From Brachycybe producta (lineage: Eukaryota > Arthropoda > Diplopoda > Playtdesmida > Andrognathidae), in NCBI GenBank assembly GCA_036925085.1, contig JAUPFP010000112.1, forward strand, positions 124,001-188,000: 64,000 nt of DNA, written 5' to 3'. A model generated the notes under the pieces. That model saw only the letters and a list, made by a program, of their open reading frames with translations. It was not told the DNA's origin and made no database searches. Made by a program: the position numbers and the translations under genes. Positions 1-64,000 of the stretch are shown one piece after another. Position 1 is the stretch's first letter; each line of letters opens with the position of its first letter.

Positions 1-1530
1 GGTTGGAAAATGTAAGGTTGGAAAGTGTATGGTTTGAAAGTGTAAGGTTGGAAAGTGTAAGGTTTTAAAGTTTAAGGTTTGAAAGTTTAAGGTTGGAAAG
101 TGTAAGGTTGGAAAGTGTAAGGTTGGAAAGTGTAAGGTTTGAAAGTGTAAGGTTTGAAAGTACAAGGTTTGAAAGTGTAAGATTTGAAAGTGTCAGGTTT
201 GAAAGTGTAATGTTAGAAAGTGTAAAGTTGGAAAGTGCAAGGTTTGAAAGTGTAAGGTTTAAAAGTGTAAGGTATAAAAGTGTAAGGTTGGAAAGTGTAA
301 GGTTGGAAATTGTAAGATTGGAAAGTGTAAGGTTGGAAAGTGTAAGGTTGGAAAGTATAAGGTTGGAAAGTGTAATGTTAGAAATTGTAAGGTTGGAAAG
401 TGTAAGGTTGGAAAATGTAAGGTTGGAAAGTGTAAGGCTGGAAAGTGTAAGGTTTGAAAGTACAAGGTTGGAAAGTGTAAGGTTAGAAAGTGTAAGGTTA
501 GAAAGTGTAAGGTTGGAAATTGTAAGGTTGGAAAGTGTAAGGTATGAAAGTGCAAGGTTTGAAAGTAAAAAGTTTAAAAGTGCAAGGTTTGAAAGTGCAA
601 GGTTTGGAAGTGTAAGGTTTGAAAGTGTAAGGTTTGAAAGTACAAGGTTTGAAAGTGTAAGGTTTGAAAGTGTAAGGTTTGAAAGTGTAAGGTTTGAAAG
701 TGCAAGGTTTGAAAGTGTAAGGTTTGAAAGTGTAAGCTTTGAAAGTGTAAGGTTTGAAAGTGTATGGTTTGAAAGTGTAAGGTTGGAAAGTGTAAGGTTG
801 GAAAGTGTAAGGTTGAAAAAATGTAAGATTGGAAAGTGTAAGATTGGAATGTGTAAGGTTGGAAGTATAAGGTTTGAAAGTGTAAGGTTGGAAAGTGTAA
901 GGTTGGAAAGTGTAAGGTCTGAAAGTGTAAGGTTTGAAAGTGTAATTTTGGAAAGTGTAAGGTTTGAAAATGTAAGGTTTGAAAGTGTAAGGATTTAAAG
1001 TGCAAGATTTGAAAGTGAAAGAATTGAAAGTGTAAGGTTTGAAAGTGTAAGGTTGAAAAGTGTAAGGTTTGAAAGTGTAAGCTTTGAAAGTGTAAGGTTG
1101 GAAAATGTATGGTTTGAAAGTGTAAGTTTGGAAAGTGTAAGGTTGAAAAGTGTAAGGTTGGAAAGTGTAAAGTTAAAAAGTTTAAGGTTTGAAAGTGTAA
1201 GGTTGGAAAGTGTAAGGATGGAAAGTGTAAGGTTTGAAAGTACAAGGTTGGAAAGTGCAAGGTTGGAAAGTGTAAGGTTGGAAAGTGTAAGGTTTTAAAG
1301 TGTAAAGTTTGAAAGTGCAAGGTTTGAAAGTGTAAGGTTTGAAAGTGTAAGGTTTGAAAGTGTAAGGTTTGAAAGTGCAAGGTTTAAAATTGTAAGGTTT
1401 GAAAGTGCAATTTTTGAAAGTGCAAGGTTTGAAAGTGCAAGGTTTGAAAGTGCAAAGTTTGAAAGTGCAAGGTTTGAAAGTTTAAGGTTTGAAAGTTTAA
1501 GGTTTGAAAGTATAAGGTTTGAAAGTTTAT

Positions 1531-2157
1531 GGTTTGACAGTTTAAGGTTTGACAGTGTAAGGTTTGACAGTTTAAGGTTTGACAGTTTAAGGTTTGACCG
1601 TTTAAGGTTTGACAGTTTAAGGTTTGACAGTGTAAGGTTTGCCAGTGTAAGGTTTGAAAGTGTAAGGTTTGACAGTGTAAGGTTTGACAGTGTAAGGTTT
1701 GAAAGTGTAAGGTTTGAAAATGTAAGGCTTGAAAGTGTAAGGTTTGATAATGTAAGGTTTTAGTGTAAGGTTTGAAAGTGTAAGGTTTGACAGTGTAAGG
1801 TTTGACAGTGTAAGGTTTGACAGTGTAAGGTTTGAAAGTGTAAGATTTGAAAGTGTAAGGTTTGAAAGTTTAAGGTTTGAAAGTTTAAGGTTTGAAAGTT
1901 TAAGGTTTGAATGTGTAAGGTTTGACAGTGTAAGGTTTGACAGTGTAATTTTTGACAGTAAATAGTTTGACAGTGTAAGGTTTGACAGTTTAAGGTTTGG
2001 CAGTGTAAGGTTTGACAGTGTAATTTTGACAGTTTAAGATTTTACAGTGTAAGCTTTGACAGTTTAAGGTTTGACAGTGTAAGGTTTGACAGTTTACGGT
2101 TTGTCAGTTTAAGGTTTGACAGTTTACAGTTTGACAGTTTAAGGTTTGACAGTTTAA
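1531..2157 (+). repeat. GACAG block 1 (class I, full length)
   Basis: Here GAAAG is largely replaced by GACAG, mostly with GTTTAA ends. It contains GACCG near 1596 and TTTGCCAG near 1640. The 13-bp unit GGTTTTAGTGTAA is at 1756-1768, and a TTGTCAG landmark is near 2101. Two GAAAG islands sit inside it. It is followed by the standard tail GGTTGTAAAGTGTAA. Confidence 0.9.
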
Positions 2158-2306
2158 GGTTGTAAAGTGTAAGGTTTGAAATTGTAAAGTTTGAAAGTGT
2201 AAGGTTTGAAAGTGCAATTTTTGAAAGTGCAAGGTTTGAAAGTGCAAGGTTTGAAAGTAAAGGTTTGAAAGTGCAAGGTTTGAAAGTGCATGGTTTGAAA
2301 GTGTAA

Positions 2307-2546
2307 TTTTGGAAAGTGTAAGGTTGGAAAGTGTAAGGTTGGAAAATGTAAGGTTGGAAAGTGTAAGGTTGGAAAGTGTAAGGTTGGAAAGTGTAAGGTT
2401 GGAAAGTGTAAGGTTGGAAAGTGTAAGGTTGGAAAGTGTAAGCTTGGAAAGTGTAAGGTTGGAAAGTGTAAGGTTGGAAAGTGTAAGGTTGGAAAGTGTA
2501 AGGTTGGAAAGTGTAAGGTTGGAAAATGTAACATTGGAAAGTGTAA
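2307..2546 (+). repeat. GGTTGG run, 16 units
   Basis: This near-uniform run of GGTTGGAAAGTGTAA starts with a TTTTGG unit and ends with an ACATTGG unit. It carries one AAAATG and one AAGCTTGG variant, which mark the run type. Confidence 0.9.
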
Positions 2547-5171
2547 GGTTTGAAAGTGTAAGGTTGGAAAGTTTAAGGTTGGAATGTGTAAGGTTATAAA
2601 GTGTAAGGTTGGAAAGTGTAAGGTTAGAAAATGTAAAGTTGGAAAGTATAAGATTGAAAAGTCTAAGGTTGGAAAGTGTAAGGTTGGAAAGTATAAGGTT
2701 GGAAAGTGTAAGGTTTGAAAGTGTAAGGTTTGAAAGTACAAGGTTTGAAAGTGTAAGATTTGAAAGTGTAAGGTTTGAAAGTGTAATTTTGGAAAGTGTA
2801 AGGTTGGAAAGTGTAAGGTTGGAAAATGTAAGGTTGGAAAGTGTATGGTTTGAAAGTGTAAGGTTGGAAAGTGTAAGGTTTTAAAGTTTAAAGTTTGAAA
2901 GTTTAAGGTTGGAAAGTGTAAGGTTGGAAAGTGTAAGGTTGGAAAGTGTAAGGTTTGAAAGTACAAGATTTGAAAGTGTAAGATTTGAAAGTGCAAGGTT
3001 TGAAAGTGTAATGTTAGAAAGTGTAAAGTTGGAAAGTGCAAGGTTTGAAAGTGTAAGGTTTAAAAGTGTAAGGTATAAAAGTGTAAGGTTGGAAAGTGTA
3101 AGTTTGGAAATTGTAAGATTGGAAAGTGTAAGGTTGGAAAGTGTAAGGTTAGAAAGTATAAGGTTGGAAAGTGTAATGTTATAAAGTGTAAGGTTTGAAA
3201 GTGTAAGGTTTGACAGTGTAAGTTTTTAAAGTGTAAGGTTTTAAAGTGTAAGGTTGGAAAGTATAAGGTTAGAAATTGTAAGGTTGGAAAGTGTAAGGTT
3301 GGAAAATGTAAGGTTGGAAAGTGTAAGGTTATAAAGTGTAAGGTTTGAAAGTACAAAGTTGGAAAGTGTAAGGTTAGAAAGTGTAAGGTTAGCAAGTGTA
3401 AGGTTGGAAAGTGTAAGGTTGGAAATTGTAAGGTATGAAAGTGCAAGGTTTGAAAGTAAAAGGTTTAAAAGTGCAAGGTTTGAAAGTGCAAGGTTTGGAA
3501 GTGTAAGGTTTGAAAGTGTAAGGTTTGAAAGTACAAGGTTTGAAAGTGTAAGGTTTGAAAGTGTAAGGTTAGAAAGTGTATGGATTGAAAGTGTAAGGTT
3601 GGAAAGTGTAAGGTTTGAAAATTTAAGGTTTGAAAGTTTAAGGTTGGAAAGTGTAAGGTTGGAAAGTGTAAGGTTGGAAAGTGTAAGGTTTGAAAGTGTA
3701 AGGTTTGAAAGTGTAAGGTTTGAAAGTACCAGGTTTGAAACTGAAAGGTTTGAAAGTGTAAGGTTGGAAAGTGTAAGGTTGGAAAGTGTAAGGTTGGAAA
3801 GTGTAAGGTTTGAAAGTGTAAGGTTAGAAAGTGTAAGGTTAGAAAGTGTAAGGTTAGAAAGTGTAAGGTTGGAAAGTGTAAGGTTTGAAAGTGTAAGGCT
3901 GGAAAATGTAAGGTTGGAAAGTGTAAGGTTGGAAAGTGAAAGGTTTGAAAGTACAAGGTTAGAAAGTGTAAGGTTAGAAAGTGTAAGGTTAGAAAGTGTA
4001 AGGTTAGAAAGTGTAAAGTTAGAAAGTGTAAGGTTGGAAATTGTAAGGTTGGAAAGTGTAAGGTATGAAAGTGCAAGGTTTGAAAGTAAAAGGTTTAAAA
4101 GTGCAAAATTTGAAAGTGCAAGGTTTGAAAGTTTAAGGTTTGAAAGTTTATGGTTTGACAGTTTAAGGTTTGACAGTGTAAGGTTTGAAAGTGTAAGGTT
4201 TGAAAGTGTAAGGTTTGAATGTGTAAGGTATAAAAGTGTAAGGTTTTAAAATGTAAGGTTTGAAAGTGTAACTTTTGAAAGTGTAAGGTTGGAAAGTGTA
4301 AGGTTGGAAAGTGTAAGGTTGGAAAGTGTAAGGTTGGAAAGTGTAAGGTTGGAAAGTGTAAGGTTTGAAAGTGTAATGTTTGAAAGTGCAAGGTTTGAAA
4401 GTGCAAGGTTTGAAAGTGTGAATTTTGAAAGTGTAATTTTTGAAAGTGTAAGGTTTGAAAGTGCAAGGTTTGAAAGTGCAAGGTTTGAAAGTGCAAGGTT
4501 TGAAATTATTAGGTTTGAAAGTGCAATTTTTGAAAGTGCAAGGTTTGAAAGAGCAATGTTTTAAATTGCAAGGTTTGAAAAATTAAGGTTTGAAAGTTTA
4601 TGGTTTGACAGTTTAAGGTTTGACAGTGTAAGGTTTGAAAGTGTAAGGTTTGAAAGTGTATGGTTGGAAAGTGTAAGGTCTGAAAGTGTAAGGTTTGAAA
4701 GTGTAAGGTTAGAAAGTGTAAGGTTAGAAAGTGTAAGGTTAGAAAGTGTAAGGTTGGAAAGTGTAAGGTTTGAAAGTGTAAGGCTGGAAAATGTAAGGTT
4801 GGAAAGTGTAAGGTTGGAAAGTGAAAGGTTTGAAAGTACAAGGTTAGAAAGTGTAAGGTTAGAAAGTGTAAGGTTAGAAAGTGTAAGGTTAGAAAGTGTA
4901 AAGTTAGAAAGTGTAAGGTTGGAAATTGTAAGGTTGGAAAGTGTAAGGTATGAAAGTGCAAGGTTTGAAAGTAAAAGGTTTAAAAGTGCAAGATTTGAAA
5001 GTGCAAGGTTTGAAAGTTTAAGGTTTGAAAGTTTATGGTTTGACAGTTTAAGGTTTGACAGTGTAAGGTTTTAAAGTGTAAGGTTTGAAAGTGTAAGGTT
5101 TGAATGTGTAAGGTATAAAAGTGTAAGGTTTTAAAATGTAAGGTTTGAAAGTGTAACTTTTGAAAGTGTAA

Positions 5172-5456
5172 GGTTGGAAAGTGTAAGGTTGGAAAGTGTA
5201 AGGTTGGAAAGTGTAAGGTTGGAAAATGTAAGGTTGGAAAGTGTAAGGTTGGAAAGTGTAAGGTTGGAAAGTGTAAGGTTGGAAAGTGTAAGGTTGGAAA
5301 GTGTAAGGTTGGAAAGTGTAAGGTTGGAAAGTGTAAGGTTGGAAAGTGTAAGCTTGGAAAGTGTAAGGTTGGAAAGTGTAAGGTTGGAAAGTGTAAGGTT
5401 GGAATGTGTAAGGTTGGAAAGTGTAAGGTTGGAAAATGTAACATTGGAAAGTGTAA
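5172..5456 (+). repeat. GGTTGG run, 19 units
   Basis: It has the same internal markers as the run at 2307 (AAAATG, AAGCTTGG, ACATTGG) but three more units, and one GGAATG variant near 5401. Confidence 0.9.
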
Positions 5457-6820
5457 GGTTTGAAAGTGTAAGGTTGGAAAGTTTAAGGTTGGAATGTGTA
5501 AGGTTATAAAGTGTAAGGTTGGAAAGTGTAAGGTTAGAAAATGTAAAGTTGGAAAGTATAAGATTGGAAAGTCTAAGGTTGGAAAGTGTAAGGTTGGAAA
5601 GTATAAGGTTGGAAAGTGTAAGGTTTGAAAGTGTAAGGTTTGAAAGTACAAGGTTTGAAAGTGTAAGATTTGAAAGTGTAAGGTTTGAAAGTGTAATGTT
5701 AGAAAGTCTAAAGTTGGAAAGTGCAAGGTTTGAAAGTGTAAGGTTTAAAAGTGTAAGGTTGGAAAGTGTAAGGTTGGAAATTGTAAGATTGGAAAGTGTA
5801 AGGTTGGAAAGTGTAAGGTTAGAAAGTATAAGGTTGGAAAGTGTAATGTTATAAAGTGTAAGGTTTGAAAGTGTAAGGTTTGACAGTGTAAGGTTTTAAA
5901 GTGTAAGGTTTTAAAGTGTAAGGTTGGAAAGTATAAGGTTAGAAATTGTAAGGTTGGAAAGTGTAAGGTTGGAAAATGTAAGGTTGGAAAGTGTAAGGCT
6001 GGAAAATGTAAGGTTGGAAAGTGTAAGGTTGGAAAGTGTAAGGTTTGAAAGTACAAGGTTGGAAAGTGTAAGGTTAGAAAGTGTAAGGTTAGAAAGTGTA
6101 AGGTTGGAAAGTGTAAGGTTGGAAATTGTAAGGTTGGAAAGTGTAAGGTATGAAAGTGCAAGGTTTGAAAGTAAAAGGTTTAAAAGTGCAAGGTTTGAAA
6201 GTGCAAGGTTTGGAAGTGTAAGGTTTGAAAGTGTAAGGTTTGAAAGTACAAGGTTTGAAAGTGTAAGGTTTGAAAGTGTAAGTTTTGAAAGTGTAAGGTT
6301 TGAAAGTGCAAGGTTTGAAAGTGTAAGGTTTGAAAGTGTAAGGTTTGAAAGTGCAAGGTTTGAAAGTGTAAGGTTGGAAAGTTTAAGTTTGAAAGTGTAA
6401 GCTTTGAAAGTGTAAGGTTAGAAAGTGTATGGATTGAAAGTGTAAGGTTGGAAAGTGTAAGGTTTGAAAGTTTAAGGTTTGAAAGTTTAAGGTTTGAAAG
6501 TTTAAGGTTGGAAAGTGTAAGGTTGGAAAGTGTAAGGTTGGAAAGTGTAAGGTTTGAAAGTGTAAGGTTTGAAAGTGTAAGGTTTGAAAGTACCAGGTTT
6601 GAAACTGTAAGGTTTGAAAGTGTAAGGTTGGAAAGTGTAAGGTTGGAAAGTGTAAGGTTGGAAAGTGTAAGATTTGAAAGTGTAAGGTTAGAAAGTGTAA
6701 GGTTAGAAAGTGTAAGGTTAGAAAGTGTAAGGTTGTAAAGTGTAAGGTTTGAAAGTGTAAGGCTGGAAAATGTAAGGTTGGAAAGTGTAAGGTTGGAAAG
6801 TGAAAGGTTTGAAAGTACAA

Positions 6821-6925
6821 GGTTAGAAAGTGTAAGGTTAGAAAGTGTAAGGTTAGAAAGTGTAAGGTTAGAAAGTGTAAGGTTAGAAAGTGTAAGGTTA
6901 GAAAGTGTAAAGTTAGAAAGTGTAA
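6821..6925 (+). repeat. GGTTAG run, six units plus one AGTTAG unit
   Basis: A short homogeneous run of GGTTAGAAAGTGTAA after a GTACAA unit. The R counterpart at 25014 has four such units, so this is a local copy-number difference of 30 bp. Confidence 0.9.
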
Positions 6926-9189
6926 GATTGGAAATTGTAAGGTTGGAAAGTGTAAGGTATGAAAGTGCAAGGTTTGAAAGTAAAAGGTTTAAAAGTGCAA
7001 GATTTGAAAGTGCAAGGTTTGAAAGTTTAAGGTTTGAAAGTTTATGGTTTGACAGTTTAAGGTTTGACAGTGTAAGGTTTGAAAGTGTAAGGTTTGAAAG
7101 TGTAAGGTTTGAATGTGTAAGGTATAAAAGTGTAAGGTTTTAAAATGTAAGGTTTGAAAGTGTAACTTTTGAAAGTGTAAGGTTGGAAAGTGTAAGGTTG
7201 GAAAGTGTAAGGTTGGAAAGTGTAAGGTTGGAAAGTGTAAGGTTGGAAAGTGTAAGGTTTGAAAGTGTAAGGTTTGAAAGTGCAAGGTTTGAAAGTGCAA
7301 GGTTTGAAAGTGTGAATTTTGAAAGTGTAATTTTTGAAAGTGTAAGGTTTGAAAGTGCAAGGTTTGAAAGTGCAAGGTTTGAAATTATTAGGTTTGAAAG
7401 TGCAATTTTTGAAAGTGCAAGGTTTGAAAGAGCAATGTTTTAAATTGCAAGGTTTGAAAAATTAAGGTTTGAAAGTTTATGGTTTGACAGTTTAAGGTTT
7501 GACAGTGTAAGGTTTGAAAGTGTAAGGTTTGAAAGTGTATGGTTGGAAAGTGTAAGTCTGAAAGTGTAAGGTTTGAAAGTGTAATTTTGGAAAGTGTAAG
7601 GTTTGAAAATGTAAGGTTTGAAAGTGTAAGGTTTTAAAGTGCAAGATTTGAAAGTGAAAGAATTGAAAGTGTAAGGTTTGAAAGTGTAAGGTTGAAAAGT
7701 GTAAGGTTTGAAAGTGTAAGCTTTGAAAGTGTAAGGTTGGAAAGTGTAAGGTTGGAAAGTGTAAGGTTGGAAAGTGTAAGGTTGGAAAGTGTAAGGTTGG
7801 AAAGTGTAAGGTTGGAAAGTGTAAGGTTGGAAAGTGTAAGGTTGGAAAGTGTAAGGTTTGAAAGTACAAGGTTGGAAAGTGTAAGCTTGGAAAGTGTAAG
7901 GTTGGAAAGTGTAAGGTTGGAAAGTGTAAGGTTGGAAAGTGTAAGGTTGGAAAGTGTAAGGTTGGAAAATGTAACATTGGAAAGTGTAAGGTTTGAAAGT
8001 GTAATTTTGGAAAGTGTAAGGTTGGAAAGTGTAAGGTTGGAAAGTGTAAGGTTAGAAAATGTAAAGTTGGAAAGTATAAGATTGGAAAGTCTAAGGTTGG
8101 AAAGTGTAAGGTTGGAAAGTACAAGGTTGGAAAGTGTAAGGTTTGAAAGTGTAAGGTTTGAAAGTACAAGGTTTGAAAGTGTAAGATTTGAAAGTGTAAG
8201 GTTTGAAAGTGTAATGTTAGAAAGTGTAAAGTTGGAAAGTGCAAGGTTTGAAAGTGTAAGGTTTAAAAGTGTAAGGTATAAAAGTGTAAGGTTCGAAAGT
8301 GTAAGGTTGGAAATTGTAAGATTGGAAAGTGTAACGTTGGAAAGTGTAAGGTTTGAAAGTGTAAGGTTTGAAAGTGTAATTTTGGAAAGTGTAAGGTTGG
8401 AAAGTGTAAGGTTGGAAAATGTAAGGTTGGAAAGTGTATGGTTTGAAAGTGTAAGGTTGGAAAGTGTAAGGTTTTAAAGTTTAAGGTTTGAAAGTTTAAG
8501 GTTGGAAAGTGTAAGGTTGGAAAGTGTAAGGTTGGAAAGTGTAAGGTTTGAAAGTGTAAGGTTTGAAAGTACAAGGTTTGAAAGTGTAAGATTTGAAAGT
8601 GTCAGGTTTGAAAGTGTAATGTTAGAAAGTGTAAAGTTGGAAAGTGCAAGGTTTGAAAGTGTAAGGTTTAAAAGTGTAAGGTATAAAAGTGTAAGGTTGG
8701 AAAGTGTAAGGTTGGAAATTGTAAGATTGGAAAGTGTAATGTTGGAAAGTGTAAGGTTGGAAAGTATAAGGTTGGAAAGTGTAATGTTAGAAATTGTAAG
8801 GTTGAAAAGTGTAAGGTTGGAAAGTGTAAAGTTAAAAAGTTTAAGGTTTGAAAGTGTAAGGTTGGAAAGTGTAAGGATGGAAAGTGTAAGGTTTGAAAGT
8901 ACAAGGTTGGAAAGTGCAAGGTTGGAAAGTGTAAGGTTGGAAAGTGTAAGGTTTTAAAGTGTAAAGTTTGAAAGTGCAAGGTTTGAAAGTGTAAGGTTTG
9001 AAAGTGTAAGGTTTGAAAGTGTAAGGTTTGAAAGTGCAAGGTTTAAAATTGTAAGGTTTGAAAGTGCAATTTTTGAAAGTGCAAGGTTTGAAAGTGCAAG
9101 GTTTGAAAGTGCAAAGTTTGAAAGTGCAAGGTTTGAAAGTTTAAGGTTTGAAAGTTTAAGGTTTGAAAGTATAAGGTTTGAAAGTTTTT

Positions 9190-9786
9190 GGTTTGACAGT
9201 TTAAGGTTTGACAGTGTAAGGTTTGACAGTTTAAGGTTTGACAGTTTAAGGTTTGACCGTTTAAGGTTTGACAGTTTAAGGTTTGACAGTGTAAGGTTTG
9301 CCAGTGTAAGGTTTGAAAGTGTAAGGTTTGACAGTGTAAGGTTTGACAGTGTAAGGTTTGAAAGTGTAAGGTTTGAAAATGTAAGGCTTGAAAGTGTAAG
9401 GTTTGATAATGTAAGGTTTTAGTGTAAGGTTTGACAGTGTAAGGTTTGACAGTGTAAGGTTTGAAAGTGTAAGATTTGAAAGTGTAAGGTTTGAAAGTTT
9501 AAGGTTTGAAAGTTTAAGGTTTGAAAGTTTAAGGTTTGAATGTGTAAGGTTTGACAGTGTAAGGTTTGACAGTGTAATTTTTGACAGTAAATAGTTTGAC
9601 AGTGTAAGGTTTGACAGTTTAAGGTTTGGCAGTGTAAGGTTTGACAGTGTAATTTTGACAGTTTAAGATTTTACAGTGTAAGCTTTGACAGTTTAAGGTT
9701 TGACAGTGTAAGGTTTGACAGTTTACGGTTTGTCAGTTTAAGGTTTGACAGTTTACAGTTTGACAGTTTAAGGTTTGACAGTTTAA
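9190..9786 (+). repeat. GACAG block 2 (class I)
   Basis: It is almost the same as block 1, including GACCG near 9256, the 13-bp unit at 9415-9427 and the TTGTCAG landmark, but lacks about two units. It is preceded by a GTTTTT variant in place of the usual GTTTAT. Confidence 0.9.
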
Positions 9787-9935
9787 GGTTGTAAAGTGTA
9801 AGGTTTGAAATTGTAAAGTTTGAAAGTGTAAGGTTTGAAAGTGCAATTTTTGAAAGTGCAAGGTTTGAAAGTGCAAGGTTTGAAAGTAAAGGTTTGAAAG
9901 TGCAAGGTTTGAAAGTGCATGGTTTGAAAGTGTAA

Positions 9936-10220
9936 TTTTGGAAAGTGTAAGGTTGGAAAGTGTAAGGTTGGAAAGTGTAAGGTTGGAAAGTGTAAGGTTG
10001 GAAAGTGTAAGGTTGGAAAATGTAAGGTTGGAAAGTGTAAGGTTGGAAAGTGTAAGGTTGGAAAGTGTAAGGTTGGAAAGTGTAAGGTTGGAAAGTGTAA
10101 GGTTGGAAAGTGTAAGGTTGGAAAGTGTAAGCTTGGAAAGTGTAAGGTTGGAAAGTGTAAGGTTGGAAAGTGTAAGGTTAGAAAGTGTAAGGTTGGAAAA
10201 TGTAACATTGGAAAGTGTAA
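9936..10220 (+). repeat. GGTTGG run, 19 units
   Basis: The run has a GGTTAG unit near 10176 and ends at ACATTGG. It is followed directly by GTGCAA units, because the GTCTAA/GTATAA zone seen after other runs is missing. Confidence 0.9.
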
Positions 10221-10385
10221 GGTTTGAAAGTGCAAGGTTTAAAATTGTAAGGTTTGAAAGTGCAATTTTTGAAAGTGCAAGGTTTGAAAGTGCAAGGTTT
10301 GAAAGTGCAAAGTTTGAAAGTGCAAGGTTTGAAAGTTTAAGGTTTGAAAGTTTAAGGTTTGAAAGTTTAAGGTTTGAAAGTTTAA

Positions 10386-10460
10386 GGTTTGACAGTTTAC
10401 GGTTTGTCAGTTTAAGGTTTGACAGTTTACAGTTTGACAGTTTAAGGTTTGACAGTTTAA
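10386..10460 (+). repeat. GACAG block 3 (five-unit stub)
   Basis: Only the right end of a GACAG block is present, including TTACGG and TTGTCAG, directly after a run of GAAAGTTTAA units. It appears to be an internal deletion of a larger block. Confidence 0.85.
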
Positions 10461-10910
10461 GGTTGTAAAGTGTAAGGTTTGAAATTGTAAAGTTTGAAAG
10501 TGTAAGGTTTGAAAGTGCAATTTTTGAAAGTGCAAGGTTTGAAAGTGCAAGGTTTGAAAGTACAAGGTTTGAAAGTATAAAGTTAGAAATTGTAAGGTTG
10601 GAAAGTGTAAGGTTGGAAAATGTAAGGTTGGAAAGTGTAAGGCTGGAAAATGTAAGGTTGGAAAGTGTAAGGTTTGAAAGTGTAAGGTTTGAAAGTGTAG
10701 TTTTGGAAAGTTTAAGGTTGGAAAGTGTAAGGTTGGAAAATGTAAGGTTGGAAAGTGTATGGTTTGAAAGTGTAAGGTTGGAAAGTGTAAGGTTTTAAAG
10801 TTTAAGGTTTGAAAGTTTAAGGTTGGAAAGTGTAAGGTTGGAAAGTGTAAGGTTGGAAAGTGTAAGGTTTGAAAGTACAAGGTTTGAAAGTGTAAGATTT
10901 GAAAGTGTAA

Positions 10911-13307
10911 GGTTTGAAAGTGTAATGTTAGAAAGTGTAAAGTTGGAAAGTGCAAGGTTTGAAAGTGTAAGGTTTAAAAGTGTAAGGTATAAAAGTGTAA
11001 GGTTGGAAAGTGTAAGGTTGGAAATTGTAAGATTGGAAAGTGTAAGGTTGGAAAGTGTAAGGTTGGAAAGTATAAGGTTGGAAAGTGTAATGTTATAAAG
11101 TGTAAGGTTTGAAAGTGTAAGGTTTTAAAGTGTAAGGTTTTAAAGTGTAAGATTGGAAAGTATAAGGTTAGAAATTGTAAGGTTGGAAAGTGTAAGGTTG
11201 GAAAATGTAAGGTTGGAAAGTGTAAGGCTGGAAAATGTAAGGTTGGAAAGTGTAAAGTTGGAAAGTGTAAGGTTTGAAAGTACAAGGTTGGAAAGTGTAA
11301 GGTTAGAAAGTGTAAGGTTAGAAAGTGTAAGGTTGGAAAGTGTAAGGTTGGAAATTGTAAGGGTGGAAAGTGTAAGGTATGAAAGTGCAAGGTTTGAAAG
11401 TAAAAAGTTTAAAAGTACAAGGTTTGAAAGTGCAAGGTTTGGAAGTGTAAGGTTTGAAAGTGTAAGGTTTGAAAGTACAAGGTTTGAAAGTGTAAGGTTT
11501 GAAAGTGTAAGGTTTGAAATTGTAAGGTTTGAAAGTGCAAGGTTTGAAAGTGTAAGGTTTGAAAGTGTAAGGTTTGAAAGTGCAAGGTTTGAAAGTGTAA
11601 GGTTGGAAAGTGTAAGTTTGAAAGTGTAAGCTTTGAAAGTGTAAGGTTGGAAAGTGTATGGTTTGAAAGTGTAAGGTTGGAAAGTGTAAGGTTGGAAAGT
11701 GTAAGATTGGAAAGTGTAAGGTTGGAAAGTGTAAGGTTGGAAAGTGTAAGGTTGAAAAGTGTAAGATTGGAAAGTGTAAGATTGGAATGTGTAAGGTTGG
11801 AAAGTATAAGGTTGGAAAGTGTAATGTTGGAAAGTGTAAGGTTTGAAAGTTTAAGGTTTGAAAGTGTAAGGTTTTAAAGTGTAAGGTTTTAAAGTGTAAG
11901 GTTGGAAAGTGTAAGGTTGGAAATTGTAAGGTTGGTAAGTGTAAGGTTGGAAAGTGTAAGGTTGGAAAGTGTGAGGCTGGAAAATGTAAAGTTGGAAAGT
12001 GTAAGGTTGGAAAGTGTAAGGTTTGAAAATACAAGGTTAGAAAGTGTAAGGTTAGAAAGTGTAAGGTTAGAAAGTGTAAGGTTGGAAATTGTAAGGTTGG
12101 AAAGTGTAAGGTATGAAAGTGCAAGGTTTGAAAGTAAAAGGTTTAAAAGTGCAAGATTTGAAAGTGCAAGGTTTGAAAGTTTAAGGTTTGAAAGTTTATG
12201 GTTTGACAGTTTAAGGTTTGACAGTGTAAGGTTTGAAAGTGTAAGGTTTGTAAGTGTAAGTTTTGAAAGTGTATGGTTTGAATGTGTAAGGTATAAAAGT
12301 GTAAGGTTTTAAAATTTAAGGTTTGAAAGTGTAACTTTTGAAAGTGTAAGGTTTGAAAGTGTAATATTTGAAAGTGCAAGGTTTAAAATTGTAAGGTTTG
12401 AAAGTGCAATTTTTGAAAGTGCAAGGTTTGAAAGTGCGAGGTTTGAAAGTGCAAAGTTTGAAAGTGCAAGGTTTGAAAGTTTAAGGTTTGAAAGTTTAAG
12501 GTTTGAAAGTTTAAGGTTTGAAAGTTTAAGGTTTGAAAGTTTAAGGTTTGAAAGTTTAAGGTTTGAAAGTTTATGGTTTTGACAGTTTAAGGTTTGACAG
12601 TGTAAGGTTTGAAAGTGTAAGGTTTGACAGTTTAAGGTTTGACAGTTTAAGGTTTGATAGTTTAAGGTTTGACAAATTAAGGTTTGACAGTGTAAGGTTT
12701 GCCAGTGTAAGGTTTGAAAGTGTAAGGTTTGACAGTGTAAGGTTTGACAGTGTAAGGTTTGAAAGTGTAAGGTTTGAAAATGTAAGGCTTGAAAGTGTAA
12801 GGTTTGAAAGTGTAAGGTTTGATAATGTAAGGTTTTAGTGTAAGGTTTGAAAGTGTAAGGTTTGACAGTGTAAGGTTTGACAGTGTAAGGTTTGAAAGTG
12901 TAAGATTTGAAAGTGTAAGGTTTGAAAGTTTAAGGTTTGAAAGTTTAAGGTTTGAAAGTTTAAGGTTTGAATGTGTAAGGTTTGACAGTGTAAGGTTTGA
13001 CAGTGTAAGGTTTGACAGTGTAAGGTTTGACAGTAAATAGTTTGACAGTGTAAGGTTTGACAGTTTAAGGTTTGGCAGTGTAAGGTTTGACAGTGTAATT
13101 TTGACAGTTTAAGATTTTACAGTGTAAGCTTTGACAGTTTAAGGTTTGACAGTGTAAGGTTTGACAGTTTACGGTTTGTCAGTTTAAGGTTTGACAGTTT
13201 ACAGTTTGACAGTTTAAGGTTTGACAGTTTAAGGTTGTAAAGTGTAAGGTTTGAAATTGTAAAGTTTGAAAGTGTAAGGTTTGAAAGTGCAATTTTTGAA
13301 AGTGCAA
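10911..13307 (+). repeat. 2.4-kb higher-order repeat, tandem copy a
   Basis: It starts at a GGTTTG unit followed by AATGTTAG and AAAGTTGG units, passes through GGTTGG- and GGTTAG-rich zones, and closes with a GACAG block and its conserved tail. The next 2.35 kb repeats the same order at an offset of 2,397 rising to 2,412 bp. The paralogous pair in the R super-repeat lies near 30.35-32.3 kb and 33.17-35.5 kb, so the duplication seems older than the L/R duplication. Confidence 0.85.
12575..13232 (+). repeat. GACAG block 4 (class I)
   Basis: It opens with a 16-bp unit GGTTTTGACAGTTTAA. It has the 13-bp unit at 12831-12843, an AAATAG unit near 13034 and the TTGTCAG landmark. It closes 2.4-kb copy a. 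Confidence 0.9.
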
Positions 13308-15658
13308 GGTTTGAAAGTGTAATGTTAGAAAGTGTAAAGTTGGAAAGTGCAAGGTTTGAAAGTGTAAGGTTTAAAAGTGTAAGGTATAAAAGTGTAAGGT
13401 TGGAAAGTGTAAGGTTGGAAATTGTAAGATTGGAAAGTGTAAGGTTGGAAAGTGTAAGGTTGGAAAGTATAAGGTTGGAAAGTGTAATGTTATAAAGTGT
13501 AAGGTTTGAAAGTGTAAGGTTTGAAAGTGTAAGGTTTTAAAGTGTAAGGTTTTAAAGTGTAAGATTGGAAAGTATAAGGTTAGAAATTGTAAGGTTGGAA
13601 AGTGTAAGGTTGGAAAATGTAAGGTTGGAAAGTGTAAGGCTGGAAAATGTAAGGTTGGAAAGTGTAAAGTTGGAAAGTGTAAGGTTTGAAAGTACAAGGT
13701 TGGAAAGTGTAAGGTTAGAAAGTGTAAGGTTAGAAAGTGTAAGGTTGGAAAGTGTAAGGTTGGAAATTGTAAGGTTGGAAAGTGTAAGGTATGAAAGCGC
13801 AAGGTTTGAAAGTAAAAAGTTTAAAAGTACAAGGTTTGAAAGTGCAAGGTTTGGAAGTGTAAGGTTTGAAAGTGTAAGGTTTGAAAGTACAAGGTTTGAA
13901 AGTGTAAGGTTTGAAAGTGTAAGGTTTGAAATTGTAAGGTTTGAAAGTGCAAGGTTTGAAAGTGTAAGGTTTGAAAGTGTAAGGTTTGAAAGTGCAAGGT
14001 TGGAAAGTGTAAGGTTGGAAAGTGTAAGTTTGAAAGTGTAAGCTTTGAAAGTGTAAGGTTGGAAAGTGTATGGTTTGAAAGTGTAAGGTTGGAAAGTGTA
14101 AGGTTGGAAAGTGTAAGGTTGGAAAGTGTAAGGTTGGAAAGTGTAAGGTTGAAAAGTGTAAGATTGGAAAGTGTAAGATTGGAATGTGTAAGGTTGGAAA
14201 GTATAAGGTTGGAAAGTGTAATGTTGGAAAGTGTAAGGTTTGAAAGTTTAAGGTTTGAAAGTGTAAGGTTTTAAAGTGTAAGGTTTTAAAGTGTAAGGTT
14301 GGAAAGTGTAAGGTTGGAAATTGTAAGGTTGGTAAGTGTAAGGTTGGAAAGTGTAAGGTTGGAAAGTGTGAGGCTGGAAAATGTAAAGTTGGAAAGTGTA
14401 AGGTTGGAAAGTGTAAGGTTTGAAAATACAAGGTTAGAAAGTGTAAGGTTAGAAAGTGTAAGGTTAGAAAGTGTAAGGTTAGAAAGTGTAAGGTTGGAAA
14501 TTGTAAGGTTGGAAAGTGTAAGGTATGAAAGTGCAAGGTTTGAAAGTAAAAGGTTTAAAAGTGCAAGATTTGAAAGTGCAAGGTTTGAAAGTTTAAGGTT
14601 TGAAAGTTTATGGTTTGACAGTTTAAGGTTTGACAGTGTAAGGTTTGAAAGTGTAAGGTTTGTAAGTGTAAGTTTTGAAAGTGTATGGTTTGAATGTGTA
14701 AGGTATAAAAGTGTAAGGTTTTAAAATTTAAGGTTTGAAAGTGTAACTTTTGAAAGTGTAAGGTTTGAAAGTGTAATATTTGAAAGTGCAAGGTTTAAAA
14801 TTGTAAGGTTTGAAAGTGCAATTTTTGAAAGTGCAAGGTATGAAAGTGCAAGGTTTGAAAGTGCAAAGTTTGAAAGTGCAAGGTTTGAAAGTTTAAGGTT
14901 TGAAAGTTTAAGGTTTGAAAGTTTAAGGTTTGAAAGTTTAAGGTTTGAAAGTTTAAGGTTTGAAAGTTTAAGGTTTGAAAGTTTATGGTTTGACAGTTTA
15001 AGGTTTGACAGTGTAAGGTTTGAAAGTGTAAGGTTTGACAGTTTAAGGTTTGACAGTTTAAGGTTTGATAGTTTAAGGTTTGACAAATTAAGGTTTGACA
15101 GTGTAAGGTTTGAAAGTGTAAGGTTTGACAGTGTAAGGTTTGACAGTGTAAGGTTTGAAAGTGTAAGGTTTGAAAATGTAAGGCTTGAAAGTGTAAGGTT
15201 TGAAAGTGTAAGGTTTGATAATGTAAGGTTTTAGTGTAAGGTTTGAAAGTGTAAGGTTTGACAGTGTAAGGTTTGACAGTGTAAGGTTTGAAAGTGTAAG
15301 ATTTGAAAGTGTAAGGTTTGAAAGTTTAAGGTTTGAAAGTTTAAGGTTTGACTGTGTAAGGTTTGACAGTGTAAGGTTTGACAGTGTAAGGTTTGACAGT
15401 GTAAGGTTTGACAGTAAATAGTTTGACAGTGTAAGGTTTGACAGTTTAAGGTTTGGCAGTGTAAGGTTTGACAGTGTAATTTTGACAGTTTAAGATTTTA
15501 CAGTGTAAGGTTTGACAGTTTACGGTTTGTCAGTTTAAGGTTTGACAGTTTACAGTTTGACAGTTTAAGGTTTGACAGTTTAAGGTTGTAAAGTGTAAGG
15601 TTTGAAATTGTAAAGTTTGAAAGTGTAAGGTTTGAAAGTGCAATGTTTGAAAGTGCAA
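13308..15658 (+). repeat. 2.4-kb higher-order repeat, tandem copy b
   Basis: It directly follows copy a and matches it over its length. Visible differences from copy a are an extra GGTTTGAAAGTGTAA near 13.52 kb, an extra GGTTAG unit near 14.48 kb, loss of the TTTGCCAG unit in the GACAG block, and GACTG in place of GAATG near 15.35 kb. Confidence 0.85.
14987..15583 (+). repeat. GACAG block 5 (class I)
   Basis: It is the counterpart of block 4 in 2.4-kb copy b. The 13-bp unit is at 15227-15239. The TTTGCCAG unit is missing, and the AAGCTTTGACAG units near the right end are also missing. Confidence 0.9.
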
Positions 15659-15733
15659 GGTTTTAAAGTGCAAGGTTTGAAAGTACAAGGTTTGAAAGTG
15701 CAAGGTTTGAAAGTGCATGGTTTGAAAGTGTAA

Positions 15734-16003
15734 TTTTGGAAAGTGTAAGGTTGGAAAGTGTAAGGTTGGAAAGTGTAAGGTTGGAAAGTGTAAGGTTGGA
15801 AAGTGTAAGGTTGGAAAGTGTAAGGTTGGAAAGTGTAAGGTTGGAAAGTGAAAGGTTGGAAAGTGTAAGGTTGGAAAGTGTAAGGTTGGAAAGTGTAAGC
15901 TTGGAAAGTGTAAGGTTGGAAAGGGTAAGTTTGGAAAGTGTAAGGTTGGAAAGTGTAAGGTTGGAAAGTGTAAGGTTGGAAAATGTAACATTGGAAAGTG
16001 TAA
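15734..16003 (+). repeat. GGTTGG run, 18 units
   Basis: It contains a GTGAAAGG unit near 15850 and a GGGTAAG unit near 15923, both also present in the R counterpart at 35605. Confidence 0.9.
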
Positions 16004-17998
16004 GGTTTGAAAGTGTAAGGTTGGAAAGTGTAAGGTTGGAAAGTGTAAGGTTAGAAAATGTAAAGTTGGAAAGTATAAGATTGGAAAGTCTAAGGTTGGA
16101 AAGTGTAAGGTTGGAAAGTATAAGGTTGGAAAGTGTAAGGTTTGAAAGTGTAAGGTTTGAAAGTACAAGGTTTGAAAGTGTAAGATTTGAAAGTGTAAGG
16201 TTTGAAAGTGTAATGTTAGAAAGTGTAAAGTTGGAAAGTGCAAGGTTTGAAAGTGTAAGGTTTAAAAGTGTAAGGTATAAAAGTGTAAGGTATAAAAGTG
16301 TAAGGTTGGAAAGTGTAAGGTTGGAAATTGTAAGATTGGAAAGTGTAATGTTGGATAGTGTAAGGTTTGAAAGTGTAAGGTTTGAAAGTGTAATTTTGGA
16401 AAGTGTAAGGTTGGAAAGTGTAAGGTTGGAAAATGTAAGGTTGGAAAGTGTATGGTTTGAAAGTGTAAGGTTGGAAAGTGTAAGGTTTTAAGGTTTAAGG
16501 TTTGAAAGTTTAAGGTTGGAAAGTGTAAGGTTGGAAAGTGTAAGGTTGGAAAGTGTAAGGTTTGAAAGTGCAAGGTTTGAAAGTGTAAGGTTTAAAAGTG
16601 TAAGGTATAAAAGTGTAAGGTTGGAAAGTGTAAGGTTGGAAATTGTAAGATTGGAAAGTGTAAGGTTGGAAAGTGTAAGGTTGGAAAGTATAAGGTTGGA
16701 AAGTGTAATGTTATAAAGTGTAAGGTTTGAAAGTGTAAGGTTTGAAAGTGTAAGGTTTTAAAGTGTAAGGTTTTAAAGTGTAAGGTTGGAAAGTATAAGG
16801 TTAGAAATTGTAAGGTTGGAAAGTGTAAGGTTGGAAAATGTAAGGTTGGAAAGTGTAAGGCTGGAAAATGTAAGGTTGGAAAGTGTAATGTTTGAAAGTA
16901 CAAGGTTGGAAAATGTAAGGTTAGAAAGTGTAAGGTTAGAAAGTGTAAGGTTGGAAAGTGTGAGGTTGGAAATTGTAAGGTTGGAAAGTGTAAGGTATGA
17001 AAGTGCAAGGTTTGAAAGTAAAAGGTTTAAAAGTGCAAGGTTTGAAAGTGCAAGGTTTGGAAGTGTAAGGTTTGAAAGTGTAAGGTTTGAAAGTACAAGG
17101 TTTGAAAGTGTAAGGTTTGAAAGTGTAAGGTTTGAAAGTGTAAGGTTTGAAAGTGTAAGGTTTGAAAGTGCAAGGTTTGAAAGTGTAAGGTTTGAAAGTG
17201 TAAGGTTTGAAAGTGCAAGGTTTGAAAGTGTAAGGTTGGAAAGTGTAATGTTGGAAAGTGTAAGGTTTGAAAGTTTAAGGTTTGAAAGTTTAAGGTTTGA
17301 AAGTTTAAGGTTTTAAAGTGTAAGGTTTTAAAGTGTAAGGTTGGAAAGTGTAAGGTTGGAAATTGTAAGGTTGGAAAGTGTAAAGTTGGAAAGTGTAAGG
17401 TTGGAAAGTGTGAGGCTGGAAAATGTAAGGTTGGAAAGTGTATGGTTTGAAAGTGTAAGGTTTGAAAGTACAAGGTTTGAAAGTGTAAGATTTGAAAGTG
17501 TCAGGTTTGAAAGTGTAATGTTAGAAAGTGTAAAGTTGGAAAGTGCAAGGTTTGAAAGTAAAAGTTTTAAAAGTGCAAGATTTGAAAGTGCAAGGTTTGA
17601 AAGTTTAAGGTTTGAAAGTTTATGGTTTGACAGTTTAAGGTTTGACAGTGTAAGGTTTGAAAGTGTAAGGTTTGAAAGTGTAAGGTTTGAAAGTGTAAGG
17701 TTTGAAAGTGTAAGGTTTGAATGTGTAAGGTATAAAAGTGTAAGGTTTTAAAATGTAAGGTTTGAAAGTGTAACTTTTGAAAGTGTAAGGTTTGAAAGTG
17801 CAAGGTTTAAAATTGTAAGGTTTGAAAGTGCAATTTTTGAAAGTGCAAGGTTTGAAAGTGCAAGGTTTGAAAGTGCAAGGTTTGAAAGTGCAAAGTTTGA
17901 AAGTGCAAGGTTTGAAAGTTTAAGGTTTGAAAGTTTAAGGTTTGAAAGTTTAAGGTTTGAAAGTTTAAGGTTTGAAAGTTTAAGGTTTGAAAGTTTAT

Positions 17999-18507
17999 GG
18001 TTTGACAGTTTAAGGTTTGACAGTGTAAGGTTTGAAAGTGTAAGGTTTGACAGTTTAAGGTTTGACAGTGTAAGGTTTGAAAGTGTAAGGTTTGACAGTG
18101 TAAGGTTTGACAGTGCAAGGTTTGACAGTGTAAGGTTTGACAGTGTAAGGTTTGAAAGTGTAAGGTTTGAAAGTGTAAGATTTGAAAGTGTAAGGTTTGA
18201 AAGTTTAAGGTTTGAAAGTGTAAGATTTGAAAGTGTAAGGTTTGAAAGTTTAAGGTTTGAAAGTTTAAGGTTTGACAGTGTAAGGTTTGACAGTGTAAGG
18301 TTTGACAGTGTAAGGTTTGACAGTGAAAGGTTTGACAGTAAAAAGTTTGACAGTTTAAGGTTTGACAGTGTAATTTTGACAGTTTAAGATTTTACAGTGT
18401 AAGCTTTGACAGTTTAAGGTTTGACAGTGTAAGGTTTGACAGTTTACGGTTTGTCAGTTTAAGGTTTGACAGTTTAAGGTTTGACAGTTTAAGGTTTGAC
18501 AGTTTAA
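17999..18507 (+). repeat. GACAG block 6 (class II)
   Basis: This block lacks the 13-bp unit and carries a GTGAAAGG plus GTAAAAAG pair near 18325-18345 instead of AAATAG. It retains the TTGTCAG landmark and the standard tail. Confidence 0.88.
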
Positions 18508-19286
18508 GGTTGTAAAGTGTAAGGTTTGAAAATGTAAAGTTTGAAAGTGTAATGTTGAAAGTGTAAGGTTTGAAAGAGTAAGGTTGGAAAGTGTAAGGTT
18601 GGAAAGTTTAAGGTTGGAATGTGTAAGGTTATAAAGTGTAAGGTTGGAAAGATTAAGGTTGGAAAGTGTAAGGTTGAAAAGTGTAAGATTGGAAAGTGTA
18701 AGGTTGGAAAGTATAAGGTTGGAAAGTGTAAGGTTTGAAAGTTTAAGGTTTGAAAGTGTAAGGTTGGAAAGTGTAAGGTTGGAAAGTGTGAGGCTGGAAA
18801 ATGTAAAGTTGGAAAGTGTAAGGTTGGAAAGTGTAAGGTTTGAAAATACAAGGTTAGAAAGTGTAAGGTTAGAAAGTGTAAGGTTAGAAAGTGTAAGGTT
18901 AGAAAGTGTAAGGTTGGAAATTGTAAGGTTGGAAAGTGTAAGGTATGAAAGTGCAAGGTTTGAAAGTAAAAGGTTTAAAAGTGCAAGATTTGAAAGTGCA
19001 AGGTTTGAAAGTTTAAGTTTTGAAAGTATATGGTTTGACAGTTTAATGTTTGACAGTGTAAGGTTTGAAAGTGTAAGGTTTGAAAGTGTAAGGTTTGAAA
19101 GTGTAAGGTTTGAAAGTGTAAGGTTTGAAAGTGTAAGGTTTGAATGTGTAAGGTATAAAAGTGTAAGGTTTTAAAATGTAAGGTTTGAAAGTGTAACTTT
19201 TGAAAGTGTAAGGTTGGTAAGTGTAAGGTTGGAAAGTGTAAGGTTGGAAAGTGTAAGGTTGGAAAGTGTAAGGTTGGAAAGTGTAA

Positions 19287-19675
19287 GGTTTGACAGTGCA
19301 AGGTTTGACAGTGTAAGGTTTGACAGTGTAAGGTTTGAAAGTGTAAGATTTGAAAGTGTAAGGTTTGAAAGTTTAAGGTTTGAAAGTTTAAGGTTTGACT
19401 GTGTAAGGTTTGACAGTGTAAGGTTTGACAGAGTAAGGTTTGACAGTGTAAGGTTTGACAGTGTAAGGTTTGACAGTGTAAGGTTTGACAGTGAAAGGTT
19501 TGACAGTAAAAAGTTTGACAGTTTAAGGTTTGACAGTGTAAGGTTTGACAGTGTAATTTTGACAGTTTAAGATTTTACAGTGTAAGCTTTGACAGTTTAA
19601 GGTTTGACAGTGTAAGGTTTGACAGTTTACGGGTTGTCAGTTTAAGGTTTGACAGTTTAAGGTTTGACAGTTTAA
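19287..19675 (+). repeat. GACAG block 7 (class II)
   Basis: It begins right after a short GGTTGG run, has GACTG near 19397 and GACAGAG near 19430, and carries a variant landmark TTACGGGTTGTCAG near 19627. Confidence 0.88.
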
Positions 19676-19960
19676 GGTTGTAAAGTGTAAGGTATGAAAT
19701 TGTAAAGTTTGAAAGTGTAAGGTTTGAAAGTGCAATTTTTGAAAGTGCAAGGTTTGAAAGTGCATGGTTTGAAAGTACAAGGTTTGAAAGTGCAAGGTTT
19801 GAAAGTGTAATTTTAGAAAGTGTAAGGTTGGAAAGTGTAAGGTTGGAAAGTGTAAGGTTGGAAAGTGTAAGGTTGGAAAGTGTAAGGTTGGAAAGTGTAA
19901 GATTGGAAAATGTAAGGTTGGAAAGTGTAAGCTTGGAAAGTGTAAGGTTTGAAAGTGTAA

Positions 19961-20079
19961 GGTTTGACAGTGTAATTTTGACAGTTTAAGATTTTACAAT
20001 GTAATTTTTGACAGTTTAAGGTTTGACAGTGTAAGGTTTGACAGTTTACGGTTTGTCAGTTTAAGGTTTGACAGTTTAA
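19961..20079 (+). repeat. GACAG block 8 (stub at the L/R junction)
   Basis: This short block of about eight units lies exactly between super-repeat copies L and R. It includes an ACAATG variant near 19995 and the TTGTCAG landmark. It is the likely exchange point between the two copies. Confidence 0.85.
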
Positions 20080-20244
20080 GGTTGTAAAGTGTAAGGTTTG
20101 AAATTGTAAAGTTTGAAAGTGTAAGGTTTGAAAGTGCAAGGTTTGAAAGTGCAAGGTTTGAAAGTGCAAGGTTTGAAAGTGCAAGGTTTGAAAGTACAAG
20201 GTTTGAAAGTGCAAGGATTGAAAGTGCATGGTTTGAAAGTGTAA

Positions 20245-20484
20245 TTTTGGAAAGTGTAAGGTTGGAAAGTGTAAGGTTGGAAAATGTAAGGTTGGAAAGT
20301 GTAAGGTTGGAAAGTGTAAGGTTGGAAAGTGTAAGGTTGGAAAGTGTAAGGTTGGAAAGTGTAAGGTTGGAAAGTGTAAGCTTGGAAAGTGTAAGGTTGG
20401 AAAGTGTAAGGTTGGAAAGTGTAAGGTTGGAAAGTGTAAGGTTGGAAAGTGTAAGGTTGGAAAATGTAACATTGGAAAGTGTAA
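20245..20484 (+). repeat. GGTTGG run, 16 units
   Basis: It is the R counterpart of the run at 2307, with the same unit count and markers. Confidence 0.9.
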
Positions 20485-22974
20485 GGTTTGAAAGTGTAAG
20501 GTTGGAAAGTTTAAGGTTGGAATGTGTAAGGTTATAAAGTGTAAGGTTGGAAAGTGTAAGGTTAGAAAATGTAAAGTTGGAAAGTATAAGATTGAAAAGT
20601 CTAAGGTTGGAAAGTGTAAGGTTGGAAAGTATAAGGTTGGAAAGTGTAAGGTTTGAAAGTGTAAGGTTTGAAAGTACAAGGTTTGAAAGTGTAAGATTTG
20701 AAAGTGTAAGGTTTGAAAGTGTAATTTTGGAAAGTGTAAGGTTGGAAAATGTAAGGTTGGAAAGTGTATGGTTTGAAAGTGTAAGGTTGGAAAGTGTAAG
20801 GTTTTAAAGTTTAAAGTTTGAAAGTTTAAGGTTGGAAAGTGTAAGGTTGGAAAGTGTAAGGTTGGAAAGTGTAAGGTTTGAAAGTGTAAGGTTTGAAAGT
20901 ACAAGATTTGAAAGTGTAAGATTTGAAAGTGCAAGGTTTGAAAGTGTAATGTTAGAAAGTGTAAAGTTGGAAAGTGCAAGGTTTGAAAGTGTAAGGTTTA
21001 AAAGTGTAAGGTATAAAAGTGTAAGGTTGGAAAGTGTAAGTTTGGAAATTGTAAGATTGGAAAGTGTAAGGTTGGAAAGTGTAAGGTTAGAAAGTATAAG
21101 GTTGGAAAGTGTAATGTTATAAAGTGTAAGGTTTGAAAGTGTAAGGTTTGACAGTGTAAGTTTTTAAAGTGTAAGGTTTTAAAGTGTAAGGTTGGAAAGT
21201 ATAAGGTTAGAAATTGTAAGGTTGGAAAGTGTAAGGTTGGAAAATGTAAGGTTGGAAAGTGTAAGGTTGGAAAGTGTAAGGTTTGAAAGTACAAAGTTGG
21301 AAAGTGTAAGGTTAGAAAGTGTAAGGTTAGAAAGTGTAAGGTTGGAAAGTGTAAGGTTGGAAATTGTAAGGTATGAAAGTGCAAGGTTTGAAAGTAAAAG
21401 GTTTAAAAGTGCAAGGTTTGAAAGTGCAAGGTTTGGAAGTGTAAGGTTTGAAAGTGTAAGGTTTGAAAGTACAAGGTTTGAAAGTGTAAGGTTTGAAAGT
21501 GTAAGGTTAGAAAGTGTATGGATTGAAAGTGTAAGGTTGGAAAGTGTAAGGTTTTAAAGTTTAAGGTTTGAAAGTTTAAGGTTGGAAAGTGTAAGGTTGG
21601 AAAGTGTAAGGTTGGAAAGTGTAAGGTTTGAAAGTGTAAGGTTTGAAAGTGTAAGGTTTGAAAGTACCAGGTTTGAAACTGAAAGGTTTGAAAGTGTAAG
21701 GTTGGAAAGTGTAAGGTTGGAAAGTGTAAGGTTGGAAAGTGTAAGGTTTGAAAGTGTAAGGTTAGAAAGTGTAAGGTTAGAAAGTGTAAGGTTAGAAAGT
21801 GTAAGGTTGGAAAGTGTAAGGTTTGAAAGTGTAAGGTTGGAAAGTGTAAGGTTGGAAAGTGAAAGGTTTGAAAGTACAAGGTTAGAAAGTGTAAGGTTAG
21901 AAAGTGTAAGGTTAGAAAGTGTAAGGTTAGAAAGTGTAAAGTTAGAAAGTGTAAGGTTGGAAATTGTAAGGTTGGAAAGTGTAAGGTATGAAAGTGCAAG
22001 GTTTGAAAGTAAAAGGTTTAAAAGTGCAAGATTTGAAAGTGCAAGGTTTGAAAGTTTAAGGTTTGAAAGTTTATGGTTTGACAGTTTAAGGTTTGACAGT
22101 GTAAGGTTTGAAAGTGTAAGGTTTGAAAGTGTAAGGTTTGAATGTGTAAGGTATAAAAGTGTAAGGTTTTAAAATGTAAGGTTTGAAAGTGTAACTTTTG
22201 AAAGTGTAAGGTTGGAAAGTGTAAGGTTGGAAAGTGTAAGGTTGGAAAGTGTAAGGTTGGAAAGTGTAAGGTTGGAAAGTGTAAGGTTTGAAAGTGCAAG
22301 GTTTGAAAGTGCAAGGTTTGAAAGTGCAAGGTTTGAAATTATTAGGTTTGAAAGTGCAATTTTTGAAAGTGCAAGGTTTGAAAGAGCAATGTTTTAAATT
22401 GCAAGGTTTGAAAAATTAAGGTTTGAAAGTTTATGGTTTGACAGTTTAAGGTTTGACAGTGTAAGGTTTGAAAGTGTAAGGTTTGAAAGTGTATGGTTGG
22501 AAAGTGTAAGGTCTGAAAGTGTAAGGTTTGAAAGTGTAAGGTTAGAAAGTGTAAGGTTAGAAAGTGTAAGGTTAGAAAGTGTAAGGTTGGAAAGTGTAAG
22601 GTTTGAAAGTGTAAGGCTGGAAAATGTAAGGTTGGAAAGTGTAAGGTTGGAAAGTGAAAGGTTTGAAAGTACAAGGTTAGAAAGTGTAAGGTTAGAAAGT
22701 GTAAGGTTAGAAAGTGTAAGGTTAGAAAGTGTAAAGTTAGAAAGTGTAAGGTTGGAAATTGTAAGGTTGGAAAGTGTAAGGTATGAAAGTGCAAGGTTTG
22801 AAAGTAAAAGGTTTAAAAGTGCAAGATTTGAAAGTGCAAGGTTTGAAAGTTTAAGGTTTGACAGTGTAAGGTTTGAAAGTGTAAGGTTTGAAAGTGTAAG
22901 GTTTGAATGTGTAAGGTATAAAAGTGTAAGGTTTTAAAATGTAAGGTTTGAAAGTGTAACTTTTGAAAGTGTAA

Positions 22975-23244
22975 GGTTGGAAAGTGTAAGGTTGGAAAGT
23001 GTAAGGTTGGAAAGTGTAAGGTTGGAAAATGTAAGGTTGGAAAGTGTAAGGTTGGAAAGTGTAAGGTTGGAAAGTGTAAGGTTGGAAAGTGTAAGGTTGG
23101 AAAGTGTAAGGTTGGAAAGTGTAAGGTTGGAAAGTGTAAGCTTGGAAAGTGTAAGGTTGGAAAGTGTAAGGTTGGAAAGTGTAAGGTTGGAAAGTGTAAG
23201 GTTGGAAAGTGTAAGGTTGGAAAATGTAACATTGGAAAGTGTAA
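22975..23244 (+). repeat. GGTTGG run, 18 units
   Basis: It is the R counterpart of the run at 5172, one unit shorter and without the GGAATG variant. Confidence 0.9.
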
Positions 23245-25013
23245 GGTTTGAAAGTGTAAGGTTGGAAAGTTTAAGGTTGGAATGTGTAAGGTTATAAAGT
23301 GTAAGGTTGGAAAGTGTAAGGTTAGAAAATGTAAAGTTGGAAAGTATAAGATTGGAAAGTCTAAGGTTGGAAAGTGTAAGGTTGGAAAGTATAAGGTTGG
23401 AAAGTGTAAGGTTTGAAAGTGTAAGGTTTGAAAGTACAAGGTTTGAAAGTGTAAGATTTGAAAGTGTAAGGTTTGAAAGTGTAATGTTAGAAAGTCTAAA
23501 ATTGGAAAGTGCAAGGTTTGAAAGTGTAAGGTTTAAAAGTGTAAGGTTGGAAAGTGTAAGGTTGGAAATTGTAAGATTGGAAAGTGTAATGTTGGAAAGT
23601 GCAAGGTTTGAAAGTGTAAGGTTTGAAAGTGTAATTTTGGAAAGTGTAAGGTTGGAAAGTGTAAGGTTGGAAAAGGTAAGGTTGGAAAGTGTATGGTTTG
23701 AAAGTGTAAGGTTGGAAAGTGTAAGGTTTTAAAGTTTAAGGTTTGAAAGTTTAAGGTTGGAAAGTGTAAGGTTGGAAAGTGTAAGTTAGGAAAGTGTAAG
23801 GTTTGAAAGTGTAAGGTTTGAAAGTGTAAGGTTTGAAAGTACAAGATTTGAAAGTGTAAGATTTGAAAGTGTAAGGTTTGAAAGTGTAATGTTAGAAAGT
23901 GTAAAGTTGGAAAGTGCAAGGTTTGAAAGTGTAAGGTTTAAAAGTGTAAGGTATAAAAGTGTAAGGTTGGAAAGTGTAAGTTTGGAAATTGTAAGATTGG
24001 AAAGTGTAAGGTTGGAAAGTGTAAGGTTAGAAAGTATAAGGTTGGAAAGTGTAATGTTATAAAGTGTAAGGTTTGAAAGTGTAAGGTTTGACAGTGTAAG
24101 GTTTTAAAGTGTAAGGTTTTAAAGTGTAAGGTTGGAAAGTATAAGGTTAGAAATTGTAAGGTTGGAAAGTGTAAGGTTGGAAAATGTAAGGTTGGAAAGT
24201 GTAAGGCTGGAAAATGTAAGGTTGGAAAGTGTAAGGTTGGAAAGTGTAAGGTTTGAAAGTACAAGGTTGGGAAGTGTAAGGTTAGAAAGTGTAAGGTTAG
24301 AAAGTGTAAGGTTGGAAAGTGTAAGGTTGGAAATTGTAAGGTTGGAAAGTGTAAGGTATGAAAGTGCAAGGTTTGAAAGTAAAAGGTTTAAAAGTGCAAG
24401 GTTTGAAAGTGCAAGGTTTGGAAGTGTAAGGTTTGAAAGTGTAAGGTTTGAAAGTACAAGGTTTGAAAGTGTAAGGTTTGAAAGTGTAAGTTTTGAAAGT
24501 GTAAGGTTTGAAAGTGCAAGGTTTGAAAGTGTAAGGTTTGAAAGTGTAAGGTTTGAAAGTGCAAGGTTTGAAAGTGTAAGGTTGGAAAGTTTAAGTTTGA
24601 AAGTGTAAGCTTTGAAAGTGTAAGGTTAGAAAGTGTATGGATTGAAAGTGTAAGGTTGGAAAGTGTAAGGTTTGAAAGTTTAAGGTTGGAAAGTTTAAGG
24701 TTGGAAAGTGTAAGGTTGGAAAGTGTAAGGTTGGAAAGTGTAAGGTTTGAAAGTGTAAGGTTTGAAAGTGTAAGGTTTGAAAGTACCAGGTTTGAAACTG
24801 TAAGGTTTGAAAGTGTAAGGTTGGAAAGTGTAAGGTTGGAAAGTGTAAGGTTGGAAAGTGTAAGATTTGAAAGTGTAAGGTTAGAAAGTGTAAGGTTAGA
24901 AAGTGTAAGGTTAGAAAGTGTAAGGTTGTAAAGTGTAAGGTTTGAAAGTGTAAGGCTGGAAAATGTAAGGTTGGAAAGTGTAAGGTTGGAAAGTGAAAGG
25001 TTTGAAAGTACAA

Positions 25014-25088
25014 GGTTAGAAAGTGTAAGGTTAGAAAGTGTAAGGTTAGAAAGTGTAAGGTTAGAAAGTGTAAAGTTAGAAAGTGTAA
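25014..25088 (+). repeat. GGTTAG run, four units plus one AGTTAG unit
   Basis: It is the R counterpart of the run at 6821, two units shorter. The flanking units are the same on both sides. Confidence 0.9.
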
Positions 25089-28000
25089 GATTGGAAATTG
25101 TAAGGTTGGAAAGTGTAAGGTATGAAAGTGCAAGGTTTGAAAGTAAAAGGTTTAAAAGTGCAAGATTTGAAAGTGCAAGGTTTGAAAGTTTAAGGTTTGA
25201 AAGTTTATGGTTTGACAGTTTAAGGTTTGACAGTGTAAGGTTTGAAAGTGTAAGGTTTGAAAGTGTAAGGTTTGAATGTGTAAGGTATAAAAGTGTAAGG
25301 TTTTAAAATGTAAGGTTTGAAAGTGTAACTTTTGAAAGTGTAAGGTTGGAAAGTGTAAGGTTGGAAAGTGTAAGGTTGGAAAGTGTAAGGTTGGAAAGTG
25401 TAAGGTTGGAAAGTGTAAGGTTTGAAAGTGTAAGGTTTGAAAGTGCAAGGTTTGAAAGTGCAAGGTTTGAAAGTGTGAATTTTGAAAGTGTAATTTTTGA
25501 AAGTGTAAGGTTTGAAAGTGCAAGGTTTGAAAGTGCAAGGTTTGAAATTATTAGGTTTGAAAGTGCAATTTTTGAAAGTGCAAGGTTTGAAAGAGCAATG
25601 TTTTAAATTGCAAGGTTTGAAAAATTAAGGTTTGAAAGTTTATGGTTTGACAGTTTAAGGTTTGACAGTGTAAGGTTTGAAAGTGTAAGGTTTGAAAGTG
25701 TATGGTTGGAAAGTGTAAGTCTGAAAGTGTAAGGTTTGAAAGTGTAATTTTGGAAAGTGTAAGGTTTGAAAATGTAAGGTTTGAAAGTGTAAGGTTTTAA
25801 AGTGCAAGATTTGAAAGTGAAAGAATTGAAAGTGTAAGGTTTGAAAGTGTAAGGTTGAAAAGTGTAAGGTTTGAAAGTGTAAGCTTTGAAAGTGTAAGGT
25901 TGGAAAGTGTAAGGTTGGAAAGTGTAAGGTTGGAAAGTGTAAGGTTGGAAAGTGTAAGGTTGGAAAGTGTAAGGTTGGAAAGTGTAAAGTTGGAAAGTGT
26001 AAGGTTGGAAAGTGTAAGGTTTGAAAGTACAAGGTTGGAAAGTGTAAGCTTGGAAAGTGTAAGGTTGGAAAGTGTAAGGTTGGAAAGTGTAAGGTTGGAA
26101 AGTGTAAGGTTGGAAAGTGTAAGGTTGGAAAATGTAACATTGGAAAGTGTAAGGTTTGAAAGTGTAATTTTGGAAAGTGTAAGGTTGGAAAGTGTAAGGT
26201 TAGAAAATGTAAAGTTGGAAAGTATAAGATTGGAAAGTCTAAGGTTGGAAAGTGTAAGGTTGGAAAGTACAAGGTTGGAAAGTGTAAGGTTTGAAAGTGT
26301 AAGGTTTGAAAGTACAAGGTTTGAAAGTGTAAGATTTGAAAGTGTAAGGTTTGAAAGTGTAATGTTAGAAAGTGTAAAGTTGGAAAGTGCAAGGTTTGAA
26401 AGTGTAAGGTTTAAAAGTGTAAGGTATAAAAGTGTAAGGTTCGAAAGTGTAAGGTTGGAAATTGTAAGATTGGAAAGTGTAACGTTGGAAAGTGTAAGGT
26501 TTGAAAGTGTAATTTTGGAAAGTGTAAGGTTGGAAAGTGTAAGGTTGGAAAATGTAAGGTTGGAAAGTGTATGGTTTGAAAGTGTAAGGTTGGAAAGTGT
26601 AAGGTTTTAAAGTTTAAGGTTTGAAAGTTTAAGGTTGGAAAGTGTAAGGTTGGAAAGTGTAAGGTTGGAAAGTGTAAGGTTTGAAAGTGTAAGGTTTGAA
26701 AGTACAAGGTTTGAAAGTGTAAGATTTGAAAGTGTCAGGTTTGAAAGTGTAATGTTAGAAAGTGTAAAGTTGGAAAGTGCAAGGTTTGAAAGTGTAAGGT
26801 TTAAAAGTGTAAGGTATAAAAGTGTAAGGTTGGAAAGTGTAAGGTTGGAAATTGTAAGATTGGAAAGTGTAAGGTTGGAAAGTGTAAGGTTGGAAAGTAT
26901 AAGGTTGGAAAGTGTAATGTTATAAAGTGTAAGGTTTTAAAGTGTAAGGTTTTAAAGTGTAAGGTTTTAAAGTGTAAGGTTGGAAAGTATAAGGTTAGAA
27001 ATTGTAAGGTTGGAAAGTGTAAGGTTGGAAAATGTAAGGTTGGAAAGTGTAAGGCTGGAAAGTGTAAGGTTTGAAAGTACAAGGTTGGAAAGTGTAAGGT
27101 TAGAAAGTGTAAGGTTAGAAAGTGTAAGGTTGGAAAGTGTAAGGTTGGAAATTGTAAGGTTGGAAAGTGTAAGGTATGAAAGTGCAAGGTTTGAAAGTAA
27201 AAAGTTTAAAAGTGCAAGGTTTGAAAGTGCAAGGTTTGGAAGTGTAAGGTTTGAAAGTGTAAGGTTTGAAAGTACAAGGTTTGAAAGTGTAAGGTTTGAA
27301 AGTGTAAGGTTTGAAAGTGTAAGGTTTGAAAGTGCAAGGTTTGAAAGTGTAAGGTTTGAAAGTGTAAGCTTTGAAAGTGTAAGGTTTGAAAGTGTATGGT
27401 TTGAAAGTGTAAGGTTGGAAAGTGTAAGGTTGGAAAGTGTAAGGTTGAAAAATGTAAGATTGGAAAGTGTAAGATTGGAATGTGTAAGGTTGGAAAGTAT
27501 AAGGTTGGAAAGTGTAAGGTTATAAAGTGTAAGGTTGGAAAGTGTAAGGTCTGAAAGTGTAAGGTTTGAAAGTGTAATTTTGGAAAGTGTAAGGTTTGAA
27601 AATGTAAGGTTTGAAAGTGTAAGGATTTAAAGTGCAAGATTTGAAAGTGAAAGAATTGAAAGTGTAAGGTTTGAAAGTGTAAGGTTGAAAAGTGTAAGGT
27701 TTGAAAGTGTAAGCTTTGAAAGTGTAAGGTTGGAAAATGTATGGTTTGAAAGTGTAAGTTTGGAAAGTGTAAGGTTGAAAAGTGTAAGGTTGGAAAGTGT
27801 AAAGTTAAAAAGTTTAAGGTTTGAAAGTGTAAGGTTGGAAAGTGTAAGGATGGAAAGTGTAAGGTTTGAAAGTACAAGGTTGGAAAGTGCAAGGTTGGAA
27901 AGTGTAAGGTTGGAAAGTGTAAGGTTTTAAAGTGTAAAGTTTGAAAGTGCAAGGTTTGAAAGTGTAAGGTTTTAAAGTGTAAGGTTTGAAAGTGTAAGGT

Positions 28001-28162
28001 TTGAAAGTGCAAGGTTTAAAATTGTAAGGTTTGAAAGTGCAATTTTTGAAAGTGCAAGGTTTGAAAGTGCAAGGTTTGAAAGTGCAAAGTTTGAAAGTGC
28101 AAGGTTTGAAAGTTTAAGGTTTGAAAGTTTAAGGTTTGAAAGTATAAGGTTTGAAAGTTTAT

Positions 28163-28819
28163 GGTTTGACAGTTTAAGGTTTGACAGTGTAAGGTTTGAC
28201 AGTTTAAGGTTTGACAGTTTAAGGTTTGACCGTTTAAGGTTTGACAGTTTAAGGTTTGACAGTGTAAGGTTTGCCAGTGTAAGGTTTGAAAGTGTAAGGT
28301 TTGACAGTGTAAGGTTTGACAGTGTAAGGTTTGAAAGTGTAAGGTTTGAAAATGTAAGGCTTGAAAGTGTAAGGTTTGAAAGTGTAAGGTTTGATAATGT
28401 AAGGTTTTAGTGTAAGGTTTGAAAGTGTAAGGTTTGACAGTGTAAGGTTTGACAGTGTAAGGTTTGACAGTGTAAGGTTTGAAAGTGTAAGATTTGAAAG
28501 TGTAAGGTTTGAAAGTTTAAGGTTTGAAAGTTTAAGGTTTGAAAGTTTAAGGTTTGAAAGTTTAAGGTTTGAATGTGTAAGGTTTGACAGTGTAAGGTTT
28601 GACAGTGTAATTTTTGACAGTAAATAGTTTGACAGTGTAAGGTTTGACAGTTTAAGGTTTGGCAGTGTAAGGTTTGACAGTGTAATTTTGACAGTTTAAG
28701 ATTTTACAGTGTAAGCTTTGACAGTTTAAGGTTTGACAGTGTAAGGTTTGACAGTTTACGGTTTGTCAGTTTAAGGTTTGACAGTTTACAGTTTGACAGT
28801 TTAAGGTTTGACAGTTTAA
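28163..28819 (+). repeat. GACAG block 9 (class I)
   Basis: It is the R counterpart of blocks 1 and 2. It has GACCG, TTTGCCAG, the 13-bp unit at 28403-28415, AAATAG and the TTGTCAG landmark. Confidence 0.9.
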
Positions 28820-28968
28820 GGTTGTAAAGTGTAAGGTTAGAAATTGTAAAGTTTGAAAGTGTAAGGTTTGAAAGTGCAATTTTTGAAAGTGCAAGGTTTG
28901 AAAGTGCAAGGTTTGAAAGTAAAGGTTTGAAAGTGCAAGGTTTGAAAGTGCTTGGTTTGAAAGTGTAA

Positions 28969-29253
28969 TTTTGGAAAGTGTAAGGTTGGAAAGTGTAAGG
29001 TTGGAAAGTGTAAGGTTGGAAAATGTAAGGTTGGAAAGTGTAAGGTTGGAAAGTGTAAGGTTGGAAAGTGTAAGGTTGGAAAGTGTAAGGTTGGAAAGTG
29101 TAAGGTTGGAAAGTGTAAGGTTGGAAAGTGTAAGGTTGGAAAGTGTAAGGTTGGAAAGTGTAAGCTTGGAAAGTGTAAGGTTGGAAAGTGTAAGGTTGGA
29201 AAGTGTAAGGTTAGAAAGTGTAAGGTTGGAAAATGTAACATTGGAAAGTGTAA
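28969..29253 (+). repeat. GGTTGG run, 19 units
   Basis: It is the R counterpart of the run at 9936, with the same number of units and the same GGTTAG variant near the end. The AAAATG marker is two units further left. Confidence 0.9.
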
Positions 29254-29433
29254 GGTTTGAAAGTGCAAGGTTTAAAATTGTAAGGTTTGAAAGTGCAATT
29301 TTTGAAAGTGCAAGGTTTGAAAGTGCAAGGTTTGAAAGTGCAAGGTTTGAAAGTGCAAAGTTTGAATGTGCAAGGTTTGAAAGTTTAAGGTTTGAAAGTT
29401 TAAGGTTTGAAAGTTTAAGGTTTGAAAGTTTAA

Positions 29434-29508
29434 GGTTTGACAGTTTACGGTTTGTCAGTTTAAGGTTTGACAGTTTACAGTTTGACAGTTTAAGGTTTGA
29501 CAGTTTAA
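29434..29508 (+). repeat. GACAG block 10 (five-unit stub)
   Basis: It is the R counterpart of stub block 3, with the same five units, so the deletion that made the stub predates the L/R duplication. Confidence 0.85.
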
Positions 29509-32011
29509 GGTTGTAAAGTGTAAGGTTTGAAATTGTAAAGTTTGAAAGTGTAAGGTTTGAAAGTGCAATTTTTGAAAGTGCAAGGTTTGAAAGTGCAAGG
29601 ATTGAAAGTACAAGGTTTGAAAGTATAAAGTTAGAAATTGTAAGGTTGGAAAGTGTAAGGTTGGAAAATGTAAGGTTGGAAAGTGTAAGGCTGGAAAATG
29701 TAAGGTTGGAAAGTGTAAGGTTTGAAAGTGTAAGGTTGGAAAGTGTAAGGTTGGAAAGTTTAAGGTTGGAATGTGTAAGGTTATAAAGTGTAAGGTTGGA
29801 AAGTGTAAGGTTAGAAATGTAAAGTTGGAAAGTATAAGATTGGAAAGTCTAAGGTTGGAAAGTGTCAGGTTGGAAAGTATAAGGTTGGAAAGTGTAAGGT
29901 TTGAAAGTGTAAGGTTTGAAAGTACAAGGTTTGAAAGTGTAAGATTTGAAAGTGTAAGGTTTGAAAGTGTAATAATAGAAAGTGTAAAGTTGGAAAGTGC
30001 AAGGTTTGAAAGTGTAAGGTTTAAAAGTGTAAGGTATAAAAGTGTAAGGTTGGAAAGTGTAAGGTTGGAAATTGTAAGATTGGAAAGTGTAATGTTGGAA
30101 AGTGTAAGGTTTGAAAGTGTAAGGTTTGAAAGTGTAGTTTTGGAAAGTTTAAGGTTGGAAAGTGTAAGGTTGGAAAATGTAAGGTTGGAAAGTGTATGGT
30201 TTGAAAGTGTAAGGTTGGAAAGTGTAAGGTTTTAAAGTTTAAGGTTTGAAAGTTTAAGGTTGGAAAGTGTAAGGTTAGAAAGTGTAAGGTTGGAAAGTGT
30301 AAGGTTTGAAAGTACAAGGTTTGAAAGTGTAAGATTTGAAAGTGTAAGGTTTGAAAGTGTAATGTTAGAAAGTGTAAAGTTGGAAAGTGCAAGGTTTGAA
30401 AGTGTAAGGTTTAAAAGTGTAAGGTATAAAAGAGTAAGGTTAGAAAGTGTAAGGTTGGAAATTGTAAGATTGGAAAGTGTAAGGTTGGAAAGTGTAAGGT
30501 TGGAAAGTATAAGGTTGGAAAGTGTAATGTTATAAAGTGTAAGGTTTGAAAGTGTAAGGTTTGAAAGTGTAAGGTTTTAAAGTGTAAGGTTTTAAAGTGT
30601 AAGATTGGAAAGTATAAGGTTAGAAATTGTAAGGTTGGAAAGTGTAAGGTTGGAAAATGTAAGGTTGGAAAGTGTAAGGCTGGAAAATGTAAGGTTGGAA
30701 AGTGTAAAGTTGGAAAGTGTAAGGTTTGAAAGTACAAGGTTGGAAAGTGTAAGGTTAGAAAGTGTAAGGTTAGAAAGTGTAAGGTTGGAAAGTGTAAGGT
30801 TGGAAATTGTAAGGGTGGAAAGTGTAAGGTATGAAAGTGCAAGGTTTGAAAGTAAAAAGTTTAAAAGTACAAGGTTTGAAAGTGCAAGGTTTGGAAGTGT
30901 AAGGTTTGAAAGTGTAAGGTTTGAAAGTACAAGGTTTGAAAGTGTAAGGTTTGAAAGTGTAAGGTTTGAAATTGTAAGGTTTGAAAGTGCAAGGTTTGAA
31001 AGTGTAAGGTTTGAAAGTGTAAGGTTTGAAAGTGCAAGGTTTGAAAGTGTAAGGTTGGAAAGTGTAAGTTTGAAAGTGTAAGCTTTGAAAGAGTAAGGTT
31101 GGAAAGTGTATGGTTTGAAAGTGTAAGGTTGGAAAGTGTAAGGTTGGAAAGTGTAAGGTTGGAAAGTGTAAGGTTGGAAAGTGTAAGGTTGGAAAGTGTA
31201 AGGTTGGAAAGTGTAAGGTTGAAAAGTGTAAGATTGGAAAGTGTAAGATTGGAATGTGTAAGGTTGGAAAGTATAAGGTTGGAAAGTGTAATGTTGGAAA
31301 GTGTAAGGTTTGAAAGTTTAAGGTTTGAAAGTGTAAGGTTTTAAAGTGTAAGGTTTTAAAGTGTAAGGTTGGAAAGTGTAAGGTTGGAAATTGTAAGGTT
31401 GGTAAGTGTAAGGTTGGAAAGTGTAAGGTTGGAAAGTGTGAGGCTGGAAAATGTAAAGTTGGAAAGTGTAAGGTTGGAAAGTGTAAGGTTTGAAAATACA
31501 AGGTTAGAAAGTGTAAGGTTAGAAAGTGTAAGGTTAGAAAGTGTAAGGTTGGAAATTGTAAGGTTGGAAAGTGTAAGGTATGAAAGTGCAAGGTTTGAAA
31601 GTAAAAGGTTTAAAAGTGCAAGATTTGAAAGTGCAAGGTTTGAAAGTTTAAGGTTTGAAAGTTTATGGTTTGACAGTTTAAGGTTTGACAGTGTAAGGTT
31701 TGAAAGTGTATGGTTTGAATGTGTAAGGTATAAAAGTGTAAGGTTTTAAAATTTAAGGTTTGAAAGTGTAACTTTTGAAAGTGTAAGGTTTGAAAGTGTA
31801 ATATTTGAAAGTGCAAGGTTTAAAATTGTAAGGTTTGAAAGTGCAATTTTTGAAAGTGCAAGGTTTGAAAGTGCAAGGTTTGAAAGTGCAAAGTTTGAAA
31901 GTGCAAGGTTTGAAACTGTAAGGTTTGAAAGTGTAAGGTTGGAAAGTGTAAGGTTAGAAAGTGTAAGGTTGGAAAGTGTAAGGTTTGAAAGTTTAAGGTT
32001 TGAAAGTTTAT

Positions 32012-32309
32012 GGTTTGACAGTTTAAGGTTTGACAGTGTAAGGTTTGAAAGTGTAAGGTTTGACAGTTTAAGGTTTGACAGTTTAAGGTTTGATAGTTTA
32101 AGGTTTGACAAATTAAGGTTTGACAGTGTAAGGTTTGCCAGTGTAAGGTTTGAAAGTGTAAGGTTTGACAGTGTAAGGTTTGACAGTGTAAGGTTTGAAA
32201 GTGTAAGGTTTGAAAATGTAAGGCTTGAAAGTGTAAGGTTTGAAAGTGTAAGGTTTGATAATGTAAGGTTTTAGTGTAAGGTTTGAAAGTGTAAGGTTTG
32301 ACAGTTTAA
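32012..32309 (+). repeat. GACAG block 11 (class I, right part deleted)
   Basis: It is the R counterpart of block 4. It keeps the 13-bp unit (32267-32279) but jumps two units later to the final GACAGTTTAA and tail, losing about 0.4 kb including the TTGTCAG landmark. Confidence 0.88.
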
Positions 32310-34842
32310 GGTTGTAAAGTGTAAGGTTTGAAATTGTAAAGTTTGAAAGTGTAAGGTTTGAAAGTGCAATTTTTGAAAGTGCAAGGTTTGAAAGTGCAAG
32401 GTTTGAAAGTACAAGGTTTGAAAGTATAAGGTTAGAAATTGTAAGGTTGGAAAGTGTAAGGTTGGAAAATGTAAGGTTGGAAAGTGTAAGGCTGGAAAAT
32501 GTAAGGTTGGAAAGTGTAAGGTTTGAAAGTGTAAGGTTGGAAAGTGTAAGGTTGGAAAGTTTAAGGTTGGAATGTGTAAGGTTATAAAGTGTAAGGTTGG
32601 AAAGTGTAAGGTTAGAAATGTAAAGTTGGAAAGTATAAGATTGGAAAGTCTAAGGTTGGAAAGTGTCAGGTTGGAAAGTATAAGGTTGGAAAGTGTAAGG
32701 TTTGAAAGTGTAAGGTTTGAAAGTACAAGGTTTGAAAGTGTAAGATTTGAAAGTGTAAGGTTTGAAAGTGTAATGTTAGAAAGTGTAAAGTTGGAAAGTG
32801 CAAGGTTTGAAAGTGTAAGGTTTAAAAGTGTAAGGTATAAAAGTGTAAGGTTGGAAAGTGTAAGGTTGGAAATTGTAAGATTGGAAAGTGTAATGTTGGA
32901 AAGTGTAAGGTTTGAAAGTGTAAGGTTTGAAAGTGTAGTTATGGAAAGTTTAAGGTTGGAAAGTGTAAGGTTGGAAAATGTAAGGTTGGAAAGTGTATGG
33001 TTTGAAAGTGTAAGGTTGGAAAGTGTAAGGTTTTAAAGTTTAAGGTTTGAAAGTTTAAGGTTGGAAAGTGTAAGGTTGGAAAGTGTAAGGTTGGAAAGTG
33101 TAAGGTTTAAAAGTGTAAGGTTTGAAAGTACAAGGTTTGAAAGTGTAAGATTTGAAAGTGTAAGGTTTGAAAGTGTAATGTTAGAAAGTGTAAAGTTGGA
33201 AAGTGCAAGGTTTGAAAGTGTAAGGTTTAAAAGTGTAAGGTATAAAAGTGTAAGGTTGGAAAGTGTAAGGTTGGAAATTGTAAGATTGGAAAGTGTAAGG
33301 TTGGAAAGTGTAAGGTTGGAAAGTATAAGGTTGGAAAGTGTAATGTTATAAAGTGTAAGGTTTGAAAGTATAAGGTTTGAAAGTGTAAGGTTTTAAAGTG
33401 TAAGGTTTTAAAGTGTAAGATTGGAAAGTATAAGGTTAGAAATTGTAAGGTTGGAAAGTGTAAGGTTGGAAAATGTAAGGTTGGAAAGTGTAAGGCTGGA
33501 AAATGTAAGGTTGGAAAGTGTAAAGTTGTAAAGTGTAAGGTTTGAAAGTACAAGGTTGGAAAGTGTAAGGTTAGAAAGTGTAAGGTTAGAAAGTGTAAGG
33601 TTGGAAAGTGTAAGGTTGGAAATTGTAAGGTTGGAAAGTGTAAGGTATGAAAGTGCAAGGTTTGAAAGTAAAAAGTTTAAAAGTACAAGGTTTGAAAGTG
33701 CAAGGTTTGGAAGTGTAAGGTTTGAAAGTGTAAGGTTTGAAAGTACAAGGTTTGAAAGTGTAAGGTTTGAAAGTGTAAGGTTTGAAATTGTAAGGTTTGA
33801 AAGTGCAAGGTTTGAAAGTGTAAGGTTTGAAAGTGTAAGGTTTGAAAGTGCAAGGTTTGAAAGTGTAAGGTTGGAAAGTGTAAGTTTGAAAGTGTAAGCT
33901 TTGAAAGTGTAAGGTTGGAAAGTGTATGGTTTGAAAGTGTAAGGTTGGAAAGTGTAAGGTTGGAAAGTGTAAGGTTGGAAAGTGTAAGGTTGGAAAGTGT
34001 AAGGTTGAAAAGTGTAAGATTGGAAAGTGTAAGATTGGAATGTGTAAGGTTGGAAAGTATAAGGTTGGAAAGTGTAATGTTGGAAAGTGTAAGGTTTGAA
34101 AGTTTAAGGTTTGAAAGTGTAAGGTTTTAAAGTGTAATGTTTTAAAGTGTAAGGTTGGAAAGTGTAAGGTTGGAAATTGTAAAGTTGGTAAGTGTAAGGT
34201 TGGAAAGTGTAAGGTTGGAAAGTGTGAGGCTGGAAAATGTAAAGTTGGAAAGTGTAAGTTTGGAAAGTGTAAGGTTTGAAAATACAAGGTTAGAAAGTGT
34301 AAGGTTAGAAAGTGTAAGGTTAGAAAGTGTAAGGTTAGAAAGTATAAGGTTGGAAATTGTAAGGTTGGAAAGTGTAAGGTATGAAAGTGCAAGGTTTGAA
34401 AGTAAAAGGTTTAAAAGTGCAAGATTTGAAAGTGCAAGGTTTGAAAGTTTAAGGTTTGAAAGTTTATGGTTTGACAGTTTAAGGTTTGACAGTGTAAGGT
34501 TTGAAAGTGTAAGGTTTGTAAGTGTAAGTTTTGAAAGTGTATGGTTTGAATGTGTAAGGTATAAAAGTGTAAGGTTTTAAAATTTAAGGTTTGAAAGTGT
34601 AACTTTTGAAAGTGTAAGGTTTGAAAGTGTAATATTTGAAAGTGCAAGGTTTAAAATTGTAAGGTTTGAAAGTGCAATTTTTGAAAGTGCAAGGTTTGAA
34701 AGTGCAAGGTTTGAAAGTGCAAAGTTTGAAAGTGCAAGGTTTGAAAGTTTAAGGTTTGAAAGTTTAAGGTTTGAAAGTTTAAGGTTTGAAAGTTTAAGGT
34801 TTGAAAGTTTAAGGTTTGAAAGTTTAAGGTTTGAAAGTTTAT

Positions 34843-35454
34843 GGTTTGACAGTTTAAGGTTTGACAGTGTAAGGTTTGAAAGTGTAAGGTTTGACAGTTT
34901 AAAGTTTGACAGTTTAAGGTTTGATAGTTTAAGGTTTGACAAATTAAGGTTTGACAGTGTAAGGTTTGCCAGTGTAAGGTTTGAAAGTGTAAGGTTTGAC
35001 AGTGTAAGGTTTGACAGTGTAAGGTTTGAAAGTGTAAGGTTTGAAAATGTAAGGCTTGAAAGTGTAAGGTTTGAAAGTGTAAGGTTTGATAATGTAAGGT
35101 TTTAGTGTAAGGTTTGAAAGTGTAAGGTTTGACAGTGTAAGGTTTGACAGTGTAAGGTTTGAAAGTGTAAGATTTGAAAGTGTAAGGTTTGAAAGTTTAA
35201 GGTTTGAAAGTTTAAGGTTTGACTGTGTAAGGTTTGACAGTGTAAGGTTTGACAGTGTAAGGTTTGACAGTGTAAGGTTTGACAGTAAATAGTTTGACAG
35301 TGTAAGGTTTGACAGTTTAAGGTTTGGCAGTGTAAGGTTTGACAGTGTAATTTTGACAGTTTAAGATTTTACAGTGTAAGGTTTGACAGTTTACGGTTTG
35401 TCAGTTTAAGGTTTGACAGTTTACAGTTTGACAGTTTAAGGTTTGACAGTTTAA
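34843..35454 (+). repeat. GACAG block 12 (class I)
   Basis: It is the R counterpart of block 5, with the 13-bp unit at 35098-35110. It keeps the TTTGCCAG unit that block 5 has lost. Confidence 0.9.
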
Positions 35455-35604
35455 AGTTGTAAAGTGTAAGGTTTGAAATTGTAAAGTTTGAAAGTGTAAG
35501 GTTTGAAAGTGCAATTTTTGAAAGTGCAAGGTTTGAAAGTGCAAGGTTTGAAAGTACAAGGTTTGAAAGTGCAAGGTTTGAAAGTGCATGGTTTGAAAGT
35601 GTAA

Positions 35605-35859
35605 TTTTGGAAAGTGTAAGGTTGGAAAGTGTAAGGTTGGAAAGTGTAAGGTTGGAAAGTGTAAGGTTGGAAAGTGTAAGGTTGGAAAGTGTAAGGTTGG
35701 AAAGTGTAAGGTTGGAAAGTGAAAAGTTGGAAAGTGTAAGGTTGGAAAGTGTAAGGTTGGAAAGTGTAAGCTTGGAAAGTGTAAGGTTGGAAAGGGTAAG
35801 TTTGGAAAGTGTAAGGTTGGAAAGTGTAAGGTTGGAAAATGTAACATTGGAAAGTGTAA
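35605..35859 (+). repeat. GGTTGG run, 17 units
   Basis: It is the R counterpart of the run at 15734, with one unit fewer. It has GTGAAAAG where the L copy has GTGAAAGG. Confidence 0.9.
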
Positions 35860-37779
35860 GGTTTGAAAGTGTAAGGTTGGAAAGTGTAAGGTTGGAAAGT
35901 GTAAGGTTAGAAAATGTAAAGTTGGAAAGTATAAGATTGGAAAGTCTAAGGTTGGAAAGTGTAAGGTTGGAAAGTATAAGGTTGGAAAGTGTAAGGTTTG
36001 AAAGTGTAAGGTTTGAAAGTACAAGGTTTGAAAGTGTAAGATTTGAAAGTGTAAGGTTTGAAAGTGTAATGTTAGAAAGTGTAAAGTTGGAAAGTGCAAG
36101 GTTTGAAAGTGTAAGGTTTAAAAGTGTAAGGTATAAAAGTGTAAGGTTGGAAAGTGTAAGGTTGGAAATTGTAAGATTGGAAAGTGTAATGTTGGATAGT
36201 GTAAGGTTTGAAAGTGTAAGGTTTGAAAGTGTAATTTTGGAAAGTGTAAGGTTGGAAAGTGTAAGGTTGGAAAATGTAAGGTTGGAAAGTGTATGGTTTG
36301 AAAGTGAAAGGTTGGAAAGTGTAAGGTTTTAAGGTTTAAGGTTTGAAAGTTTAAGGTTGGAAAGTGTAAGGTTGGAAAGTGTAAGGTTGGAAAGTGTAAG
36401 GTTTGAAAGTGCAAGGTTTGAAAGTGTAAGGTTTAAAAGTGTAAGGTATAAAAGTGTAAGGTTGGAAAGTGTAAGGTTGGAAATTGTAAGATTGGAAAGT
36501 GTAAGGTTGGAAAGTGTAAGGTTGGAAAGTATAAGGTTGGAAAGTGTAATGTTATAAAGTGTAAGGTTTGAAAGTGTAAGGTTTGAAAGTGTAAGGTTTT
36601 AAAGTGTAAGGTTTTAAAGTGTAAGGTTGGAAAGTATAAGGTTAGAAATTGTAAGGTTGGAAAGTGTAAGGTTGGAAAATGTAAGGTTGGAAAGTGTAAG
36701 GCTGGAAAATGTAAGGTTGGAAAGTGTAATGTTTGAAAGTACAAGGTTGGAAAATGTAAGGTTAGAAAGTGTAAGGTTAGAAAGTGTAAGGTTGGAAAGT
36801 GTGAGGTTGGAAATTGTAAGGTTGGAAAGTGTAAGGTATGAAAGTGCAAGGTTTGAAAGTAAAAGGTTTAAAAGTGCAAGGTTTGAAAGTGCAAGGTTTG
36901 GAAGTGTAAGGTTTGAAAGTGTAAGGTTTGAAAGTACAAGGTTTGAAAGTGTAAGGTTTGAAAGTGTAAGGTTTGAAAGTGTAAGGTTTGAAAGTGTAAG
37001 GTTTGAAAGTGTAAGGTTTGAAAGTGCAAGGTTTGAAAGTGTAAGGTTTGAAAGTGTAAGGTTTGAAAGTGCAAGGTTTGAAAGTGTAAGGTTGGAAAGT
37101 GTAATGTTGGAAAGTGTAAGGTTTGAAAGTTTAAGGTTTGAAAGTTTAAGGTTTGAAAGTTTAAGGTTTTAAAGTGTAAGGTTTTAAAGTGTAAGGTTGG
37201 AAAGTGTAAGGTTGGAAGTTGTAAGGTTGGAAAGTGTAAAGTTGGAAAGTGTAAGGTTGGAAAGTGTGAGGCTGGAAAATGTAAGGTTTGAAAGTGTAAG
37301 GTATGAAAGTGCAAGGTTTGAAAGTAAAAGTTTTAAAAGTGCAAGATTTGAAAGTGCAAGGTTTGAAAGTTTAAGGTTTGAAAGTTTATGGTTTGACAGT
37401 TTAAGGTTTGACAGTGTAAGGTTTGAAAGTGTAAGGTTTGAAAGTGTAAGGTTTGAAAGTGTAAGGTTTGAAAGTGTAAGGTTTGAATGTGTAAGGTATA
37501 AAAGTGTAAGGTTTTAAAATGTAAGGTTTGAAAGTGTAACTTTTGAAAGTGTAAGGTTTGAAAGTGTAAGGTTTGAAAGTGCAAGGTTTAAAATTGTAAG
37601 GTTTGAAAGTGCAATTTTTGAAAGTGCAAGGTTTGAAAGTGCAAGGTTTGAAAGTGCAAGGTTTGAAAGTGCAAAGTTTGAAAGTGCAAGGTTTGAAAGT
37701 TTAAGGTTTGAAAGTTTAAGGTTTGAAAGTTTAAGGTTTGAAAGTTTAAGGTTTGAAAGTTTAAGGTTTTAAAGTTTAT

Positions 37780-38273
37780 GGTTTGACAGTTTAAGGTTTG
37801 ACAGTGTAAGGTTTGAAAGTGTAAGGTTTGACAGTTTAAGGTTTGACAGTGTAAGGTTTGAAAGTGTAAGGTTTGACAGTGTAAGGTTTGACAGTGCAAG
37901 GTTTGACAGTGTAAGGTTTGACAGTGTAAGGTTTGAAAGTGTAAGGTTTGAAAGTGTAAGATTTGAAAGTGTAAGGTTTGAAAGTTTAAGGTTTGAAAGT
38001 GTAAGATTTGAAAGTGTAAGGTTTGAAAGTTTAAGGTTTGAAAGTTTAAGGTTTGACAGTGTAAGGTTTGACAGTGTAAGGTTTGACAGTGTAAGGTTTG
38101 ACAGTGAAAGGTTTGACAGTAAAAAGTTTGACAGTTTAAGGTTTGACAGTGTAATTTTGACAGTTTAAGATTTTACAGTGTAAGCTTTGACAGTTTAAGG
38201 TTTGACAGTGTAAGGTTTGACAGTTTACGGTTTGTCAGTTTAAGGTTTGACAGTTTAAGGTTTGACAGTTTAA
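37780..38273 (+). repeat. GACAG block 13 (class II)
   Basis: It is the R counterpart of block 6 and part of 7.67-kb copy 1. It is one unit shorter than block 6 at its right end. Confidence 0.9.
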
Positions 38274-39067
38274 GGTTGTAAAGTGTAAGGTTAGAAAATG
38301 TAAAGTTTGAAAGTGTAATGTTGAAAGTGTAAGGTTTGAAAGAGTAAGGTTGGAAAGTGTAAGGTTGGAAAGTTTAAGGTTGGAATGTGTAAGGTTATAA
38401 AGTGTAAGGTTGGAAAGATTAAGGTTGGAAAGTGTAAGGTTGAAAAGTGTAAGATTGGAAAGTGTAAGGTTGGAAAGTATAAGGTTGGAAAGTGTAAGGT
38501 TTGAAAGTTTAAGGTTTGAAAGTGTAAGGTTGGAAAGTGTAAGGTTGGAAAGAGTGAGGCTGGAAAATGTAAAGTTGGAAAGTGTAAGGTTGGAAAGTGT
38601 AAGGTTTGAAAATACAAGGTTAGAAAGTGTAAGGTTAGAAAGTGTAAGGTTAGAAAGTGTAAGGTTAGAAAGTGTAAGGTTGGAAATTGTAAGGTTGGAA
38701 AGTGTAAGGTATGAAAGTGCAAGGTTTGAAAGTAAAAGGTTTAAAAGTGCAAGATTTGAAAGTGCAAGGTTTGAAAGTTTAAGTTTTGAAAGTATATGGT
38801 TTGACAGTTTAATGTTTGACAGTGTAAGGTTTGAAAGTGTAAGGTTTGAAAGTGTAAGGTTTGAAAGTGTAAGGTTTGAAAGTGTAAGGTTTGAAAGTGT
38901 AAGGTTTGAATGTGTAAGGTATAAAAGTGTAAGGTTTTAAAATGTAAGGTTTGAAAGTGTAACTTTTGAAAGTGTAAGGTTGGTAAGTGTAAGGTTGGAA
39001 AGTGTAAGGTTGGAAAGTGTAAGGTTGGAAAGTGTAAGGTTGGAAAGTGTAAGGTTGGAAAGTGTAA

Positions 39068-39441
39068 GGTTTGACAGTGCAAGGTTTGACAGTGTAAGGT
39101 TTGACAGTGTAAGGTTTGAAAGTGTAAGATTTGAAAGTGTAAGGTTTGAAAGTTTAAGGTTTGACTGTGTAAGGTTTGACAGTGTAAGGTTTGACAGAGT
39201 AAGGTTTGACAGTGTAAGGTTTGACAGTGTAAGGTTTGACAGTGTAAGGTTTGACAGTGAAAGGTTTGACAGTAAAAAGTTTGACAGTTTAAGGTTTGAC
39301 AGTGTAAGGTTTGACAGTGTAATTTTGACAGTTTAAGATTTTACAGTGTAAGCTTTGACAGTTTAAGGTTTGACAGTGTAAGGTTTGACAGTTTACAGGT
39401 TGTCAGTTTAAGGTTTGACAGTTTAAGGTTTGACAGTTTAA
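39068..39441 (+). repeat. GACAG block 14 (class II)
   Basis: It is the R counterpart of block 7. The landmark reads TTACAGGTTGTCAG, one base different from block 7, and one GAAAGTTTAA unit is missing. Confidence 0.9.
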
Positions 39442-41106
39442 GGTTGTAAAGTGTAAGGTATGAAATTGTAAAGTTTGAAAGTGTAAGGTTTGAAAGTGCA
39501 ATTTTTGAAAGTGCAAGGTTTGAAAGTGCATGGTTTGAAAGTACAAGGTTTGAAAGTGCAAGGTTTGAAAGTGTAATTTTAGAAAGTGTAAGGTTGGAAA
39601 GTGTAAGGTTGGAAAGTGTAAGGTTGGAAAGTGTAAGGTTGGAAAGTGTAAGGTTGGAAAGTGTAAGATTGGAAAGTGTAAGGTTGGAAAGTGTAAGCTT
39701 GGAAAGTGTAAGGTTGGAAAGTGTAAGGTTGGAAAATGTAAAGTTGGAAAGTGTAAGGTTTGAAAGTGTAAGGTTGGAAAGTTTAAGGTTGGAATGTGTA
39801 AGGTTATAATGTGTAAGGTTGGAAAGTGTAAGGTTGGAAAGTGTAAGGTTGGAAAGTGTAAGGTTGGAAAGTGTAAGATTGGAAAGTGTAAGGTTGGAAA
39901 GCGTAAGGTTTGAAAGTTTAAGGTTTGAAAGTGTAAGGGTTTAAAGTGTAAGGTTTTAAAGTGTAAGGTTGGAAAGTGTAAGGTTGGAAATTGTAAGGTT
40001 GGAAAGTGTAAGGTTGGAAAGTGTAAGGTTGGAAAGTGTGAGGCTGGAAAATGTAAAGTTGGAAAGTGTAAGGTTGGAAAGTGTAAGGTTTGAAAATACA
40101 AGGTTAGAAAGTGTAAGGATAGAAAGTGTAAGGTTAGAAAGTGTAAGGTTAGAAAGTGTAAGGTTAGAAAGTGTAAGGTTAGAAAGTGTAAGGTTGGAAA
40201 TTGTAAGGTTGGAAAGTGTAAGGTATGAAAGTGCAAGGTTTGAAAGTAAAAGGTTTAAAAGTGCAAGATTTGAAAGTGCAAGGTTTGAAAGTTTAAGTTT
40301 TGAAAGTTTATGGTTTGACAGTTTAAGGTTTGACAGTGTAAGGTTTGAAAGTGTAAGGTTTGAAAGTGTAAGGTTTGAAAGTGTAAGGTTTGAAAGTGTT
40401 AGGTTTGAAAGTGTAAGGTTTGAAAGTGTAAGCTTTGAATGTGTAAGGTATAAAAGTGTAAGGTTTTAAAATGTAAGGTTTGAAAGTGTAATTTTTGAAA
40501 GTGTAAGGTTGGAAAGTTTAAGGTTGGAAAGAGTAAGGTTGGAAAGTGTAAGGTTGGAAAGTGTAAGGTTTGAAAGTGTAAGGTTTGAAAGTGCAAGGTT
40601 TGAAAGTGTGAATTTTGAAAGTGTAATTTTTGAAAGTGTAAGGTTTGAAAGTGCAAGGTTTGAAAGTGCAAGGTTTGAAATTATTAGGTTTGAAAGTGCA
40701 ATTTTTGAAAGTGCAAGGTTTGATAGTGCAATGTTTTAAATTGCAAGGTTTGAAAAATTAAGGTTTGAAAGTTTATGGTTTGACAGTTTAAGGTTTGACA
40801 GTGTAAGGTTTGAAAGTGTAAGGTTTGAAAGTGTAAGGTTTGAAAGTGTAAGGTTTGAAAGTGTAAGGTTTGAAAGTGTAAGGTTGGAAAGTGTAAGGTT
40901 GGAAAGTGTAAGGTCTGAAAGTGTAAGGTTAGAAAGTGTAATTTTGGAAAGTGTAAGGTTTGAAAATGTAAGGTTTGAAAGTGTAAGGTTTTAAAGTGCA
41001 AGATTTGAAAGTGCAAGATTTGAAAGTGAAAGAATTGAAAGTGTAAGGTTTGAAAGTGTAAGGTTGAAAAGTGTAAGGTTTGAAAGTGTAAGCTTTGAAA
41101 GTGTAA

Positions 41107-41615
41107 GGTTTGACAGTTTAAGGTTTGACAGTTTAAGGTTTGACAGTTTAAGGTTTGACAGTGTAAGGTTTGCCAGTGTAAGGTTTGAAAGTGTAAGGTT
41201 TGACAGTGTAAGGTTTGACAGTGTAAGGTTTGACAGTGTAAGGTTTGAAAGTGTAAGGTTTGAAAGTGTAAGATTTGAAAGTGTAAGGTTTGAAAGTTTA
41301 AGGTTTGAAAGTTTAAGGTTTGACTGTGTAAGGTTTGACAGTGTAAGGTTTGACAGTGTAAGGTTTGACAGTGTAAGGTTTGACAGTGTAAGGTTTGACA
41401 GTGTAAGGTTTGACAGTAAATAGTTTGACAGTGTAAGGTTTGACAGTTTAAGGTTTGGCAGTGTAAGGTTTGACAGTGTAATTTTGACAGTTTAAGATTT
41501 TACAGTGTAAGCTTTGACAGTTTAAGGTTTGACAGTGTAAGGTTTGACAGTTTACGGTTTGTCAGTTTAAGGTTTGACAGTTTACAGTTTGACAGTTTAA
41601 GGTTTGACAGTTTAA
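41107..41615 (+). repeat. GACAG block 15 (class II with TTTGCCAG)
   Basis: It starts after AAGCTTTGAAAG, has TTTGCCAG near 41168 and AAATAG near 41419, no 13-bp unit, and the usual TTGTCAG ending. Confidence 0.9.
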
Positions 41616-44447
41616 GGTTGTAAAGTGTAAGGTTTGAAATTGTAAAGTTTGAAAGTGTAAGGTTTGAAAGTGCAATTTTTGAAAGTGCAAGGTTTGAAAG
41701 TGCAAGGTTTGAAAGTACAAGGTTTGAAAGTGCAAGGTTTGAAAGTGCATTTTTTGAAAGTGTAATTTTGGAAAGTGTAAGGTTTGAAAGTGTAAGGTTG
41801 GAAAATGTAAGGTTGGAAAGTGTAAGGTTGGAAAGTGTAAGGTTGGAAAGTGTAAGGTTGGAAAGTGTAAGCTTGGAAAGTGTAAGGTTGGAAAGTGTAA
41901 GGTTGGAAAGTGTAAGGTTGGAAAATGTAACATTGGAAAGTGTAAGGTTTGAAAGTGTAAGGTTTGAAAGTGTAAGGTTGGAAAGTTTAAGGTTGGAATG
42001 TGTAAGGTTATAATGTGTAAGGTTGGAAAGTGTAAGGATAGAAAATGTAAAGTTGGAAAGTATAAGATTGGAAAGTCTATGGTTGGAAAGTGTAAGGTTG
42101 GAAAGTATAAGGTTGGAAAGTGCAAGGTTTGAAAGTGTAAGGTTTGAAAGTACAAGGTTTGAAAGTGTAAGATTTGAAAGTGTAAGGTTTGAAAGTGTAA
42201 TGTTAGAAAGTGTAAAGTTGGAAAGTGCAAGGTTTGAAAGTGTAAGGTTTAAAAGTGTAAGGTATAAAAGTGTAAGGTTTGAAAGTGTAAGGTTTGAAAG
42301 TGTAATTTTGGAAAGTGTAAGGTTGGAAAGTGAAAGGTTGGAAAATGTAAGGTTGGAAAGTGTATGGTTTGAAAGTGTAAGGTTGGAAAGTGTAAGGTTT
42401 TAAAGATTAAGGTTTGAAAGTTTAAGGTTGGAAAGTGTAAGGTTGGAAAGTGTAAGGTTGGAAAGTGTAAGGTTGGAAAGTGTAAGGTTTGAAAGTGTAA
42501 GGTTTGAAAGTACAAGGTTTGAAAGTGTAAGATTTGAAAGTGTAAGGTTTGAAAGTGTAATGTTAGAAAGTGTAAAGTTGGAAAGTGCAAGGTTTGAAAG
42601 TGTAAGGTTTAAAAGTGTAAGGTATAAAAGTGTAAGGTTGGAAAGTGTAAGGTTGGAAATTGTAAGATTGGAAAGTGTAAGGTTGGAAAATGTAAGGTTG
42701 GAAAGTATAAGGTTGGAAAGTGTAATGTTATAAAGTGTAAGGTTTGAAAGTGTAAGGTTTGAAAGTGTAAGGTTTTAAAGTGTAAGGTTGAAAAGTATAA
42801 GTTTAGAAATTGTAAGGTTGGAAAGTGTAAGGTTGGAAAATGTAAGGTTGGAAAGTGTAAGGCTGGAAAATGTAAGGATGGAAAGTGTAAGGTTGGAAAG
42901 TGTAAGGTTTGAAAGTACAAGGTTGGAAAGTGTAAGGTTAGAAAGTGTAAGGTTAGAAAGTGTAAGGTTAGAAAGTGTAAGGTTGGAAAGTGTAAGGTTG
43001 GAAATTGTAAGGTTGGAAAGTGTAAGGTATGAAAGTGCTAGGTTTGAAAGTAAAAGGTTTAAAAGTGCAAGGTTTGAAAGTGCAAGGTTTGGAAGTGTAA
43101 GGTTTGAAAGTGTAAGGTTTGAAAGTGTAAGGTTTGAATGTGCAAGGTTTGAAAGTGTAAGGTTTGAAAGTGTAAGGTTTGAAAGTGTAAGGTTTGAAAG
43201 TGTAAGGTTTGAATGTGCAAGGTTTGAAAGTGTAAGGTTTGAAAGTGTAAGGTTGGAAAGTGTAAGTTTGAAAGTGTAAGCTTTGAAAGTGTAAGGTTGG
43301 AAAGTGTATGGTTTGAAAGTGTAAGGTTGGAAAGTGTAAGGTTTGAAAGTTTAAGGTTTGAAAGTTTAAGGTTGGAAAGTGTAAGGTTGGAAAGTGTAAG
43401 GTTTGAAAGTGTAAGGTTTGAAAGTACCAGGTTTGAAACTGTAAGGTTTGAAAGTGTAAGGTTTGAAAGTGTAAGGTTGGAAAGTGTAAGGTTAGAAAGT
43501 GTAAGGTTTGAAAGTGTAAGGTTAGAAAGTGTAAGGTTAGAAAGTGTAAGGTTGGAAAGTGTAAGGTTTGAAAGTGTAAGGCTGGAAAATGTAAGGTTGG
43601 AAAGTGTAAGGTTGGAAGGTGAAATGTTTGAAAGTACAAGGTTAGAAAGTGTAAGGTTAGAAAGTGTAAGGTTAGAAAGTGTAAGGTTAGAAAGTGTAAG
43701 GTTAGAAAGTGTAAGGTTGGAAATTGTAAGGTTGGAAAGTGTAAGGTATGAAAGTGCAAGGTTTGAAAGTAAGGTTTTAAAGTGTAAGGTTTTAAAGTGT
43801 AAGGTTGGAAAGTATAAGGTTGGAAAGTATAAGGTTAGAAATTGTAAGGTTGGAAAATGTAAGGTTGGAAAATGTAAGGTTGGAAAGTGTGAGGCTGGAA
43901 AATGTAAAGTTGGAAAGTGTAAGGTTGGAAAGTGTAAGGTTTGAAAATACAAGGTTAGAAAGTGTAAGGTTAGAAAGTGTAAGGTTAGAAAGTGTAAGGT
44001 TAGAAAGTGTAAGGTTAGAAAGTGTAAGGTTGGAAATTGTAAGGTTGGAAAGTGTAAGGTATGAAAGTGCAAGGTTTGAAAGTAAAATGTTTAAAAGTGC
44101 AAGATTTGAAAGTGCAAGGTTTGAAAGTTTAAGGTTTGAAAGTTTATGGTTTGACAGTTTAAGGTTTGACAGTGTAAGGTTTGAAATTGTAAGGTTTGAA
44201 AGTGTAAGGTTTGAAAGTGTAAGGTTTGAATGTGTAAGGTATAAAAGTGTAAGGTTTTAAAATGTAAGGTTTGAAAGTGTAACTTTTGAAAGTGTAAGGT
44301 TTGAAAGTGTAAGGTTTGAAAGTGCAAGGTTTAAAATTGTAAGGTTTGAAAGTGCAATTTTTGAAAGTGCAAGGTTTGAAAGTGCAAGGTTTGAAAGTGC
44401 AAAGTTTGAAAGTGCAAGGTTTGAAAGTTTAAGGTTTGAAAGTTTAA

Positions 44448-44567
44448 GGTTTGACAGTGTAAGGTTTGAAAGTGTAAGGTTTGACAGTTTAAGGTTTGAC
44501 AGTTTAAGGTTTGACAGTTTAAGGTTTGACAGTTTAAGGTTTGACAGTGTAAGGTTTGCCAGTGTAA
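44448..44567 (+). repeat. GACAG block 16 (truncated at the duplication junction)
   Basis: Eight units are present, ending with TTTGCCAG. The equivalent block in copy 2 (52286-52897) is complete, so this one was cut by the 7.67-kb duplication breakpoint. Confidence 0.9.
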
Positions 44568-44589
44568 GGTTTGAAAGTGTAAGGTTTGA

Positions 44590-44753
44590 AAGTACAAGGT
44601 TTGAAAGTGTAAGGTTTGAAAGTGTAAGGTTTGAAAGTGTAAGGTTTGAAAGTGCAAGGTTTGAAAGTGTAAGGTTGGAAAGTGTAATGTTGGAAAGTGT
44701 AAGGTTTGAAAGTTTAAGGTTTGAAAGTTTAAGGTTTGAAAGTTTAAGGTTTT
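44590..44753 (+). repeat. 164-bp partial repeat at the junction of the 7.67-kb copies
   Basis: It lies between the two 7.67-kb copies and interrupts a GACAG block right after a TTTGCCAG unit. It runs from a GTACAA unit through GGTTTG units to three GAAAGTTTAA units and a GGTTTTAAAG unit. The same order is found just downstream at about 44769-45020, with roughly five units fewer here. It looks like a shortened extra copy made at the duplication breakpoint. Confidence 0.75.
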
Positions 44754-45617
44754 AAAGTGTAAGGTTTGAAAGTACAAGGTTTGAAAGTGTAAGGTTTGAA
44801 AGTGTAAGGTTTGAAAGTGTAAGGTTTGAAAGTGTAAGGTTTGAAAGTGTAAGGTTTGAAAGTGCAAGGTTTGAAAGTGTAAGGTTTGAAAGTGTAAGGT
44901 TTGAAAGTGCAAGGTTTGAAAGTGTAAGGTTGGAAAGTGTAATGTTGGAAAGTGTAAGGTTTGAAAGTTTAAGGTTTGAAAGTTTAAGGTTTGAAAGTTT
45001 AAGGTTTTAAAGTGTAAGGTTTTAAAGTGTAAGGTTGGAAAGTGTAAGGTTGGAAGTTGTAAGGTTGGAAAGTGTAAAGTTGGAAAGTGTAAGGTTGGAA
45101 AGTGTGAGGCTGGAAAATGTAAGGTTTGAAAGTGTAAGGTATGAAAGTGCAAGGTTTGAAAGTAAAAGTTTTAAAAGTGCAAGATTTGAAAGTGCAAGGT
45201 TTGAAAGTTTAAGGTTTGAAAGTTTATGGTTTGACAGTTTAAGGTTTGACAGTGTAAGGTTTGAAAGTGTAAGGTTTGAAAGTGTAAGGTTTGAAAGTGT
45301 AAGGTTTGAAAGTGTAAGGTTTGAATGTGTAAGGTATAAAAGTGTAAGGTTTTAAAATGTAAGGTTTGAAAGTGTAACTTTTGAAAGTGTAAGGTTTGAA
45401 AGTGTAAGGTTTGAAAGTGCAAGGTTTAAAATTGTAAGGTTTGAAAGTGCAATTTTTGAAAGTGCAAGGTTTGAAAGTGCAAGGTTTGAAAGTGCAAGGT
45501 TTGAAAGTGCAAAGTTTGAAAGTGCAAGGTTTGAAAGTTTAAGGTTTGAAAGTTTAAGGTTTGAAAGTTTAAGGTTTGAAAGTTTAAGGTTTGAAAGTTT
45601 AAGGTTTTAAAGTTTAT

Positions 45618-46111
45618 GGTTTGACAGTTTAAGGTTTGACAGTGTAAGGTTTGAAAGTGTAAGGTTTGACAGTTTAAGGTTTGACAGTGTAAGGTTTGAA
45701 AGTGTAAGGTTTGACAGTGTAAGGTTTGACAGTGCAAGGTTTGACAGTGTAAGGTTTGACAGTGTAAGGTTTGAAAGTGTAAGGTTTGAAAGTGTAAGAT
45801 TTGAAAGTGTAAGGTTTGAAAGTTTAAGGTTTGAAAGTGTAAGATTTGAAAGTGTAAGGTTTGAAAGTTTAAGGTTTGAAAGTTTAAGGTTTGACAGTGT
45901 AAGGTTTGACAGTGTAAGGTTTGACAGTGTAAGGTTTGACAGTGAAAGGTTTGACAGTAAAAAGTTTGACAGTTTAAGGTTTGACAGTGTAATTTTGACA
46001 GTTTAAGATTTTACAGTGTAAGCTTTGACAGTTTAAGGTTTGACAGTGTAAGGTTTGACAGTTTACGGTTTGTCAGTTTAAGGTTTGACAGTTTAAGGTT
46101 TGACAGTTTAA
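45618..46111 (+). repeat. GACAG block 17 (copy 2 of block 13)
   Basis: It is placed exactly 7,838 bp after block 13, and I saw no difference from it. Confidence 0.9.
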
Positions 46112-46905
46112 GGTTGTAAAGTGTAAGGTTAGAAAATGTAAAGTTTGAAAGTGTAATGTTGAAAGTGTAAGGTTTGAAAGAGTAAGGTTGGAAAGTGTAA
46201 GGTTGGAAAGTTTAAGGTTGGAATGTGTAAGGTTATAAAGTGTAAGGTTGGAAAGATTAAGGTTGGAAAGTGTAAGGTTGAAAAGTGTAAGATTGGAAAG
46301 TGTAAGGTTGGAAAGTATAAGGTTGGAAAGTGTAAGGTTTGAAAGTTTAAGGTTTGAAAGTGTAAGGTTGGAAAGTGTAAGGTTGGAAAGAGTGAGGCTG
46401 GAAAATGTAAAGTTGGAAAGTGTAAGGTTGGAAAGTGTAAGGTTTGAAAATACAAGGTTAGAAAGTGTAAGGTTAGAAAGTGTAAGGTTAGAAAGTGTAA
46501 GGTTAGAAAGTGTAAGGTTGGAAATTGTAAGGTTGGAAAGTGTAAGGTATGAAAGTGCAAGGTTTGAAAGTAAAAGGTTTAAAAGTGCAAGATTTGAAAG
46601 TGCAAGGTTTGAAAGTTTAAGTTTTGAAAGTATATGGTTTGACAGTTTAATGTTTGACAGTGTAAGGTTTGAAAGTGTAAGGTTTGAAAGTGTAAGGTTT
46701 GAAAGTGTAAGGTTTGAAAGTGTAAGGTTTGAAAGTGTAAGGTTTGAATGTGTAAGGTATAAAAGTGTAAGGTTTTAAAATGTAAGGTTTGAAAGTGTAA
46801 CTTTTGAAAGTGTAAGGTTGGTAAGTGTAAGGTTGGAAAGTGTAAGGTTGGAAAGTGTAAGGTTGGAAAGTGTAAGGTTGGAAAGTGTAAGGTTGGAAAG
46901 TGTAA

Positions 46906-47279
46906 GGTTTGACAGTGCAAGGTTTGACAGTGTAAGGTTTGACAGTGTAAGGTTTGAAAGTGTAAGATTTGAAAGTGTAAGGTTTGAAAGTTTAAGGTTT
47001 GACTGTGTAAGGTTTGACAGTGTAAGGTTTGACAGAGTAAGGTTTGACAGTGTAAGGTTTGACAGTGTAAGGTTTGACAGTGTAAGGTTTGACAGTGAAA
47101 GGTTTGACAGTAAAAAGTTTGACAGTTTAAGGTTTGACAGTGTAAGGTTTGACAGTGTAATTTTGACAGTTTAAGATTTTACAGTGTAAGCTTTGACAGT
47201 TTAAGGTTTGACAGTGTAAGGTTTGACAGTTTACAGGTTGTCAGTTTAAGGTTTGACAGTTTAAGGTTTGACAGTTTAA
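46906..47279 (+). repeat. GACAG block 18 (copy 2 of block 14)
   Basis: It is placed exactly 7,838 bp after block 14 and shares its TTACAGGTTGTCAG landmark. Confidence 0.9.
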
Positions 47280-48944
47280 GGTTGTAAAGTGTAAGGTATG
47301 AAATTGTAAAGTTTGAAAGTGTAAGGTTTGAAAGTGCAATTTTTGAAAGTGCAAGGTTTGAAAGTGCATGGTTTGAAAGTACAAGGTTTGAAAGTGCAAG
47401 GTTTGAAAGTGTAATTTTAGAAAGTGTAAGGTTGGAAAGTGTAAGGTTGGAAAGTGTAAGGTTGGAAAGTGTAAGGTTGGAAAGTGTAAGGTTGGAAAGT
47501 GTAAGATTGGAAAGTGTAAGGTTGGAAAGTGTAAGCTTGGAAAGTGTAAGGTTGGAAAGTGTAAGGTTGGAAAATGTAAAGTTGGAAAGTGTAAGGTTTG
47601 AAAGTGTAAGGTTGGAAAGTTTAAGGTTGGAATGTGTAAGGTTATAATGTGTAAGGTTGGAAAGTGTAAGGTTGGAAAGTGTAAGGTTGGAAAGTGTAAG
47701 GTTGGAAAGTGTAAGATTGGAAAGTGTAAGGTTGGAAAGCGTAAGGTTTGAAAGTTTAAGGTTTGAAAGTGTAAGGGTTTAAAGTGTAAGGTTTTAAAGT
47801 GTAAGGTTGGAAAGTGTAAGGTTGGAAATTGTAAGGTTGGAAAGTGTAAGGTTGGAAAGTGTAAGGTTGGAAAGTGTGAGGCTGGAAAATGTAAAGTTGG
47901 AAAGTGTAAGGTTGGAAAGTGTAAGGTTTGAAAATACAAGGTTAGAAAGTGTAAGGATAGAAAGTGTAAGGTTAGAAAGTGTAAGGTTAGAAAGTGTAAG
48001 GTTAGAAAGTGTAAGGTTAGAAAGTGTAAGGTTGGAAATTGTAAGGTTGGAAAGTGTAAGGTATGAAAGTGCAAGGTTTGAAAGTAAAAGGTTTAAAAGT
48101 GCAAGATTTGAAAGTGCAAGGTTTGAAAGTTTAAGTTTTGAAAGTTTATGGTTTGACAGTTTAAGGTTTGACAGTGTAAGGTTTGAAAGTGTAAGGTTTG
48201 AAAGTGTAAGGTTTGAAAGTGTAAGGTTTGAAAGTGTTAGGTTTGAAAGTGTAAGGTTTGAAAGTGTAAGCTTTGAATGTGTAAGGTATAAAAGTGTAAG
48301 GTTTTAAAATGTAAGGTTTGAAAGTGTAATTTTTGAAAGTGTAAGGTTGGAAAGTTTAAGGTTGGAAAGAGTAAGGTTGGAAAGTGTAAGGTTGGAAAGT
48401 GTAAGGTTTGAAAGTGTAAGGTTTGAAAGTGCAAGGTTTGAAAGTGTGAATTTTGAAAGTGTAATTTTTGAAAGTGTAAGGTTTGAAAGTGCAAGGTTTG
48501 AAAGTGCAAGGTTTGAAATTATTAGGTTTGAAAGTGCAATTTTTGAAAGTGCAAGGTTTGATAGTGCAATGTTTTAAATTGCAAGGTTTGAAAAATTAAG
48601 GTTTGAAAGTTTATGGTTTGACAGTTTAAGGTTTGACAGTGTAAGGTTTGAAAGTGTAAGGTTTGAAAGTGTAAGGTTTGAAAGTGTAAGGTTTGAAAGT
48701 GTAAGGTTTGAAAGTGTAAGGTTGGAAAGTGTAAGGTTGGAAAGTGTAAGGTCTGAAAGTGTAAGGTTAGAAAGTGTAATTTTGGAAAGTGTAAGGTTTG
48801 AAAATGTAAGGTTTGAAAGTGTAAGGTTTTAAAGTGCAAGATTTGAAAGTGCAAGATTTGAAAGTGAAAGAATTGAAAGTGTAAGGTTTGAAAGTGTAAG
48901 GTTGAAAAGTGTAAGGTTTGAAAGTGTAAGCTTTGAAAGTGTAA

Positions 48945-49453
48945 GGTTTGACAGTTTAAGGTTTGACAGTTTAAGGTTTGACAGTTTAAGGTTTGACAGT
49001 GTAAGGTTTGCCAGTGTAAGGTTTGAAAGTGTAAGGTTTGACAGTGTAAGGTTTGACAGTGTAAGGTTTGACAGTGTAAGGTTTGAAAGTGTAAGGTTTG
49101 AAAGTGTAAGATTTGAAAGTGTAAGGTTTGAAAGTTTAAGGTTTGAAAGTTTAAGGTTTGACTGTGTAAGGTTTGACAGTGTAAGGTTTGACAGTGTAAG
49201 GTTTGACAGTGTAAGGTTTGACAGTGTAAGGTTTGACAGTGTAAGGTTTGACAGTAAATAGTTTGACAGTGTAAGGTTTGACAGTTTAAGGTTTGGCAGT
49301 GTAAGGTTTGACAGTGTAATTTTGACAGTTTAAGATTTTACAGTGTAAGCTTTGACAGTTTAAGGTTTGACAGTGTAAGGTTTGACAGTTTACGGTTTGT
49401 CAGTTTAAGGTTTGACAGTTTACAGTTTGACAGTTTAAGGTTTGACAGTTTAA
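48945..49453 (+). repeat. GACAG block 19 (copy 2 of block 15)
   Basis: It is placed exactly 7,838 bp after block 15, with the same TTTGCCAG and AAATAG units. Confidence 0.9.
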
Positions 49454-52285
49454 GGTTGTAAAGTGTAAGGTTTGAAATTGTAAAGTTTGAAAGTGTAAGG
49501 TTTGAAAGTGCAATTTTTGAAAGTGCAAGGTTTGAAAGTGCAAGGTTTGAAAGTACAAGGTTTGAAAGTGCAAGGTTTGAAAGTGCATTTTTTGAAAGTG
49601 TAATTTTGGAAAGTGTAAGGTTTGAAAGTGTAAGGTTGGAAAATGTAAGGTTGGAAAGTGTAAGGTTGGAAAGTGTAAGGTTGGAAAGTGTAAGGTTGGA
49701 AAGTGTAAGCTTGGAAAGTGTAAGGTTGGAAAGTGTAAGGTTGGAAAGTGTAAGGTTGGAAAATGTAACATTGGAAAGTGTAAGGTTTGAAAGTGTAAGG
49801 TTTGAAAGTGTAAGGTTGGAAAGTTTAAGGTTGGAATGTGTAAGGTTATAATGTGTAAGGTTGGAAAGTGTAAGGATAGAAAATGTAAAGTTGGAAAGTA
49901 TAAGATTGGAAAGTCTAAGGTTGGAAAGTGTAAGGTTGGAAAGTATAAGGTTGGAAAGTGCAAGGTTTGAAAGTGTAAGGTTTGAAAGTACAAGGTTTGA
50001 AAGTGTAAGATTTGAAAGTGTAAGGTTTGAAAGTGTAATGTTAGAAAGTGTAAAGTTGGAAAGTGCAAGGTTTGAAAGTGTAAGGTTTAAAAGTGTAAGG
50101 TATAAAAGTGTAAGGTTTGAAAGTGTAAGGTTTGAAAGTGTAATTTTGGAAAGTGTAAGGTTGGAAAGTGAAAGGTTGGAAAATGTAAGGTTGGAAAGTG
50201 TATGGTTTGAAAGTGTAAGGTTGGAAAGTGTAAGGTTTTAAAGATTAAGGTTTGAAAGTTTAAGGTTGGAAAGTGTAAGGTTGGAAAGTGTAAGGTTGGA
50301 AAGTGTAAGGTTGGAAAGTGTAAGGTTTGAAAGTGTAAGGTTTGAAAGTACAAGGTTTGAAAGTGTAAGATTTGAAAGTGTAAGGTTTGAAAGTGTAATG
50401 TTAGAAAGTGTAAAGTTGGAAAGTGCAAGGTTTGAAAGTGTAAGGTTTAAAAGTGTAAGGTATAAAAGTGTAAGGTTGGAAAGTGTAAGGTTGGAAATTG
50501 TAAGATTGGAAAGTGTAAGGTTGGAAAATGTAAGGTTGGAAAGTATAAGGTTGGAAAGTGTAATGTTATAAAGTGTAAGGTTTGAAAGTGTAAGGTTTGA
50601 AAGTGTAAGGTTTTAAAGTGTAAGGTTGAAAAGTATAAGTTTAGAAATTGTAAGGTTGGAAAGTGTAAGGTTGGAAAATGTAAGGTTGGAAAGTGTAAGG
50701 CTGGAAAATGTAAGGATGGAAAGTGTAAGGTTGGAAAGTGTAAGGTTTGAAAGTACAAGGTTGGAAAGTGTAAGGTTAGAAAGTGTAAGGTTAGAAAGTG
50801 TAAGGTTAGAAAGTGTAAGGTTGGAAAGTGTAAGGTTGGAAATTGTAAGGTTGGAAAGTGTAAGGTATGAAAGTGCTAGGTTTGAAAGTAAAAGGTTTAA
50901 AAGTGCAAGGTTTGAAAGTGCAAGGTTTGGAAGTGTAAGGTTTGAAAGTGTAAGGTTTGAAAGTGTAAGGTTTGAATGTGCAAGGTTTGAAAGTGTAAGG
51001 TTTGAAAGTGTAAGGTTTGAAAGTGTAAGGTTTGAAAGTGTAAGGTTTGAATGTGCAAGGTTTGAAAGTGTAAGGTTTGAAAGTGTAAGGTTGGAAAGTG
51101 TAAGTTTGAAAGTGTAAGCTTTGAAAGTGTAAGGTTGGAAAGTGTATGGTTTGAAAGTGTAAGGTTGGAAAGTGTAAGGTTTGAAAGTTTAAGGTTTGAA
51201 AGTTTAAGGTTGGAAAGTGTAAGGTTGGAAAGTGTAAGGTTTGAAAGTGTAAGGTTTGAAAGTACCAGGTTTGAAACTGTAAGGTTTGAAAGTGTAAGGT
51301 TTGAAAGTGTAAGGTTGGAAAGTGTAAGGTTAGAAAGTGTAAGGTTTGAAAGTGTAAGGTTAGAAAGTGTAAGGTTAGAAAGTGTAAGGTTGGAAAGTGT
51401 AAGGTTTGAAAGTGTAAGGCTGGAAAATGTAAGGTTGGAAAGTGTAAGGTTGGAAGGTGAAATGTTTGAAAGTACAAGGTTAGAAAGTGTAAGGTTAGAA
51501 AGTGTAAGGTTAGAAAGTGTAAGGTTAGAAAGTGTAAGGTTAGAAAGTGTAAGGTTGGAAATTGTAAGGTTGGAAAGTGTAAGGTATGAAAGTGCAAGGT
51601 TTGAAAGTAAGGTTTTAAAGTGTAAGGTTTTAAAGTGTAAGGTTGGAAAGTATAAGGTTGGAAAGTATAAGGTTAGAAATTGTAAGGTTGGAAAATGTAA
51701 GGTTGGAAAATGTAAGGTTGGAAAGTGTGAGGCTGGAAAATGTAAAGTTGGAAAGTGTAAGGTTGGAAAGTGTAAGGTTTGAAAATACAAGGTTAGAAAG
51801 TGTAAGGTTAGAAAGTGTAAGGTTAGAAAGTGTAAGGTTAGAAAGTGTAAGGTTAGAAAGTGTAAGGTTGGAAATTGTAAGGTTGGAAAGTGTAAGGTAT
51901 GAAAGTGCAAGGTTTGAAAGTAAAATGTTTAAAAGTGCAAGATTTGAAAGTGCAAGGTTTGAAAGTTTAAGGTTTGAAAGTTTATGGTTTGACAGTTTAA
52001 GGTTTGACAGTGTAAGGTTTGAAATTGTAAGGTTTGAAAGTGTAAGGTTTGAAAGTGTAAGGTTTGAATGTGTAAGGTATAAAAGTGTAAGGTTTTAAAA
52101 TGTAAGGTTTGAAAGTGTAACTTTTGAAAGTGTAAGGTTTGAAAGTGTAAGGTTTGAAAGTGCAAGGTTTAAAATTGTAAGGTTTGAAAGTGCAATTTTT
52201 GAAAGTGCAAGGTTTGAAAGTGCAAGGTTTGAAAGTGCAAAGTTTGAAAGTGCAAGGTTTGAAAGTTTAAGGTTTGAAAGTTTAA

Positions 52286-52897
52286 GGTTTGACAGTGTAA
52301 GGTTTGAAAGTGTAAGGTTTGACAGTTTAAGGTTTGACAGTTTAAGGTTTGACAGTTTAAGGTTTGACAGTTTAAGGTTTGACAGTGTAAGGTTTGCCAG
52401 TGTAAGGTTTGAAAGTGTAAGGTTTGACAGTGTAAGGTTTGACAGTGTAAGGTTTGAAAGTGTAAGGTTTGAAAATGTAAGGCTTGAAAGTGTAAGGTTT
52501 GAAAGTGTAAGGTTTGATAATGTAAGGTTTTAGTGTAAGGTTTGAAAGTGTAAGGTTTGACAGTGTAAGGTTTGAAAGTGTAAGATTTGAAAGTGTAAGG
52601 TTTGAAAGTTTAAGGTTTGAAAGTTTAAGGTTTGAAAGTTTAAGGTTTGAAAGTTTAAGGTTTGACTGTGTAAGGTTTGACAGTGTAAGGTTTGACAGTG
52701 TAAGGTTTGACACTGTAAGGTTTGACAGTACATAGTTTGACAGTGTAAGGTTTGACAGTTTAAGGTTTGGCAGTGTAAGGTTTGACAGTGTAATTTTGAC
52801 AGTTTAAGATTTTACAGTGTAATTTTTGACAGTTTAAGGTTTGACAGTGTAAGGTTTGACAGTTTACGGTTTGTCAGTTTAAGGTTTGACAGTTTAA
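52286..52897 (+). repeat. GACAG block 20 (class I, complete)
   Basis: It is the complete form of truncated block 16. The 13-bp unit is at 52526-52538. It carries GTACATAG near 52727, where other blocks have AAATAG, and GACACTG near 52710. Confidence 0.9.
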
Positions 52898-55693
52898 GGT
52901 TGTAAAGTGTAAGGTTTGAAATTGTAAAGTTTGAAAGTGTAAGGTTTGAAAGTGCAATTTTTGAAAGTGCAAGGTTTGAAAGTGCAAGGTTTGAAAGTGC
53001 AAGGTTTGAAAGTACAAGGTTTGAAAGTGCAAGGTTTGAAAGTGCATGGTTTGAAAGTGTAATTTTGGAAAGTGTAAGGTTGGAAAGTGTAAGGTTGGAA
53101 AATGTAAGGTTGGAAAGTGTAAGGTTGGAAAGTGTAAGGTTGGAAAGTGTAAGGTTGGAAAGTGTAAGGTTGGAAAGTGTAAGGTTGGAAAGTGTAAGGT
53201 TGGAAAGTGTAAGGTTGGAAAGTGTAAGCTTGGAAAGTGTAAAGTTGGAAAGTGTAAGGTTGGAAAGTGTAAGGTTGGAAAGTGTAAGGTTGGAAAGTGT
53301 AAGGTTGGAAAGTGTAAGGTTGGAAAATGTAACATTGGGAAGTGTAAGGTTTGAAAGTGTAAGGTTGGAAAGTTTAAGGTTGGAATGTGTAAGGTTATAA
53401 AGTGTAAGGTTGGAAAGTGTAAGGTTAGAAAATGTAAAGTTGGAAAGTATAAGATTGGAAAGTCTAAGGTTGGAAAGTGTAAGGTTGGAAAGTATAAGGT
53501 TGGAAAGTGTAAGGTTTGAAAGTGTAAGGTTTGAAAGTACAAGGTTTGAAAGTGTAAGATTTGAAAGTGTAAGGTTTGAAAGTGTAATGTTAGAAAGTGT
53601 AAAGTTGGAAAGTGCAAGGTTTGAAAGTGTAAGGTTTAAAAGTGTAAGGTTGGAAAGTGTAAGGTTGGAAATTGTAAGATTGGAAAGTGTAATGTTGGAA
53701 AGTGTAAGGTTTGAAAGTGTAAGGTTTGAAAGTGTAATTTTGGAAAGTGTAAGGTTGGAAAGTGTAAGGTTGGAAAATGTAAGGTTGGAAAGTGTATGGT
53801 TTGAAAGTGTAAGGTTGGAAAGTGTAAGGTTTTAAAGTTTAAGGTTTGAAAGTTTAAGGTTGGAAAGTGTAAGGTTGGAAAGTGTAAGGTTGGAAAGTGT
53901 AAGGTTTGAAAGTGTAAGGTTTGAAAGTACAAGATTTGAAAGCGTAAGATTTGAAAGTGTAAGGTTTGAAAGTGTAATGTTAGAAAGTGTAAAGTTGGAA
54001 AGTGCAAGGTTTGAAAGTGTAAGGTTTAAAAGTGTAAGGTATAAAAGTGTAAGGTTGGAAAGTGTAAGTTTGGAAATTGTAAGATTGGAAAGTGTAAGGT
54101 TGGAAAGTGTAAGGTTAGAAAGTATAAGGTTGGAAAGTGTAATGTTATAAAGTGTAAGGTTTGAAAGTGTAAGGTTTGACAGTGTAAGGTTTTAAAGTGT
54201 AAGGTTTTAAAGTGTAAGGTTGGAAAGTATAAGGTTAGAAATTGTAAGGTTGGAAAGTGTAAGGTTGGAAAATGTAAGGTTGGAAAGTGTAAGGCTGGAA
54301 ATTGTAAGGTTGGAAAGTGTAAGGTTGGAAAGTGTAAGGTTTGAAAGTACAAGGTTGGAAAGTGTAAGGTTAGAAAGTGTAAGGTTAGAAAGTGTAAGGT
54401 TGGAAAGTGTAAGGTTGGAAATTGTAAGGTTGGAAAGTGTAAGGTATGAAAGTGCAAGGTTTGAAAGTAAAAGGTTTAAAAGTGCAAGGTTTGAAAGTGC
54501 AAGGTTTGGAAGTGTAAGGTTTGAAAGTGTAAGGTTTGAAAGTACAAGGTTTGAAAGTGTAAGGTTTGAAAGTGTAAGGTTTGAAAGTGTAAGGTTTGAA
54601 AGTGCAAGGTTTGAAAGTGTAAGGTTTGAAAGTGTAAGGTTTGAAAGTGCAAGGTTTGAAAGTGTAAGGTTGGAAAGTTTAAGTTTGAAAGTGTAAGCTT
54701 TGAAAGTGTAAGGTTAGAAAGTGTATGAATTGAAAGTGTAAGGTTGGAAAGTGTAAGGTTTGAAAGTTAAGGTTTGAAAGTTTAAGGTTGGAAAGTGTAA
54801 GGTTGGAAAGTGTAAGGTTGGAAAGTGTAAGGTTTGAAAGTGTAATGTTTGAAAGTGTAAGGTTTGAAAGTACCAGGTTTGAAACTGTAAGGTTTGAAAG
54901 TGTAAGGTTGGAAAGTGTAAGGTTGGAAAGTGTAAGGTTGGAAAGTGTAAGGTTTGAAAGTGTAAGGTTAGAAAGTGTAAGGTTAGAAAGTGTAAGGTTA
55001 GAAAGTGTAAGGTTGGAAAGTGTAAGATTTGAAAGTGTAAGGCTGGAAAATGTAAGGTTGGAAAGTGTAAGGTTGGAAAGTGAAAGGTTTGAAAGTAGAA
55101 GGTTAGAAAGTGTAAGGTTAGAAAGTGTAAGGTTAGAAAGTGTAAGGTTAGAAAGTGTAAAGTTAGAAAGTGTAAGGTTGGAAATTGTAAGGTTGGAAAG
55201 TGTAAGGTATGAAAGTGCAAGGTTTGAAAGTAAAAGGTTTAAAAGTGCAAGATTTGAAAGTGCAAGGTTTGAAAGTTTAAGGTTTGAAAGTTTATGGTTT
55301 GACAGTTTAAGGTTTGACAGTGTAAGGTTTGAAAGTGTAAGGTTTGAAAGTGTAAGGTTTGAATGTGTAAGGTATAAAAGTGTAAGGTTTTAAAATGTAA
55401 GGTTTGAAAGTGTAACTTTTGAAAGTGTAAGGTTGGAAAGTGTAAGGTTGGAAAGTGTAAGGTTGGAAAGTGTAAGGTTGGAAAGTGTAAGGTTGGAAAG
55501 TGTAAGGTTTGAAAGTGTAAGGTTTGAAAGTGCAAGGTTTGAAAGTGCAAGGTTTGAAAGTGTGAATTTTGAAAGTGTAATTTTTGAAAGTGTAAGGTTT
55601 GAAAGTGCAAGGTTTGAAAGTGCAATGTTTGAAATTATTAGGTTTGAAAGTGCAATTTTTGAAAGTGCAAGGTTTGAAAGAGCAATGTTTTAA
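52898..55693 (+). repeat. Higher-order segment shared with 22.8-25.6 kb and 5.0-7.4 kb
   Basis: The order of GGTTGG run, AACATTGG unit, GTCTAAGG unit, GTATAA units, GGTTAG run, TACCAGG unit and GTGCAA patch follows that of 22.8-25.6 kb, at an offset near 30.09 kb over much of its length. It also follows 5.0-7.4 kb. This is a third occurrence of part of the L/R super-repeat, outside that duplication. Confidence 0.8.
53063..53347 (+). repeat. GGTTGG run, 19 units
   Basis: This run carries an AAAGTTGG unit after the AAGCTTGG marker and ends with ACATTGGG, both unique among the runs compared. Confidence 0.9.
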
Positions 55694-57721
55694 ATTGCAA
55701 GGTTTGAAAAATTAAGGTTTGAAAGTTTATGGTTTGACAGTTTAAGGTTTGACAGTGTAAGGTTTGAAAGTGTAAGGTTTGAAAGTGTATGGTTGGAAAG
55801 TGTAAGGTCTGAAAGTGTAAGGTTTGAAAGTGTAATTTTAAAGTGTAAGGTTTGAAAATGTAAGGTTTGAAAGTGTAAGGTTTTAAAGTGCAAGATTTGA
55901 AAGTGAAAGAATTGAAAGTGTAAGGTTTGAAAGTGTAAGGTTGAAAAGTGTAAGGTTTGAAAGTGTAAGCTTTGAAAGTGTAAGGTTGGAAAGTGTAAGG
56001 TTGGAAAGTGTAAAGTTGGAAAGTGTAAGGTTGGAAAGTGTAAGGTTGGAAAGTGTAAGGTTGGAAAGTGTAAGGTTTGACTGTGTAAGGTTTGACAGTG
56101 TAAGGTTTGACAGTGTAAGGTTTGACAGTGTAAGGTTTGACAGTGTAAGGTTTGACAGTAAATAGTTTGACAGTGTAAGGTTTGACAGTTTAAGGTTTGG
56201 CAGTGTAAGGTTTGACAGTGTAATTTTGACAGTTTAAGATTTTACAGTGTAATTTTTGACAGTTTAAGGTTTGACAGTGTAAGGTTTGACAGTTTACGGT
56301 TTGTCAGTTTAAGGTTTGACAGTTTAAGGTTGTAAAGTGTAAGGTTTGAAATTGTAAAGTTTGAAAGTGTAAGGTTTGAAAGTGCAATTTTTGAAAGTGC
56401 AAGGTTTGAAAGTGCAAGGTTTGAAAGTGCACGGTTTGAAAGTACAAGGTTTGAAAGTGCAAGGTTTGAAAGTGCATGGTTTGAAAGTGTAATTTTGGAA
56501 AGTGTAAGGTTGGAAAGTGTAAGGTTGGAAAATGTAAGGTTGGAAAGTATAAGATTGGAAAGTCTAAGGTTGGAAAGTGTAAGGTTGGAAAGTTTAAGGT
56601 TGGAAATTGTAAGATTGGAAAGTGTAATGTTGGAAAGTGTAAGGTTTGAAAGTGTAAGGTTTGAAAGTGTAATTTTGGAAAGTGTAAGGTTGGAAAGTGT
56701 AAGGTTGGAAAATGTAAGGTTGGAAAGTGTATGGTTTGAAAGTGTAAGGTTGGAAAGTGTAAGGTTTTAAAGTTTAAGGTTTGAAAGTTTAAGGTTTTAA
56801 AGTGTAAGGTTGGAAAGTGTAAGGTTGGAAAGTGTAAGGTTTGAAAGTGTAAGGTTTGAAAGTACAAGATTTGAAAGTGTAAGATTTGAAAGTGTAAGGT
56901 TTGAAAGTGTAATGTTAGAAAGTGTAAAGTTGGAAAGTGCAAGGTTTGAAAGTGTAAGGTTTAAAAGTGTAAGGTATAAAAGTGTAAGGTTGGAAAGTGC
57001 AAGTTTGGAAATTGTAAGATTGGAAAGTGTAAGGTTGGAAAGTGTAAGGTTGGAAAGTGTAAGGTTAGAAAGTATAAGGTTGGAAAGTGTAATGTTATAA
57101 AGTGTAAGGTTTGAAAGTGTAAGGTTTGACAGTGTAAGGTTTTAAAGTGTAAGGTTTTAAAGTGTAAGGTTGGAAAGTATAAGGTTAGAAATTGTAAGGT
57201 TGGAAAGTGTAAGGTTCGAAAATGTAAGGTTGGAAAGTGTAAGGCTGGAAATTGTAAGGTTGGAAAGTGTAAGGTTGGAAAGTGTAAGGTTTGAAAGTAC
57301 AAGGTTGGAAAGTGTAAGGTTAGAAAGTGTAAGGTTAGAAAGTGTAAGGTTGGAAAGTGTAAGGTTGGAAATTGTAAGGTTGGAAAGTGTAAGGTATGAA
57401 AGTGCAAGGTTTGAAAGTAAAAGGTTTAAAAGTGCAAGGTTTGAAAGTGCAAGGTTTGGAAGTGTAAGGTTTGAAAGTGTAAGGTTTGAAAGTGCAAGGT
57501 TTGAAAGTGTAAGGTTTGAAAGTGTAAGGTTTGAAAGTGCAAGGTTGGAAAGTGTAAGGTTGGAAAGTTTAAGTTTGAAAGTGTAAGCTTTGAAAGTGTA
57601 AGGTTAGAAAGTGTATGGATTGAAAGTGTAAGGTTGGAAAGTGTAAGGTTTGAAAGTTTAAGGTTTGAAAGTTTAAGGTTGGAAAGTGTAAGGTTGGAAA
57701 GTGTAAGGTTGGAAAGTGTAA
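54831..57721 (+). repeat. Right-end higher-order repeat unit Z (2,891 bp)
   Basis: It starts at a GGTTTG unit followed by AATGTTTG and then TACCAGG, the same start as the next two units. It differs from them in having a GGTTGG run cut down to a few units near 56.5 kb, and in ending with a segment (about 57.55-57.72 kb) that the following unit lacks. It is the least similar of the three right-end units. Confidence 0.8.
56074..56327 (+). repeat. GACAG block 21 (short)
   Basis: It starts abruptly with GACTG after a GGTTGG run. The left part of the class I block and the 13-bp unit are absent. TTGTCAG and the tail are intact. It belongs to right-end unit Z. Confidence 0.9.
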
Positions 57722-59039
57722 GGTTTGAAAGTGTAATGTTTGAAAGTGTAAGGTTTGAAAGTACCAGGTTTGAAACTGTAAGGTTTGAAAGTGTAAGGTT
57801 GGAAAGTGTAAGGTTGGAAAGTGTAAGGTTGGAAAGTGTAAGGTTTGAAAGTGTAAGGTTAGAAAGTGTAAGGTTAGAAAGTGTAAGGTTAGAAAGTGTA
57901 AGGTTGGAAAGTGTAAGGTTTGAAAGTGTAAGGCTGAAAAATGTAAGGTTGGAAAGTGTAAGGTTGGAAAGTGAAAGGTTTGAAAGTACAAGGTTAGAAA
58001 GTGTAAGGTTAGAAAGTGTAAGGTTAGAAAGTGTAAGGTTAGAAAGTGTAAAGTTAGAAAGTGTAAGGTTGGAAATTGTAAGGTTGGAAAGTGTAAGGTA
58101 TGAAAGTGCAAAGTTTGAAAGTAAAAGGTTTAAAAGTGCAAGATTTGAAAGTGCAAGGTTTGAAAGTTTAAGGTTTGAAAGTTTATGGTTTGACAGTTTA
58201 AGGTTTGACAGTGTAAGGTTTGAAAGTGTAAGGTTTGAAAGTGTAAGGTTTGAATGTGTAAGGTATAAAAGTGTAAGGTTTTAAAATGTAAGGTTTGAAA
58301 GTGTAACTTTTGAAAGTGTAAGGTTGGAAAGTGTAAGGTTGGAAAGTGTAAGGTTGGAAAGTGTAAGGTTGGAAAGTGTAAGGTTGGAAAGTGTAAGGTT
58401 GGAAAGTGTAAGGTTGGAAAGTGTAAGGTTTGAAAGTGTAAGGTTTGAAAGTGCAAGGTTTGAAAGTGCAAGGTTTGAAAGTGTGAATTTTGAAAGTGTA
58501 ATTTTTGAAAGTGTAAGGTTTGAAAGTGCAAGGTTTGAAAGTGCAAGGTTTGAAATTATTAGGTTTGAAAGTGCAATTTTTGAAAGTGCAAGGTTTGAAA
58601 GAGCAATGTTTTAAATTGCAAGGTTTGAAAAATTAAGGTTTGAAAGTTTATGGTTTGACAGTTTAAGGTTTGACAGTGTAAGGTTTGAAAGTGTAAGGTT
58701 TGAAAGTGTATGGTTGGAAAGTGTAAGGTCTGAAAGTGTAAGGTTTGAAAGTGTAATTTTAAAGTGTAAGGTTTGAAAATGTAAGGTTTGAAAGTGTAAG
58801 GTTTTAAAGTGCAAGATTTGAAAGTGAAAGAATTGAAAGTGTAAGGTTTGAAAGTGTAAGGTTGAAAAGTGTAAGGTTTGAAAGTGTAAGCTTTGAAAGT
58901 GTAAGGTTGGAAAGTGTAAGGTTGGAAAGTGTAAGGTTGGAAAGTGTAAGGTTGGAAAGTGTAAAGTTGGAAAGTGTAAGGTTGGAAAGTGTAAGGTTGG
59001 AAAGTGTAAGGTTGGAAAGTGTAAGGTTGGAAAGTGTAA

Positions 59040-59234
59040 GGTTTGACTGTGTAAGGTTTGACAGTGTAAGGTTTGACAGTGTAAGGTTTGACAGTGTAAG
59101 GTTTGACAGTAAATAGTTTGACAGTGTAAGGTTTGACAGTTTAAGATTTTACAGTGTAATTTTTGACAGTTTAAGGTTTGACAGTGTAAGGTTTGACAGT
59201 TTACGGTTTGTCAGTTTAAGGTTTGACAGTTTAA
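59040..59234 (+). repeat. GACAG block 22 (short)
   Basis: It is the counterpart of block 21 in unit A, shortened further by loss of four units between AAATAG and the ATTTTACAG unit. Confidence 0.9.
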
Positions 59235-59399
59235 GGTTGTAAAGTGTAAGGTTTGAAATTGTAAAGTTTGAAAGTGTAAGGTTTGAAAGTGCAATTTTTG
59301 AAAGTGCAAGGTTTGAAAGTGCAAGGTTTGAAAGTGCAAGGATTGAAAGTACAAGGTTTGAAAGTGCAAGGTTTGAAAGTGCATGGTTTGAAAGTGTAA

Positions 59400-59639
59400 T
59401 TTTGGAAAGTGTAAGGTTGGAAAGTGTAAGGTTGGAAAATGTAAGGTTGGAAAGTGTAAGGTTGGAAAGTGTAAGGTTGGAAAGTGTAAGGTTGGAAAGT
59501 GTAAGGTTGGAAAGTGTAAGGTTGGAAAGTGTAAGCTTGGAAAGTGTAAGGTTGGAAAGTGTAAGGTTGGAAAGTGTAAGGTTGGAAAGTGTAAGGTTGG
59601 AAAGTGTAAGGTTGGAAAATGTAACATTGGAAAGTGTAA
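59400..59639 (+). repeat. GGTTGG run, 16 units
   Basis: This is the run of right-end unit A, with the same markers as the run at 2307. Confidence 0.9.
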
Positions 59640-60390
59640 GGTTTGAAAGTGTAAGGTTGTAAAGTTTAAGGTTGGAATGTGTAAGGTTATAAAGTGTAAG
59701 GTTGGAAAGTGTAAGGTTAGAAAATGTAAAGTTGGAAAGTATAAGATTGGAAAGTCTAAGGTTGGAAAGTGTAAGGTTGGAAAGTATAAGGTTGGAAAGT
59801 GTAAGGTTTAAAAGTGTAAGGTTTGAAAGTACAAGGTTTGAAAGTGTAAGATTTGAAAGTGTATGGTTTAAAAGTGTAAGGTTTAAAAGTGTAAGGTTGG
59901 AAAGTGTAAGGTTGGAAATTGTAAGATTGGAAAGTGTAATGTTGGAAAGTGTAAGGTTTGAAAGTGTAAGGTTTGAAAGTGTAATTTTGGAAAGTGTAAG
60001 GTTGGAAAGTGTAAGGTTGGAAAATGTAAGGTTGGAAAGTGTATGGTTTGAAAGTGTAAGGTTGGAAAGTGTAAGGTTTTAAAGTTTAAGGTTTGAAAGT
60101 TTAAGGTTGGAAAGTGTAAGGTTGGAAAGTGTAAGATTTGAAAGTGTAAGGTTTGAAAGTACAAGATTTGAAAGTGTAAGATTTGAAAGTGTAAGGTTTG
60201 AAAGTGTAATGTTAGAAAGTGTAAAGTTGGAAAGTGCAAGGTTTGAAAGTGTAAGGTTTAAAAGTGTAAGGTATAAAAGTGTAAGGTTGGAAAGTGTAAG
60301 TTTGGAAATTGTAAGATGAGGAAAGTGTAAGGTTGGAAAGTGTAAGGTTAGAAAGTATAAGGTTGGAAAGTGTAATGTTATAAAGTGTAA

Positions 60391-60411
60391 GGTGTAAGGT
60401 GTAAAGTGTAA
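60391..60411 (+). repeat. Irregular units GGTGTAA (7 bp) and GGTGTAAAGTGTAA (14 bp)
   Basis: These replace one standard 15-bp unit with 21 bp and shift the register by +6. The same pair recurs at 63486-63506 in unit B but is absent at the matching place in unit Z (near 57.11 kb). Confidence 0.9.
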
Positions 60412-62119
60412 GGTTTGACAGTGTAAGGTTTTAAAGTGTAAGGTTTTAAAGTGTAAGGTTGGAAAGTATAAGGTTAGAAATTGTAAGGTTGGAAAGTGTA
60501 AGGTTGGAAAATGTAAGGTTGGAAAGTGTAAGGCTGGAAAATGTAAGGTTGGAAAGTGTAAGGTTGGAAAGTGTAAGGTTTGAAAGTACAAGGTTGGAAA
60601 GTGTAAGGTTAGAAAGTGTAAGGTTAGAAAGTGTAAGGTTGGAAAGTGTAAGGTTGGAAATTGTAAGGTTGGAAAGTGTAAGGTATGAAAGTGCAAGGTT
60701 TGAAAGTAAAAGGTTTAAAAGTGCAAGGTTTGAAAGTGCAAGGTTTGAAAGTAAAAGGTTTAATAGTGCAAGGTTTGAAAGTGCAAGGTTTGGAAGTGTA
60801 AGGTTTGAAAGTGTAAGGTTTGAAAGTGTAAGGTTTGAAAGTACCAGGTTTGAAACTGTAAGGTTTGAAAGTGTAAGGTTGGAAAGTGTAAGGTTGGAAA
60901 GTGTAAGGTTGGAAAGTGTAAGGTTTGAAAGTGTAAGGTTAGAAAGTGTAAGGTTAGAAAGTGTAAGGTTAGAAAGTGTAAGGTTGGAAAGTGTAAGGTT
61001 TGAAAGTGTAAGGCTGGAAAATGTAAGGTTGGAAAGTGTAAGGTTGGAAAGTGAAAGGTTTGAAAGTACAAGGTTAGAAAGTGTAAGGTTAGAAAGTGTA
61101 AGGTTAGAAAGTGTAAGGTTAGAAAGTGTAAAGTTAGAAAGTGTAAGGTTGGAAATTGTAAGGTTGGAAAGTGTAAGGTATGAAAGTGCAAAGTTTGAAA
61201 GTAAAAGGTTTAAAAGTGCAAGATTTGAAAGTGCAAGGTTTGAAAGTTTAAGGTTTGAAAGTTTATGGTTTGACAGTTTAAGGTTTGACAGTGTAAGGTT
61301 TGAAAGTGTAAGGTTTGAAAGTGTAAGGTTTGAATGTGTAAGGTATAAAAGTGTAAGGTTTTAAAATGTAAGGTTTGAAAGTGTAACTTTTGAAAGTGTA
61401 AGGTTGGAAAGTGTAAGGTTGGAAAGTGTAAGGTTGGAAAGTGTAAGGTTGGAAAGTGTAAGGTTGGAAAGTGTAAGGTTGGAAAGTGTAAGGTTGGAAA
61501 GTGTAAGGTTGGAAAGTGTAAGGTTTGAAAGTGTAAGGTTTGAAAGTGCAAGGTTTGAAAGTGTGAATTTTGAAAGTGTAATTTTTGAAAGTGTAAGGTT
61601 TGAAAGTGCAAGGTTTGAAAGTGCAAGGTTTGAAATTATTAGGTTTGAAAGTGCAATTTTTGAAAGTGCAAGGTTTGAAAGAGCAATGTTTTAAATTGCA
61701 AGGTTTGAAAAATTAAGGTTTGAAAGTTTATGGTTTGACAGTTTAAGGTTTGACAGTGTAAGGTTTGAAAGTGTAAGGTTTGAAAGTGTATGGTTGGAAA
61801 GTGTAAGGTCTGAAAGTGTAAGGTTTGAAAGTGTAATTTTAAAGTGTAAGGTTAGAAAATGTAAGGTTTGAAAGTGTAAGGTTTTAAAGTGCAAGATTTG
61901 AAAGTGAAAGAATTGAAAGTGTAAGGTTTGAAAGTGTAAGGTTGAAAAGTGTAAGGTTTGAAAGTGTAAGCTTTGAAAGTGTAAGGTTGGAAAGTGTAAG
62001 GTTGGAAAGTGTAAGGTTGGAAAGTGTAAGGTTGGAAAGTGTAAAGTTGGAAAGTGTAAGGTTGGAAAGTGTAAGGTTGGAAAGTGTAAGGTTGGAAAGT
62101 GTAAGGTTGGAAAGTGTAA

Positions 62120-62314
62120 GGTTTGACTGTGTAAGGTTTGACAGTGTAAGGTTTGACAGTGTAAGGTTTGACAGTGTAAGGTTTGACAGTAAATAGTTTG
62201 ACAGTGTAAGGTTTGACAGTTTAAGATTTTACAGTGTAATTTTTGACAGTTTAAGGTTTGACAGTGTAAGGTTTGACAGTTTACGGTTTGTCAGTTTAAG
62301 GTTTGACAGTTTAA
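62120..62314 (+). repeat. GACAG block 23 (short)
   Basis: It lies exactly 3,080 bp after block 22 and has the same length, in unit B. Confidence 0.9.
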
Positions 62315-62479
62315 GGTTGTAAAGTGTAAGGTTTGAAATTGTAAAGTTTGAAAGTGTAAGGTTTGAAAGTGCAATTTTTGAAAGTGCAAGGTTTGAAAGT
62401 GCAAGGTTTGAAAGTGCAAGGATTGAAAGTACAAGGTTTGAAAGTGCAAGGTTTGAAAGTGCATGGTTTGAAAGTGTAA

Positions 62480-62719
62480 TTTTGGAAAGTGTAAGGTTGG
62501 AAAGTGTAAGGTTGGAAAATGTAAGGTTGGAAAGTGTAAGGTTGGAAAGTGTAAGGTTGGAAAGTGTAAGGTTGGAAAGTGTAAGGTTGGAAAGTGTAAG
62601 GTTGGAAAGTGTAAGCTTGGAAAGTGTAAGGTTGGAAAGTGTAAGGTTGGAAAGTGTAAGGTTGGAAAGTGTAAGGTTGGAAAGTGTAAGGTTGGAAAAT
62701 GTAACATTGGAAAGTGTAA
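62480..62719 (+). repeat. GGTTGG run, 16 units
   Basis: This is the run of right-end unit B, exactly 3,080 bp after that of unit A and unchanged in length. Confidence 0.9.
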
Positions 62720-63485
62720 GGTTTGAAAGTGTAAGGTTGTAAAGTTTAAGGTTGGAATGTGTAAGGTTATAAAGTGTAAGGTTGGAAAGTGTAAGGTTAG
62801 AAAATGTAAAGTTGGAAAGTATAAGATTGGAAAGTCTAAGGTTGGAAAGTGTAAGGTTGGAAAGTATAAGGTTGGAAAGTGTAAGGTTTAAAAGTGTAAG
62901 GTTTGAAAGTACAAGGTTTGAAAGTGTAAGATTTGAAAGTGTATGGTTTGAAAGTGTAAGGTTTAAAAGTGTAAGGTTGGAAAGTGTAAGGTTGGAAATT
63001 GTAAGATTGGAAAGTGTAATGTTGGAAAGTGTAAGGTTTGAAAGTGTAAGGTTTGAAAGTGTAATTTTGGAAAGTGTAAGGTTGGAAAGTGTAAGGTTGG
63101 AAAATGTAAGGTTGGAAAGTGTATGGTTTGAAAGTGTAAGGTTGGAAAGTGTAAGGTTTTAAAGTTTAAGGTTTGAAAGTTTAAGGGTTTGAAAGTTTAA
63201 GGTTGGAAAGTGTAAGGTTGGAAAGTGTAAGATTTGAAAGTGTAAGGTTTGAAAGTACAAGATTTGAAAGTGTAAGATTTGAAAGTGTAAGGTTTGAAAG
63301 TGTAATGTTAGAAAGTGTAAAGTTGGAAAGTGCAAGGTTTGAAAGTGTAAGGTTTAAAAGTGTAAGGTATAAAAGTGTAAGGTTGGAAAGTGTAAGTTTG
63401 GAAATTGTAAGATTGGAAAGTGTAAGGTTGGAAAGTGTAAGGTTAGAAAGTATAAGGTTGGAAAGTGTAATGTTATAAAGTGTAA

Positions 63486-63506
63486 GGTGTAAGGTGTAAA
63501 GTGTAA
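63486..63506 (+). repeat. Irregular units GGTGTAA and GGTGTAAAGTGTAA, second copy
   Basis: It is identical to the pair at 60391-60411. Its sharing shows that the change arose before units A and B were duplicated. Confidence 0.9.
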
Positions 63507-64000
63507 GGTTTGACAGTGTAAGGTTTTAAAGTGTAAGGTTTTAAAGTGTAAGGTTGGAAAGTATAAGGTTAGAAATTGTAAGGTTGGAAAGTGTAAGGTT
63601 GGAAAATGTAAGGTTGGAAAGTGTAAGGCTGGAAAATGTAAGGTTGGAAAGTGTAAGGTTGGAAAGTGTAAGGTTTGAAAGTACAAGGTTGGAAAGTGTA
63701 AGGTTAGAAAGTGTAAGGTTAGAAAGTGTAAGGTTGGAAAGTGTAAGGTTGGAAATTGTAAGGTTGGAAAGTGTAAGGTATGAAAGTGCAAGGTTTGAAA
63801 GTAAAAGGTTTAAAAGTGCAAGGTTTGAAAGTGCAAGGTTTGAAAGTAAAAGGTTTAATAGTGCAAGGTTTGAAAGTGCAAGGTTTGGAAGTGTAAGGTT
63901 TGAAAGTGTAAGGTTTGAAAGTGTAAGGTTTGAAAGTACAAGGTTTGAAAGTGTAAGGTTTGAAAGTGTAAGGTTTGAAAGTGTAAGGTTTGAAAGTGCA

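Follow-up and report, generated by a model that had tools for sequence, protein, structure and literature searches.

Nested block copies at three scales, without a fixed higher-order unit, in a 15-bp satellite array of Brachycybe producta

Structure of the array and its monomer

The window, by which we mean the whole 64,000-nucleotide stretch of DNA analysed here (C112:124,001–188,000), lies on a contig of 306,966 bp (JAUPFP010000112.1, hereafter C112) in the Brachycybe producta assembly (295.3 Mb, 442 contigs). C112 was read from 1 to 258,000 and over its last 8 kb. An unbroken satellite array of one polarity, with a monomer of 15 bp, occupies positions 1–64,000 of the window on the forward strand (lag-15 identity 0.88). 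Wrap-around alignment with the 15-mer parses the window into 4,237 pieces, of which 4,179 measure exactly 15 bp and 223 are distinct; even the 60-bp stretch of lowest identity agrees with the tiled consensus at 76.7%. Tiling and worst stretch together establish that the array fills the window from end to end, in agreement with an earlier sequence-only reading, which had described an uninterrupted 64-kb satellite. On C112, the array extends from 1 to ~250,900 and is interrupted twice (~32.3–43.5 and 55.9–68.9 kb); the window falls inside the final uninterrupted run, 182 kb long (C112:68,918–250,900).

The most frequent monomer in the window is GGTTGGAAAGTGTAA (n = 766), and not GGTTTGAAAGTGTAA (n = 609), to which the sequence-only reading had given first place. 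Monomer positions 5, 8, 12 and 13 are the most variable, and random pairs of monomers compared in register are 84.4% identical. The base composition of the window is A 34%, C 2%, G 32% and T 32%; one strand is thus nearly devoid of C. A coding repeat was considered, as a five-codon monomer keeps frames open on both strands, and rejected, because pieces of 13, 14, 16, 28 and 29 bp (those of 28 and 29 bp being two monomers parsed together) break the reading frame. ORFs of up to 398 aa, seen in one array piece that was inspected, are attributed to composition. The array therefore has the properties of satellite DNA: it is long and arranged head to tail, and its frame-breaking pieces mark it, as far as sequence can tell, as non-coding.

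Copies at three scales

Superimposed on the 15-bp period are copies of much larger blocks. Words of 60, 120 and 300 bases that occur more than once cover 90%, 75% and 40% of the window, respectively, compared with ~4%, 0 and 0 in monomer shuffles (n = 5) and ~50%, 2% and 0 in first-order Markov versions (n = 3). In monomer space, the top local alignment scores 6,608, against 22–26 in shuffles (n = 3), and 243 ungapped copied segments in the window score at least 70, lower scores having been discarded (one shuffle, searched on one diagonal in five, reached a maximum of 16). The lags found in the window are 2.38–3.47 kb, 7,629–7,838 bp and 17.8–19.9 kb, with further copy offsets of 27.3 and 33 kb in the array. 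These results confirm that copies on the 15-bp monomer are nested at three scales, as the sequence-only reading had proposed in positing repeat levels beyond plain periodicity. Its unit sizes (2.4–3.1, 7.7 and 18–20 kb) also hold; the reiterated hierarchy that it built from them does not, the two upper levels having two copies each and the base unit being irregular.

The largest of the three is a tandem duplication of ~18 kb, with copy 1 at 2,203–20,139 and copy 2 at 20,140–39,711 (both forward strand), recovered by monomer alignment as collinear segments at offsets of 17,833 to 19,871. Of 1,197 monomers, 1,131 align, 95.0% of the aligned monomers and 99.58% of their bases being identical, with 40 gap runs of 1–52 monomers and an alignment score of 3,872. 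Two control pairings of unrelated stretches scored 324 and 535; identical bases made up 96.1% and 95.9% of those aligned, but gap runs numbered 227 and 247. Two more controls, which overlapped the true pairing and partly recovered it, scored 2,219 and 2,402. There are only two copies at this level in the window.

A second tandem duplication, with a lag of 7,838 bp, has its copy 1 core at 36,916–44,589 and its copy 2 core at 44,754–52,427 (forward strand). The two cores differ by one mismatch, at 42,080, in 7,674 bp (99.99% identity). This level, too, is present in two copies only in the window and is not reiterated. Just left of the copies, identity is 76/91 bp (83.5%), the level of random in-register monomers, which fits unequal exchange between mispaired monomers.

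The smallest blocks are base units of 3.4 kb (52,720–56,156), 2.95 kb (56,157–59,107) and 3.08 kb (59,108–62,187), all on the forward strand. The first aligns to the next unit over 191 of 229 monomers (99.41% of bases) and the second over 176 of 197 (98.60%); at the third, 57,722–60,089 is 99.75% identical to 60,802–63,169, at a lag of 3,080. Where aligned, neighbouring base-unit pairs (n = 3) are 98.6–99.4% identical. Block copies at all three scales are thus far more alike than monomers within a block (98.6–99.99% versus 84.4%), as is typical of higher-order repeats.

Lag counts, markers and density autocorrelation were used to look for a fixed multi-monomer unit that recurs many times; all that emerged was a loose spacing of 2.4–3.5 kb. 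The marker AGTAAATAGTTTGACAG has ten spacings in the window, ranging from 2,381 to 13,206 bp, with 4 of the 10 between 2.38 and 3.5 kb. Density autocorrelation peaks at 3.0 kb with a value of 0.124, which lies within the spread of 200 shuffles (mean maximum 0.080, highest value 0.143). Best 600-bp twins within the 182-kb array are separated by widely scattered distances, from 0.3 to more than 100 kb (the median is 19.9 kb, and 12% exceed 100 kb), and half of the positions have a twin at least 98.3% identical; the twin search was ungapped and prefiltered, making these values lower bounds. Twins at all distances, together with upper levels of two copies each, indicate irregular multi-scale duplication rather than a fixed unit. 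What results is a mosaic built from duplications of widely differing size, in which no higher-order unit is fixed.

Surroundings and distribution of the array

The array gives way abruptly, at about C112:250,904, to a diverged (TTCAAC)n satellite that shows a 12-bp periodicity and has a strand bias opposite to that of the array. This satellite lies to the right of the window (C112:250,904–306,966, read to 258,000 and over the last 8 kb). Genome-wide, overlapping 30-base matches to this hexamer, a major satellite of the genome, number 22,103 in forward and 34,133 in reverse orientation, a count for which the backward query, a rotation of the same repeat, provides no control. The position of the array next to a genome-wide hexamer satellite fits heterochromatin.

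The two interruptions of the array, to the left of the window, are Ty3/gypsy LTR elements in opposite orientations (C112 ~32,303–43,474 and 55,899–68,917). Both encode reverse transcriptase, RNase H and integrase (gag was looked for in one insert), and both are flanked by 4-bp duplications, AAAG and AAGG, as judged by eye. Their LTR pairs are 99.6% identical (one differing by 3 mismatches over 770 bp, the other by 2 mismatches plus a gap over 793), and both elements are young. The LTRs have diverged about as far as the two ~18-kb copies, so that, given similar rates, the insertions and the duplication would be comparably recent. The inserts are GC-rich (54–60% in the 2-kb bins wholly inside them). 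Their pol-side frames, of at least 2,276 and at least 2,672 aa, extend well beyond the integrase match. One LTR tip sequence of the gypsy family has 468 exact matches in the genome, on C1, C2 and other contigs, and many of the first 100 listed are on contig C1, at ~5.9–20.1 Mb.

Exact copies of the array sequence are concentrated on C112. Exact monomer dimers number 1,203 forward and 812 reverse in the genome, of which 1,119 forward are within the stretch of C112 that was read; as matches are listed in contig order and the first listed is on C112, contigs C1–C111 are without one. Of the 64 forward matches to a run of seven monomers, 56 fall in C112 and 8 outside it. By exact matching, the unit marker occurs 46 times on C112, 26 times on C137 and nowhere else among the 442 contigs. 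C137 (173,538 bp) carries the array at both of its 6-kb tips, in opposite orientation. That C137 might be the other haplotype of C112 was considered and rejected, its tip matches being no longer than the internal matches of C112: the longest between the tips (12 kb of C137 compared) and C112 span 1,305 bp (97.85% identity) and 625 bp (96.5%), and those of seven 6-kb pieces of C112 against the rest of that contig are 972–1,577 bp under the same 97% window threshold.

The arthropod telomere repeat is TTAGG. Six tandem copies of it have 499 forward and 7,180 reverse matches, including a run on C1 from base 5,001 onwards, and TTAGGG and TTAGGC, each as five copies, are absent from the assembly; this points to an arthropod genome. 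The array is built on a 15-mer different from the TTAGG runs near the start of C1 and is not a telomeric repeat. Elsewhere in the assembly, a COX1 fragment on C442 (15,359 bp) reads in the invertebrate mitochondrial code. With the full 114-aa query, COX1-like stretches at C1:12.70 Mb and on C442 score 179.3 bits each and one at C17:4.03 Mb scores 177.8 bits; sequence similarity suggests that those on C1 and C17 are recent nuclear copies of mitochondrial DNA.

Origin of the block copies

The array is probably a non-coding heterochromatic satellite of an arthropod that has spread by in-register unequal exchange, or by replication-based copying between mispaired monomers, with no unit becoming fixed. 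Short monomers can mispair by any multiple of the monomer length; exchange between mispaired arrays would then duplicate or delete blocks of anything from one monomer to tens of kilobases, and recent large exchanges would mimic the levels of a hierarchy. Such a process predicts that copied segments are flanked by sequence in the same register. Among 480 flanks scored, out of 486 (six ran off the window), 441 are in the 15-bp register and 39 are not, compared with 6.8% in register for 20,000 random position pairs, on the understanding that some segment ends may mark higher divergence inside a longer alignment rather than true breakpoints. The flanks thus behave as in-register unequal exchange predicts. 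Copies, sizes, differing identities and mostly in-register flanks are all direct observations; from them we infer that sister-chromatid recombination, rather than another copying process, is the cause, and that the array has no role beyond heterochromatin formation.

Unequal exchange as modelled by Smith reportedly also leaves the edge of an array less homogenised than its interior. Such an edge effect is not clearly seen here. Among the 18 full 10-kb bins of the array, that at 239–249 kb has the lowest mean twin identity (0.931), but the bins at 79–99 kb are almost as low as this edge bin: the mean for 79–89 kb is 0.940, and the smallest share of twins of at least 97% identity belongs to 89–99 kb (0.25 against 0.26). 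Twin identity in the last 1.3 kb at the array edge is 0.960.

Other in-register copying could leave the same register pattern. Rolling-circle copying of extrachromosomal circles followed by reinsertion, which PMC8122249 names as a satellite mechanism, as it does Smith's model, would likewise yield in-register multi-monomer blocks. It should, however, produce several identical copies in a row, and each large block of the window is present only twice, which makes it a very unlikely source. An origin of part of the hierarchy in the assembly process, with the 7,838-bp pair as a false duplication, is suggested by the near-identity of that pair, which is so exact that assembly error may explain it. 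Yet even this pair carries one mismatch, and the ~18-kb copies, differing by ~71 bases (0.42% of 1,131 aligned monomers) and by 40 gap runs, cannot be one false duplicate; we regard an artefact as unlikely.

Two further readings concern where the array resides and are compatible with unequal exchange. It could be the centromere core of one chromosome, with the nesting produced, as in alpha satellite, by turnover beneath kinetochore chromatin. A long array of one polarity, near-identical blocks, the adjoining major satellite and a unit marker confined to two contigs would all suit a centromere, but there is no fixed reiterated unit, and a family confined to such a small number of contigs cannot provide the centromeres of all chromosomes; the two LTR elements within the array also speak somewhat against it, although they are compatible with a centromere. 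On these sequence features, a centromere core seems highly doubtful. Alternatively, the satellite might be private to one chromosome, for example a sex or B chromosome. The restriction of the exact marker to C112 and C137 and the array at both tips of C137 point in this direction, whereas the 8 forward 7-monomer runs outside C112 count against it, and on this sequence evidence we consider the idea unlikely. There is a similarly small chance of its fuller form, in which a chromosome-private satellite (of a sex chromosome, a B chromosome or the centromere of one autosome) stays young by in-register duplication at many scales and never fixes a unit; the blocks would then record, in dated form, exchanges ranging in size from 15 bp to tens of kilobases.

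Returning to in-register unequal exchange as the probable mechanism, the array samples both the sizes of exchanges and the order of events (the 7.8-kb duplication after that of ~18 kb), because half of it retains a twin at least 98.3% identical. It should thus be useful for testing models of satellite growth.

Comparison with known satellites

We found no description of this monomer family in print: full-text matches to six 12-letter cores, covering some of the rotations of the monomer, were judged from titles and the starts of abstracts to be chance matches of the primer type. The family accordingly stays unrecognised, as it had been in the sequence-only reading. An exact 30-mer had 0 matches in each of a prokaryote and a viral contig collection, a result of little weight given the content of these collections. 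The family appears to be new, but its kind is known: it is a short-monomer satellite with kilobase nesting, probably generated by an ordinary mechanism, in which recent duplications are well preserved. Nesting on so short a monomer had been thought unusual when the sequence was read on its own. That rarity fails, as published arrays with monomers of 5 bp and 61 bp contain higher-order repeats of kilobase size. Among the arrays covered by Warburton et al. 2008 (PMC2588610) are 5-bp GAATG arrays with higher-order repeats of 3.36 and 3.6 kb, HSATII with higher-order repeats of ~5.8 kb and a 61-bp VNTR with irregular repeats of 1.6/2.5 kb, and Altemose et al. 2014 (PMC4022460) include units of 1.77 and 3.6 kb in pentamer-derived human satellites.

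The closest parallels, in what these papers present, are human GAATG/HSat3 (DYZ1) and HSat2, in which very short monomers are likewise copied in higher-order blocks of kilobase size (3.36, 3.6, 5.8 and 1.77 kb). They differ in monomer sequence, monomer length and phylum: the present array has a period of 15 and the monomer GGTTKGAAAGTGTAA, and does not originate from the CATTC/GAATG pentamer. Moreover, the human 3.6-kb unit covers the whole sequenced Yq array, as reported there, whereas the spacing in the present array is irregular. In that respect it resembles the 61-bp VNTR of human Xp22.33, for which irregular higher-order repeats of two sizes in a complex arrangement are described, but which spans 18 kb rather than a 182-kb run and has a monomer of 61 rather than 15 bp. 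With alpha satellite it shares multi-monomer block copies (here 98.6–99.99% identical) far above the level of random monomers (here 84.4%); it differs in lacking a fixed reiterated n-mer and in its monomer of 15 rather than 171 bp. The array is an arthropod addition to the satellites in which short monomers are nested at the scale of kilobases, and does not represent a new kind of element.
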